This document shows positions 1 through 64,000 of a stretch of DNA of 64,000 nucleotides, one piece after another. The stretch is taken from contig NC_089433.1 of NCBI RefSeq assembly GCF_026210795.1, positions 1,823,001 through 1,887,000 on the forward strand. The letters run 5' to 3'. Within the stretch, counting starts at the first letter, position 1. Every line of letters starts with the position of its first letter. The stretch comes from Rhizophagus irregularis. Lineage: Eukaryota; Glomeromycota; Glomeromycetes; Glomerales; Glomeraceae. Under the pieces are notes generated by a model. The model saw only the letters and a list, made by a program, of their open reading frames with translations. It was not told the origin of the DNA and ran no database searches. A program made the position numbers and the translations under genes.

Positions 1-556
1 CGTTTCCTTAAACGAGTATCAAAAAAGGATCTGTACCTGCTTGGTTTAATTATTTATTTAATCTTATTGTTATTCCTAATTCTATTTCTTTGTTTGTTTT
101 ATCACAATTTAGAATTCCTATTTCTCATACTGTAGCTTCTATTTCTTTTATAGACATTAGTCGTAATTATTGTTTAACCCTCAATGGGCTATTTCTTTCA
201 ATCGTAATACTAACTCTTTTCTTGTTGGCCGTGTAATCACTATTTATCCTGCTCCACGTAACAAAGCTCTTATCTCGCATTGGATTGCAACTTCGGTTGA
301 TGATTTGTTTTCTGATTTCTCAGCATGCCAAGGATGTGCTTCTGCTATCCCGCGATCCTCTACCTCTACATCAGGAAGTCACGGGAAAAATGTTTATTAC
401 ATGTACATTTTTGTAGATCATGTATATTATAATATTCATTATTTTAAATTAACATGTAATATTTAACATTAATGAGCATCATCAATGAGATTTTTATCAT
501 GATGTGCAGCATTAAATAATGATAATTCAATATTTATCAAATTTATAATTTTTTAT

Positions 557-640
557 ATTAGTGCACTAGTCAAAATAGACCATGATCTACGATTAGACAT
601 TGGTCAAATAGTGCACTAATTAAAACGTCACGCGTTACGC
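557..640. repeat. Inverted repeat with GTGCACTA arms and a CG-rich motif
   Basis: TTAGTGCACTA and TAGTGCACTAA face each other about 40 bp apart and can form a hairpin. The segment includes CACTAGTCAAAA (564-575), similar to the terminus of the CACTG elements, and is followed by an ACGCGT-containing stretch. It lies just upstream of the CT-rich tract, where a promoter for the downstream array would be expected. Function is inferred only. Confidence 0.45.
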
Positions 641-675
641 ATATTAAAAGTTTAAAAAAGGATCATCATCTTTTT

Positions 676-806
676 TTAAACTTTTCATTCTCTTTCATCC
701 TTCCCCTATCATCCTTCCTTTCCCCCCTTCCCTTCCTTTATCTTCCTTTCCTTTCCCTTTGTCCCTCCCTCCCTTTCGTCCTTCCCTTCCCCCTTTTCTC
801 ACGCCT
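676..806 (+). promoter_or_regulatory. CT-rich tract upstream of the exon-like array
   Basis: About 130 nt are almost pure C and T on the plus strand. Pyrimidine-rich blocks just upstream of transcription starts are common in fungal promoters. The matching tract in the element at 22670-26144 lies in the same relative position (25290-25430, purine-rich on +, pyrimidine-rich on -), which supports a shared role as promoter or leader. Confidence 0.4.
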
Positions 807-819
807 CTTTTTCTTGGAA

Positions 820-2650
820 GTAATGTAAGTTTCATTTCGAAACTTACATATTTTTTTTTAATTTATTTTTTTTTTAATTTAAAAAACAACTTAACATTTC
901 TTATTGTTATTTTTTTGTAGGACGCGCACTAGGAGGACGCCAGCTTGAATACTACGAAACCGGACTTTAGGTAGTGAGAAATGGGAAAGGGGAAGAGATT
1001 TTTGTTATTTTATTTTAAGAAACGAACTAACGTTTCTTTTTGTTATTCTTTTTTTGTAGGACGTGCACTAGGAAGACGCTGGCTTGAATACTACGAAACT
1101 GGACTTTAGGTAGTGATAAATGGGAAAGGGGGGAGATTTTTGTTGTTTTTAATTTAAGAAACGAACTAATGTTTCTTTCATTATTTTTTTTTTTATAGAA
1201 CAAGGACGCCGGCTTGAATACGAAACCAGACTTTAAGGTAAAAAACTGGAAAGGGGGGATTGGAGGAAGGGGACTTGAACTAAGATTCGTAAGAATCTTG
1301 GTTTTATTTATTTTTTTTTATTATTTTAGAATAGTTACTAATAACCGTTCTTTTCTTTTTAGATTTCGGATGGACTTCCGATTTTTGGAAAAGGAGAAAC
1401 CAAGATTCGTAAGTACGTACGAATCTTGGTTTTTTATTTTTATTTTTTATTATTACGAACGGTTACTAATAACCATTTTTTTTTGTTTAGGTTCGGATGG
1501 GCTTCCGAATTCCAAAGAATGGAAGACTAAAGATTCGTAACGGTAAGTACAAATTTTTTTTTATTTTTTATTTTATGGAACGGTTTACTAACCGTTCCTT
1601 TCTTTTTTTTTATAGGTTTGGTGAGCTTCTGACGAACGGAAACCAAGATTCGTAAGAATCTTGGTATTTTTTTTTTATTTTATAGAACGGTTTACTAACC
1701 GTTCCTTTCTTTCTTTTATAGGTTCGGTGGGCTTCTGACAAACGGGGAACCAAGATTCGTACGAATCTTGGTTTTTATTTATTTTTTTTATTATTATGGA
1801 ACGGTTTACTAACCATTCCTTTTTTTATTTTTATAAGTTCGGTGTCTCAGAAGAATGGAAAAACCTAAAGATTCGTAAGTACTAGTACGAATCTTTTGGG
1901 TTTTTTTTATTTTTTTTAATATTACGAACAGTTACTAACCGTTTTTTTCTTTTATTTTTTTTTTATAGGATTGGGTGGTCTTCCGAAGAACGGAAAATAA
2001 TAAACTGAGGTTCGTAAGTATTTTACTACAAACTTTAGGATTTTTTTAATATTACGAACGGTTTATTAACCGTTCTTTCTTTCTTTTTTTTAGAGGATCA
2101 GGTGGATTTCTAAAGATCGGAAAAAGGAGAACTAAGGTTCGTAAGTATTATATTACGAACCTTAGATTTATTTTTTTTTAATGCTATGAATGGTTCTAAC
2201 CATTCTTTTTGTTTTATTTTTTAGATTTCGGGTAGGCCTCCAATCTTCGGATAAAGTGGAACCAAGATTCATGAGTACGAATCTTGGTTTGTTTATTATT
2301 TTTTTTTTTAAATATTATGGAACGGTTACTATTTACTAACCGTTCTTTTTCTTTTTTTTAGGTCTCAGGTGAATTTTCGAAGAATGAAACAAGAAGATCA
2401 AGATTTGTAAGTATATACAAATCTTAACGGAACGGATTAGTAAGTTTCGAAGTTTTACTTCAAAACTTTTTTTAAAATTTTTTTTTAAATTAATTTTTTT
2501 ATTAATTCTTTTTTTATCTTTTTATTGTTAGGTTGTACTTCTTGAACAAGTTTCGAAGAATAACTGAACTTCAAACCTTTTTTTGTAGGTCACGGAGTAT
2601 TTAGTTAATTAATATAAAGATTGTAAGTTTCGTTGCGAAGCCTACTGTCT
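820..2650 (+). repeat. Tandem micro-exon/intron-like array 1 (about 14 units)
   Basis: Units of roughly 100-140 bp each contain a T-rich tract ending in TAG (for example near 920, 1058, 1198, 1360, 1490, 1614, 1724, 1970, 2093, 2223, 2361, 2532, 2588), an exon-like segment of about 35-50 nt (a common start is GTTCGGTGGGCTTC), and a GTAAGT/GTAAGA donor-like site. The donor often lies inside a palindrome (CCAAGATTCG facing CGAATCTTGG). A second hairpin, GAACGGTT-TACTAACC-GTTC-like, exposes TACTAAC, the classical branch-site sequence, just upstream of the next pyrimidine tract. No long ORF exists without splicing. Whether it is spliced is unknown. Confidence 0.6.
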
Positions 2651-4854
2651 TTTTTTCATTTTCTTTAACAGTTGTTACTTTTAATAATAGAAAAATTTAG
2701 CTAATATTATTGTTATAGTGTATTTAATAAAATAAATTCAATAATATTATAAATTTAATATGATGTTTATTATCTTTAAATAATGTACATCGTTAATAGA
2801 CATTAAAATTAGGTGATGCACATCGAATATTATGACATCGGTAGTACATTGCAGGGTCCGATGTTCAGCGTTTCTTTATAATGTACATCAAATGACCGAT
2901 GTACATTTGATAAACATTTTTCCCGTGACTTCCTGATGTAAGACTTTACTTAAACGGTGTCCTTCTGAAGGATGTTTTTCTTATGTTCCGTTATCAAGTT
3001 TGATCTGTTATTCTACGAAACCTCATACTTATATACATGCGGATACTCGCTCAGTTTCACTTTCTGCATTGTTAGGCTATGCCAAATCTCTTTTATTATT
3101 TCATCTATTTGCTTCGGTTCGGCTACCTCCTGCGCTTACCCAAGCGTCCAGGATTTCTGATATCCAACTTCCTTCTTCGGTATCTATACTTTATATTGAT
3201 GGTTCCTTCCTTCCTCCTTCTAGTCATCTGGTATTTTCGATGGCCTATGCATAGACTGCTATAGATCCTGATGGGTTTATTTTGGAATCCCATTATAATA
3301 TCATTTCTTCCATTTTTCCATCTCCTTTACGTTCAGAAGTATTTGCTTTATTGCATGGATTGGACTCCCTCCCTCGGAATTCAAAAATTACTGTCGCCAC
3401 TGATTGTGCCCAATTACTTTCTTTATGGTCTTTATATGTGAATGCTCCTTTTATTCCCAGAATGCTTAAAGAATCCAACCACCTTTTGTGGTCTTCTATA
3501 CGCACTATTATGTGGCAAAAGAATCTGGATGTTTCCTTGATTAAGGTTCATGCTCACGCTGACAACCCTTTGAATAATCATGTGGATGTATTAGCCAAAG
3601 CTGCTCATACCGACTCGCATCTTTCTTCTCATCCATCATTGAAATTGCTAGCTTCTTGCATTTTACAATTTAATTTCTTACCTGTGGATATGAATATCCG
3701 GAAATTTATTAGAGATATTTTTGATGCTAAATGTCTTTTAACTCTTGCTGTATTACCAAGATTTAATTCCTCTTCTTCGATTTCTGATATCGATTGGGCT
3801 TGCACCAAATTTTGTCTCAATAACAATAAGCAATTTGTCTCTCATCAGAATGGCCGTTCTGAGTTTTGTAGTTTCCGTATCAAACTAATATTAGATATGC
3901 TTCTGACGCTTACAACTCTTCAGAGACAAAAGCCTCATCTTTACAATCCGAGTTGGCTTTGTCCTCAATGTAACTTTTCTCCTGAGACTTTAAACCACTT
4001 GTGGACTTGTCCTTATATTTTACCAGAATTTAGTCCTTTAAAAACTTTTAAAACACTACTATTGGCTCTTCGGACTACTTATCTTGATAACTTTCTTTCC
4101 GCGTCATCTTTTATCCCTTTACCGGACACTTTTGCTGCTGAATTTATGGCTCTTAATTGTTGGGATTGTGACCCTCCTTCAATTTCCTACTTACTGCTCG
4201 CAAGAGGACTTATACCGATATCTCTTACAGAATTTCTTGGAATCTATTTCTCTTCACCTACCATATGGTCTATCTTAGATACACCTTTGCATGACTTTCA
4301 TTTTGACCTTTATGTTCAAATCTGGTTGTGCCGGTCTATTTTCTTTCATCATTGGGAATCAGCTCAAGGCATTACTAATAAAATGAAATCGTTAGCTCTT
4401 GGGCCTTCTTCTATTTCTCGCTCTTCCTCTAACATTCCTCCTGATTCTTTGACACCTTCCTTGGCGACAGTTTCCTCAGATTCCTGGGTTTCCTGGGTTT
4501 CCTCTTCTATAATCCGTGAGGGATCTTGGATTTCACATTTGGATTTTTGGCGCCGTTTAACAGTTCAGCCTCTACTTAGGATTTCTTCTTGGTAACAGAT
4601 TGGATTTTAGGATATGCTGGATAGTTGACTCACACTGGCCTTCGGGTAAAGATGGGGTATGCGTTTCTGTAATAGTTTAGTTTTTCTTTACTTAATTTTA
4701 TTTTGTTTAGATTTCTTTACTTGTATGAATCGTGAAGCTAGTTCTTTTTATTTTTTGTTTAATTTTCTATATTTTGTAATATTGTTCGATTTGATTATTG
4801 TACTTTTCGTTTAATAATTATAATAAAAGATAAAGTTAAAAGACTGTTTGCTCA

Positions 4855-4868
4855 TAATCACCAAATAA
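4855..4868 (+). other. LINE-A junction target 14-mer (A1/A2)
   Basis: TAATCACCAAATAA, the same 14 bases as at 19927-19940 and 20824-20837. It separates the 3' end of A1 from the 5' end of A2 and is read as the target-site duplication of family A. Confidence 0.75.
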
Positions 4869-5010
4869 GAGGATCATCGCAACTCTTTCCTGAATTTTTG
4901 AAAATACTAATAAAAATTTATTTTTGAAATTTTCGTTTGAAAATTTCTAAGTGCTCGTTCAAAATACTAATATTTCCACAGTTGCTTTCCTCTTTACTGA
5001 GCTTTATACT

Positions 5011-7134
5011 ATGACTACACCTCCAGCTCCTTCTGTTATTAACCCGAATATTCCGCCGCCACCGCGTCCTGTTGTTTCTACTCCCTCTGGAGACCGACCT
5101 TTATCTCCCACTAGTACCGCTGGCGCATCTAACAAACGTTCACGCGTTGTCTCTGATGACGCTATGAATGTTGATATAACTTCACCTTCTGCTTCGGCTT
5201 CCAACCTTATTTTTACCGCTCCCTCAGGCCTTCCTGTCAACAAAGTCCAAGTGATTACCTCTTTTCGTAATACTACTACTTCTGTTGAAACTATTGACGC
5301 TTCTATCCATGCTCCCTCTAACATTAATGGTAAAGGCAAAGCTGTTGCCTTCGATATGCCAGAGCGCTGACCCTCTCCCGATGGTAATGCGGCTGCTATC
5401 AAATCCGCACCTTCTCACTACCATGCTGCGGCCTATCTACGCGACGCGCCTGACACGTTCAAAGCTAAATTTACCACCAATCGCTCCATATGTGACGAAG
5501 TGGATTGTTCACTCTCCCGATATCCTTCTTATGGCGCCCGTGCACATTGCGATAGATCAGGCGATAACAAAAAGATCCTTGTCTTCTTCAATGATCAGCA
5601 TGATTTTACCGATTGTGTCAGCTCCCCGCATGCAGATCTTCTCAATTTAGCCTTTGTTCATTATTCCCCTGCAGATGCCAAACTCAATGATGAAGCAAAG
5701 TCTTTGTTTGTTACTGACATCCCACTCTTCCTGAATGAGATGCAAGTCCGCCAGGCATTTTCCTGATATGGAACTGTGATTAAATGCAAACTCACCCCTA
5801 AGAAACATTACTACAATGGTCATATCCAGTTTTCTTCTGTGGATGCAATTGCCCAATTTGATGATATTTGGGCGATCATTTGCCTTGGTAATTCCTTACG
5901 TGTCTGCCCGGCATCTTTTTCAAAATGCCAACATGACAGCCGTAGAGAATATGTTGCTATTCTTGCCAGCATTCCAAAAAATATTAAAGAAGCCGACCTT
6001 TTTGAAATTGCTAATCAAGTTAATGCTAAAGCCCTTAACGTCCCACTATCTATTAACTCTTACAAGCCTAAACCCTACGCATACTTGAATTTTTCTTCAT
6101 TTGACACTCTAGAAGCTGTAAAAGAAATGACCGTAGCTTTCCATGGCAAAGGGTTGATATGGCACCCTCCCAATGAAGCACATACTTTATGCCATGTTTG
6201 TGGGCGTTCTGGTTGTTCACCTTCTGTTTGTAGTCCTTGTCCTACACGAAAAGTGGATGATCACCTTAACAAATTATATTCACGCTTCAATGCTGGTTCT
6301 TGACGTGGTCATCAGAATTCACGCCAACCGCGTGATAAATCCAATTCCCGTTCACGATCGCGATCTAATTCCAGATTTCGCAATCCATCTTCTTCATTCC
6401 GATCTAATAACAGTAATAACCGTACTAATAATACTCGTCCTGATACTTCTCGTAGTAACAACTGAACCAACAGCAATAATAATAATAACATTCCCAATAA
6501 CAATGGTTATTCTTCCGGTTCTATTCAACCTCCACCTGAGCCTCGTCCTAATAATTCTACTACACATATCTCTTCTTCTGACAATTCTGCTTATACACTT
6601 CTTCAACATATCATTGATGAGTTAAAGGCGCAGATTAAAGAGATTGCTACTACCCTCAAATCTCTTGATGAAACGGTCTCCTGGATGCAGGATACTATCA
6701 CGAATCATGATTATAGAATTTCTGAGCTCGAATCAATGATGAATTATGATAGCGGTAATCCTGGTGACTCAGATTTGTACCCACCTCATGATGATCAAGA
6801 AACTCATTCCTATAATAATGGATGGGATGATGCCCCAACCCAGGACACGAATTCAGGATTCAACCTTCTTCCTCATACTGCACCCTCTCTTATTGATACT
6901 TCTCCTGATGCTTCTTTTTCTACTTTGGATCCTAACTCTGTCTTATCACGACGACATGTCCCCTTACTTAACTCTCGACCTACTATTATTGCCCCTGATG
7001 CTAATGCTTTCCGTCTGCAATTGGAAATTTCTAATGTTACTAATACCCAAAAGAATCTTTCTGCCCAACTTGGTTCGATTATGAATAAGTTGGACTCCTT
7101 CTCCCCCTCAAAACCTTCCCCTTCTAATGATTGA
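5011..7134 (+). pseudogene. LINE-A ORF1 (RRM plus zinc-knuckle nucleic-acid-binding protein), four in-frame TGA
   Basis: One continuous 708-codon frame interrupted only by TGA codons at 5368, 5764, 6301 and 6463; no frameshift is present. ORF1 proteins bind the element RNA and form the RNP. Visible parts: a Pro/Ser-rich N-terminus, a predicted RRM-like segment around residues 230-330 (LFVTDIPLF start), a CHVCGRSGCSPSVC knuckle (CX2CX4CX4C) near residue 395, an Arg/Ser/Asn-rich linker, and a C-terminal heptad-like segment near 530-580. ATG 5011 is chosen because it gives 707 aa, the same as the family B ORF1. The stops read as CGA-to-TGA changes; in several places Arg fits the context. Confidence 0.82.
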
Positions 7135-8340
7135 ACACCAACTTGATTTGGGTGATTTACAGGGACTTCACCCCCCTGACAGTGTGTTACCTGATAGTCT
7201 TAATAGCAAGATCCCTTCCTTTTCTCCTTCCCCTCTTATTAATTTTGGACAAATCAATGTTAATGGTTTATGTTCCCCTGTTAGACAATTGCACTTGTTA
7301 AATTATTTCTTGCATTCCTCATTTGGTGTTTTATCTCTAAATGATACTCGTCTTACTTCATCTAGTGCTAAATTTATTTATCAAAATGATCATTCCCAGT
7401 ATAATTTTAAGTCCTATTGGGCTCCTTTCCCTTCTAATTCATGACATCATGATGGTGTTGGTCTTTTACTTCGCCATCCTTTACATAAACATGTTCAGAA
7501 AATTGATCCCTGGAAAGGTCGTCTTTTAAAATTAGATCTTTTTTTCCATCAAACTAAAATTTCTATTATTTCAGTTTATATTCCTCCTTATCATTCTATT
7601 CATTATAAAGAACGTGATGCTATTTTTGCTCAACTTAATTTATGGCTTGATAAAGCCCGCTCTAATAACTATCACGTAGTCATCCTTGGTGATTTTAATG
7701 CAGATGAATTTTCACATTCACATCTTCCTCAACATCATTTAAAAATTTTACGATTACTTTCTTCTCGATATTTTACGGATCATTAATCCCATATTTCCTC
7801 AACTTCAGGTCCTAGTCCTACCTTTTATCATCAGAATGGTTCTTCACGACTTGATTATATTTGGTCATCCCCTGGATTTCCTGCTCCTGGTCTTTTCTCT
7901 CAAGTTGAAACTTGTCCTAAGCTGAACGATAATCAATTTACTGATCACTGTGTACTTATAACGGCCTTTGATTTTAGTTCTTGTTTCGCTACTTTAGCTA
8001 AAGCTAGATTAAAGCAGAAAAGCGAACAACGCACCATTTTTCTCTACAAGAATTTAAAAGAAGATATTTGAAAAACATTTTCCAATGAAGTAAACTCACG
8101 TCTTGAGTTGTATTTGACCACACACCATCCCTCTATATCTTTACTTTCAGCTCTTCCTTTGGACAAACTTTGGCACGCTCTTAAACGTTCTATTCTTGGT
8201 GGTGCCATTGACTCTCTACCATTTCAACATGTATCCAATACTCACCATCATAAATATTCTCCTGAGCTTACTAAGCTTATTGCTATCAACAAATTTTTGG
8301 ATAGATTATTGTTTAAATTGACCACATCTAGGCCTACACT

Positions 8341-8515
8341 GGTCAAAATCAATTCTATCGGGTACATATCGGGTACCTATATATCGGTGGCTAATCGGAT
8401 AAGTATCGGGTATTTTTACATATCGGGTACCCGATAGCTAAGCTATTAGTCACTGATATTGTATATCGGGCATTGATCTATCTTACACATATCAGGTACC
8501 CGATATGTAAATTTT
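8341..8515. repeat. Subterminal palindromic repeats (ATCGGGTACCCGAT)
   Basis: Several copies of ATATCGGGTAC and its inverse occur within 180 bp of the left end. The same motif recurs at 14095-14110, at 15280-15375 near the right end, and in the MITE at 46.9-47.1 kb. Repeated palindromes next to the TIRs are typical transposase-binding sites of CACTA-type elements; that role is inferred. Confidence 0.6.
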
Positions 8516-8559
8516 AATACGTAAGATTTTTATTTTGTACAACGTACTGTATTATATAT

Positions 8560-11500
8560 AATCCGTTTCAACTAAAATTTTTTATTTAAATTCATTTTTT
8601 AGATAATTTTTATAAATAATTTTCTAAGAAATTTTAAAAGTCCATTTGAATAATATTTAATAGGGATTTTATTTAAGAAACTTTTAGATAGATTTTTTTG
8701 AGAAATTTTTTAAGAGTCCGTTTGGAAAAATTATTTTTTTAACTAAGAGGATCATTTAGAGCATTTTTGATAGAGAATTTTCTAAAGATTTGTTTGGAGA
8801 GATTATTTTTGAGAATTTTTTAACTAAAGGGACCGTTTGGAACATTTTTTGATAGAGAATTTTCTAAGAATTCGTTTGGGAAATGGTTTTTTGAGAATTT
8901 TTTAACTAAAAGGATCATTTGGGCATTTTTTGATTGAGAATTTTCTAAGAGTTCGTTTAGGGAAATTATTTTTTGAATTTTTTAATTAAGGGGATCGTTT
9001 AGGGCATTTTTTGATTGAGAATTTTCTAAGAGTTCGTTTAAAGAGATTATTTTTGAGAATTTTTTAACCAAAGGGACCGTTGGAACATTTTTTGATAGAG
9101 AATTTTTTTGATAGAGAATTTTCTAAGAGTTTGTTTGGAAAAATTATTTTTTGAGAATTTTTTAACTGAAGGTATCATTTGATAGAGAAATTTCTAGGAG
9201 TTCGTTTAGGAAAATTATTTTTTGTATTTTTTAATTAAGGGGATCGCTTAGGACATTTTTGATAGAGAATTTTCTAATGATTTGTTTGGAGAGATTGTTT
9301 TTGAGAATTTTTTAATTAAAGGGAACGTTTGGAACATTTTTGATAGAGAATTTTCTAAGAATTTGTTTGGGAAATGGTTTTTCAAAAATTTTTTAACTAA
9401 AAGGATCATTTAGGGCATTTTTTGATTGAGAATTTTCTAAGAGTTCGTTCAGGGAAATTATTTTTTGAATTTTTTAATTAAGGGGATTGTTTAGGGCATT
9501 TTTTGATTGAGAATTTTCTAAGAGTTCGTTTAGGGAAATTATTTTTTGAATTTTTTAATTAAGGGGATCGTTTAGGGCATTTTTTGATTGAGAATTTTCT
9601 AAGAGTTCGTTTAGGGAAATTATTTTTTGAATTTTTTAATTAAGGGGATCGTTTAGGGCATTTTTTAATAGAGAATTTTCTAAGAGTTCGTTTAGGGAAA
9701 TTATTTTTTGTATTTTTTAATTAAGGGGATCGTTTAGGGCATTTTTTGATAGAGAATTTTCTAATGATTCGTTTGGAGAGATTATTTTTGAGAATTTTTT
9801 AACCAAAGGAACCGTTGGAACATTTTTTGATAGAGAATTTTCTAAGAATTTGTTTGGGAAATGGTTTTTTGAGAATTTTTTAACTAAAAGGATCATTTAG
9901 GGCATTTTTGATTGAGAATTTTCTAAGAGTTCGTTTAGGGAAATTATTTTTTGTATTTTTTAATTAAGGGGATCGCTTAGGGCATTTTTGATAGAGAATT
10001 TTCTAATGATTCGTTTGGAGAGATTGTTTTTGAGAATTTTTTAACTAAAGGGAACGTTTGGAACATTTTTGATAGAGAATTTTCTAAGAATTTGTTTGGG
10101 AAATGGTTTTTCGAGAATTTTTTAACCTAAAGGATCATTTAGGGCATTTTTGATTGAGAATTTTCTAAGAGTTCGTTTAGGGAAATTATTTTTTGTATTT
10201 TTTAATTAAGGGGATCGCTTAGGGCATTTTTGATAGAGAATTTTCTAATGATTCGTTTGGAGAGATTGTTTTTGAGAATTTTTTAACTAAAGGGAACGTT
10301 TGGAACATTTTTGATAGAGAATTTTCTAAGAATTTGTTTGGGAAATGGTTTTTCGAGAATTTTTTAACCTAAAGGATCATTTAGGGCATTTTTGATTGAG
10401 AATTTTCTAAGAGTTCGTTTAGGGAAATTATTTTTTGTATTTTTTAATTAAGGGGATCGCTTAGGGCATTTTTGATAGAGAATTTTCTAATGATTCGTTT
10501 GGAGAGATTGTTTTTGAGAATTTTTTAACTAAAGGGAACATTTGGAACATTTTTGATAGAGAATTTTCTAAGAATTTGTTTGGGAAATGGTTTTTTGAGA
10601 ATTTTTTAACTAAAAGGATCATTTAGGGCATTTTTGATAGAGAATTTTCTAAGAGTTCGTTTGGGGAAATTATTTTTTGTATTTTTTAATTAAGGGGATC
10701 GCTTAGGGCATTTTTGATAGAGAATTTTCTAATGATTCGTTTGGAGAGATTGTTTTTGAGAATTTTTTAACTAAAGGGAACGTTTGGAACATTTTTGATA
10801 GAGAGTTTTCTAAGAATTTGTTTGGGAAATGGTTTTTTGAGAATTTTTTAACTAAAAGGATCATTTAGGGCATTTTTGATTGAGAATTTTCTAAGAGTTC
10901 GTTTAGGGAAATTATTTTTTGTATTTTTTAATTAAGGGGATCGCTTAGGGCATTTTTGATAGAGAATTTTCTAATGATTCGTTTGGAGAGATTGTTTTTG
11001 AGAATTTTTTAACTAAAGGGAACGTTTGGAACATTTTTGATAGAGAATTTTCTAAGAATTTGTTTGGGAAATGGTTTTTCGAGAATTTTTTAACTAAAAG
11101 GATCATTTAGGGCATTTTTGATAGAGAATTTTCTAAGAGTTCGTTTGGGGAAATTATTTTTTGAATTTTTTAATTAAGGGGATCGTTTAGGGCATTTTTT
11201 GATAGAGAATTTTCTAAGGATTCGTTTGAAGAGATTATTTTTGAGAATTTTTTTAACTAAAGGGAACGTTTGGAACATTTTTGATAGAGAATTTTCTAAG
11301 AGTTCGTTTGGGAAATGGTTTTTCGAGAATTTTTTAATTAAAAGAATCATTTAGGGCATTTTTTGATAGAGAATTTTCTAAGAGTGTGTTTAGGGAAATT
11401 ATTTTTTGAATTTTTTAATTAAGGGGATCGTTTAGGGCATTTTTTGATAAAGAATTTTCTAATGATTCGTTTGGAGAGATTATTTTTGAGAATTTTTTAA

Positions 11501-12235
11501 GCCAAAGGGATCGTTTGGAACGTTTTTGATAGAGAATTTTCTAAGAGTTCATTTGGAAATGGTTTTTCAAGAATTTTTTAACTAAAAGGATCGTTTAGGG
11601 CATTTTTTGATAGAGAATTTTCTAAGAGTTCGTTTGGAAAAATTATTTTTTGAGAATTTTTTAACTAAAGGGATCATTTGGGACATTTTTGATAGAGAAA
11701 ATTCTAGGAGTTTATTTGGGGAAAGTATTTTTTGAGAATTTTTTAACTGAAGGTATCGTTTGATAGAGAAATTTCCAAGAGTTCGTATAGGGAAATTATT
11801 TTTTGAATTTTTTAATTAAGGGGATCGTTTAGGGTATTTTTTGATAGAGAATTTTCTAAGAGTTTGGGGAAATTATTTTTTGAGAATTTTTTAACTGAAG
11901 TATCGTTTGATAGAGAAATTTCTAAGAGTTCGTTTAGGGAAATTATTTTTTAAATTTTTTAATTAAGGAGATCGTTTAGGGCAATTTTTGATAGAGAATT
12001 TTCTAAGAGTTTGTTTGGAAAAATTATTTTTTAAATTTTTTAATTAAGAGGATCGCTTAGGGCATTTTTGATAGAGAATTTTCTAAAGATTCGTTTGGAG
12101 AGATTATTTTTGAGAATTTTTTAACTATTTGGAACATTTTTTGATAGAGAATTTTCTAAGAGTTTGTTTGAAAAATTATTTTTTGAGAATTTTTTAACTG
12201 AAGGTATCATTTGATAGAGAAATTTCTAAGATAAT
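8560..12235 (+). repeat. Satellite of about 80-bp units with a 242-bp higher-order repeat
   Basis: The core unit reads roughly GATAGAGAATTTTCTAAGAG, then a TTCGTTTRGG stretch, a T-rich block and TTTTTTAAYTAA. Between 9891 and 11342 three unit types alternate in fixed order, so GATCATTTAGGGCATTTTT recurs at 9891, 10133, 10375, 10617, 10859 and 11101, exactly 242 bp apart each time. Outside this core the units are more diverged. This is higher-order-repeat structure inside a DNA transposon; there is no coding potential. Confidence 0.88.
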
Positions 12236-12446
12236 ATAGTTATTGAGTATGATATATACTTCCGATGGTGTATAGTAATAAAATTCTAAAAACCGTTCAT
12301 TGTATATTATAATCCAAGTACTTACAATTCATATCTTTTTCGTTTATATAATTATCATTCGGTAAATCATCTTTGATGTTTTGTCCCTATAATAATATTG
12401 AGAAAAGTTAATTTATCATTAATTTCGTCATAATAAGAGAAGTATA

Positions 12447-12560
12447 GTGTAAAAAAACTATACTGTATAGATAAAAGGGGTACTGTATAAAATAAAAACT
12501 ATACTGTATAAAATAAAAAACTATACTGTATAGATAAAAAATTATACTGTATGGATAAAT
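12447..12560 (+). repeat. Short repeats around the palindrome TATACTGTATA
   Basis: About five copies of an AAAACTATACTGTATA-type unit (variably spaced, about 20-30 bp) precede the exon-like array. They could be regulatory or leftover terminal repeats; nothing decides between these. Confidence 0.55.
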
Positions 12561-12679
12561 ATAGATTTTTATCAACTATACTATACAACATCGGAGGATT
12601 CGGAGGTATATTTCATACTCAATATCGTTTAACCAGAAATGGATGCTATCGGGTATTCAGTATATCGGTATATTTGATT

Positions 12680-13990
12680 GGCCGATCTACACATCTTTTT
12701 TGTAGATTCCGGGTAAGTGTCTCGAAAAATTTTGTTTTTTATGTAAGAACGTTCATTAACGTTCTTTTACTGCTTTTTTTTTTGTAGATTTCGGCCGGAA
12801 CTTGGAAATGGAGACCGGTGAGTATTTTTAAAAGGAGGAAGCAAGTTTTTTTTTTGGTTTTTCATATGTAAGAACGTTTATTAACGTTCTTTTACTTTTT
12901 CCTTTTTGTAGATTTCGGCCTGCGAACTTGAAATTAGGATCAGTAAGAGGGAAAGCAGGAGATTTTTTTATGTAAGAACGTTTATTAATGTTCTTTACTT
13001 CTTTTTTTTGTAGATTTTAGCCTGCAATTCGGATATGGGGACCGGTGGGTATTTGAGAAGGAGGAGGTTTTTTTTTTTTATGTAAGAACGTTTATTAACG
13101 TTCTTTTATTTTTTTTGTAGATTTTGGCCTGGAACTCAGAAATAGAGACCGGTGGTGAGTATTTTTAAAGGGAAGAAGCGGATTTTTAAATTTTTCTTTA
13201 TGTAAGAACGTATATTAACGTTCTTTTATTTTTATTTTTTTTGTAGATTTCGGCCCGGAACTCAGAAATGGAGACCGGTGAGTATTTTTAAAAAGGGAAG
13301 TGGGGGTTTTTTATTTTATTTATGTAAGAACGTTTATTAACGTTCTTTTATTTCTATTTTTTTTGTAGATTTCGGCCTGGAACTCAGAAATGGAGACCGG
13401 TGAGTATTTTTAAAAAGGGAAGTGGGGGGTTTTTTATTTTATTTATGTAAGAACGTTTATTAACGTTCTTTTATTTCTATTTTTTTGTAGATTTCGGCCC
13501 AGAACTCAGAAATGGAGACCGGTGAGTATTTGGAAAAGTAGGGGTTTTTTTTGTTTTCTTTATGCAAGAACGTTTATTAACGTTCCTTTACTTCTTTTAT
13601 TGTAGATTTTAGCCCGGAACTTGAAAATGGAGACCGGTGAGTATTTCTAAATGTTTTTTTATATTTATTCATGTAAGAACGTTTATTAACGTTCTTTTAC
13701 TACCTTTTTTTTGTAGATTTTAGCCCAGAACTCGGAAATGGTGACCAGTGGTGAGTATTTTTAAAGGGAGGAAGCGGATTTTTTTAATTTTTCTTTGTGT
13801 AAGAACGTTTATTAACGTTCCTTTACTTCTTTTTTTTTGTAGATTTTAGCCCAGAACTTGGAAATGGAGACCGGTGAGTATTTCTAAAAGAGGAAGTTAT
13901 TTTTTTATATTTCTTCATGTAAGGACGTTAATAATGTTCCCTTTCTTTTTTTTATCATTTTTATTAGGGACATGGATTCTTGGATAATAA
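12680..13990 (+). repeat. Tandem micro-exon/intron-like array 2 (about 12 units)
   Basis: Units of about 100-125 bp. Each has ATGTAAGAACGTTTATTAAC plus an inverse GTTC arm (a hairpin with an ATTAAC branch-like core), a T-rich tract ending TTTTTTGTAG, an exon-like segment beginning ATTTCGGCC or ATTTTAGCC and ending GGAGACCG, then GTGAGTATTTTTAAAA. The common exon-like segment is 31 nt (34 nt where GTG is inserted). The consensus 31-mer has no stop in any of the three frames, so spliced copies could read through with rotating phase. Acceptors lie near 12693, 12787, 12910, 13011, 13119, 13246, 13369, 13489, 13604, 13717 and 13841. Splicing is not shown. Confidence 0.62.
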
Positions 13991-15054
13991 TACAAACTGT
14001 AAGTTGAGTGGATGAAGGAGATTCTAAATAATTGTGATATTATGAAAAATCAGTGATTTAACTTGTTGACTGGTATATGTATGATAGGCTACCGATAGGT
14101 ACCCGATATATGACTAATTGGTATATTTAAGTAGGGTTTTGTATTATTTAAAGTAATAAAGAGTTTAACTTGCAGTGTAATTCTAGTATAAATAGTATAA
14201 ATGCATTTTATTAATTATAATAATCCGGATTGATATGTTGGGGTTAAAATCCATGGCCCAATCAGAATTTGTTGTTGTAATCAGGCGATTGATCACATGA
14301 TTTCAGTATTTATATTTCGCACTTTGTTTATTTTTTTTTTCCTTTCGTAAAAACCTTTCTCTTAAACTTTTTATTTAAAACAAACTCTTTACTTAGTTAT
14401 TATGAAATAATATTATTATTATATTTTTTTATTTATTTTTATATTAGAAATAAACATAAAGGTATATTTTTATTATGCTCGTTTTTTCTTTTATATATAC
14501 ATTTTCTATTGACGTTCTAATACTTTTTTTCTTTTCTCTCACTAATGTTTTCTACCACTTATTAACATTTTCTATTAATATTAAATACTACTAACATGTT
14601 TTTATTAACATTCTCGTATTAATATTTTCTATTTTACTAACTTTTCTTTCTTCCTACTAACATTTTTACTAATATTTTCTATATTTACCACTAACGTTTT
14701 TATTAATATTTCTATTTTTATTTCTCTTATTAATTAATATACTTACTAATATTTTCACTAATATTTCTTTTAAATGTTAAACAGATAATTTTATTATCAT
14801 TGTTACTTTTAGTAGAACTTTACATATTACATAGTATAATTATTTATTTTTAATGTTCAACTTTATTTGATTTTACGTATGTAGTAGATAGAGTAAGATT
14901 TGTATTATTGTTTAAATTTTAATAAAGTTGAATTTCATTTTATCTGAATTAAAATAAAAAAAAGAGATATATGTCTATTGGTTTTATATGAAATTTATAG
15001 CTACTAACTGATGTATTACAAATATTTTACTACCCGATATATGTGTGTTAAATA
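13991..15054. other. A/T-rich interior of the CACTG element
   Basis: No ORF, RNA gene or clear repeat is supported here. The stretch is rich in TTATTAAYATTTTCTAYTA-like text around 14500-14790, a loose A/T-rich repetition. A GATCACATGATTTCAGTATT stretch near 14290 loosely resembles the CACGTG/TATA region at 25.47-25.51 kb. Confidence 0.5.
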
Positions 15055-15079
15055 TATGATATTTATAATATATATCACT

Positions 15080-15256
15080 GATATTTGACTACCCGATATG
15101 TATAAGATATATACATGATGTTTACAAGATATGTCACCGATATTTGACTACCCGATATGTATAAGATATATACATGATGTTTACAAGATATGTCACCGAT
15201 ATTTAACTACCCGATATGTGTAAGATGTATACATGATGTTTACAGTATATGTCACC
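15080..15256 (+). repeat. 59-bp tandem repeat, three copies
   Basis: GATATTTGACTACCCGATAT recurs at 15080, 15139 and (with one change) 15198, exactly 59 bp apart. Each unit contains the CCCGATAT half of the subterminal palindrome, so these are probably amplified subterminal motifs of the right end. Confidence 0.8.
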
Positions 15257-18200
15257 GATTTTCTACATTTCTACTACACATATCGGGTACCTGATATGTG
15301 TGGTATTGTTAAATATCATACACATATATCACATATATTATACACATATCAGGTACCTGATATGTACCCGATAGTATTGATTTTGACCAGTGCTAGTCGT
15401 CCTGCTCAAATTTCACAACTGATTAATTATCCATCTACCCAATTAATCCTTCTTAAATCTCTTTTAACAGATTATACTATACCTTCTTATAGTACAACAC
15501 CACTTCCTAATTTTGTCAAATTCTTGCGTTCACAAAAAGCTTTGGTCTCAGCTTATCTTTTCACGCAATTTCATCAACATTGTGTAGATTCCATTGAATA
15601 TTATACTGCTCTTAGAGATGAACATTTCTCTACATCTCCGGGCTCCTTTATTTCTTCAGCCCTTTCAGTGGAACATCGTTCTATCGTTCTTGATAGAGTC
15701 TTGGTTGTTATTGACTCTAAACCCACTTTACTTACTGATCCTTCAGATATCAAACAAGCTGCTATTAAACACTTCCAATCGGTTGTTACTCCTCCTTTGG
15801 TCCAGTATTCTTCTATAGATTCATTTCCTCCACGATAGCAAAGAGCATATACCCCTCTTTCCGATATTGATTCGTCATTATATAACTCGGTCATGTCTCC
15901 TATTTTGGAAGATGAATAGAAGAATATTCTCAATTCTATGCCTAATAACAAAGCCTCTGGTCCTTCCAAAATTTCTTATGAGATGCTCAAACATTTAACT
16001 GGCGAAGCTTTCAATTTATCCCTTATTTTAGCTAATGCCTGCCTCATTCATGGAGATATTCCTGCTGATTGGTGTGAAGCGCTTGTTTATCCCATTCCAA
16101 AGCCTCATGAATTTGACGCACAATTAAAGAATACGCGACCTATCACTTTATTGGAAACTGTACGAAAATGTGTGGTTAAGATCATTACAACTCGTCTTTC
16201 AAAAATCCTAGCTGACAACCAAGTGCTCCAAGGTGGTAATTTTGCTGGATTGCCAGGCGGTTCCACTGACATTCCTATTAAGATGCTTGATGCTATTCTT
16301 CATCAACGCCGCTTTGACAAAACTGATGACCAAGATTTATGGATTGTTTCTCAAAACATTTCTAAGGCCTTTGACTCAATTGATTTAAACATGCTTAGAC
16401 TGGCTTTAATTCGTCTGCATATTCCGTCTTTATTGATCAAATTTATTATTAACCATTTTACAAGACGTAATAATAAAATTATTACCCATTATGGTGATAC
16501 TTCTGGATATAGAGTTAGAATTGGTATTGACCAAGATGAAATCATTTCTCCATTATTATGGGTTATTTACTTGGATCCTTTGCTTACTACACTTAATCGA
16601 GAAGCTTGTGATCCCTTTATTTTGAAATCTTCTGCATTATTGTATTATTCTCCAATTGAATATGAACAACACAATCTTCCTGTTTCGCATATTACATTTA
16701 TGGATGATTCTACTTTAATTGCTTCATCTAAACGAGGAATTGAAGATCGCCTTTCCATTACTGCTGAATTTTATACTTTAAATAATACTCAAGCCAATTC
16801 AGCAAAATATATTCTTCTTTCTTCTGAACAATTTTCTCAAACTATTATGTTTGATCTTTCTCCATCCCCTCTAATTACATCTCATACCCTTACTTTAAAG
16901 GCATTAGCCTTATCTACATCTTTTCGATTTTTAGGTGTTTGGTTTAATCTTTTGGCTTCTTCTCATTTTGTTCACAACCAAACTGTTTCCATGGTCAAAA
17001 ATATGGCTGTTTTACTTAGTCTTAAAAAACTTTTGGCACAACATGTGGCCTATCTTTATAATATTGTTTTACTTTCGAGGCTAGAATTTCGCCTACAATC
17101 CACATTATTTGCTGAATCCACCATTAATCGCATGGTTTCTCCAATGCTTTCTCTTATTCGTCAGAAGGCTGGTTTGGCCTCAGTCACTCCTCTCTCTGCG
17201 CTTTTCACACTGTTGCCGTTCTCTATCCAACAAGTGTTTGGTCGATTTCTATTATTTCATGTGACTTCATGGCAGAAAATTTTTTCTCACCCTTCATATA
17301 AACTTTTTGCCAATTATATGATTACCTATCTCCAAGGATTTTTGGATTGTGATGCCTGTCCTTCTACTATTGATTTGGAACCATGGTCCCATACCTTTTC
17401 CCTATGAACACATTCTTTGTTTAATTCTTTATTGTTCTCTTCTCGATTGAATATCACATGGTCTTTATTATTTCGACCTCTGAGGAAAGATTTACGACCG
17501 GTGATTCCACTCTGGTCTATTTTACCAAAAGATTTATTTACTTCCATGAAAAATGTTCGGAAAAATTTCTGCACTTGTTTTCTTGCTCAACTGATTACAC
17601 CATGTGGCTCTCGACTTCTCTCATGGAAAGATTTACGCTTTCTTAAACGAGTATCGAACAAAGGATCTGTGCCTGCTTGGTTTAATTGTTTATTCAATCT
17701 TATTGTTATTCCTAATTTACTTTCTTTTTTTATTTTACAACAATTTAGAATTCCTAGTTCTCATACTGTAGCTTCTATTTCCTTTATAGATATTAGTCGA
17801 AATTATTGGTTTAACCCTCAATGGGCTATTTCTTTCAATCGTAATACTAATTCTTTTCTTGTTGGCCGTGTGATTACTACCTATCCTGCTCCACGTAATG
17901 AAGCTCTCATCTCACATTGGATTGCGATTTCAGTTGATGATTTGCTTTCTGAATTTACAGCATGTCAAGGATGTGCCTCTGCTATTTCGCGATCCTCTAC
18001 CTCTAAGACTCTACTTAAACGATGTCCTTCTGAAGGATGTTTTTCTTATGTTCCGTTATCAAGTTTGATCCGTTGTCCTACGAAACCTCGTACTTATATA
18101 CATGCGGATACTCGTTCGGTCTCACTCTCTGCCTCATTAGGCTATGCCAAATCTCTTTTATTATTTCATCTTTTTGCTCCGGGTCGATTGCCTTCTATGA

Positions 18201-19926
18201 ATAACCATGTGTCTAGGATCTCGGATATCCAACTTCCTTCTTCGGTGTCTACACTTTATATTGATGGCTCCTTCCTTCCTTCTTCTAGTCATCTGATATC
18301 TTCGATGGCTTATGCATGGACTGCTATAGATCCCGATGAATTTATTTTGGAATCCCATTATAATATCATTTCTTTTATCTTTTCTTCTGCTTTACGTTCA
18401 GAAGTGTTTGCTTTATTGCATGGATTGAACTCCCTCCCTTGGAATTCTAAGATTACTGTCACCACTGATTGTGCTCAATTACTTTCTTTATGGTCTTTAT
18501 ATGTGGATGCTCCTTTTATTCCCAGAATGCTTAAAGAATCCAACCACCTTTTGTGGTCCTCCATACGCACTATTATGTTGCAAAAGAATCTGGATGTTAC
18601 CTTGATCAAGATTCCTGCTCATGCTGACGACCCTTTGAATAATCATATGGATGCATTAGCTAAAGCCGCTCATACTGACTCACATCTTTCTTCTTGTCTA
18701 CCATCGGAATTGATGGCTCCTTGCATTTTACAATTTAATTTTTTACCTGTGGATATGAATATCCAGAAATTTATTAGAGATATTTTTGACGCTAAAAGTC
18801 TTTTAACTCTTGCTGTATTACCAAGATTTAATTCCTATTCTTCAACTTCTGATATTGATTGGGCTTGCACCAAATTTTGTCTTAATAACAATAAGCAATT
18901 TGCCTCTCATCGGAATGGACGTTCCGAGTTTTGTGGTTTCCGTATCAAATTACTTTTAGATATGCTTCCAACGCTTACAACTCTTCAGAGACGAAAGCCT
19001 CATCTTTATAATTCCAGTTGGCTTTGTCCTCAATGTAACTCTTTTCCTGAGACTTTAGACCACTTGTGGACTTGTCCTTATATCTTACCAGAATTTAGCC
19101 CTTTAAATACTTTTAAAACACTTCTATTGGCTCTCTGGACTAATTATCTTGACAAATTCCTTTCCGCGTCATCTTTAATACCTTTACTGGACTCTTTTGC
19201 TGCTGAATTTATGGCTCTTGATTGTTGGAATTGTGACCCTCCTTCATTTTCTTGCCTGAGACTCACACGAGGACTTATACCGATATTCCTTACAGAATTT
19301 CTTGGAAATTATTTTTCTTCACTTACCATATGGTCTATCTTAGATACACCTTTGCACGACTTTCATTTTGACCTTTATGTCCAAATCTGGTTGTGCTGTT
19401 CCATTTTCTTTCATCATTGGGAATTAGCTCAAGGCATTATAAAAAAAATGAAATTGTCAGCTCTTGGGCCTTCATCTATTCTTTGTCCTTCCTCTAACAT
19501 TCCTCTTGACTCTTCGACACCTTCCTTGGCGACAGCTTCCTTGGATTCCTGGGTTTCTTGGGTTTCCTCTTCTATAATCCGTGGGGGATCTTGGATTTCA
19601 CATTTGGATTTTTAGCGCCGCTTAACAGTTCAGCCTCTACTTAGGATTTCTTTTTGGTAACGGATTAGATCTTAGGACATGCTGGATAGTTGACTCACAC
19701 TGGCCTTCGGGTAAAGATGGGGTATGCGTTTCTGTAATAGTTTAGTTTTTCTTTACTTAATTTTATTTAGTTTAGATTTCTTTACTTGTATAAATCGTGA
19801 AGCTAGTTCTTTTTATTTTTATGTTTATTTTCTATATTTGATATTTGTAATATTGTTCGATTTGTTTATTGTACTTTTCGTTTAAAAATTAATAATAAAA
19901 GATAAAGTCATAAGACTGTTTGCTCA

Positions 19927-19940
19927 TAATCACCAAATAA
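19927..19940 (+). other. LINE-A junction target 14-mer (A2/D)
   Basis: TAATCACCAAATAA, between the 3' end of A2 and the start of element D. Confidence 0.75.
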
Positions 19941-20823
19941 TAGCGTGAAGGCACAGGGATTAGTGTAGTTGGACTGCATCATGGTGAATTAGTGTGTACA
20001 GTTAGGCCGCACATTTCAACTAAGGGTCATGGTGTCCTTCTAACGTTCTCTGAAGAGCCACTTGGCATGTGCCTGGGGCCCCGTCTTTCGAGGTCACTAC
20101 TATACCTTGGAGGGGACTTCCTGTCCGGGTGGTCACTCTACGATACCACTTGGGGTCAGTAATGGCTAGATGGTCGTCCTAGATGGTAAAGCTGAGGGTG
20201 CAATGTCTTAGTGGTAGTTTGACCTTCTGTTAGGTCTTAGACCAACCACAGTGTTCGTGCACAGAACAGATAGCTTGGTGATTGGGTTCGATTCCCTTCT
20301 CTGATGGGCCCTGGTTGGTGATTCCTGGTGGTTGATACCCACCATAAGGGATGATCCTGGGTAACACCTACAAGCTTACTGTCCAGGTGGTCGCTACAAA
20401 GTATACCACTTGGGGATTACAACTGTACTATCGGTGGTGGGTAATCGCGGGCTGTAGTGGCCTTTGAGTGAGACCTGGTACCTAATATGGTAGTATGGAA
20501 GGGGTCCAGATGTTTGAAGGTTATTTGACGAAAGTCCTCCGTGACAGTAGTAGTGGTGAGGGGTTTATAATAGTAGCCATTACAGTATCATGCAGTGGAT
20601 TAAAGGACGAGTAGGGTGGTGTTTAGCAGATTCGAAGGCCTTTGGGTCCCTGGAATATGTCCTTGCGTTTCGGTTGTGATGTTGAATTGTCCCTGTTAAA
20701 AAGGTGGCAGGAATGGTTACATCATGGCTTAGTGAGGATGATGCAATGAACGACCTACCTCCATAGCCTTCAATAGAGGGTGCGAAAAGTAGTGGCCACT
20801 AAACTTACAAAACACTTGTAAAA
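19941..20823 (+). mobile_element. Non-coding element D, possible SINE-like partner of LINE-A
   Basis: An 883-bp segment of balanced base composition, unlike its A/T-rich surroundings, with no meaningful ORF. It is bounded on both sides by the LINE-A 14-mer and has the same orientation. It contains TAGTGTAGTTGG near 19961, a match to the RNA polymerase III A-box pattern TRGYNNARNNGG, and GGTTCGATTCC near 20286, a perfect B-box-type sequence. However, the two lie over 300 bp apart. A nearer, poorer A-box candidate (TGTCTTAGTGG) lies near 20202. It may be a SINE or a deleted LINE derivative. Confidence 0.55.
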
Positions 20824-20837
20824 TAATCACCAAATAA
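20824..20837 (+). other. LINE-A junction target 14-mer (D/A3)
   Basis: TAATCACCAAATAA, between the 3' end of element D and the truncated 5' end of A3. Confidence 0.75.
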
Positions 20838-22553
20838 GATTCTCTCATGGAAAGATTTACGTTTCCTTAAACGAGTATCGAACAAAGGACCTGTGCCTGC
20901 TTGGTTTAATTATTTATTTAATCTTATTGTTATTCCTAATTCTCCTTATTTATTTGTTTTATCACAATTTAAAATTCCTATTTCTCATACTGTAGTTTCT
21001 ATTTCTTTTATAGACATTAGTCGAAATTATTGGTTTAACCCTCAATGGGCTATTTCTTTTAATCGTAATACTAACTCCTTCCTTGTTGGCCGTGTGATTA
21101 CTACCTATTCTGCTCCACGTAATGAAGCTCTTATTTCACATTGATGATTTGCTTTCTGATTTTACTGCATGCCAAGGTTGTGCCTCTGCTATTCCGCGAT
21201 CCTCTACCTCTAAGACTTTGATTAAATGATGTCCTTCTGAAGGATGCTTTTCTTATATTCCGTTATCTAGTTTGATCCGTTATCCTACGAAACCTCATAC
21301 TTATATACATGTGGATACTTGCTCGGTTTCACTTTCTGCCTCGTTAGGCTTTGCCAAATCTCTTTTATTATTTCATCTTTTTGCTCCAGTTCGATTACCT
21401 CCTATGAATAATTAAGTGCCTAGGATTTCTGATATCTGACTTCCTTCTTCAGTGTCTACGCTCTATATTGATGGTTCCTTCCTTCCTCCTTCTAGTCATC
21501 CGGTATCTTCGATGGCTTATGCATAGACTGCTATAGACCCTGATGGATTTATTTTGGAATCTCATTATAATAGTATTTCTTCCATTTTTCCTTCTGCTTT
21601 ACGTTCAGAAGCTTTTGCTTTATTACATGGATTGGACTCCCTCCCTTGGAATTCAAAGATTACTGTCGCCACTGATTGTGCCCAACTACTTTCTTTATGG
21701 TCTTTGTATGTGGATGTTCCTTTTATTCCCAGATTGCTTAAAGAATTCAACCACCTTTTGTGGTCCTCCATACGAACTATTATGTCACAAAAGAATCTGG
21801 ATGTTTCCTTGATTAAAGTTCCTGCTCACGCTAACGATCCTTTGAATAATCATGTGGATGCATTAGCCAAAGCCGCTCATATTGACTCACATCTCTCTTC
21901 TCATCCGTTTTCGGAATTGTTGGCTTCTTGCATTTTACATTTTAATTCTTTACCTGTGGATATGAATATCCAGAAATTTATTAGAGATATTTTTGACGTG
22001 AAAAGTCTTTTAACTTTTGCTATATTACCAAGATTTAATTCCTATTCTTCAACTTCTGGTATCGATTGGGCATGCACCAAATTTTGCCTTAATAACAATA
22101 AGCAATTTGTCTCCCATCGGAATGGCCGTTCCGAGTTTTGTAGCTTCCGTATCAAATTATTATTAGATATGCTTCCAACGCTTACAACTCTCCAGAAACG
22201 AAAGCCTCATCTTTATAATCCGAGTTGGCTTTGTCCTCAATGTAACTCTTCTTCTGAGACTTTAGACCACTTGTGGACTTGTCCTTATATCTTACCAGAA
22301 TTTAGCCCTCTAAATACTTTTAAAGCACTACTATTAGCTCTCCGGACTACTTGTCTTGATAAATTTCTTTCTGAGCCATCTCTACTACTTTTACCAGATT
22401 CCTTCGCTGCTGATTTTAAAGCTATTGATTATTGGGATTGTGATCCTTCTTCAATTTCCTGTCTGCGACTTACACGAGGACTTATACCAATATCTCTTAC
22501 AAAATTTCTTGGAAATTATTTTTCAACATTTACCATATGGTCTATTTTAGATA
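20838..22553 (+). mobile_element. LINE-A copy A3, 5'- and 3'-truncated
   Basis: Starts inside ORF2 (TTCTCTCATGGAAAG, matching A2 near 17615) directly after the target 14-mer, as expected of a 5'-truncated LINE insertion. The alignment with A2 stops at 22553, after AGATAC, where an inverted piece of the following sequence begins. The normal 3' UTR is missing. Confidence 0.85.
20838..22553 (+). pseudogene. LINE-A ORF2 fragment (RNase H region) of A3
   Basis: Encodes part of the RNase H domain and tail in pieces. The long open part is 21554-22585, whose last codons run into the inversion. It shows the RSEAFALL, TDCAQL, KVPAHANDPLNNHVD and CPQC...HLWTC motifs of A2. Breaks include a deletion near 21145 that removes several codons after the ISH segment, several stops at 21230-21420, and the TAG at 21524-21526 shared with A1. 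No start or natural stop is present, so this is a relic. Confidence 0.8.
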
Positions 22554-22669
22554 CTGACGAATTCAATTTTTTCATAATGCCTTGAGCTGATTCCCAATGA
22601 TGAAAGAAAATGGAACAGCACAACCAGATTTGTACATAAAGGCCAAAATGAAAGTCATGTAAAGGTGTA
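22554..22669 (-). mobile_element. Inverted LINE-A fragment
   Basis: Read on the minus strand, these 116 bases match A2 from about 19347 to 19455 (ACACCTTTRCA ... CTCAAGGCATTAT), the sequence that should follow directly after A3 on the plus strand. The 3' continuation of A3 is therefore inverted in place and the rest is lost. The junction with the TIR element follows at once. Confidence 0.85.
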
Positions 22670-23129
22670 CTTTGCTAAAAATAGCTATTTTTTCGAAATG
22701 CTTTTGATATAGCTATAATATTATTTTTATATGGTTTTAATGCATTTCATATGCATTTCGTCAACCATTAAAAGCATGTTATCTAGGCTTATAATTTTAT
22801 TGCGAAATAATGTGAAATAGTTCTGCAATTATTTATACTTGTTTTCGTAATAGTTTTTGTAATAGTTTTAAAATAGCTTTATAATTTATTTATAATGAAT
22901 TTATAGTGAATCTATAATACAAATGTAATAATATATTTTCAATTGATTTTTAATTGTTTTACAAATGTTAATACAAATACTATAACACTTATAACACTAT
23001 AGTAAAATTTATTCTGATCTGATGGTTAATTCGTAATAGTATCTACTGATCGTATTTTTCCCGGTACACGTTCTGCAGTTAGACCATTTAGGTCACCATA
23101 CACCTTTCACGTGACTGCATCCACCACTT

Positions 23130-25280
23130 TAAAATACGAAACCTACAAAATAGTTAAAGAAATGGTCAGTATACTGTTTCTTTAATTAAAAAAGTAAGAT
23201 TTCGAAGTTAAAATTTCAAAACTTACCATCCACTCATCCTGAAAGCAGGATTCCTAAAAGCTAAACTGTTTCTAATAGCGTTTTGAAATTTTATTTGGGA
23301 ATCCAGAGCCGAAGTCCCTACAAAAAAAGAAAAATATTGGTAAAAAAATTTCTTGGGCTATTTTCTAAATCTTTCAGATACTCACTCAGAATCAACAATG
23401 AATCTAAAATTTGACGCCGGATAAAAGAAAATGTTAAAGTTCCTATGTTCCAAATTCTTCTGAGATATACCTACGATTAATCAAAAGCTGAAGACCTATA
23501 AAAAAAATAAATAACAAGTTAATAACATTGTCTTTAAAAAAGGAAATTTGGAATTTTCGTTAAAAAAGTGCTTACCCGCTCTACAAATGTTCTATAAAAG
23601 AAAAAAACTGTTTTAAAAAAAAGCTTTTAAAAGAAGTGTTTAAAAGTGCTTCAGTGGTTTCCTACAAAAAAATAAAAAAAAGTTAATAAAATGACTTCTT
23701 ATTATAAAAAAAGGTAATGTTTTCGAAATGAAAACTTGCCTCTCCATTCTTTTTAAAAATATTATTATCCTTCATTTCTCCTTTCCCCTCCTTTAAACGC
23801 AAATATATTTTTTTATAACACTATTATCTTGTTCACAAACGTAATAGGAAAAAAGTCTATACTTTAATCCACATAATAGGAAAAAAAAGTTTAAAAAGTA
23901 ATCCCTATTTCTGAAATCAGAACGGGACACCTACAAAATAGAAAATAAAACAATAAATAATTTTTACATAAAAATTTATTTACTAAGTTTTCGAAATGAA
24001 AAATTACCAGGGCATTCGACTTCTTCAAAGTTCGAGTCGGATTCCTACAAAATAAAAAAAAAAGAATAAAAGAAACGTTAGTAAACATTTCGTTTCGTTA
24101 AATAAAAAAAATTGACAAAAGCACATCTACCTATATCCAGCATATCCAAAAATCCGAAATCAAAGCCGAAGAAGATGTCATTGAAATCAAAAACTCAGAA
24201 AGTCGGAAAATACTAGCTGTCTAAAAAAAAAAAAGAAAAAAAAAACGAATTGTTAGAACTTTTCGTTGAAATACATAAATTAAAGAAAAAAAGTGAAATC
24301 TGAACGAACCTTACACGTCCAAAGTTATCCAAAGAAACCCGAAGAGCTAGCAACCTAAAAAAAAGAAAAAAATGAACTATTAGTTACAGTCCGTTAAAAT
24401 AAATAAATCAAAGAAAAAAAATAAATACCAAAACTCACGCGTCCCACACGTCTGAAGACCTAGCCGAACTTTTAAAGTTCTATATTTCTTTTTTGTATCA
24501 GAAAATACTACTACGCGCTAAAGACCCGAAGATCTGGAATGGTCCCACCAGCGTTCTGATATTCTCATTAATTCAAATTCCATTGCCCATACCCACGCGT
24601 TAAATTTCCCGAAATCTACAAAAGAGAATAGACGAAATGTTAGTGAACGTTTCGTTAAAAGAATTAACAAAACTCCCTCCCCCTTACCGAGTTTTCTACG
24701 CGTGCGTCTGAGGTCTGGAGCCTACAAAAGAAGAAAACCGAAATGTTAGAAGTTTCGTTGAAAAAGATTATTTACAAAAGCCAAAAATTCCCCTCACTGA
24801 AATTCCATGCGTCTAAGACTGACCGTTTACAAAAGAAAAAATGAAACGTTAGTAGCCGTTTCGTTAAAATAAAAATATTTTTTCAAAAAAACGTCTTACT
24901 AACGTCTGACCCAAAAAAGAAAAGAAACGAACTTTAATAAGGTTTGTTAAAAATAGAAAAATTAATAAAAAAAATTGTCTTACTGAAATCCCGAACCAAA
25001 AAGCCGAAGAAACTCGCCCGTCCAAAGAAATCCAGAAAACCGTCTAAAAAAAAAAGAAAACTCGAAACTTTAATAAACGTTTCATCAATGAAAATACGAA
25101 AGAATACACTCTCCTGACCTCCCCCTTTTCTACCTAATTTCAATGCAATCCGACTATCTAGAAAAAGAAAAAACGAATTTTTAAAAAATCATTTTTTAAA
25201 ATAAAAAAATGAAACAAAAAAATTAATTACTTACAAAATGTCGCGTCCAGGAAGACCGGTAGAACTATCTAGAAAAAAGA
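23130..25280 (-). repeat. Tandem micro-exon/intron-like array 3 (about 15 units, minus strand)
   Basis: Read on the minus strand, units show TTTTTGTAGG-type acceptors (seen as CCTACAAAA near 23145, 23310, 23663, 23930, 24042, 24720, 24614), GC-richer exon-like segments of about 35-60 nt, and GTAAGT/GTGAGT/GTAAGG-type donors (seen as ACTTACC, ACTCAC, CCTTAC near 23222, 23394, 24310, 24425, 24685). Spacers contain AACG-TTTACTAACG-like inverted repeats with a TACTAAC core. Units are more diverged than in arrays 1 and 2. No ORF of note exists unspliced. Confidence 0.55.
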
Positions 25281-25289
25281 TCAGTTTGT

Positions 25290-25435
25290 TTAATAGAATG
25301 TATGGGAAAAAGGGAAAGGAAGGGAAAGAGAACGAAGGAAGGGGAAAGAGAGAACGAAGGAAAGGGAGAGGGAAAGAACGAGAGAAAAGGAAATAGGAAA
25401 ATCAGAAAGGACGAAGTGCAGGAAAAAGTTAAAAA
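25290..25435 (-). promoter_or_regulatory. CT-rich tract (minus strand) upstream of array 3
   Basis: GGGAAAGG-rich on the plus strand, hence pyrimidine-rich on the minus strand, and placed just upstream of the first exon-like unit. Its position and composition match the tract at 676-806 ahead of array 1 in an unrelated TIR element. Confidence 0.4.
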
Positions 25436-25470
25436 AAAGCTTAACTACCGCAGTTATTATTAATATGAAT

Positions 25471-25514
25471 CACGTGGTATCACGCGATCACGTGATTTTT
25501 ATTTTATATAAATA
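25471..25514. promoter_or_regulatory. Two CACGTG boxes and a TATATAAATA motif
   Basis: CACGTG lies at 25471-25476 and 25489-25494, with CACGCGATCACGTG between and across them, and TATATAAATA at 25505-25514. CACGTG is palindromic and the TATA motif points rightward, so the region could drive the array leftward, the structured segment rightward, or both. Function is inferred from motifs only. Confidence 0.4.
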
Positions 25515-25614
25515 GGCCTTTTCTCCCGAAATCCAATTTTTTTTTTTATAATTTTTTAATGATATATATATATATGCTTATATACACACATATATATATA
25601 TCTAATAACTTTAC

Positions 25615-25735
25615 GAAAAGCCCCTCCTCTGTAAACAGGTAGAGGTCTTTAGTACCTATAGGGGGAGAGCTATTGCTGCTTCTCCATCTGTTTATAGTGA
25701 CAAAAAGAGGAGTCTTCAGTAGTAAAGTTTAATGC
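25615..25735 (+). ncRNA. Possible structured small RNA, about 120 nt
   Basis: CTCCTCTGTAAACAG near 25625 can pair with CTGTTTATAG (from about 25689) and GAGGAG (near 25708). Between them lie short G/C-rich complementary stretches (CCTATAGGGG, GGGAGAG). It lies about 100 bp downstream of the rightward TATA-like motif, in otherwise structure-poor A/T DNA. I do not recognise a known RNA family. Confidence 0.25.
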
Positions 25736-26110
25736 AATTACCATTTCAATATAATTTCATATAAAATATAATCATTGCAATACAATTTCATATATATTAA
25801 GATATATAAACCATTGCAATACAATTTCATATTAAGATATATAAACCATTGCAATACAATTTTATATTAATATTATAAATATTGCAATACAATTTCATAA
25901 TAATTTCAATTTATAATTATATTATTAATAATAAATCAATTACAAACACCATTGCAACATAATATTTAAATTGTTTTGAAATTATGGTTTGTAATACTTT
26001 TATTAGCCTTTGTGATATAATCTTTGTAATTAATTGCAAAATATATAAAAACAATTTCAACCATTACAAAATAATGTCAGTATTGCAAAAGTATAATAAG
26101 AATATTATAA
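25735..26110 (+). repeat. A/T-rich repeats around ATTGCAATACAATTTCATA
   Basis: At least five imperfect copies (25785-25910 clearest) with TTAAGATATATAAACC spacers. They form the right subterminal part of the TIR element. No coding content. Confidence 0.7.
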
Positions 26111-26144
26111 AAGTATTTCAAAAAAATAGCCATTTTTAGTAAAG

Positions 26145-26683
26145 AAGATGTACTGATACTTTAGGTTACACTGGTATTAATTTGAGTCAACACTATGAAT
26201 TTGGCCAGAGTTACTAAACATAAAGGTTCCATCCAAATCACATGACATTTTAATATATTAGCTATCCAGAGTTTACATAATGCTGGTAAGAATTGGATTT
26301 TGGCCCGCATTATGATTCACTGATGATGGTTATGTAACGATAATTTGATATACTGATATATTTTTCCTAAAACAACAGTATTGGTACATAGAGGTCCGAC
26401 TGTATTTATAATTTGAGATATCTTTATATCATGGTAGGATCCACAAAATATATATAAAGGTCACATATAAGTTTGCTTAACTATATTAGTAAAATTTCCA
26501 AAAGTCATATACGATCCAAATTAATTAATTAATTTAATATGGAAAATTTTATTTGCATAGATTTTGAGATTTTTTAAAAGGTTATATATATAGTTTGCAT
26601 AATAATAATCATTTTTATATATGTCATATATTTTAATTTGCATAATCAACGGTATTTTTTAATAAAATATATATATATATATA
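26145..26683. other. Intergenic A/T-rich DNA
   Basis: No supported gene, RNA or repeat family. It is A/T-rich with short TATATA runs. Confidence 0.5.
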
Positions 26684-26905
26684 ATTCCAGCGGTCTTCTA
26701 CTAATTAGCAGCATAATGCCTTGGAATTTCAGCAATTTTCTACTAATTAGCAGCATAACACCTTGGAATTCTGGCGATTTTCTACTAATTAGCAGCATAA
26801 TGCCTTAGAATTCCAGCAATTTTCTACTAATTAGTAGCATAATGCCTTGGAATTCCAGCAATTTTCTACTAATTAGTAGCATAATGCCTTGGAATTCCCT
26901 AATAA
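26684..26905 (+). repeat. 42-bp minisatellite, five copies
   Basis: Units read CCTTGGAATTCCAGC-ATTTTCTACTAATTAG-AGCATAATG. Each contains the palindrome CTACTAATTAGTAG (or its CTAATTAGCAG variant) and another around GGAATTCC. Copies differ by one to three bases. Confidence 0.88.
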
Positions 26906-27304
26906 GCAGCATTACACATAGTATAATACATAAATTTTTGAAAATACATAATTGACGGCTAATCTGATTGATAATAGATAATTTTTTTTCAATTTTTTGA
27001 CTTTTAACAGACCATTTTATTGAAAGAAAAAAATAAAATAATTTTTTTTGGTCTGTAATAAACCATTTTATTCAATAAAAATTTTTTTTTGACCTTTACT
27101 GTTATATTTTTTTAACAACAGGCCATTTTATTTAAAAAAAATATTTGGTTTAGAATGTTATTAATATTCCTTTTTATTATTTTTCTTTAAAAGCAACTTC
27201 TTAAATCTAAAATTTATTATTTTAGATACCAATATCTTAGAAAAATATGAGTTAAGAGAAAAGTATAGTCAATTTTTTTGGAAATATTACTATACTAATA
27301 TTCC

Positions 27305-27366
27305 TTTTACTTTTTTTTTAGGAACTTGGAATTCAGACTGGAACTCCAATGCTCACTGTAAGTAAA
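27305..27366 (+). repeat. Isolated exon-like unit
   Basis: A T-rich tract ending in TAG, a 36-nt segment (GAACTTGGAATTCAGACTGG onward) and then GTAAGTAAAG. It has the same acceptor-exon-donor pattern as the arrays but stands alone outside any TIR element I can define. Weak TTCYATTAGAAATAG stretches follow to about 27560. Confidence 0.3.
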
Positions 27367-27701
27367 GAATTTTTTAGCTTTATTTTGTTTATTTTAGAAG
27401 TATTATTAACATTTCTATTGTTTTTTCTATTAGAAATAGTTTTTAGATTAAAACTAAACTGAAATTTTTAGTAAGTTGAGAATAGGGTGGAATTTTTTTT
27501 GTTTTATATGTGAAAGTAGTATTAATATTTTTTTCTTTAGAAATAGGATTTTCTTTTAGAAATGATTTTATAAATTATATTGACTTTTCTTTAACTTTAA
27601 AATGTTATCAATATTCTAAGTTTTTGTTATAATTTATTAAAAAATAATGAACAATCTTTTTGTTTTAGTGTTAATACTTGAATTATCAAATAATTATTTT
27701 T

Positions 27702-27897
27702 TTTTTTTTTTTTTAATGATTTATATATGCTTTATTGATATTAAGTTTATATACCATACAAACAAATTATCATGAACTATATCCACCTAGCAGGATGCAA
27801 TCATCAAAATATAAATAATAAAAGAAAAATGATAGTTGATACTATACCAATTAATTTGAACTACAAGATTTGAGGTTTTTTTTTTTTTTTTTTTTTC
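27702..27897 (-). mobile_element. Two adjacent poly(A)-tailed retro-insertions
   Basis: On the minus strand a poly(A) run of about 20 (27878-27897) is followed by about 160 bp ending in CAATAAAGCATATATAAATC and a second poly(A) run of about 20 (from about 27715 downward). AATAAA about 15 nt before the tail is the expected polyadenylation signal, so the 160-bp segment looks like a reverse-transcribed transcript end. No target duplication was identified. Confidence 0.45.
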
Positions 27898-27931
27898 AAA
27901 ATTAATGAATTTAAGTTCAGAGTAAAATTAA

Positions 27932-28663
27932 TTATGTTGTTATTAGATCTATTATAACATTGTTAATAATATTTTTTGTTTTCTTATATGCCCAGCTATA
28001 CCACCAGTTATTACTGATTAGTAAACTCATCTGATCTTGAGCTTTTTTTCCCACTCTATAACACTTTGATATAATGTGATTTTCATTTAATAAATTTTCA
28101 GACTGCACTGAATCCAACTCAATTGAAATATTATCAAGTACTGCAATTTGATCTTCCTGTAAATCTGAATAATTGTTCTTCTTTAAAGTTTGTTTATCCT
28201 GTTTTAAGTGTTTAACCGTTTGGTGAGAGGATTTGAAGTAACGATCCATATTTTCGGATTCATTTAATTTTTCTTTTCTTCCAATATTTCTAGTCTTTTC
28301 CCATGCAATAGTAGCATTACATCTTGGTATCCAAATTAGTTCTTTAAAGTGAATAATAAAGGAGTCCAAAAGTGAAGCCAAGAATAAAATGTTTTTTGAT
28401 TCTGAGAATCCAAATGTTTGTTTTGAAATTTTGGAAATATTGGTGTTAATTTTAGCTTCCAAGGCCAATGAGCTAAAATCAATAAATTTTTTGTTATCAT
28501 GTTGTAATCCTAGTATCTGGTTTAATTTCTCACTTATGGCTTTAGGTGTGTTTTCTGGTATGTTACTCCATTTTTGAATTATAGGAATCACATCATCTTG
28601 CATTCTACTTTTAATTATAGGCCATAGATCCTTATTGGCATCACATTCAATAAAATGATATCT
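27932..28663 (-). CDS. Unrecognised protein, 3' exon(s), possibly a retrocopy
   Basis: The open stretch from ATG 28603 gives 223 aa, and the frame stays open upstream to about 28663 (residues include HFIECDANKDLWPIIKSRM), ending near a weak CAG acceptor, so the annotated start is probably internal. The protein is hydrophilic, Lys/Asn/Ser-rich, with a WIPRCNATIAWEKTRNI segment and an acidic-polar central part; no signal peptide or catalytic motif is seen. Its TAA is followed 34 bp later by a poly(A) run, suggesting that this copy may come from a reverse-transcribed mRNA. It resembles lineage-specific multigene families of glomeromycete genomes, but I cannot name it. Confidence 0.45.
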   Translation of the reverse strand, partial: RYHFIECDANKDLWPIIKSRMQDDVIPIIQKWSNIPENTPKAISEKLNQILGLQHDNKKFIDFSSLALEAKINTNISKISKQTFGFSESKNILFLASLLDSFIIHFKELIWIPRCNATIAWEKTRNIGRKEKLNESENMDRYFKSSHQTVKHLKQDKQTLKKNNYSDLQEDQIAVLDNISIELDSVQSENLLNENHIISKCYRVGKKAQDQMSLLISNNWWYSWAYKKTKNIINNVIIDLITT

Positions 28664-29827
28664 GTTTTCAAATTATCAAATAATTAAATATAGTAGTATA
28701 AATAAATATGTTAGTACAAATTAATTTATGCAATTTGGCATTATGCTAGCAATTGAAAATCAATTATACTGCTAAATACAACTAATTAAATTAAAAAAAA
28801 AGCCATGATTTTATTTTTTTAATATACAAATGTCATAAAAAAAATTTGCTTATTCTAATATAAATTATAAAGTCAGAAGTCAACTTTGCGTATTGATTTT
28901 AGTAAAAACATTTGCTTATTTTAAAGCAAAATTTTGCTGACTTTTATATGTATTTTTCGGGATCCTATCATGGTGAGTTCTATGAATTAGAGGAAAATTT
29001 GTTACAAACTTTGTTATAGGTATAATAAGAAAAATATTAGCTGAAATATTAGTTGCGATATGGTAACATTAGTTGGATTAAAGGACAGAGTTCACAAATG
29101 TTTCTCTGAGCTTGTTGGAGTCAAGAATTGGAACATTAGTCTTTATAAATGATTTACTTGAAAGCGATGAAATGTTAAACTCATTTGTTTTGGGTGAATT
29201 ATATAGGATTGATATTGCCATAGTTATTAAAGTGAATCAGGCAGATCACAACCCTTCAGATGAAAAATTATGTATTGATATTCATACTGTAGCAAAATTT
29301 TATATTAAATAAAATATTGATATACCAGGAATAGGCCATTTCTGTTACCATGTGTATGTTCACAATTTAAGATGTTTGTTTGCCAACATGCATGTATTCT
29401 AGGGATGTTAGATTGCTTAAGCATTTAGTTCAGGTTCTAAACCTGATTAAACTAATTTGAATCTGGCTTTAAATTGATTTACATAAACCAATTTTTGAAT
29501 CATGTTTGAAACTATGCTTATAAATGTATTAGTAAAGTTTGCTTACTCAAGCAATTAGTTTAACCCTGATTTAATAATATAATACGCAAAATAATTATTT
29601 TTATTTCATTTGTAAAATTAATGCATATATGAATTGTTATGCTATTATACTTTATGCTCAAAAATTGATTTCATTGAATTTTAAATACTATTGACCATAA
29701 AACTCGATTCAAGTAGTTTTTACTTCGAACTCGAATAACATCCCTAATGTACTCCTGTCACAAAATAAACGATCACATAACTGATAACATATTTGTATAA
29801 CAGATTGATTTCTCACGCTAGTTTGCA
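28664..29827. other. Intergenic A/T-rich DNA
   Basis: No supported gene. A 66-codon stretch from a TTG at 29115 has no recognisable features. The DNA near 29390-29710 contains loose repeats of an AATTTGAAT/GTTTAANCCTGATTAAA type. Confidence 0.45.
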
Positions 29828-29858
29828 CCAATAACATTTCACGAAAAACCGTATAAAA
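29828..29858 (+). promoter_or_regulatory. CCAAT plus TATAAAA block upstream of Crinkler relic 1
   Basis: CCAAT at 29828-29832, then an ACATTTCACGAAAAACC-like segment and TATAAAA at 29852-29858, 14 bp before the ATG. A matching block precedes the second relic (31979-32009). The TATA-like motif is too close to the ATG for a usual fungal start-site distance, so it may serve another function. Confidence 0.5.
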
Positions 29859-29865
29859 CCCGAAA

Positions 29866-30030
29866 ATGTCAGTCACGTTATTCTGCCTTGTCAAGCATGG
29901 TGTGGAGAGCAGTGATCGGCAGGGACAAAACCATATGTGGTCCCAAAAAGGGACCTGTTATGAACTTCGTGATCTCCACGAGTCAGAAGGTCTCTATGTG
30001 AAACGTTTACTTGATAAATATCACGTGTAA
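29866..30030 (+). pseudogene. Crinkler-type (CRN) header relic 1
   Basis: A 54-codon ORF starting MSVTLFCLVKHG, which matches the start of the Crinkler N-terminal ubiquitin-like header as found in glomeromycete CRN proteins. Crinklers are secreted or intracellular effector-like proteins first described in oomycetes. Here similarity is lost after about 12-20 residues and the ORF ends at TAA 30028, so the header is truncated and no effector domain follows. The upstream CCAAT/TATA block is shared with the relic at 32018, which strengthens the call beyond the short peptide match. Confidence 0.5.
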
Positions 30031-30154
30031 TTCATGAAATTTTGTCGATTATGCTTGATTTATAAAAAAAAAAATCATGTTGTTAAAAGGGATTTAATTC
30101 TCCCATACTAAAATTCTGCCGCTTATTAATCACTTTCCTACTTTCAGCAAAATA

Positions 30155-30161
30155 TAAAAAA
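30155..30161 (+). promoter_or_regulatory. TATA-like motif upstream of the gene at 30232
   Basis: An ATATAAAAAAGG stretch lies about 75 bp upstream of ATG 30232, a plausible fungal core promoter distance. It is called from sequence alone; boundaries are approximate. Confidence 0.35.
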
Positions 30162-30231
30162 GGTCAAATTTGGAGACGAAAATTGAAAATATCAGCAACA
30201 TATATATTAATTTTCTGGTTAATTACTTACC

Positions 30232-31690
30232 ATGGAATCTGCAACTTCAAGACCACCAAGGAAAGGTAAGCTTCTAACAAAGACTCCTTGCCCCATTCAC
30301 CGACTTGGAGCTACAACTGAAGAGATTAGACATGTAGACTACGAACTTGTGGATGGAAATTTCGTAAGACACTACATACACGATGATATTAACCCAATAG
30401 GAGTTTCATGTTTTACACCTTTGGGCGAACCCCCTCATAAAAATCCTATTAGTGATCAAATTGACTGCTACTTTCTTCCCAAGGATACTCTCCTACCTCA
30501 AGGATTAGCTATTATTTTCACCCACAAGACTAGACTTCGATTTCCTACGTGTTGTCAAAAAGGATGGCACTTTTGTATAGTACCAACGATGCAAATGACA
30601 TTAGCAGAGTACGGAGATGCAATAAAAAATCTTAATTGGAATCTATGTGAAATTAAGGCCAATGCAGAGTTAAAGGAATTAGTCCATAAAGATGATGACT
30701 TGAGGGGCGTGCGAGATTTCCTAATAACTGAGATATACTTACTTATCGAACTCTGGTACAAACAGACGACAGACGCCATGGAACGTCTCTATGCTAACGA
30801 TATTCATACATGGATCGCATTAAAAAAGCCAACCCTTAAAGAACTTATCCGTGATAAACCACGTGCATACATTATATTCCATGCCATTTCTTACTTGAAT
30901 GCAACATCGGTAACCCAAAAAACATACAAATATGATATTTTGGGTGTACTTGAGAGACGCATTCGGATGGAAAGTCAAAGAGTTCGGTGATGAACCAAAT
31001 ATAGGAAGTTGTAAGTAATTTTTATAATAACGTGTTTTTATTTGTAGAAACCTATCAAATAACCTAATTTTATAGTAGCAGAAACGTTTGATACTATGCA
31101 TCTGGATGATAAAGGAAAAGCTCCAGGTATTTATTTGAGCGTCTTACAGTTCAATCTAGACTAAAAGAGTTGTAGTGCGACGATACGCTCTACTGAAAGT
31201 GTCGTTGTTCCGCAACTAATGGGACATTTTTTGGTATAATTAATATACGATTCTGATACAGTCATACATTTAATGTTTAGATGAAAGCGCAGATAAATAT
31301 CTTCGGGACGCATGTGATGCTGAAGTTATTAGAGTAAATGATGAGTTATGGATATTAAAAGATTATGAATTAAAAGACGGGAAAAAGTATAAAAAACAAG
31401 TTAATATTGGATGTAGGGTAACTAATATTAATGATGGCAAATTAACCATTGCTCTTATTGATCATGAAGAAAAACAAAATATAATTTCTTCGTTAAATAA
31501 GCTTGAAGAGTGGTTGCTTGATGAGTTTAAGTTAGATAAAGAATACAGACCTAAAGATTATCATAATTGCACCGCTAACATTTTAATTAAACGTGAAGGG
31601 GGGAAATTCCTAGGGAACATTAGAGAATGTAAGAAATTAAAAAATAACTATATGCCTCAAACTTATATCGAAATTCCACCTAAATATTAA
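30232..31690 (+). pseudogene. Three-exon gene, possible Tse2-like ADP-ribosyltransferase domain, frameshifted exon 1
   Basis: Exons are inferred at 30232-31010, 31079-31126 and 31281-31690. The introns have GTAAGT...TAG and GTATTT...TAG ends and join in a consistent phase. Residues about 60-145 of exon 1 follow a pattern I associate with the Tse2-type ADP-ribosyltransferase toxin fold: GVSCFTPLG, then KDTLLPQGLAIIF, HFCIVPTMQMTLAEY and a NLNW end. That assignment is from memory of the family and is uncertain. Near 30945 the frame shifts by one base; without it the ORF stops at 30990, while the other frame leads smoothly to the donor. The C-terminal exon (about 136 aa, Lys/Asp-rich, ending PPKY) is unrecognised. 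The frameshift could also be an unseen short intron. Confidence 0.5.
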
Positions 31691-31978
31691 AACGTAATAA
31701 AAAATTGCCTTTTGTTGATTGATATGTCTATACTTATCTATTGAACGCATGATCTTATATAGCTTCATCCGCAGTAGAGCTGTTCAGGTCGTAAGCACTT
31801 GATGTAGTACTTAATTCCGATCTGATCCGGAGCATTAATTGATTAATATCACCGCATTTGTGTCACAAATAAATGAGTCATACAACAGGGGGGGTCTGTA
31901 CAACCGATGAATTTCTCAATTCTCTCATTAGTGCCATTCGCAAATAAAATTCCTTTTTTACTCTTGTTGCACTTTGAG
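31691..31978. other. Spacer between the exon-3 stop and relic 2
   Basis: No gene is visible. The last 150 bp share an upstream layout with the region before relic 1, ending in the CCAAT block, so the two loci are likely a duplicated pair. Confidence 0.4.
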
Positions 31979-32009
31979 CCAATAGCATTTCGCAAAAAAC
32001 ACTATATAA
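31979..32009 (+). promoter_or_regulatory. CCAAT plus TATATAA block upstream of Crinkler relic 2
   Basis: CCAAT at 31979-31983, GCATTTCGCAAAAAACAC and TATATAA at 32003-32009. The CCAAT-to-ATG distance is 39 bp here and 38 bp at relic 1, and most bases in between agree. Confidence 0.5.
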
Positions 32010-32017
32010 GTTGAAAA

Positions 32018-32294
32018 ATGTCTATCACTTACTTTGTTAAGGGTAATACAACTGTGAATGCTTCAAAATTAGTAGGGACGAGCCTGTTAGTGAGCTCAAC
32101 AAAGCTATAAAAGCGGAAATAGATGTTCCTGCTGGTTTCAAAGTGAAGGACTTAAAGTTATGGAATGTGATAATCAGGACGATCTCTTGAGGAATCTCAC
32201 ACTCAATGATGGGGATGAACTTCTTGCAACAAGAGAATTAGAAGAGTACTGGCTTGAGAAACTGCCTAAGAGGCATCGTAAAGTTGCCACATAA
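32018..32294 (+). pseudogene. Crinkler-type (CRN) header relic 2, two frameshifts
   Basis: Begins MSITYFVKGNT and continues through pieces of the Crinkler ubiquitin-like header in three frames: a first piece ending at TAA 32108, a second containing KVKDLKLWNV, and a third containing NDGDELLATRELEEYWLEK, ending at TAA 32292. The order and content match the header domain of CRN proteins (the LKLW core and the DELLATREL region near its end). Two indels break it, and no downstream effector domain follows. It pairs with relic 1 across the gene at 30232-31690. Confidence 0.6.
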
Positions 32295-33077
32295 ATGTCT
32301 GGTACAGTCTAATTCTCCTCGTAATATTTACACGTTTTTATTTCCAGTTCTCAGCATGGCTCCTGAATATAATGATTGGAACCTCATCATAATAATTGAT
32401 GTAATATCTACTATGTTTACTAGTATCAAAATGGCCAAAATGTACATAGTTACACTTATGTTACTTAGAGGAATTATTTCCAAAGTGTATGAAACAGTTA
32501 TCTTAATATAATATCTTTGTATTTAGGGCCGTTTCTCAGTCTGAAAGAGGCATTTTCACGCATTTTTCCACCAGTAACATATTCTCTAAAATGTACTACA
32601 TTGAAAACCACTATGAAGGTTAACAGTTGTAATGCTTTGGGATGATTTCTACAAAAAAAAATGGTTGTACTATAAATATATGCAGAATTAATAGTATCTG
32701 GTATATCACATGATTTTGGTAAAGCTGATATGATCAACACCTGGACTAGCTAAATCAGAAATAAATAGTCTATATTACGGCTGCAGGCATAACTGCGGCT
32801 GCGATTAGTAATTTAGAATACATGCGCTTTATTTATTCGATACAAAAAAAGCTAATAACTTGCTAAGACCATATCATCCAGAACTATCCTAGTCTATACT
32901 GCGTATTTCAGCTCTGAAGTAGCAGGTATTATACTTAAGCATATGCTGGAGTGATGATTGGACTCGTCATCGGTGAGACTTTTCTTTCATATTTTCCATT
33001 ATGATAATAATAACCTTTATCTTTTCATAATAGCAGTTATCATACATGTCCTTATCTTCACAGTAATTCCATTCAAC
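32295..33077. other. Intergenic DNA without supported features
   Basis: Only short ORFs without motifs occur. Nothing repetitive stands out. Confidence 0.45.
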
Positions 33078-33338
33078 CTACCATACTCTATTTTCTGTGA
33101 CTTGAGATTTAACAGAATCAGAGACATAAGTTAACGGAATAGATACTGTTGAGACGTTTGCTTTATCTGAAACTAAAGTATTCACTCGCACTTCTGATGT
33201 GTTAGTCTGCTCATTTGAAATCTCCTCTTCAGAATCGATAATAGAGTCATCTTGATCATCAGGTAATCCAATGTTAGGATTCTTGGAGAAATAGCCAATA
33301 ATAGTTTGAGTTTGACTGATTATCAGATAATTCTGCAA
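33078..33338 (-). CDS. Unrecognised 86-codon ORF, perhaps an exon
   Basis: Acidic, Ser/Thr/Glu-rich peptide with a GLPDDQDDSIIDSEEEIS stretch and no catalytic motif. A GTAGGT sequence overlaps its end and could be a donor, so it may be an internal exon of a gene whose other parts I cannot see. No neighbour supports a function. It could also be chance. Confidence 0.2.
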   Translation of the reverse strand: MQNYLIISQTQTIIGYFSKNPNIGLPDDQDDSIIDSEEEISNEQTNTSEVRVNTLVSDKANVSTVSIPLTYVSDSVKSQVTENRVW

Positions 33339-33635
33339 TAGAATTCACAGTATATGTTGTGATATACTTGATTTTATCAATTCCTATTTTTTCAAATAAT
33401 TTGTATATATTTCTTGCTCTTTGAGTTTGTTTTAATAATATATTACGTTTAGTACTGAGTTGCGTATTAATTTTAGATATAGTATTATGTATTATAAGAC
33501 TCAGATAAAAAATGTGTTACGTTCAGAGTGATTGACCGATGTGAAATAAAAATGTTTCTGGAAAAGCAGGTGTTACACTACACAGGTTGAAATGCTAAAA
33601 ATCGGCAAAAAAAATGGCACGAAAAGCAGTGGCTA

Positions 33636-33692
33636 TTCTTGGCTATTCTTGGCTATTCTTGGCTATTCTTGGCTATTCTTGGCTGTTTTTGG
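33636..33692 (+). repeat. 10-bp minisatellite TTGGCTATTC
   Basis: TTGGCTATTC repeats about five times, followed by a decayed TTGGCTGTTTTTGGCTATTT tail. No coding context. Confidence 0.92.
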
Positions 33693-34043
33693 CTATTTAC
33701 GAATTAACCTATACTATTTGTAAATAGTTTATACAAATTTGCGAATAGTTTATGCGATTTGTGCCATTTTTTTTGCCTATTTTTGATCATTTGACGTGTG
33801 CTAGTTGAAATAGGACAATTCAACCTAAATTTGATCAGGTCGAATATAGGTCGAATGATGATCTAACCTGTATCAAATTGAGGTCAAATTTTTGGGTACA
33901 TTTAGGGTGCCAATTGTCTTATATTCGGAAAGAATATTTGACTTACATTAGTAAATGATTCGATCTGTATTCATATATGAGAATTGTAATCTAAAACCAG
34001 CTGATTTATTTCTGAATTTTATTTAGTTTATTTTTCATTAAAT

Positions 34044-34315
34044 TTTTTTTTTTTTTTTTTTTTCCGCAGCGCATTTGCAGTTTTATTAAAGTAAAAAAAT
34101 AAAGAAAATATATACAAAGTAAAATTCCCTAATAACTACTCTAATATAATTAAACTACAAACCACTCGTTATACCAGTAGTACCCCACGTGTGCACTGTT
34201 GAGTGATCGTTTGACTCCGTAGGTAGACTTCGTTTAGTAACAGGTCATCTTAGCCATAAAGGCCCTATCTTCAATGTCTGGTGATTACGGGACCCATTTA
34301 TTAATTTGATATTTT
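34044..34315 (-). mobile_element. Poly(A)-tailed SINE-like insertion
   Basis: On the minus strand, about 240 bp end in AATAAAACTGCAAATGCGC and a poly(A) run of about 24 (seen as T at 34044-34067). The 5' part is less A/T-rich than its surroundings and contains TGGCTAAGATG, close to an RNA polymerase III A box, but no convincing B box. No clear target duplication. It could be a 5'-truncated LINE end instead. Confidence 0.45.
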
Positions 34316-35084
34316 ATTAAACATTTTTAAAAATACATTATCGTTATAATTAATTACATATGTGCTAATTTTTGGAATTAGTCTAAATTAAGATTTTTAT
34401 AAAAATTTAATATTTTAGTAAAATTAACATTACACAAATCTAAATTAAATAAGTGTTATATATTTACATAACTCAGATTTAATAAAAAATAAAAAAAATT
34501 TTTTTAATCAATATTTAAAAATAACGGTAATAACCACTTCTTTTTCCCCATCACTGCCCATCACTTTTCCATCATTTTTCTATTCACTTTTATTAAATAT
34601 GAAAAAAAAGTTTATAAGCAAATATAGCAGTTATTTTTAAGTGGTAAGTAAAAGAAAAAACTTAATATTTTATATACATAGAAAGACATATTTTTTCATA
34701 ATTTTTAGCTTTAATTTATTGTTTTTTCTTTGTAAAAAATACATGCAAATAAAAAATAATTATGATGTGAAATAGTTGTAAAATGAATAATAAGATATTC
34801 TTTTTTTTTCAAAATAACTAATTATATATTTGTTTTTTATCTTTTAAATTTATTTTATTAGATTTATTCTACTAAAATCCTTAAATGGCAAATAAAATCC
34901 TTTAAATAAAATAAAAGAATTTGGGATTCTCTTATGAAAGCATTTTTTGGTAAGAAATAAAATTTTCAGATCGGACTTTATGCAGGTGACAAAATCATGC
35001 ATTATTATTCCTGGAGATATGCTAACATTATCATTTTACATTCATTTGAAAGCTGAGAATTTGCTCTATTGTAAAAATCAAAGA
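34316..35084. other. A/T-rich intergenic DNA
   Basis: Long A/T runs; no supported gene or RNA. Confidence 0.5.
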
Positions 35085-35615
35085 TCAGGAAAATTGGATC
35101 ACTGGATGAGGCGTAATTAACGATCAAAGTCAAATCAAATTTAAAAAATTAAAAATAAATATATTAGACGTAATTATTCACAATCCAGTGATTCAATTTA
35201 TTCGATTTTAGGCTTATTAGATAGACCTCAATTTTCAAATGAATATAATTTCATTTGTATAGCTTGCATCTACAGGTATTTAATAAATTTTTTTATATCA
35301 GATTTTATCAAACATATAAAATTTTATATTATTAATATAATTGATGATTCCTAAACATCTACATATAAACGAATTATTTTAAATTTATTTTAAAGATAAA
35401 AGTTGGCATCACCTTAGGGAGCAAAGATCATTCAAATTGAATCACTACATGTGAAGTAATTAATGATCAAATTTAGATAAAATTCAATAAATATACTGAA
35501 CGTGATTACTGAACAACTAGTGATTCAATTCATTTGATTTTAGATTCATTAGATAGATCTCAATTTTTCTTTTAAATGAATGTAAATTTATTTGTATAGC
35601 TTATTTCTATGAAGA
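35085..35615. repeat. Diverged direct duplication with internal palindromes
   Basis: 35085-35290 and about 35425-35615 are imperfect copies of one another (TGATTCAATTYATTYGATTT, then TTAGATAGAYCTCAATTTT and TTTGTATAGCTT in each). Within a copy, GGATCACTGGAT near 35097 faces an ATCCAGTGATTC-like arm near 35192, so each copy can fold. It is perhaps an old foldback element. Confidence 0.6.
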
Positions 35616-36285
35616 ATTATCAATGATTTTATCATGAGAGTTATATTTGATCTTTTAAATTTTAATGATATCTTATATTAAAAAAAAATTAAAAATTATA
35701 TAATTAATTAGTTTTTTTTGCATTATCTAGTATAAATTTATTATTCTTATATAAATGATAATTTATATTTGCTTTAATAAAATTATTTTTGTGTAAAAAA
35801 ATTAGATTTTAAGGATTGGCTCATATGATTTAATATCTTTAATGTCTTTTTAGTAAAAAATCTATAAAATTCTGAAGTTATCTTTAAAGGATATCATGAA
35901 ATAAAATTGTACTATAAAAAAAAGAAACATTTCAGAAAAAAAATAATTAGAAGCAATATATATATATATATATATCAAAAAAAAAAATCAAAATATTAGA
36001 AATAATGTCCCTGAGAAAGTAAAATAAAGCAAAATTTCAATATTAATCAATTAAATAAATGTAAATAGATTAGAAAATAAAAAAGAGAAATGAATCTTCC
36101 ACAATCTGATAGTTGTATAACTTTTGTATAATTCTGCCGTAATATCGTAATTCCATCATAATGTTTTAATATCACAATCTTAATGCTGTAAAATGTCCTA
36201 AAAATAGAAAAATTTAGAAAAATTAAAAATAAACGCTTCCTATCCTCCTTTAAGTCTCTTTATCTCATCAGCATAAAGTCTAATT
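35616..36285. other. A/T-rich intergenic DNA with a TA microsatellite
   Basis: A TATATA run lies at 35957-35975. Nothing else is supported. Confidence 0.5.
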
Positions 36286-36289
36286 CGTC

Positions 36290-36540
36290 CATTTCAACCC
36301 CAAAAAGCCGGCGTCTCTATAGTAAAAGAAAAAGAAACATTAGAACGTTTCTTAAAAATAAATTTAAAAAAAACACTACTCCCACTTTACCTCATCAAGC
36401 TAAGTCCATTCCAAGAGTCCAGTGCTACAAAAAAAAGAAAGAACGTTAGAAACGTTCCTTAATTAACACATACCATTCACCCCATTTACCTGTCCTGCTG
36501 TCTTGTTTGTTTAAGTTTAGCATCCTATAAAAGAAAGTGT
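36290..36540 (-). repeat. Degenerate exon-like units (minus strand)
   Basis: Two to three units with CTATAGTAAAAG or CTACAAAAAAAAG acceptor complements and GAACGTTAGAAACGTTCC hairpins containing CTAAC on the minus strand. They resemble the spacers of arrays 1-3. Confidence 0.45.
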
Positions 36541-37079
36541 ATCTAAAAAATAAATAAAGTATTTATATAAAAAAAAAGAAATAAAAAGAAATTTCAGATA
36601 AAAAACCAAAAAATATATGAAATAAACCCATATCTTTTACTAATTACCAGTATCGGGATCTCATGCAATCTAAATTAAAAATATTGTAAAATAAATCAAT
36701 ATTTGAGTATGCTACACAACAAACAATAAAAACAAACTGCCTACTTTATTAACACGAATAGGCTTCCCATACAACTTGATTTGATTCATTATTTTAATCT
36801 GCATCATCTTCATTCGTAAACTCACAAAACTCAATCTTGATGTGTTTGAGTTATGCAATCTTTTGGTAAATGAACATTGACTTGAAGTTAAAATATATTT
36901 TCTGATTAGTAATGCTGAATTTATAACAAAATAAAATGAGCAGAGAGAGTGAAAATTACCAACATGTCCTCTGCCAGAAGTATTAACTCCTAAATCAGAG
37001 TTTCAGTACAATATTCATCAAAGGTTACTGATATAGACCATAGCGTTTTGATCACATTCTTCTGTAGGATGAGCCATAA

Positions 37080-37413
37080 TATTAAAGAAAAAAAATTTTT
37101 GACGTTAAAGAATCTTTTCCATTCTTTGGAAGCCCACCCGAACCTAAAAAAGTAAAGAACGGTTATTAGTAACCGTTCATAATAAAAAAAATTAAAAAAA
37201 TATATATATAAAAATAAACCAAGATTCGTACTTACAAATCTTGGTTCCTCTTTTCCCAAAAATCAGAAGCCCACCCGAAGCTTAAAAAAAAGAAAGAACG
37301 GTTATTAGTAACTGTTCATTAATATTAAAAAAAAATTAAAAAAATTAAACCAAGATTCGTACTTACTTATAAATCTTAGTTTTTCTGTTTTTCAGAACAT
37401 GAAAGCCCACCTG
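37080..37413 (-). repeat. Exon-like units related to array 1 (minus strand)
   Basis: On the minus strand the units repeat the array 1 pattern: a GGTGGGCTTCC-like exon segment, CCAAGATTCG or its diverged form around the donor, and an ACGGTTACTAATAACCG-like spacer hairpin. Two to three units are present, ending exactly where the LINE-B target 14-mer begins (37415). They are probably the flank in which the CACTG element and LINE arrays first landed, or part of another TIR element. Confidence 0.55.
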
Positions 37414-37414
37414 C

Positions 37415-37428
37415 ACTGGTCAAAAACC
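37415..37428 (-). other. LINE-B target 14-mer, outermost left copy
   Basis: ACTGGTCAAAAACC on the plus strand, within a 16-mer CACTGGTCAAAAACCA that is identical at 38687-38702 and 46864-46879. Confidence 0.8.
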
Positions 37429-38687
37429 AGGGTAAACATAGCATGAGCTTGAATTTTATTAATTAATGCCGAAGTAACTTTAGAGAAACACAGAGTGATC
37501 TAAAAAGTACCGCAACAAGTGCAGAACTAATAGAAAAACAAAGAACAAATAATCTTCCGAAATTACAAATAAGAAAAGCTAAGATTAAAAACCCCACCCT
37601 CTCTATATAAATAACTACGGCTACTCCCCCCAAATATATCTCAAAATGAGTAAAGTCGACTATGCTATACGTAACCCATCCAGCACCGTACCCACTCCTA
37701 GAATCGGTAAAGAACCTCCGAGCTACCATTAGCACTATCAAAAACGCCTAAAATTCAATTTCCCCTATTTGACTACATACTATGGATAACAAACCTATTT
37801 CACAAAGACCTCCGGGAACTTTTTAGTGTCGTGCAGTCCAGCCGATGGGGAACTTTTTAGTGTCGTGCAATCCCCAAAGGGACACCCACCTCATTTTGAA
37901 CGATCCCAAACGGAGGACACCCACCTCATTGCGAACAATCCATCGACCTAAGATCTACCTAGATAAGTCAATCCAATGATAGTCCATCATGTGACCACCT
38001 TGATCGGCATACTACAAAAACTGCGGTACCCAACCTGTCACCCCCCTTATCACCCCAATGATGATCGATTTTGAAAATTGTAACACCAAGCCACCATGAC
38101 GATCAAATTTTCCAGTATCCCCCCACCCCCCAAAGAAAATAAGGTTACACCGAAAAAAGCGACCAAGAAAAACAAAAAGCAAAAAATAAAGACATAAACC
38201 TCAGGAAAACTCGAAGTGCAATGAGAAAAACCTGAGTAAAATTCACCAAACATACACCTCAACTCCGTCTCCTTATTTTAGAAGACTAACTCCCCAGTTA
38301 ACAACATCAACTAGCAAGAAATACGTTGGTCAGGAGCTCCTTCCAAGAAATACCGGTCCGGCCTGCGAACCATTTGGCCAGTTAGACTTTAAAGGCGTAG
38401 GAACCAAGACGCACTACTTTTCAACCTTTCAGAAAGCCCAGGGGAACGTTCGTATGGAACTGCCATCTTACAGTATTATTGGTAACTCCAAGACTCATGA
38501 TAACGGTCCTAACTCAATATAAGCCGTAAGGAGTTCGGGCGAAACTAAAGACCTCAGTAATAGCTTCATATAACGTCGAAAAGTCCTTTTACTATCACTC
38601 AAGGCAAAAAATCATCATATTTTTCATCCATAACTTCATGGGAAAAAATGGGCAGAGCCCAACGGGGGAGAAAGTACGATCATCATC
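37429..38687 (-). mobile_element. Non-coding element C, LINE-B-related
   Basis: A 1.26-kb element on the minus strand between two identical target 14-mers. Its 5' end (GATGATGATCGTACTTTCTC) resembles the 5' end of LINE A2 (GAGGATCATCGCAACTCTTT), and its 3' end (GCTATGTTTACCCTGG) resembles that of LINE-B (ATGCCACGTTTGCCTGG). No ORF is meaningful. Inside are two direct duplications: GGGAACTTTTTAGTGTCGTG at about 37814 and 37848, and a GACACCCACCTCATT segment at about 37881 and 37915. It is best read as a non-autonomous LINE derivative. Confidence 0.6.
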
Positions 38688-38701
38688 ACTGGTCAAAAAC
38701 C
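38688..38701 (-). other. LINE-B target 14-mer between element C and B1
   Basis: ACTGGTCAAAAACC; target duplication of both neighbours. Confidence 0.85.
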
Positions 38702-38959
38702 AGGCAAATGTGGCATAGTAGCCTTTATCTTTATTAAATTTATTCGAACTTTACAATTTACAAAAAATAAAAAAGAAAATATAAAAATAAAACTAACTAA
38801 AAACAAAGCTATATAGTCTCCTAAGAAAAAATAAAGTAAAAAATTAATCTAAAAAGAAGAAAAATCGCATTACACTAAATTTCCCCAGATCTTCCCCCTT
38901 GATATATTCCAACCAAAGTAGAAGCAACTATGCTAACAAAATAACGAATAGCGCGCCCA

Positions 38960-41900
38960 CTATAGAAATCGACACTCCATCCTGCAAAAGCTGTTATTAA
39001 GTAGCACCGTTAGACGACCCATAAAACCCGAAAAGTGATTAAACCAAGGCAAACCATATTTCATCGAGTTCTTCAACCAATCGGTTCCGGAGTCACGTGA
39101 ATTGTGTAGGGTCGGAGGTGGTAAAGATGAGTAAGGTATGTACGTTGACAATGGCAAATTAGAAGGCTTCGGAGTAGTTTTCAACTTATAAGTAATATTC
39201 ATCGCGTTTTCCCATCTACTTTTCTCATAAGAACGCGGATTCCAAATTCGTTTTCTGAATTTTTGGACAAAATTATTATGAATAGCAGCGATAACCTAAA
39301 TCGCAGAGATTCTTGGAATAGACAAATCGACTAGGATGTCAATAAAAAGTGTAGGTAAACAACCACGGACAAGGGCGTATGAGGACCAATTTGTAGAAGA
39401 AAAGGACCAGCATGAAAGAGAAGTGAGTTTAGCAATAAAGGGAGTAGGATCAATATCAGCCAATTTTCCAGCTTCTTGAATTTTAGAAATCAAATGATTT
39501 TGATAAGATTGGAGAATTTGTTGCATAGGTAGACGACGTTTTTTGCACATAAAAAGGTGCATCAGGTCTTCCATGCGATCAATACAAGAACGGCAAGTTA
39601 ATTCGTCCATGTATAAGTCTGGTCGAGTCCGCTTAAGCTTTTCCAACGTGGGTAAGTCGTCCAAGAAAAGTTTGAATTTAAAGGTTAAGTGTCTTGAAGC
39701 ATGCTCAAGAGTAAAAGATGCATCATGAGAAGGCTTGAAATTCAAGGTAAACCAAGTTAGTTCCCAGTCGACAATATATTCTATATTAGATAATAATAAA
39801 GAAATAAAGTGAAATCGCGTTAAATTTAACAAATCACGCATTAACTGCGTTTGATAATACTGTTTAAGAAGGTGTCGTGAATTAGTTTCACAAACGGCGT
39901 CATTGTCGTAAGTCAAAACGAAATCATGGGCAGAAGCAAGGTCCATTCCAGAAATCAAAATACTGGATGATGCGGTATGGGCAGTATTGGCCAGGGAGTC
40001 AGCAAAATCGTTCAAATAATTGCCAGAATGAGCTTTAACTTTAACAGGAAGAACTGTCAAATTCTTGGTAAGGATAGTTCATTCAATAATGGCCCAAAGC
40101 TCAAAATTTGTTGTTTTGTAGTAAAGACGGCTATTTGAGTAGACATAGGAAGAGCAACTTCGAAGGCCATCAATGGCAGTTTGCGAGTCAGTATAAATAG
40201 TAACTTCTGAGTCGCGAGGAGAAATGGTTAAAACTGCGTAAATAGCGGCAGCTTCAGCACGAGAAGAAGAAGGGTTATCTCGAATGATGCCATGTGCATA
40301 AGTAGCAATGGAATTAGGAAAACCAGCATCAGGTACGATTTGCATCCAAGACCAGCCCATAGAAACATTAGGAGTGCCTAGATTAATAAGAGACCCATCA
40401 GTAAAAAAGATATAACGTGAGTCTGAAGACACAACCAACGGCGAATTTGCAAAAACAGCAGCAGCTGAGGATTCAATAGTGATAAGAGGAGCGGAAACTT
40501 CAACAATATCGTCAGGAGGAGAGTCAAAATCAAAATCCAATCGACTGTAATAAAGACGGACACCATCTTCTATATCAGCCTAGGTAAAAGGAGAGGATAC
40601 TGCAGAAGTATTACGTCTAATGCGCTCATTGATGGTGGGCAGAATAAGCGAATGTTGTAGAGAAACCGTAGGCGTACAAAGGGTTAAATCAGCATTCCGT
40701 TTTTTGGAAGGAGGCAAAGGAGTATGAGCAGCACAACCAGGGCAAGGAGAGAGTCTAATGAGATCACCAGGCGAAGATTCACAATCAGGAGAGACCCAGT
40801 GAACAATAGAACAAGTACCACGACTTGCTTGAACTAAAAGTTGTTTGCCAAAGATGGGAGAACCGTAGTCGTCTAACGTGACAATCCAATTTTTCGTAGT
40901 GGTAGGAGAGGACAGGCAAGGAGTCAATTCATAAAATGAAGAGTCAATCGTAGGCGTAGTAATGAACTGGGTCAGCAAACGATTGTTGGTGTCAGGAATG
41001 GTAGTAGCTTGCTGGATATCTTTATACCAATAAGGGATACAGCCAGGACCACGTCGTCCAACCAAATTGTCATAGTAGGCTTTCCAAGAAATTAAATGAG
41101 TCCCTTGGGGAGTAACAAGCTGAGATAGATAAAACAAATGCCGTTTTCGCAAAATAGGGAAATAGGCTTTAAATGCTTTAAGTGTCATGCATTCAAATAA
41201 GGGAACGCGTCCATCCATCAAAGTCAGGTTCGGAAGCTTCGAAAGTTGAGTATGAAGCAAACGAAAAGGAGTAGAGGATAAGAGAGCAATAGTGCATGCG
41301 ATATAATCTTTCTTAAAAGAAAAAGAGAAGACCATATAGACCAATCCTTAATTAAAAGGGGAGAAATAGGAATTAAAAAATTATATTGAATCAAACTCAA
41401 TCTATAAATAAAAAGAGATTGAATAAAAGAAAAGGAAGAATTAGCCATTAAAAATAAATTAGTAATATGACATTGTCGTTGATGAGCAAATAAATTTATC
41501 AAGCCCAAGGCTTGAGATAAAAATAAAATGGGATTTGGTAAAGAGCGAGAAAAATTTGCTTTATGCTTTACAACAGATCGTATACTTCTCGTTATTAGGT
41601 GGCAGTCAGATTCAGACAAGTGAGTAACTTGCATCCGGTATTCAAGTTTCGGTATAAGGACAGCATTATGTAAATAAACAACTTGTTTGGATGAGAGCTT
41701 TGCAGGGCGGATGGTTGCAGCGAAGGAGCAACATTCACGTTTGAGTTGCTTTTTGACAAAATCCCGGGAGTTTTTAATGTTGAACCAGACACCTAAAAAA
41801 CGAAAAGAAGTTGTCATGGAAATTGGGGTAATAGTAATGGAAGGAACACTATTTAAAGAGGATAAATCCAAGTTAAAAGTAATAGGGAGTAAAGTGGAAT

Positions 41901-44586
41901 TCGAAGTCAAGGGCAACGAATTAGTAATTAACACATATTTGTTATGATTGGCAGAAGTGTTATTAATTTGATAGAATTCTTCTGTAATGGATAACATAAA
42001 TTCCATGCCAGTCTTCGACGAGGAAATAAGAGTAGAGTTATCCATAAATACTAAATTATTAATCTTCAAATCGGAAGAAGGATTGGGAGAAGCAATTAAG
42101 GATGGTGTAGAAAGAACATAAGGGTCCATCATTTCATGCTTCATGACAGTAAGTAAGGGATCAATATAAATAACCCATAAGAGAGGAGAAATAACTTCGC
42201 CTTGGTCAATACCAATGCGAACCCTATAAGCAGGCGTAGATCCATGAGCAGTGAAAACGCTATTAATGCGTTTTGTGAAAAGGGAAAGAATAAACTTAAT
42301 AGCAGAAGCTGGAAGACGTATTCGTTCTAAAGCGAAACGTAACATTGTCAAATCAACCGAGTCAAAAGCTTTAGAAATGTCTTGAGAGAGAATCCAAAGT
42401 GGGTTTTTGTTGACATCAGCATCATGGATAATAGATTCTAGAGTAATAATAGGGTCGCGGCAAGAACCACCAGGAAGACCAGCGAAGTTACCACCTTTAA
42501 GAACATCATGTGTAGCCATAATAGTAGAAAGGCGATTATAAAAGAGTTTGACAAGAGATTTTCTAATCACTTCAAGTAAAGTAATAGGACGAGTATTTTT
42601 CAATTGACATTTCCATTCGTGAGGTTTGGGAATGGGAAAAACCATTGCCTGTCGCCATAAGTCAGGAATATCAGCTTTGGAAAGGCAAGCTTGAATTAAA
42701 ATAAGGAGTAGAGCCGAGGAACGAGATCCAAGGTGTTTGAGCATTTCATAAGTGATCATGGAAGGACCTGAGGCTTTACCGTTAGGAGTAGAAGAAACGG
42801 TGGTTAACCATTCATCAAGGGTAGGGGGATTCATTAAAGAATCATAGATGGAGGAGGGCACATCATCCATAGGTTGGTAAACAGAAGACCATCTATCAGG
42901 TAATGTATCTACAGATACAGGAGGAGTGGATTTTATAGGTACAAAGTTTTGGAAATGGTTAACAACAGCATCGTCTATATCCTTGGGAGCAGTTAATAAC
43001 TGAGGGCGAGTGGGATGATCAACAAAGACACGATCCAAAGTGATACGGCGGCGGGTGCGAGAAAGCGCTGAATCAATGAAAGAGGAAAGGTCGGTTTCAA
43101 AATTATTGTTCCTATCGTCCAAATGAGCACGAATGGAGGAATCTTGGAATTCTTTTTCTTGAAGTAAATGAAATCCCCGTAAGGATTTTGAAATATTGGA
43201 TAAATCATCAAGAAGTGACTTGAAATCATCTTGTCGACATGATGAGAGAGAAGAGGGCAAAGCAGGAACGAAAGTAAATACATTCTTATATAATTGCAAA
43301 ATGTTTTGAAGTCTGATTAAATGAATAGACCACTTATGTTCATGAGCGGCAGAATAAGTTAAAGGATATTTGCGCAATAAACGTATTGAATGCATAAGGC
43401 GATTTAAAAACCGATAATGTTGGGTTAAAATTTCCAGATCTTTAGGAACCTTAGGAGTATAATTATTGCCAACGGTGAAAGAAGGTAGTGTAACGTTGGC
43501 AGCTTTAAGAATTCGTGATTGGAGATATTCGCACATTTGATTGATATGCCAGGAGGAAAAGGTTGAAGGTGAGACGTCACATAAAGCATCAGCTTTATCA
43601 GCAAAATCCGTCCATTGAATTTCAGTTACAGAATCAAATTTGAAGACGCGACGGGTTCGGCGCTTAAGTTGTCGAGCGCGAGCCAATTTGGTAGAGGCAA
43701 AAAGTAAAGACATATCATAGTATGTTATGACGGGGTTATGATCAGATGTGCAAACATCTTGAGCATTAAAAATGCAAGCAGTAAGAGCAAATCCTTTGAG
43801 AAGAGGGCAGGACCATACATAATCAACTCGAGTAATGTGGTCATTGCGATGAAAGGTACCTAAGGAGTCGGAAAGATTAATAGGAGTATAGTCTTCATAT
43901 CCGTGAGAGAGGAGATGAAAAAATAATCGGTGAATATGTTTTGAAGCAACTTGAGGTTGATTGAAGTAAATAGGGTAATATTTGTCTAAATGCATATTAA
44001 AATCGCCACAAACAGCATGGTAAAAGCCAGCATGTTTAGTAAGGGTAAGTTGTTGAATGAGCAAATCAATAGTATCAGTGCGCAGAACACTTTCAGCAGG
44101 GGGAGGGATATAAATAACAAATATACGCAATTTAATATTGCCTTTGAAATATAAATCAACAGAAAGTAACCGTGAAGAATGCGATTTAAAATCTTGAACA
44201 TGTGAAGCAAGGGAATTTTCTATAAAAAGAGAAACACCACCAGAAGAGAGAATTTGTTTAGAAGTATCCAAATTAGAAGAGAACACAGTATAATTAGAAA
44301 TACGTTTGGATAAAAACTTCATTTGTTTAGGGTGAAGATGAGTATCCACGATACCACCAAAGGAAATATGTTTTAAGGAAAAGAAAGTAGAAATTTCTTC
44401 TAATTTAGTCTGACCATACATTTTAAGGCCATTAACATTAAAGGAAGAAATATTAAATGAATTGGGGATAGGGGAAGTGTTACTGGAAGAGGAAAATAAC
44501 GATTCATGCGAAAAAATTCCAGTAACATTGTCAGGGTTGGGAGGGTTTCGTACAAAGGTATCATAATTAAAATTATTGTTCGACAT
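38960..44586 (-). pseudogene. LINE-B ORF2 (endonuclease-RT-RNase H) of B1
   Basis: This minus-strand frame starts at ATG 44586 (49 nt after ORF1 in B4 layout). It carries an APE endonuclease (FNVNGLKM, VCGDFNMH, TSDHNPV), a reverse transcriptase (GKASGPS, QDISKAFDSVD, GIDQGEVISPLLW, FMDNST where B2-B4 have FMDDST), RNase H (FTDGSLINLG, SSRAEAAAI, TDSQTA, KAHSGN) and a CRSC...HLFMC zinc motif. It is open for 1120 codons to about 41340, where loss of one T causes a frameshift. Further stops are TAG near 40580 (TGG elsewhere), TGA at 40079 (CGA elsewhere) and TAG near 39296 (AAG elsewhere, a transversion). The FMDD-to-FMDN change alone would disable the polymerase. Confidence 0.88.
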
Positions 44587-44636
44587 TAAAACACAATGAT
44601 ATAAACAGTCGGGGAGTTAAAATTTGAAGAAAGAAA

Positions 44637-46753
44637 TTAATTGGAAGAAGCTGAATCAGCTTGTTCCAGGGGAGCACCACCAAGGGAGCCAATGAATTGC
44701 TTGATATGACCAGTAAGTTGGTCCTATTTACTTTTAATAGCGACACGACTATTTTTGAGATCATTAATTTCTTCTTGTGTGGAGGAGATGGGAGTAAAAG
44801 GAGGAGCATTTGGAGAAAGGTGAGAAGAAGGAGGTGATGTGTCAGGAACAATAGTGAATGTAGGCGAAGGTCGCGTTAAAATACTTTTGGGAGGCAGCGA
44901 AGATTTAGCGGAAGACAGAATATTAAGAGGAACATGAGTTACAGGGGCATCTTCTTGCATGAGGTCCGGTTCAGGTTCATTGGGTATAGGGAGTGGATCA
45001 AGGCCAAGGTGTGATTCAATACGAGTCATCCGTTGGTCAGCAAGTTCAAGAGCGGAGATGCGTTTGTGAAAGTTAGCAACTTCACATTGTAATTCTCGTA
45101 AAAGGTTTAGAATGTTGTTAGCATCATCAGGAGATAATGCAAAGTTAGGAGTTTGTCGGGGTAAGGGACGTGCTGTAGAACGAGAGGAGGAAGAAAAGGA
45201 GACAGATCGTTCTTTACTATTATGGCGGGCACGTTGAGAAGTATTGGGAGGGGGTTTGTTATGATTACTATTATCATTATTAGTGCGGTCATGGGAAGCG
45301 TTATTGGCTCGTCCAGAATTGGAAGCAGATCGATCTTTAGATTTGGAGCGAGATCGAGAGCGAGAACGTGCATTGGCAATATTAGAATTGGAGCGAGGTT
45401 GATTAACATTGAATCGTTCTTTGAGTTTTGCAACAGGGTCGCAAGTGCGGCTTCTACCTCTGGTTTGTTTGAGTGGGCAAAAATTAGGAGCACAACCTAG
45501 TTTGCCACATCTGTGACAAAGTTTATTAGTATTATCGGGGAGGACCAGAAAAGCACTTTGCCTTGGAAGCTAACAGTCTGTTCCATAGCAGCATCCATGG
45601 TTTCTTGGGAGTTGAAGGTGACATAGGCCCATCTTTTGGGTTTGTAGGAATTTAAAGAAAGAGGAACATTGACAGCTTTTGCACCAAAATCGCGTGTAAG
45701 AGGAGCCAAGTTGATATCCTTAACATTGGGAGGAAGTTGAGTGAGGGTGGCAACGTATTGACGGCGCGCAGCCTTTTGATCCACAGTATAGAAACATGGA
45801 GTAATTCGGAGACAGGTGGAGAAACAGTAAACAGCCCATTGGTCGGTAAAACGAGCAATTGAATCGGCGTGATCATACACAATACGGGCTTGCTGGACTT
45901 TAGCATTAGGCCTGGAGAAGAGGCGACAAGAGGTAATATTACCAAATTTTTTGAAATAGGCCATGAGGTTGTCCTTTTTGATAAAGAAAGGGATATCGGT
46001 AACTTGGATAGCCTGGAGATCTTCATTGGATCGGAGTTGGCGAGGGTCATGGGCATGAAAGATTAAGTCAGGGAACTCAGGATGGGTGGAACCAACGCAC
46101 AAATCGCGTGCTTCAGCGGTATGGAAGTGGATAACGAGGCGTTTAGCCTCACCAGAACCTGTCATACAAGCTTTTCCAGTGAATGACTCGTACGTTTCTA
46201 AGAAAAGGTTATTCACAGCCTCAATAAGGGCTTTATTGGTAGGGAATTTCTTGAGTGATTCAGGGGCAGCATTCGGCGCAGCCGCAGCCTGAAAATCATC
46301 TCTGGTTATGGCAAAGGTCACCACTGGATCTGGGGTTTGATCGCCATCAGGAGCACCATTAGTATTCAAATTGGGCGACGCGTTAGGGGGTTGTTGCAAG
46401 TCTTTGTTTGAAGGTGCATGCATGGACGCGTCCACATTTCCAGAAGACGCGACGTGACTGGGCGCAGTTGGCACAGCAGATCTTTTCGGGGAGGAGGCCA
46501 AAGTATTTTCGCCAGAGATATTTTGTTGAGGAGAAGAGGAAGGTCCATCTACTCCAACGTCAGCCGTCTGGTCATCGGCAACGTAGTCTTCTTCCATAGA
46601 ATTTTCGGTAATCGTACGATTACGTTTCTGCTGGATAGTGTTTTCGCCATCGGAGCTTCGAATTATCGGAGTTGTTATTATTTTTCCGTTCTTGACGGGA
46701 AGCTTTCCTACTGTTAGGGTTATGGCTTCCGCGCCTTCTCGCTATTAGGACAT
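44637..46753 (-). pseudogene. LINE-B ORF1 (RRM, zinc knuckle, RS-rich) of B1
   Basis: A minus-strand equivalent of B4 ORF1. The normal ATG (46751-46753) is followed two codons later by a stop. A one-base insertion near 46655 and a frame break near 45495, just after the RRM region, split the rest. The piece 45497-46597 carries the acidic N-terminus and RRM-like domain (IQVTDIPFFIKKDNL), and later pieces carry the C-terminal coiled-coil-like segment (MTRIESHLGLD). The cysteine knuckle region follows at 45480-45530. It is not functional as a single protein. Confidence 0.8.
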
Positions 46754-46864
46754 AGTAGAGGGCTTCGAGTTAATATATAAAATATAAAATTTTATTAGTA
46801 GCTTGTATTATTTTTTAATAATAAAAAATTAATTTCGTCAGAAAATTTCGTTTTTGAAAAATTC

Positions 46865-46878
46865 ACTGGTCAAAAACC
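46865..46878 (-). other. LINE-B target 14-mer in the left TIR of the MITE
   Basis: ACTGGTCAAAAACC, the innermost left copy: both MITE terminus and target duplication of B1. Confidence 0.88.
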
Positions 46879-47107
46879 AATATATTGGGTAGCAGATATG
46901 TATCAGATATGTACCCGATATGTGTAGTATTAATGCAGAAAATCGGGTACCCGATATGTGTAAGATATATGTAAATATATATATCATATATATATCGGGT
47001 ACCGATATATATATGATATGTAAATAATATGTAGACGATATATATATTTACACATATCTTACATATATCGGGTACCCGATTTTCTGCATTAATACTACAC
47101 ATATTGG

Positions 47108-47863
47108 TAGGGATGGTAAAGTCCTAAGTCCTGGACCTAAAGACCTGGTCCTAGGACCTGGTCTGCAGATCTTTAGGTCCAAATTTTGGACCAGAAGCGG
47201 ACCAGGTCCTAAAAAGTCCTAGCCAATAAGGTTATAAGAGATCTATATGTTTAAATTATATATGTATAATTTGCTGTAAATTTGATTTTAAGTAATTATA
47301 AATTATAAAAAAGTGCACTGCAATATTGCAATACAATTTTTATATTATTAAAATCATATAAAAAATGAGTTGCGATATTGCGATTCACATTTTTATATTA
47401 ATATCAATATAAAAAAGTGAATCGCGATACCGCAACTCACTTTTTTTATATAAAATCAATATAAAAAAGTGAATCGCGATACCGCAACTCACTTTTTTTT
47501 ATATAAAATCAATATAAAAAAGTGAATCCCGATACCGCAACTCACTGTTTTTATATAAAATCAATATAAAAAAGTGAATCCCGATACCGCAACTCACTTT
47601 TTTTATATAAAATCAATATAAAAAAGTGAATCCCGATACTGCAACTCACTTTTTTTATATAAAATCAATATAAAAAAGTGAATCCCGATATCGCAACTCA
47701 CTTTTTTTGTATTTAATTATTACTAAAATTCATAAAATCTATAAATAACTTAGTCAGGACCAGGTCCAGGACTGGTCCTAACAGGACTGGTCCGCAGGTC
47801 CGTTCAATAGGACTTATAGGTCCTAGGACCAGGACCGGATCAGGACCGACCTAACCATCCCTA
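47108..47863. mobile_element. hAT-like non-autonomous element, 756 bp
   Basis: TIRs begin TAGGGATGGT and end ACCATCCCTA, with a flanking 8-bp duplication CATATTGG (47100-47107) and CATATCGG (47864-47871), one mismatch. An 8-bp duplication and TAGGG/CAGGG-type ends are characteristic of hAT elements. The subterminal regions are rich in GGACCTGGTCC and TCCTAGGACC palindromes, a typical hAT transposase-binding layout. No ORF is present. Confidence 0.85.
47340..47705. repeat. 52-bp tandem repeat inside the hAT-like element
   Basis: AGTGAATCSCGATACCGCAA recurs at 47416, 47468, 47521, 47573, 47625 and 47677, 52-53 bp apart, with A/T-rich AAAATCAATATAAAAA spacers. The core is an imperfect palindrome (AGTGAATCGCG facing GCAACTCACT). 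Diverged units precede it from about 47310. Confidence 0.9.
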
Positions 47864-47907
47864 CATATCGGGTACATATCTGATACATATCTGCTACCCG
47901 ATATATT

Positions 47908-47921
47908 GGTTTTTGACTAGT
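47908..47921 (+). other. LINE-B target 14-mer in the right TIR of the MITE
   Basis: GGTTTTTGACTAGT, the inverse of the left target with one transition. The same variant occurs at 50992 and 54655. Confidence 0.88.
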
Positions 47922-50732
47922 TCCCGGGATTTTGTCAAGAAACAACTCAAACGTGAATGCTGCTCCTTCGCTGCAACCATCCGCCCTGCAAAGCTCTCAT
48001 CCAAACAAGTTGTTTATTTACATAATGCTGTCCTTATACCGAAACTTGAATACCGGATGCAAGTTACTCACTTGTCTGAATCTGACTGCCACCTAATAAC
48101 GAGAAGTATACGATCTGTTGTAAAGCACAAAGCAAATTTTTCTCGCTCTTTACCAAATCCCATTTTATTTTTATCTCAAGCCTTGGGCTTGATAAATTTA
48201 TTTGCTCATCAACGACAATGTCATATTACTAATTTATTTTTAATGGCTAATTCTTCCTTTTCTTTTATTCAATCTCTTTTTATTTATAGATTGAGTTTGA
48301 TTCAATATAATTTTTTAATTCCTATTTCTCCCCTTTTAATTAAGGATTGGTCTATATGGTCTTCTCTTTTTTCTTTTAAGAAAGATTATATCGCATGCAC
48401 TATTGCTCTCTTATTCTCTACTCCTTTTCGTTTGCTTCATACTCAACTTTCGAAGCTTCCGAACCTGACTTTGATGGATGGACGCGTTCCCTTATTTGAA
48501 TGCATGACACCTAAAGCGTTTAAAGCCTATTTCCCTATTTTGCGAAAATGGCATTTGTTTTATCTATCTCAGCTTGTTACTCCCCAAGGGACTCATTTAA
48601 TTTCTTGGAAAGCCTACTATGACAATTTGGTTGGACGACGTGGCCCTGGCCGTATCCCTTATTGGTACAAAGATATTCAACAAGCTACCACTATTCCCGA
48701 CTCCAATAATCGTTTGATGGATCAGTTTAATTTTACGCCTACGATTGACTCTTCCTTTTATGATTTGACTCTTTGTTTATCTTCTCCTCCTACTACAAAA
48801 AATTGGATTGTCACGTTAGACGACTACGGTTCCCCCATCTTTGGCAAACAACTTTTAGTTCAAGCAAGTCGTGGTACTTGTTCTATTGTTCACTGGGTCT
48901 CTCCTGATTGTGAATCTTCGCCTGGTGATCTCATTAGACTCTCTCTTTGCCCTGGTTGTGCTGCTCATACTCCTTTGCCTCCTTCCAAAAAACGGAATGC
49001 TGATTTAACCCTTTGTACGCCTACGGTTTCTCTACAACATTCGCTTATTCTGCCCACCATCAATGAGCGCATTAGACGTAATACTTCTGCAGTATCCTCT
49101 CCTTTTACCTGGGCTGATATCGAAGATGGTGTCCGTCTTTATTACAGTCGATTGGATTTTGATTTTGACTCTCCTCCTGATGATATTGTTGAAGTTTCCG
49201 CTCCTCTTATCACTATTGAATCCTCAGCTGTTGCTGTTTTTGCAAATTCGCCGTTGGTTGTGTCTTCAGACTCACGTTATATCTTTTTTACTGATGGGTC
49301 TCTTATTAATCTAGGCACTCCTAATGTTTCTATGGGCTGGTCTTGGATGCAAATCGTACCTGATGCTGGTTTTCCTAATTCCATTGCTACTTATGCACAT
49401 GGCATCATTCGAGATAATCCTTCTTCTTCTCGTGCTGAAGCTGCCGCTATTTACGCAGTTTTAACCATTTCTCCTCGCGACTCAGAAGTTACTATTTATA
49501 CTGACTCGCAAACTGCCATTGATGGCCTTCGAAGTTGCTCTTCCTATGTCTACTCAAATAGCCGCCTTTACTACAAAACAACAAATTTTGAGCTTTGGGC
49601 CATTATTGAACGAACTATCCTTACCAAGAATTTGACAGTTCTTCCTGTTAAAGTTAAAGCTCATTCTGGCAATTATTTGAACGATTTTGCTGACTCCCTG
49701 GCCAATACTGCCCATACCGCATCATCCAGTATTTTGATTTCTGGAATGGACCTTGCCTCTGCCCATGATTTCGTCTTGACTTACGACAATGACGCCGTTT
49801 GTGAATCTAATCCACGACACCTTCTTAAACAGTATTATCAAACGCAGTTAATGCGTGATTTGTTAAATTTAACGCGATTTCACTTTATTTCTTTATTATT
49901 ATCTAATATAGAATATATTGTCGACTGGGAACTTACTTGGTTTACCTTGAATTTCAAGCCTTCTCATGATGCATCTTTTACTCTTGAGCATGCTTCAATA
50001 CACTTAACCTTTAAATTCAAACTTTTCTTGGACGACTTACCTACATTGGAAAAGCTTAAGCGGACTCAACCAGACTTATACATGGACGAATTAACTTGCC
50101 GTTCTTGTATCGATCGCATGGAAGACCTGATGCACCTTTTTATGTGCAAAAAACGTCGTCTACCTATGCAACAAATTCTCCAATCTTATCAAAATCATTT
50201 GATTTCTAAAATTCAAGAAGCTGGAAAATTGGCTGATATTGATCCTACTCCCTTTATTGCTAAACTCACTTCTCTTTCATGCTGGTCCTTTTCTTCTACA
50301 AATTGGTCATCTTACGCCCTCGTCCGTGGTTGTTTACCTACACTTTTTATTGACATCTTAGTCGATTTGTCTATTCCAAGATTCTCTGCGATTAAGGTTA
50401 TCGCTGCTATTCATAATAATTTTGTCCAAAAATTCAGAAAACGAATTTGGAATCCGCGTTCTTATGAGAAAAGTAGATGGGAAAACGCGATGAATATTAC
50501 TTATAAGTTGAAAACTACTCCGAAGCCTTCTAATTTGCCATTGTCATCGTACATACCTTACTCATCTTTACCACCTCCGACCCTACACGATTTACGTGAC
50601 TCCGGAACCGATTGGTTGAAGAACTCGATGAAATACGGTTTGCCTTGGTTTAATCATTTTTCGGGTTTTATGGGTCGTCTAACGGTGCTACTTAATAACA
50701 GCTTTTGCAGGATGGAGTGTCGATTTTTATAG
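47922..50732 (+). CDS. LINE-B ORF2 C-terminal half of B2 (uninterrupted)
   Basis: An open frame of about 937 codons from the truncation point to the natural TAG, without a stop or frameshift. It starts after the RT catalytic box and contains the RT thumb/connection part, RNase H (FTDGS, SSRAEAAAI, TDSQTAIDGL, KAHSGNYLNDFADSLA) and the C-terminal zinc motif (CRSC...HLFMC). Endonuclease and RT catalytic residues are absent, and there is no initiation site apart from a TTG in the target sequence. It is a dead fragment, but the clean frame shows that the insertion is young. Confidence 0.82.
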   Translation, partial: SRDFVKKQLKRECCSFAATIRPAKLSSKQVVYLHNAVLIPKLEYRMQVTHLSESDCHLITRSIRSVVKHKANFSRSLPNPILFLSQALGLINLFAHQRQCHITNLFLMANSSFSFIQSLFIYRLSLIQYNFLIPISPLLIKDWSIWSSLFSFKKDYIACTIALLFSTPFRLLHTQLSKLPNLTLMDGRVPLFECMTPKAFKAYFPILRKWHLFYLSQLVTPQGTHLISWKAYYDNLVGRRGPGRIPYWYKDIQQATTIPDSNNRLMDQFNFTPTIDSSFYDLTLCLSSPPTTKNWIVTLDDYGSPIFGKQLLVQASRGTCSIVHWVSPDCESSPGDLIRLSLCPGCAAHTPLPPSKKRNADLTLCTPTVSLQHSLILPTINERIRRNTSAVSSPFTWADIEDGVRLYYSRLDFDFDSPPDDIVEVSAPLITIESSAVAVFANSPLVVSSDSRYIFFTDGSLINLGTPNVSMGWSWMQIVPDAGFPNSIATYAHGIIRDNPSSSRAEAAAIYAVLTISPRDSEVTIYTDSQTAIDGLRSCSSYVYSNSRLYYKTTNFELWAIIERTILTKNLTVLPVKVKAHSGNYLNDFADSLANTAHTASSSILISGMDLASAHDFVLTYDNDAVCESNPRHLLKQYYQTQLMRDLLNLTRFHFISLLLSNIEYIVDWELTWFTLNFKPSHDASFTLEHASIHLTFKFKLFLDDLPTLEKLKRTQPDLYMDELTCRSCIDRMEDLMHLFMCKKRRLPMQQILQSYQNHLISKIQEAGKLADIDPTPFIAKLTSLSCWSFSSTNWSSYALVRGCLPTLFIDILVDLSIPRFSAIKVIAAIHNNFVQKFRKRIWNPRSYEKSRWENAMNITYKLKTTPKPSNLPLSSYIPYSSLPPPTLHDLRDSGTDWLKNSMKYGLPWFNHFSGFMGRLTVLLNNSFCRMECRFL

Positions 50733-50991
50733 TGGACGCGCTATTCGTTATTTTGTTAGCATAGTTGCTTCTACTTTGGTTGGAATATATCAAGGGGGAA
50801 GATCTGGGGAAATTTAGTGTAATGCGATTTTTCTTTTTTTTAGATTAATTTTTTTACTTTATTTTTTCTTAGGAGACTATATAGCTTTGTTTTTAGTTAG
50901 TTTTATTTTTATATTTTCTTTTTATTTTTTTGTAAATTGTAAAGTTCGAATAAATTTAATAAAGATAAAGGCTACTATGCCACGTTTGCCT
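47922..50991 (+). mobile_element. LINE-B copy B2, 5'-truncated
   Basis: Starts within ORF2 (CCCGGGATTTTGTCAAG) directly after the right MITE target and ends with the family 3' UTR at GTTTGCCT, followed by the next target copy (50992-51005). 5' truncation with matching target copies on both sides is the normal result of aborted target-primed reverse transcription. Confidence 0.92.
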
Positions 50992-51005
50992 GGTTTTTGA
51001 CTAGT
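50992..51005 (+). other. LINE-B target 14-mer between B2 and B3
   Basis: GGTTTTTGACTAGT, identical to the right TIR copy. Confidence 0.88.
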
Positions 51006-54000
51006 TGACAATGTTACGTTTCGCTTTAGAACGAATACGTCTTCCAGCTTCTGCTATTAAGTTTATTCTTTCCCTTTTCACAAAACGCATTAATAGCGTT
51101 TTCACTGCTCATGGATCCACGCCTGCTTATAGGGTTCGCATTGGTATTGACCAAGGCGAAGTTATTTCTCCTCTCTTATGGGTTATTTATATTGATCCCT
51201 TACTTACTGTCTTGAAGCATGAAATGATGGACCCTTATGTTTTTTCTACACCATCCTTAATTGATTCTCCCAATCCTTCTTCCGATTTGAAGATTAATAA
51301 TTTAGTATTTATGGATGACTCTACTCTTATTTCCTCGTCGAAGACTGGCATGGAATTTATGTCATCCATTACAGAAGAATTCTATCAAATTAATAACACT
51401 TCTGCCAATCATAACAAATATGTGTTAATTACTAATTCGTTGCCTTTGACTTCGAATTCCACTTTATCTCCTATTACTTTTAATTTAGATTTATCCTCAT
51501 TAAATAGTGTTCCTTCCATTACCATTACCCCAATTTCTATGACAACTTCTTTTCGTTTTTTAGGTGTTTGGTTTAACATTAAAAGCTCCCGGGAATTTGT
51601 CAAGAAACAACTCAAACGTGAATGCTGCTCCTTCGCTGCAACCATTCGCCCTGCAAAGCTCTCATCCAAACAAGTTGTTTATTTACATAATGCTGTCCTT
51701 ATACCGAAACTTGAATACCGGATGCAAGTTACTCACTTGTCTGAATCTGACTGCCACCTAATAACGAGAAGTATACGATCTGTTGTAAAGCATAAAGCAA
51801 ATTTTTCTCGCTCTTTACCAAATCCCATTTTATTTTTATCTCAAGCCTTGGGCTTGATAAATTTATTTGCTCATCAACGACAATGTCATATTACTAATTT
51901 ATTTTTAATGGCTAATTCTTCCTTTTCTTTTATTCAATCTCTTTTTATTTATAGATTGAGTTTGATTCAATATAATTTTTTAATTCCTATTTCTCCCCTT
52001 TTAATTAAGGATTGGTCTATATGGTCTTCTCTTTTTTCTTTTAAGAAAGATTATATCGCATGCACTATTGCTCTCTTATCCTCTACTCCTTTTCGTTTGC
52101 TTCATACTCAACTTTCGAAGCTTCCGAACCTGACTTTGATGGATGGACGCGTTCCCTTATTTGAATGCATGACACCTAAAGCGTTTAAAGCCTATTTCCC
52201 TATTTTGCGAAAACGGCATTTGTTTTATCTATCTCAGCTTGTTACTCCCCAAGGGACTCATTTAATTTCTTGGAAAGTTTACTATGACAATTTGGTTGGA
52301 CGACGTGGCCCTGGCTGTATCCCTTATTGGTATAAAGATATCCAGCAAGCTACTACCATTCCTGACACCAACAATCGTTTGCTGACCAAGTTCATTACTA
52401 CGCCTATGATTGACTCTTCATTCTATGAATTGACTCCTTGCCTGTCCTCTCCTACCACTACGAAAAATTGGATTGTCACGTTAGACGACTACGGTTCTCC
52501 CATCTTTGGCAAACAACTTTTAGTTCAAGCAAGTCGTGGTACTTGTTCTATTGTTCACTGGGTCTCTCCTGATTGTGAATCTTCGCCTGGTGATCTCATT
52601 AGACTCTCTCCTTGCCCTGGTTGTGCTGCTCATACTCCTTTGCCTCCTTCCAAAAAACGGAATGCTGATTTAACCCTTTGTACGCCTACGGTTTCTCTAC
52701 AACATTCGCTTATTCTGCCTACCATCAATGAGCGCATTAGACGTAATACTTCTGCAGTATCCTCTCCTTTTACCTGGGCTGATATAGAAGATGGTGTCCG
52801 TCTTTATTACAGTCGATTGGATTTTGATTTTGACTCTCCTCCTGACGATATTGTTGAAGTTTCCGCTCCTTTTATCACTATTGAATCCTCAGCTGCTGCT
52901 GTTTTTGCAAATTCGCCGTTGGTTGTGTCTTCAGACTCACGTTATATCTTTTTTACTGATGGGTCTCTTATTAATCTAGGCACTCCTAATGTTTCTATGG
53001 GCTGGTCTTGGATGCAAATCGTACCTGATGCTGGTTTTCCTAATTCCATTGCTACTTATGCACATGGCATCATTCGAGATAATCCTTCTTCTTCTCGTGC
53101 TGAAGTTGCCGCTATTTACGCAGTTTTAACCATTTCTCCTCGCGACTCAGAAGTTACTATTTATACTGACTCGCAAACTGCCATTGATGGCCTTCGAAGT
53201 TGCTCTTCCTATGTTTACTCAAATAGCCGTCTTTACTACAAAACAACAAATTTTGAGCTTTGGGCCATCATTGAACGAACTATCCTTACCAAGAATTTGA
53301 CAGTTCTTCCTGTTAAAGTTAAAGCTCATTCTGGCAATTATTTGAACGATTTTGCTGACTCCCTGGCCAATACTGCCCATACCGCATCATCCAGTATTTT
53401 GATTTCTGGAATGGACCTTGCTTCTGCCCATGATTTCGTCTTGACTTACGACAATGACGCCGTTTGTGAAACTAATCCACGACACCTTCTTAAACAGTAT
53501 TATCAAACGCAGTTAATGCGTGATTTGTTAAATTTAACGCGATTTCACTTTATTTCTTTATTATTATCTAATATAGAATATATTGTCGACTGGGAACTAA
53601 CTTGGTTTACCTTGAATTTCAAGCCTTCTCATGATGCATCTTTTACTCTTGAGCATGCTTCAAGACACTTAACCTTTAAATTCAAACTTTTCTTGGACGA
53701 CTTACCCACGTTGGAAAAGCTTAAGCGGACTCGACCAGACTTATACATGGACGAATTAACTTGCCGTTCTTGTATCGATCGCATGGAAGACCTGATGCAC
53801 CTTTTTATGTGCAAAAAACGTCGTCTACCTATGCAACAAATTCTCCAATCTTATCAAAATCATTTGATTTCTAAAATTCAAGAAGCTGGAAAATTGGCTA
53901 ATATTGATCCTACTCCCTTTATTGCTAAACTCACTTCTCTTTCATGCTGGTCCTTTTCTTCTACAAATTGGTCCTCTTACGCCCTTGTCTGTGGTTGTTT

Positions 54001-54397
54001 ACCTACACTTTTTATTGACATCTTAGTCGATTTGTCTATTCCAAGAATCTCTGCGATTAAGGTTATCGCTGCTATTCATAATAATTTTGTCCAAAAATTC
54101 AGAAAACGAATTTGGAATCCGCGTTCTTATGAGAAAAGTAGATGGGAAAACGCGATGAATATTACTTATAAGTTGAAAACTACTCCGAAGCCTTCTAATT
54201 TGCCATTGTCAACGTACATACCTTACTCATCTTTACCTCCTCCGACCCTACATGATTCACGTGACTCCGGAACCGATTGGTTGAAGAACTCGATGAAATA
54301 TGGTTTGCCTTGGTTTAATCACTTTTCGGGTTTTATGGGTCGTCTAACGGTGCTACTTAATAACAGCTTTTGCAGGATGGAGTGTCGATTTCTATAG
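51006..54397 (+). CDS. LINE-B ORF2 of B3 from mid-RT to end (uninterrupted)
   Basis: An open frame of about 1130 codons from the truncation to the natural TAG. It carries the RT motifs after the SKAFDSVD motif (GIDQGEVISPLLW, FMDDSTLISS), RNase H (FTDGS, SSRAEVAAI, TDSQTA, KAHSGN) and the zinc motif CRSC...HLFMC. The active-site FMDD is intact but the upstream catalytic aspartate region and the endonuclease are missing, so no autonomous activity is expected. No stop or indel has accumulated. Confidence 0.82.
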
Positions 54398-54654
54398 TGG
54401 GCGCGCTATTCGTTATTTTGTTAGCATAGTTGCTTCTACTTTGGTTGGAATATATCAAGGGGGAAGATCTGGGGAAATTTAGTGTAATGCGATTTTTCTT
54501 TTTTTAGATTAATTTTTTACTTTATTTTTTCTTAGGAGACTATATAGCTTTGTTTTTAGTTAGTTTTATTTTTATATTTTCTTTTTATTTTTTTGTAAAT
54601 TGTAAAGTTCGAATAAATTTAATAAAGATAAAGGCTACTATGCCACGTTTGCCT
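51006..54654 (+). mobile_element. LINE-B copy B3, 5'-truncated
   Basis: Starts in the RT domain at TGACAATGTTACGTTTCGC after the target, and ends with the family 3' UTR before the next target copy at 54655. Very similar to B2 and B1 over the shared part. Confidence 0.92.
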
Positions 54655-54668
54655 GGTTTTTGACTAGT
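54655..54668 (+). other. LINE-B target 14-mer between B3 and B4
   Basis: GGTTTTTGACTAGT, identical to the two copies to its left. Confidence 0.88.
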
Positions 54669-54785
54669 GAATTTTTCAAAAACGAAATTTTCGACAAAAA
54701 TAATTTTTTTATTATTTTTAAAAAATAATACAAGCTACTAATAAAATTTTATATTTTATATATTCCCAACTCAAAGCCCTCTACT

Positions 54786-56910
54786 ATGTCTGGTAACTAT
54801 GCCAAGAGAGGCTGTGGAAGTCATAACCCTAACAGTAGGAAAGCTTCCCGTCAAGAACGAAAAAATAATAATAACTCCGATAATTCAAGCTCCGATGGTG
54901 AAAACACTATTCAGCTGAAACGTAATCGTACGATTACCGAAAATTCTATGGAAGAAGACTACGTTGCCGATGCCCAGACGGCTGACGTTGGAGTAGATGG
55001 ACCTTCCTCTTCTCCTCAACAAAATATCTCTGGCGAAAATACTTTGACCTCCTCCCCGAACAAATCTGCTGCGCCAACTGCGCTCAGTCACGTCGCGTCT
55101 TCTGGAAATGTGGACGCGTCCATGCATGCACCTTCGAACAAAGACTTACAACAACCCTCTAACGCATCGCCTAATTTGGATACCAATGGTGCTCCAGATG
55201 GCGATCATACTCCAGATCCAGTGGTGACTCTCGCCATAACCAGAGATGATTTTCAGGCTGCGGCTGCGCCGAATGCTGCCCCTGAATTTCTCAAGAAGTT
55301 CCCTACCAATAAAGCCCTTATTGAGGCTGTGAATAACCTTTTTTTAGAAACATACGAGTCATTCACTGGAAAAGCTCGTATGACTGGTTCTGGTGAGGCT
55401 AAACGCCTCGTTATCCACTTCCATACCGCTGAAGCACGCGACTTGTGCGTTGGTTCCACTCATCCCGAGTTCCCTGACTTGATCTTCCACGCTCATGACC
55501 CTCGCCAACTCTGATCCAATGAAGATCTCCGGGCTATCCAAGTTACCGATATCCCTTTTTTTTATCAAAAAGGATAACCTCATGGCCTATTTCAAAAAAT
55601 TTGGTAACATTACCTCTTGCCGCCTCTTCTCCAGGCCTAATGCCAAAGTCCAGCAAGCCCGTATTGTTTATGATCACGCCGATTCAATTGCTCGTTTTAC
55701 CGATCAATTGGCTGTATACTGTTTCTCCACCTGTCTTAGAATTACTCCATGTTTCTATACTGTGGATCAAAAGGCTGTGCGCCGTCAATACGTTGCCACC
55801 CTCACTCAACTTCCTCCCAATGTTAAGGATATCAACTTGGCTCCTCTCACACGTGACCTTGGCGCAAAGGCTGTCAATGTCCCGCTCTCTTTAAATTCCT
55901 ACAAACCCAAAAGATGGGCCTATGTCACCTTCAACTCCCAAGAGACCATGGATGCTGCTATGGAACAGACTGTTAGCTTCCAAGGCAAAGTGCTTTTCTG
56001 GTCCTCCCCCGATAATACTAATAAACTTTGTCACAGGTGTGGCAAATTAGGTTGTGCTCCCAATTTTTGCCCGCTCAAACAAACTAGAGGTAGAAGTCGC
56101 ATTCGCGACCCTGTCGCAAAACTCAAAGAACGATTTAACGTTAATCAGCCTCGTCGTTCCAATTCTAATACTGTCAATGCCCGTTCTCGCTCTCGATCTC
56201 GTTCCAAATCCAAAGATCGATCTGCTTCTAATTCTGGACGTGCCAATAACATTTCCCACGACCGCACTAATAATGATAATAATCATAACAAACCCCCTCC
56301 TAATACCTCCCAACGTGCCCGTCATAATAGCAAAGAACGATCGGTCTCCTTTTCTTCCTCCTCTCGTTCTACAGCACGTCCCTTACCCCGACAAACTCCT
56401 AACTCTGCACTATCTCCTGATGATGCTAATAACATTTTAAACCTTTTGCGAGAATTACAATGTGAAGTTGCTAACTTTCACAAACGCATCTCCGCTTTTG
56501 AACTTGCTGACCAACGGATGACTCGTATTGAATCATACCTTGGCCTCGATCCACTCCCTCTGCTTAATGAACCTGAACCGGACCTCATGCAAGAAGATGC
56601 CCCTATATCTCACGTTCCGCTTAATATCCAATCTTCCGCTAAATCTCCATTGGCTCCTAAAAGCATTTTAGCGCGACCCTCGCCTACCTTCACTATTATT
56701 TCCGACACTTCTCTTCCTTCTTCTCATCTTTCTCCAAATGCTCCTCCTTTTACCTCTATCTCCTCCACGCAAGAAGAAATTAATGATCTCAAAAATAGTA
56801 GAGTTGCCATTGAAAGCAAATTAGACCAACTTACTGGTCATATCAAACAATTCATTGGCTCCCTTGGTGGTGCTCCCCCAGAACAAGCTGATTCAGCTTC
56901 TTCTGTTTAA
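54786..56910 (+). pseudogene. LINE-B ORF1 of B4 (RRM, CCCC knuckle, RS region), one stop and one frameshift
   Basis: Ignoring one extra T in a run of eight near 55557-55563 (seven in B5), this is 708 codons. ORF1 protein coats the element RNA. In order: a Lys/Arg/Asn-rich N-terminus, a long acidic Ser/Pro-rich segment, an RRM-like domain (DIPFFIKKDNLMAYF near residue 255), the knuckle CHRCGKLGCAPNFC (CX2CX4CX4C, near 56030), an SR-type segment (RSRSRSRSKSKDRS), and a heptad-like C-terminal part (LLRELQCEVANF, MTRIESYLG). The first break is TGA at 55512, where B1 and B5 read CGA. Confidence 0.85.
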
Positions 56911-56959
56911 TTTTCTTCTTAAACTTTTACTCCCCGACTGTTTTTATCATTGTGTTTTA

Positions 56960-59900
56960 ATGTCGGACAACAATTTTAAATATGATACCTTTGCACGAAA
57001 CCCTCCCAACCCTGATAATGTTACTGAAATTTCTTTACATGAATCGTTATTTTCTTCCTCCAGTAACACTTCCCCTATCCCCAATTCATTCAATATTTCT
57101 TCTTTTAATGTTAATGGCCTTAAAATGTATGGTCAGACTAAATTAGAAGAAATTTCTTCTTTCTTTTTGTTAAAACATATTTCCTTTGGTGGTATTGTTG
57201 ATACCCATCTTCACCCTAAACAAATGAAGTTCTTATCCAAACGTCTTTCTAATTATACTGTGTTCTCTTCCGATTTGGATAATTCTAAACAAATTCTTTC
57301 TTCTGGTGGTGTTTCTCTTTTTATAGAAAATTCTCTGGCCTCACATGTTCAGGATTTTAAATCCCATTCTTCACGATTACTCTCTGTTGATTTATATTTC
57401 AAAGGCAATGTTAAATTGCGTATATTTGTTATTTATATTCCTCCCCCTGCTGAAAGTGTTTTGCGCACTGATACTATTGATTTGCTTATTCAACAACTTA
57501 TCCTTACTAAACAAGCTGGTTTCTACCATGCTGTTTGTGGCGATTTTAATATGCATTTAGATAAATATTACTCTGTTTATTTTAATCAGCCCCAAATTGC
57601 TTCAAAACACATTCACTGATTATTCTTTCATCTCCTTTCTCATGGATATGAAGACTATACTCCTGTTAATCTTTCCGATTCTTTAGGCACCTTCCATCGC
57701 AATGATCAAATTACTCGCGTTGATTATATATGGTCCTGTCCTCTTTTTAAAAGATTTGCCCTTACTGCTTGCATTTTTGATGCTCAAGACATCTGCACAT
57801 CTGACCATAACCCTGTCATCACATACTATGATATGTCTTTACTTTTTGCCTCTACTAAATTGGCTCGCGCTCGTCAACTCAAGCGCCAAACCCGTCGCGT
57901 CTTCAAATTTGATACTGTAATTGATATTCAATGGACAGAATTCGCTGACAAAGCTGATGCTTTATGTAATGTCTTACCTGCAACCTTTTCCTCCTGGCAT
58001 ATCAATCAAATGTGCGAATATCTTTAATCACGCATCCTTAAAGCCGCCAACGTTACTTTACCTTCTTCTACTGTTGGCAACAATTATACTCCTAAGGTTC
58101 CTAAAGATCTGGAAATCTTAACTCAACATTATCGGTTTTTAAATCGCCTAATGCATTCGATACGTTTATTGCGCAAATATCCTTCATCTTATTCTGTTGC
58201 TCATGAACATAAGTGGTCTATTCATTTAATTAGACTTCAAAACATTTTGCAATTATATAAGAAAGTATTTACTTTCGTTCCTACTTTGCCCTCTTCTCTT
58301 TCATCATGTCGACAAGATAATTTCAAGTCACTTCTTGATGATTTATCCAATATTTCAAAATCCTTACGGGGATTTCATTTGCTTCAAGAGAAAGATTTTC
58401 AAGATTCTTCCATCCGTGCTCACTTGGACGATAGAAATAATAATTTTGAAACGGACCTTTCTTCTTTCATTGAGTCAGCGCTTTCTCGTACCTGCCGCCG
58501 TATCACTTTGGATCGTGTCTTTATTGATCATCCCACTCACCCTCAGTTGTTAACTGATCCTAAGGACATTGATGATGCTGTTGTTAACCATTTCCAAAAC
58601 TTTGTACCTATAAAGTCTACTCCTCCTGTATCTGTAGATACATTACCTGATAGATGGTCTTCTGCCTACCAACCCATGGATGATGTGTCTTCCTCCATCT
58701 ATGATTCTTTAATGAATCCCCCTACCCTTGACGAATGGTTATCCACTATTTCTTCCACTCCTAACGGTAAAGCCTCTGGTCCTTCCATGATTACCTATGA
58801 AATGCTCAAACATCTTGGATCCCGTACCTCGGCTCTGCTCCTCATTTTAATTCAAGCATGCCTTTCCAAAGCTGATATTCCTGATTTATGGCGCCAAGCA
58901 ATGGTTTTTCCCATTCCCAAACCTCACGAATGGAAATGTCAATTGAAAAATACTCGTCCTATTACTTTACTTGAAGTGATTAGAAAATCTCTTGTCAAAC
59001 TTTTTTATAATCGCCTTTCTACTATTATGGCTTTACATGATGTTCTTAAAGGTGGTAACTTCGCTGGTCTTCCTGGTGGTTCTTGCCGAGACCCTATTAT
59101 TACTTTAGAATCTATTATCCATGATGCTGATATCAACAAAAACCCACTTTGGATTCTTTCCCAAGACATCTCTAAAGCTTTTGACTCGGTCGATTTGACG
59201 ATGTTACGTTTTGCTCTAGAACGAATACGCCTTCCAGCTTCTGCTGTTAAGTTTATTCTTTCCCTCTTCACAAAACGCATTAATAGCGTTTTTACTGCTC
59301 ATGGATCCACGCCTGCTTATAGGGTTCGCATTGGTATTGACCAAGGCGAAGTTATTTCTCCTCTTTTATGGGTTATTTATATTGATCCTCTACTAACTGT
59401 TTTGAAGAATGAAATGATGGATCCTTATGTTCTCTCTACACCATCCCTAATTGATTCCCCTAATCCTTCTTCTGATTTGAAGATTAATAATTTAGTTTTT
59501 ATGGATGACTCTACTCTTATTTCCTCGTCAAAAGCTGGCATGGAATTTATGTTATCCATTATAGAAGAATTTTATCAGATTAATAACACTTCTGCTAATC
59601 ATAGCAAATATGTGTTAATTACCAATTCGTTGCCTTTGACTTCGAATTCCACTTTATCTCCTATTACTTTTAAATTGGATTTATCCTCTTTAAATAGTAT
59701 TCCCTCCATTACTATTACCCCAATTTCTATGACAACTTCTTTTCGTTTTTTAGGTGTATGGTTTAACATTAAAAGCTCCCGGGATTTTGTCAAAAAACAA
59801 CTCAAATGCGAATGTTGCTTGTTCGCTGCGACCATCCGCCCTGCAAAGCTCTCTCCCAAACAAGTTGTGTACTTACACAATGCTGTCCTTATACCGAAAC

Positions 59901-62587
59901 TTGAATACCGGATGCAAGTCACCCACTTGTCTGAATCTGACTGCCACCTAATTACGCGAAGTATAAGATCTGTTGTAAAACACAAAGCAAATTTTTCTCG
60001 TTCTTTACCCAATCCTATTTTATTTTTATCTCAAGCCTTAGGCTTGATTAATTTGTTTGCTCATCAACGACAATGTCATATTACTAATTTATTTTTAATG
60101 GCTAATTCTTCTTCTTTTTTTATTCAATCTCTTTTTATTTATAGATTGAGTTTGATACAATATAATTTTTTAATTCCTATTTCTCCTCTTTTAATTAAGG
60201 ACTGGTCTATATGGTCTTCTCTTTTTTCTTTTAAGAAAGATTATATCGCTTGCACTATTGCTCTCTTATCTTCTACTCCTTTTCGTTTGCTTCATACTCA
60301 ACTTTCGAAGCTTTCGAACCTAACTTTGTTGAATGAACGCGTTCCTTTATTTGAATGCATGACACCTAAAGCTTTTAAAGCTTATTTCCCTATTTTGCGA
60401 AAACGTCAATTGTTTTATCTATCTCAGCTTGTCACTCCCCAAGGAACTCATTTAATTTCCTGGAAAGCCTATTATGATAATTTGGTTGGACACCGTGGCC
60501 CTGGCCGTATCCCCTACTGGTATAAAGACATCCAGCAAGCTACCACTATTCCTGACACCAATAATCGTTTGCTGGCTCAGTTTATTGCTTCGCCCGCAAT
60601 TGACTCTTCATTTTATGAATTGGCTCCTTGTATATCCTCTCCTTCCACTACAAAAAATTGGATTGTCACGTTAGATGACTACGGCTCTCCCCTCTTTGGC
60701 AAACAACTTTTGATCCAAGCAAGCCGTGGTACTTGTTCTATTGTCCATTGGATTTCTCCTGATTGTGAATCTTCACCTGGTGATCTCATTAGACTTTCTC
60801 CTTACCCTGGTTGCGCTGCTCATACTCCTTTGCCTCCTTCCAAAAAACGGAATGCTGATTTAACCCTTTGCACGCCTACGGTTTCTCTACAACATTCGCT
60901 TATTTTGCCCACCACCAATGAGCGAATTAGACGTAACACTTCTGAAGTGACTTCTTCTTTTACTTGGGCTGATATAGAAGATGGTGTCCGTCTTTATTAT
61001 AGTCGATTGGATTTTGATTTTGACTCTCCTTCTGAAGATATTGTTGAAGCTTTTACTCCTCCTATCACTATTGAATCCTCAGCTGCTGCTGTTTTTGCAA
61101 ATTCCCCGTTAGTTGTGTCCTCGGACTCACGTTATATCTTTTTCACTGATGGGTCCCTTATTAATCTAGGCACTCCTGATGTTTCTATGGGCTGGTCCTG
61201 GATGCAAATTGTTCCAGATGCTGGTTTTCCCAACTCCATTGCCACTTATGCTCATGGCCTTATTCGAGATAATCCTTCTTCTTCTCGAGCTGAAGCTGCC
61301 GCTATCTACGCAGTTTTAACCATTTCCCCTCGTGACTCAGAAGTTACTATTTATACTGACTCGCAAACTGCCATTGATGGCCTTCGAAGTTGCTCTTCCT
61401 CTGTCTACTTGAACAGTTGTTTGTACTATAAAACTTCTAATTTCGAGCTTTGGGCTATTATTGAACGAACCATCCTTTCCAAGAATTTGACAGTTTTTCC
61501 TATCAAAGTTAAAGCTCACTCTGGCAACTATTTAAATGATTTCGCTGATTTCTTGGCCAACACTGCTCATACCGCACCATCCAGTATTTTGATTTCTGGA
61601 ATGGACCTAGCCTCTGCCCATGATTTTGTTTTAACTTATGACAATGATATAGTTTGTGAATCTAATCCCCGACACCTCCTCAAACAATATTATCAAACGC
61701 AGTTAATGCGCGATGTGTTAAATTTAACGCGATTCCATTTTATTTCTCTATTAACATCTAATATAGATTATATTGTCGATTGGGAACTTACTTGGTTTAC
61801 TTTGAATTTCAAGCCTTCTCATGATGCATCCTTTACTTTAGAGCATGCTTCAAGACACCTAACCTTTAAATTTAAACTTTTCTTGGATGATTTACCCACA
61901 TTGGAAAAGCTTAAGCGGACTCGGCCAGACTTATACATGGACGAATTAACTTGCCGTTCTTGTATCGACCGCATGGAAGACCTAATGCACCTTTTTATGT
62001 GTAAAAGACGTCGTTTACCTATGCAACAAATTCTCCAATCTTATCAAAACCATTTGATTTCTAAAATTCAAGAAGCTGGAAAATTGGCTGATATTGATCC
62101 TACTCCATTTATAGCTAAACTCACTTCTCTTTCATGCTGGTCCTTTTCTTCTACAAATTGGTCCTCTTACGCCCTAGTCCGTGGTTGTTTACCTAAACTT
62201 TTTATTGACTTATTTGTCGATTTATCTATTCCAAGAATCTCTGCGATTAAGGTTATCGCTGCTATTCATAACAATTTTGTTCAAAAATTCAGAAAACGAA
62301 TTTGGAATCCGCGTTCTTATGAGAAAAGTAGATGGGAAAACGCGATGAATATTACCTATAAATTGAAAACTACTCCGAAGCCGTCTAATTTGCCATTGTC
62401 GATGTACATACCTTACTCATCTTTACCACCTCTGACCCTACACGATTCATGTGACTCCGGAACCGATTGGTTAAAAAACTCGATGAAATTTGGTTTGCCT
62501 TGGTTTAATCACTTTTCGGGTTTTATGGGTCGTCTAACGGTGCTACTTAATAACAGCTTTTGCAGGATGGAGTGTCGATTTTTATAG
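56960..62587 (+). pseudogene. LINE-B ORF2 of B4 (endonuclease-RT-RNase H), two stops
   Basis: A single frame of 1876 codons with TGA at 57617 (CGA in B1) and TAA at 58025 (CAA in B1); otherwise open, including 58151-62587. Domains: APE endonuclease, residues about 45-300 (FNVNGLKM near 50, GDFNMH near 191, TSDHNPV near 283); reverse transcriptase about 590-900 (GKASGPS 602, SKAFDSVD about 735, GIDQGE about 790, FMDDST about 846); RNase H about 1390-1530 (TDGS, RAEAAAI, TDSQTA, KAHSGN); a zinc motif near 1664. All visible RT and RNase H catalytic residues are intact. This is the best copy for defining the family. Both stops lie in the endonuclease half. Confidence 0.9.
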
Positions 62588-62844
62588 TGGGCGCGCTGTT
62601 CGTTATTTTGTTAGCATAGTTGCTTCTACTTTGATTGGAATATATCAAGGGGGAAGATCTGGGGAAATTTAGTGTAATGCGATTTTTCTTTTTTAGATTA
62701 ATTTTTTTACTTTATTTTTTCTTAGGAGACTATATAGCTTTGTTTTTAGTTAGTTTTATTTTTATATTTTTCTTTTTATTTTTTGTAAATTGTAATGTTC
62801 GAATAAATTTAATAAAGATAAAGGCTACTATGCCATGTTTGCCT

Positions 62845-62875
62845 GGTTTTTAACTAGCAGTGGTTTTTGATTAGT
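62845..62875 (+). other. Double LINE-B target between B4 and B5
   Basis: GGTTTTTAACTAGC (62845-62858), then AGT, then GGTTTTTGATTAGT (62862-62875). Two diverged target copies sit 3 bp apart with no LINE between them, unlike the other junctions. Confidence 0.8.
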
Positions 62876-64000
62876 AACTCTCTCCTGAATTTTTCAAAAA
62901 CGAAAATTTCTGACGAAAATAATTTTTTATTATTTTTAAAAAATAATACAAGCTACTAATAAAATTTTATATTTTATATATTCCCAACTCAAAGCCCTCT
63001 ACTATGTCTGGTAACTATGCCAAGAGAGGCCGTGGAAGTCATAACCCTAACAGTAGGAAAGCTTCCCGTCAAGAACAAAAAAATAATAATAACTCCGATA
63101 ATTCAAGCTCCGATGGTGAAAACACTATCCAGCAGAAACGTAATCGTACGATTACTGAAAATTCTATGGAAGAAGACTACGTTGCCGATGCCCAGACGGC
63201 TGACGTTAGAGTAGATGGACCTTCCTCTTCTCCTCAACAAAATATCTCTGGCGAAAATACTTTGACCTCCTCCCTGAAAAAATCTGCTGCGCCAACTGCG
63301 CCCAGTCACGTCGCGTCTTCTGGAAATGTGGACGCGTCCATGCATGCACCTTCAAACAAAGACTTGCAACAACCCCCTAACGCGTCGCCTAATTCAGATA
63401 CCAATGGTGCTCCAGATGGCGATCATACTCCAAATCCAGTGGTGACTCTCGCCATAACCAGAGATAATTTTCAGGCTGCGGCTGCGCCGAATGCTGCCCC
63501 TGAATCTCTCAAGAAATTCCCTACCAATAAAGCCCTTATTGAGGCTGTGAATAACCTTTTTTTAGAAACATACGAGTCATTCACTGGAAAAGCTCGTATG
63601 ACTGGTTCTGGTGAGGCTAAACGCCTCGTTATCCACTTCCATACCGCTGAAGCACGCGACTTGTGCGTTAGTTCCACTCATCCCGAGTTCCCTGACTTGA
63701 TCTTTCATGCTCATGACCCTCGCCAACTCCGATCCAATGAAGATCTCCGGGCTATCTAAATTACAGATATCCCTTTTTTTATCAAAAAGGATAACCTCAT
63801 GGTCTATTTCAAAAAATTTGGTAATATTACCTCTTGCCGCCTTTTCTCCAGTTCTAATGCCAAAGTCCAACAAGCCCGTATTGTTTATGATCACGCCGAT
63901 TCAATTGCTCGTTTTACCGATCAATGGGCTGTATACTGTTTCTCCACCTGTCTTAGAATTACTCCATGTTTCTATACTGTGGATCAAAAGGCTGCGCACC
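62876..64000 (+). mobile_element. LINE-B copy B5, 5' part (runs off the window)
   Basis: Has the longest 5' end of the family (AACTCTCTCCTGAATTTTTC), probably the true start. It continues through the 5' UTR into ORF1. The rest lies beyond the window. Confidence 0.9.
63004..64000 (+). pseudogene. LINE-B ORF1 of B5, 5' part, one stop
   Basis: From ATG 63004 it matches B4 ORF1 closely (MSGNYAKRGRGSHNPNSRK start). The run of T's near 63774 has seven bases, so the frameshift of B4 is absent. The frame is broken by TAA at 63757, where B1 and B4 have CAA. After it the RRM-like region continues in frame to the window end. The gene is incomplete here. Confidence 0.82.

Follow-up and report, generated by a model that had tools for sequence, protein, structure and literature searches.

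Why should LINE retrotransposons lie in two divergent series on either side of one small DNA transposon, with the transposon's own terminal sequence repeated at their junctions? The question is raised by a stretch of the Rhizophagus irregularis genome (NC_089433.1, positions 1,823,001 to 1,887,000; assembly GCF_026210795.1), whose full 64,000 nt we call the window. A preliminary description had read the array as the work of a LINE, LINE-B, that enters the tips of a MITE in a fixed orientation, and this interpretation is supported by the genome-wide survey reported here.

The array in the window

The 14-nt tip, ACTRGTCAAAAACC, occurs in the window at 37415, 38688 and 46865 on the plus strand and at 47908, 50992 and 54655 on the minus strand, and a further copy at 62862 carries two changes. 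When up to two mismatches were allowed, nine matches were found, compared with 0.59 expected from shuffles; seven of them belong to the LINE-B array and two (8338 and 15378) form the termini of a different element. The parts of the array are listed in Table 1. As first described, minus-strand LINEs stand to the left of the MITE and plus-strand LINEs to its right, with their 3' ends pointing away from it. Two other early claims were right in part: the 14-mer is found at the LINE-B junctions, save that the B4/B5 junction holds two changed tips, and the tip is indeed duplicated, over 15 bp (TRGTTTTTGACYAGT) rather than 14, as judged from an off-target copy (see below). The outermost insert on the left, taken at first for a truncated LINE ("LINE-C"), proved to be an element of 1.26 kb that has a 5' end of its own and is repeated in the genome; it is called element C here.

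Table 1. Components of the LINE-B array, in window positions
Feature	Position	Strand	Remarks
Outermost left tip	37415..37429	-	preceded by base C and the MITE's own TSD CTG (37411-37413)
Element C, 1.26-kb non-coding rider	37430..38687	-	inserted at B1's outer tip
Tip/15-bp duplication, 3' end of B1	38688..38702	-	
LINE B1, near full length	38703..46864	-	5' end at left MITE tip
CACTA-type MITE bearing both arrays	46865..47921		tips ACTGGTCAAAAACC at 46865 and GGTTTTTGACTAGT ending at 47921
hAT-like insert splitting the MITE	47108..47863		ends TAGGGATGG..CCATCCCTA; read directly
LINE B2, 5'-truncated	47922..50990	+	from about LINE position 5106
Tip/duplication between B2 and B3	50991..51005	+	
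LINE B3, 5'-truncated	51006..54653	+	from about LINE position 4527
Tip/duplication between B3 and B4	54654..54668	+	
LINE B4, near full length, degenerate	54669..62843	+	without first ~11 nt
B4 ORF1 parts (RRM)	54729-56910	+	
B4 endonuclease part	56825-58024	+	interrupted by stops
B4 RT and RNase H	58028-62587	+	
Two changed tips in tandem, B4/B5 junction	62844..62875	+	TGGTTTTTAACTAGC, AGTGGTTTTTGATTAGT
LINE B5, full-length 5' end	62876..64000	+	extends beyond the window

The MITE itself measures about 293 bp once the hAT-like insert is discounted. This insert contains 52-bp repeats and is flanked by an 8-bp duplication, CATATYGG, at 47100-47107 and 47864-47871. Past the window, seven pieces of the array were read, up to C5:1943668; the next tip after B5 lies at C5:1894079, with C5:1887001-1894034 falling between the stretches read. 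By its TSD and flanks, the array seems to run on to C5:1943668, a length of about 83 kb. When its two outer flanks were joined, an alignment to a neighbouring minisatellite unit (79%, 163 columns) ran through the junction, and by this alignment the joined flanks rebuild one such unit.

The locus also has an inverted duplicate (L130), in which the tip corresponding to the left one is empty and thus forms a paralogous empty site. The region of the hAT-like insert is matched there as well, and the B4/B5 junction recurs at C5:1983178. The right side of the duplicate gave no simple before-and-after pair with the window array.

LINE-B insertion sites across the genome

We examined the flanks of LINE-B copies across the genome, as the preliminary description had proposed. 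For the 5' ends, the 40 best-scoring of 97 candidates were picked by LINE sequence alone, and the query for the 3' ends stopped before the 14-mer. Among these best 40 of 97, 25 5' ends adjoined a MITE end, 12 a LINE-B 3' end, 2 an element C 3' end and 1 neither, so that 39 of 40 lay against the MITE or an insert already in place; because each search scored only its best candidates, at most 40, these counts under-represent copies that are older and more decayed. Of 42 LINE-B 3' ends, again from the best-scoring candidates, 35 entered the exact tip and 40 the tip with no more than two changes; the remaining two did not match it. Where unrelated DNA then followed (n = 22), the next base was the G of the CACTA end in 21 cases. 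Most LINE-B copies among these best-scoring candidates occupy one site of a DNA transposon, as in a Tx1L-like system, and do not lie in the unrelated flanks that would have spoken against the original reading.

The presence of the 14-mer on 40 of 42 3' ends is also what would be expected if it were merely the LINE's own 3' tail, with insertion occurring anywhere and the resemblance to the MITE due to chance or descent. Several observations leave this explanation practically no probability. A recognisable tip lies 5' of 38 of the 40 copies (best 40 of 97), where it terminates either a MITE body or some other insert; the 14-mer is present in 15 empty MITEs; and LINEs that share the tail end in different target letters. 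Variants of the tip are, moreover, concordant on the two sides of a copy: the 5' tip, taken as that closest to the upstream body, equalled the 3' tip in 25 of 29 copies, compared with a mean of 6.7 and a maximum of 16 among 200,000 shuffles. Two copies tied to L192 and L193, sites where 8.2-kb copies predict 3' ends, were left out of this comparison because the sequence fetched there contained no LINE-B. Finally, the sole off-target copy, a full-length LINE-B at C11:3561646-3569857, lacks the 14-mer on both sides and is flanked on each by TAGATCACTTTTAAC.

The same tip pairs bear on how the arrays grew. A few LINE-MITE units could have arisen by insertion and most arrays then been enlarged by unequal crossing-over or segmental duplication, and the tandem units of about 8.2 kb, the inverted duplicate of the window locus and the four discordant tips among the 29 copies (two of them being B4 and B5 of the window) all fit such a course. 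We nevertheless regard it as unlikely, since B2 and B3 differ in their 5' truncation points, the tips match in 25 of 29 pairs, and the array at each chromosomal site has its own CACTA TSD. This outer TSD was identical on the two sides in 21 of 22 arrays, with a shuffled mean of 2.0 and a largest shuffled value of 9; the exception has CTT/CCT.

We surveyed 38 MITEs, of which 20 were occupied, 9 of them at both ends. All 29 LINE or C copies adjoining these MITEs had their 3' end outward. Among the 18 LINE-free MITEs, 15 had a matching 3-bp TSD and 3 had no clear TSD; the 30 tips of those 15 empty elements were exact in 28 cases and carried one change in 2. Beside the LINE at C1:3434395, the MITE end had no recognisable tip. 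Three LINE-B matches of 18 to 30 bases (C7:3719623 left, C15:2789397 left and C1:1478531 right) did not lie at the tip and were attributed to chance.

The first eight solitary MITE copies read all had, by eye, CACT(A/G)..(T/C)AGTG ends and a 3-bp TSD, and by these ends and TSDs the MITE is classed as a non-autonomous element of the CACTA (EnSpm/CMC) type. An autonomous CACTA partner sharing the tip was not found among the candidates examined. One, a 4.5-kb element between MITE ends at C1:3882760, has two long frames that by eye resemble hAT transposase, and was taken as a MITE carrying an insert; the other, a 7-kb relative at 8337-15392 of the window, has frames of at most 91 aa. Plavaka, which belongs to CACTA/CMC/EnSpm, is prevalent in R. 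irregularis according to passages of PMC11075540, and the MITE described here resembles these elements in its CACTR ends and 3-bp TSDs. The passages of that paper mention no LINE insertion into CACTA ends, and neither "nested" nor "target" occurs in its text.

The MITE is a long, AT-rich near-palindrome and might act as a structural hot spot for a LINE that favours AT-rich palindromes or fragile DNA and has no sequence target. We consider this highly improbable, as insertion is oriented and exact to the base and 14 of 40 5' ends (best 40 of 97) adjoin the outer end of a LINE or rider inserted before, away from the palindrome.

LINE-B and its proposed insertion mechanism

LINE-B is 8.2 kb long, with an RRM in ORF1 and RT and RNase H in ORF2. 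RVT_1 and RNase_H domains were detected in B4, and also in an 1873-aa R. irregularis protein that is 97% identical over the RT part. Exo_endo_phos_2 scored below the Pfam cut-off (B4, 18.7 of 27.4; P0002, 20.2; P0028, 27.2), and other relatives (e.g., P0032, P0107 and P0116) are annotated in the database with PF14529 or PF03372; the LINE-B endonuclease is probably of the APE type. The 5' truncation of B2 and B3 and the 15-bp target site duplication are features of non-LTR elements. We are confident, with little doubt left, that LINE-B is a sequence-specific non-LTR retrotransposon targeting the tip of a CACTA-type MITE.

The target, the 15-bp duplication, the orientation, the arrays at both ends, the empty targets and the CACTA TSD surviving outside the arrays can all be read from the sequences, and they suggest the following course. 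The landing site is the outermost 15 bp of the MITE, TRGTTTTTGACYAGT, set back by a single base from the transposon terminus. Target choice would be set by the LINE-B endonuclease, favouring the CAAAAACCA|ATAT junction of the tip. The first nick would most likely be made by this probably apurinic-type enzyme in the strand reading ACTGGTCAAAAACCA|ATAT, and the 3' end so released would serve as primer for copying the LINE RNA, beginning at its ...GCC terminus. If this order of strands is right, the other strand would then be cut at a distance of 15 bp, immediately internal to the MITE's terminal base. Cuts staggered in this way would therefore duplicate 15 bp, orient the LINE with its 3' end facing away from the MITE and leave an outer tip for the next insertion; two divergent head-to-tail arrays would result because the MITE has a tip at both ends. 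Where additional letters, AGT or derived from the tip, stand at 5' junctions, they could reflect slippage or re-copying of the target, and some of them may belong to the beginning of the LINE itself.

Element C, sister LINEs and known systems

Ten copies of element C were fetched whole; nine extend to the 3' end from a start among the first 5 nt, and one is truncated. The window copy has no frame of 150 aa. Short, non-coding, with a discrete 5' end and on LINE targets, element C has the features of a SINE or non-autonomous LINE. It is present at several of the repeat targets used by LINEs with the same tail, and its shared targets and similar 3' tail suggest that it is moved by LINE proteins.

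LINEs sharing the 3' tail of LINE-B were found in other repeats. A swapped endonuclease domain was considered for LINE-B and one minisatellite sister (L154) and rejected: in 300-base steps the endonuclease gave 67-75% and the rest 60-85%, and the domain was not more diverged. We lean towards the view that sister LINEs keep one 3' tail as an RNA handle while each occupies its own dispersed repeat (CACTA tips, a 52-bp minisatellite and a third repeat), that the similar-tailed element C is carried by all of them, at all three, and that target choice and RNA recognition evolved apart. If so, the rider would spread its risk over several hosts.

Tx1L of Xenopus laevis is a LINE with an apurinic-type endonuclease whose specific target is the DNA transposon Tx1D. 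LINE-B, too, inserts specifically into a DNA transposon; it differs in having a CACTA-type MITE as host, in entering the very tip of the transposon, in using both of its ends and in building long arrays. The Tx1 group is not known to carry an RNase H, whereas LINE-B encodes one in ORF2. In the titles and abstract openings of the open-licence literature searched, neither LINEs entering CACTA tips nor target-specific LINEs in Rhizophagus are described. In passages of PMC4640811, elements of the R1 and Tx1 clades are said to have an endonuclease of APE type, and a Utopia element is described as inserting in tandem within U2 genes; the abstract gives rRNA genes and microsatellites as targets. LINE-B resembles the R1 and Tx1 clades of those passages in inserting specifically into repeated sequence, a likeness by target use and not by clade placement, and differs from them in that its target is a transposon end.

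LINE-B offers a clean, countable case of a mobile element that lands on the end of another and rebuilds its landing site; because the site is rebuilt each time, insertions leave the number of targets undiminished. The relatives on other targets and the shared rider make target change in LINEs testable by comparison of their endonucleases. At least 22 LINE clusters in the genome of this symbiont are explained as chains built up on elements of about 293 bp.

Composition of the window's array

The preliminary description had placed LINE copies in two divergent rows flanking a small inverted-repeat element. BLAST searches of the window with LINE-B (an 8.2-kb non-LTR retrotransposon) and with a MITE (a CACTA-type element of ~293 bp) taken from elsewhere gave the following order and strands: C(-), B1(-), MITE, B2(+), B3(+), B4(+), B5(+), where element C is a 1.26-kb non-coding rider and B1 to B5 are LINE-B copies, the last of which runs out of the window. 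B2 and B3 start at LINE positions 5106 and 4527, respectively, and were thus truncated separately. ACTGGTCAAAAACC, the 14-mer at the MITE tip, had also been reported at the junctions; with near forms, it occurs 9 times in the window (0.59 expected from shuffles), with seven exact or near copies in this array and two forming the ends of another CACTA-like element, at 8337-15392. Direct reading of the sequence revealed that the MITE is interrupted by a hAT-like insert.

The ends of the array lie 83 kb apart, each with CTG, and when its outer flanks were joined, an alignment to a neighbouring minisatellite unit spanned the join. LINE-B was found in all seven pieces read between the window's end and the far end of the array (L054, L131, L155, L132, L088, L133, and L123), with a gap of ~190 bases lacking a match to LINE-B in L132; from these pieces we infer that the array is an unbroken chain.

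A second locus, L130, is an inverted duplicate of the window's locus, ~130 kb away. Read in reverse, it shows 97.6-98.8% identity to the left flank of the window, and there the flank passes directly into the MITE where the window holds 9.45 kb of C and B1, so that the left tip of the duplicate is empty. The hAT-like insert is also present in the duplicate, so the insertion is older than the duplication. The right sides of the two loci differ and form no simple pair, the right MITE tip of L130 being unlike the window's.

LINE-B in the tips of a CACTA-type element

Using the first 300 bases of B4 as a query, we scored the best 40 of 97 candidates and read upstream of each. The 5' neighbour of LINE-B was a MITE end in 25 cases, a LINE-B 3' end in 12, an element C 3' end in 2, and neither in 1. 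By our own reading, 32 of the 38 copies with a recognizable tip carry extra letters, either AGT repeats or tip-derived sequence, before the LINE start, AACTCTCTCCT; a single AGT there may be the LINE's own start, and longer additions probably reflect target slippage or re-copying. For the 3' end, a 162-base query ending short of the 14-mer yielded 42 rows from the best 40 of 269 candidates: the exact tip came next in 35, rising to 40 when up to two changes were allowed. Non-LINE DNA then followed in 22 of the 42, with the G of the CACTA end as the next base in 21. These counts at both ends bear out, in substance, the earlier proposal that the LINE targets the ends of the small element.

The eight solitary MITEs read first had, by eye, CACTR..YAGTG termini, and each was flanked by a 3-bp duplication (TGA, TAA, TAT, AAG, TTG, TAT, GAA, and TCA), which fits the CACTA superfamily; no transposase was found. 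Scoring the best 40 of 133 MITE candidates gave 74 rows, grouped into 38 bodies; for C17:102512 and C7:3719623, the right side was taken from the 5'-end reading of LINE-B copies. A LINE or element C occupied at least one tip in 20 of the 38 and both tips in 9; both tips were free with a matching 3-bp target site duplication (TSD) in 15, and 3 had free tips without a clear TSD. All 29 adjoining LINE or C copies had their 3' ends outward. The tips of the 15 empty MITEs were exact in 28 of 30 cases and had one change in 2. One of these MITEs lies within a LINE-B body, so nesting occurs in the reverse direction too, and two others hold inserts of their own.

Different MITEs carry different tip variants (GG or AG; GACC, GACT, GGCC, AACC, and others). 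Among the 29 of the best 40 LINE-B copies with both tips known, the 5' and 3' tips of one copy agreed in 25 (shuffles: mean, 6.7; maximum, 16); some 3' tips came from the tail listing, and where two tips stood on the 5' side, the one closest to the upstream body was used. Judged from sequence, the 15-bp tip at both ends of LINE-B copies is a true duplication. An off-target copy on C11 carries TAGATCACTTTTAAC on both sides, which sets the duplication at 15 bp and shows that the LINE itself ends in ...GCC. The duplication proposed earlier stands, and its length of 14 bp does not. Where both outer ends of an array were read, the 3-bp CACTA TSD was equal on the two sides in 21 of 22 arrays, and three more agreed by eye. 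By these outer duplications, each array lies within one MITE.

The window also holds a 7-kb CACTA relative with no frame longer than 91 aa. LINE frames flank it on both sides; its tip is unlike the LINE-B target, and it carries no LINE-B.

Positions of the elements, junctions, and arrays discussed
Feature	Position	Details
Window's array, ends	C5:1860415 and C5:1943668	
hAT-like insert	window 47108-47863	ends TAGGGATGG; contains 52-bp repeats
Minisatellite, ~135 bp, both array flanks	window 37100-37414 and L123	
7-kb CACTA relative	window 8337-15392	ends CACTGGTCAAAATCA; TSD CTA both sides
L130	C5:1991300-1996300	
Poor-fitting LINE-B 3' end	C12:1867646	4 changes
Poor-fitting LINE-B 3' end	C6:2521707	tip cut short, then inner LINE sequence
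Empty MITE in LINE-B body (L174)	C29:986502-986794	TSD TTT
Empty MITEs with own inserts	C17:21372; C1:3882760	
Array with unequal TSD	C6:2598545	CTT/CCT
Arrays with agreeing TSD, by eye	C17:593308-601815; C8:1811588-1812338; C12 between tails 1182071 and 1198443	
Minisatellite junctions	C23:3202426-3218848	~8.2 kb apart
Element C at L138	C29:1118190-1118347	TTATACGACGTATA on both sides

LINE-B relatives, their targets, and element C

LINE groups listed for R. irregularis in a transposable element study include L1-Tx1, L1-R1, I, and others (PMC11075540). The top protein matches of LINE-B are from R. irregularis, with up to 97% identity over the reverse transcriptase (RT) part. B4 has an ORF1 with an RRM, followed by RT and RNase H, and its endonuclease part contains stops; an R. 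irregularis protein of 1873 aa contains RT and RNase H, its endonuclease match being weak and below Pfam's cut-off. Among solved structures, LINE-1 ORF2p and R2 proteins match the RT part. The LINE-B/MITE system works like that of Tx1L, which resides in Tx1D, differing from it in having a CACTA-type MITE as host and the tip as insertion site, in using both ends, and in forming long arrays.

In the genome, 141 sites carry a 24-base sequence that terminates at the 3' end of LINE-B. In 54 of the 100 listed tails the exact tip came next, and in 18 it was TYGAYAAGGAYTGAT, which belongs to a 52-bp tandem repeat (minisatellite); 22 of the remaining 28 were read, giving 5 changed tips, 5 changed minisatellite forms, 6 cases of CRAAAGTGTGACTT or a near form, and 6 others. 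With a slightly shorter tail, exact junctions across the whole genome numbered 78 for the tip and 28 for the minisatellite. One sister LINE found in the minisatellite (L154) shares ~60-85% identity with LINE-B, with the RT core and 3' end the most similar, and the junction spacing on C23 suggests that tandem arrays form at the minisatellite as well. A third target, CRAAAGTGTGACTTATGACC, adjoins LINE tails and element C (L158, L159, L162, and L137); going by the 3' tails, a further sister LINE may use it. Both the minisatellite and the third target are repeats dispersed in the genome, for which first-look candidates numbered 125 and 403, respectively.

A search with the 3' end of element C gave 41 rows from the best 40 of 109 candidates, and 28 were read. 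CACTA tips accounted for 11 of these, the minisatellite for 10, the third target for 2, and TTATACGACGTATA for 1, with 4 lying elsewhere; these shares are no genome-wide estimates because copies were sampled by position. Eight had been chosen as already known to be tip-located; the other 20, from rows away from the listed 14-mers or outside that list, comprised 3 tips, 10 minisatellite, 2 third target, 1 TTATACGACGTATA, and 4 elsewhere. TTATACGACGTATA, at L138, is a possible fourth target. Nine of ten copies fetched whole were full length and one was truncated. A set of LINEs with one tail, different targets, and one common rider is what we consider most worth following.
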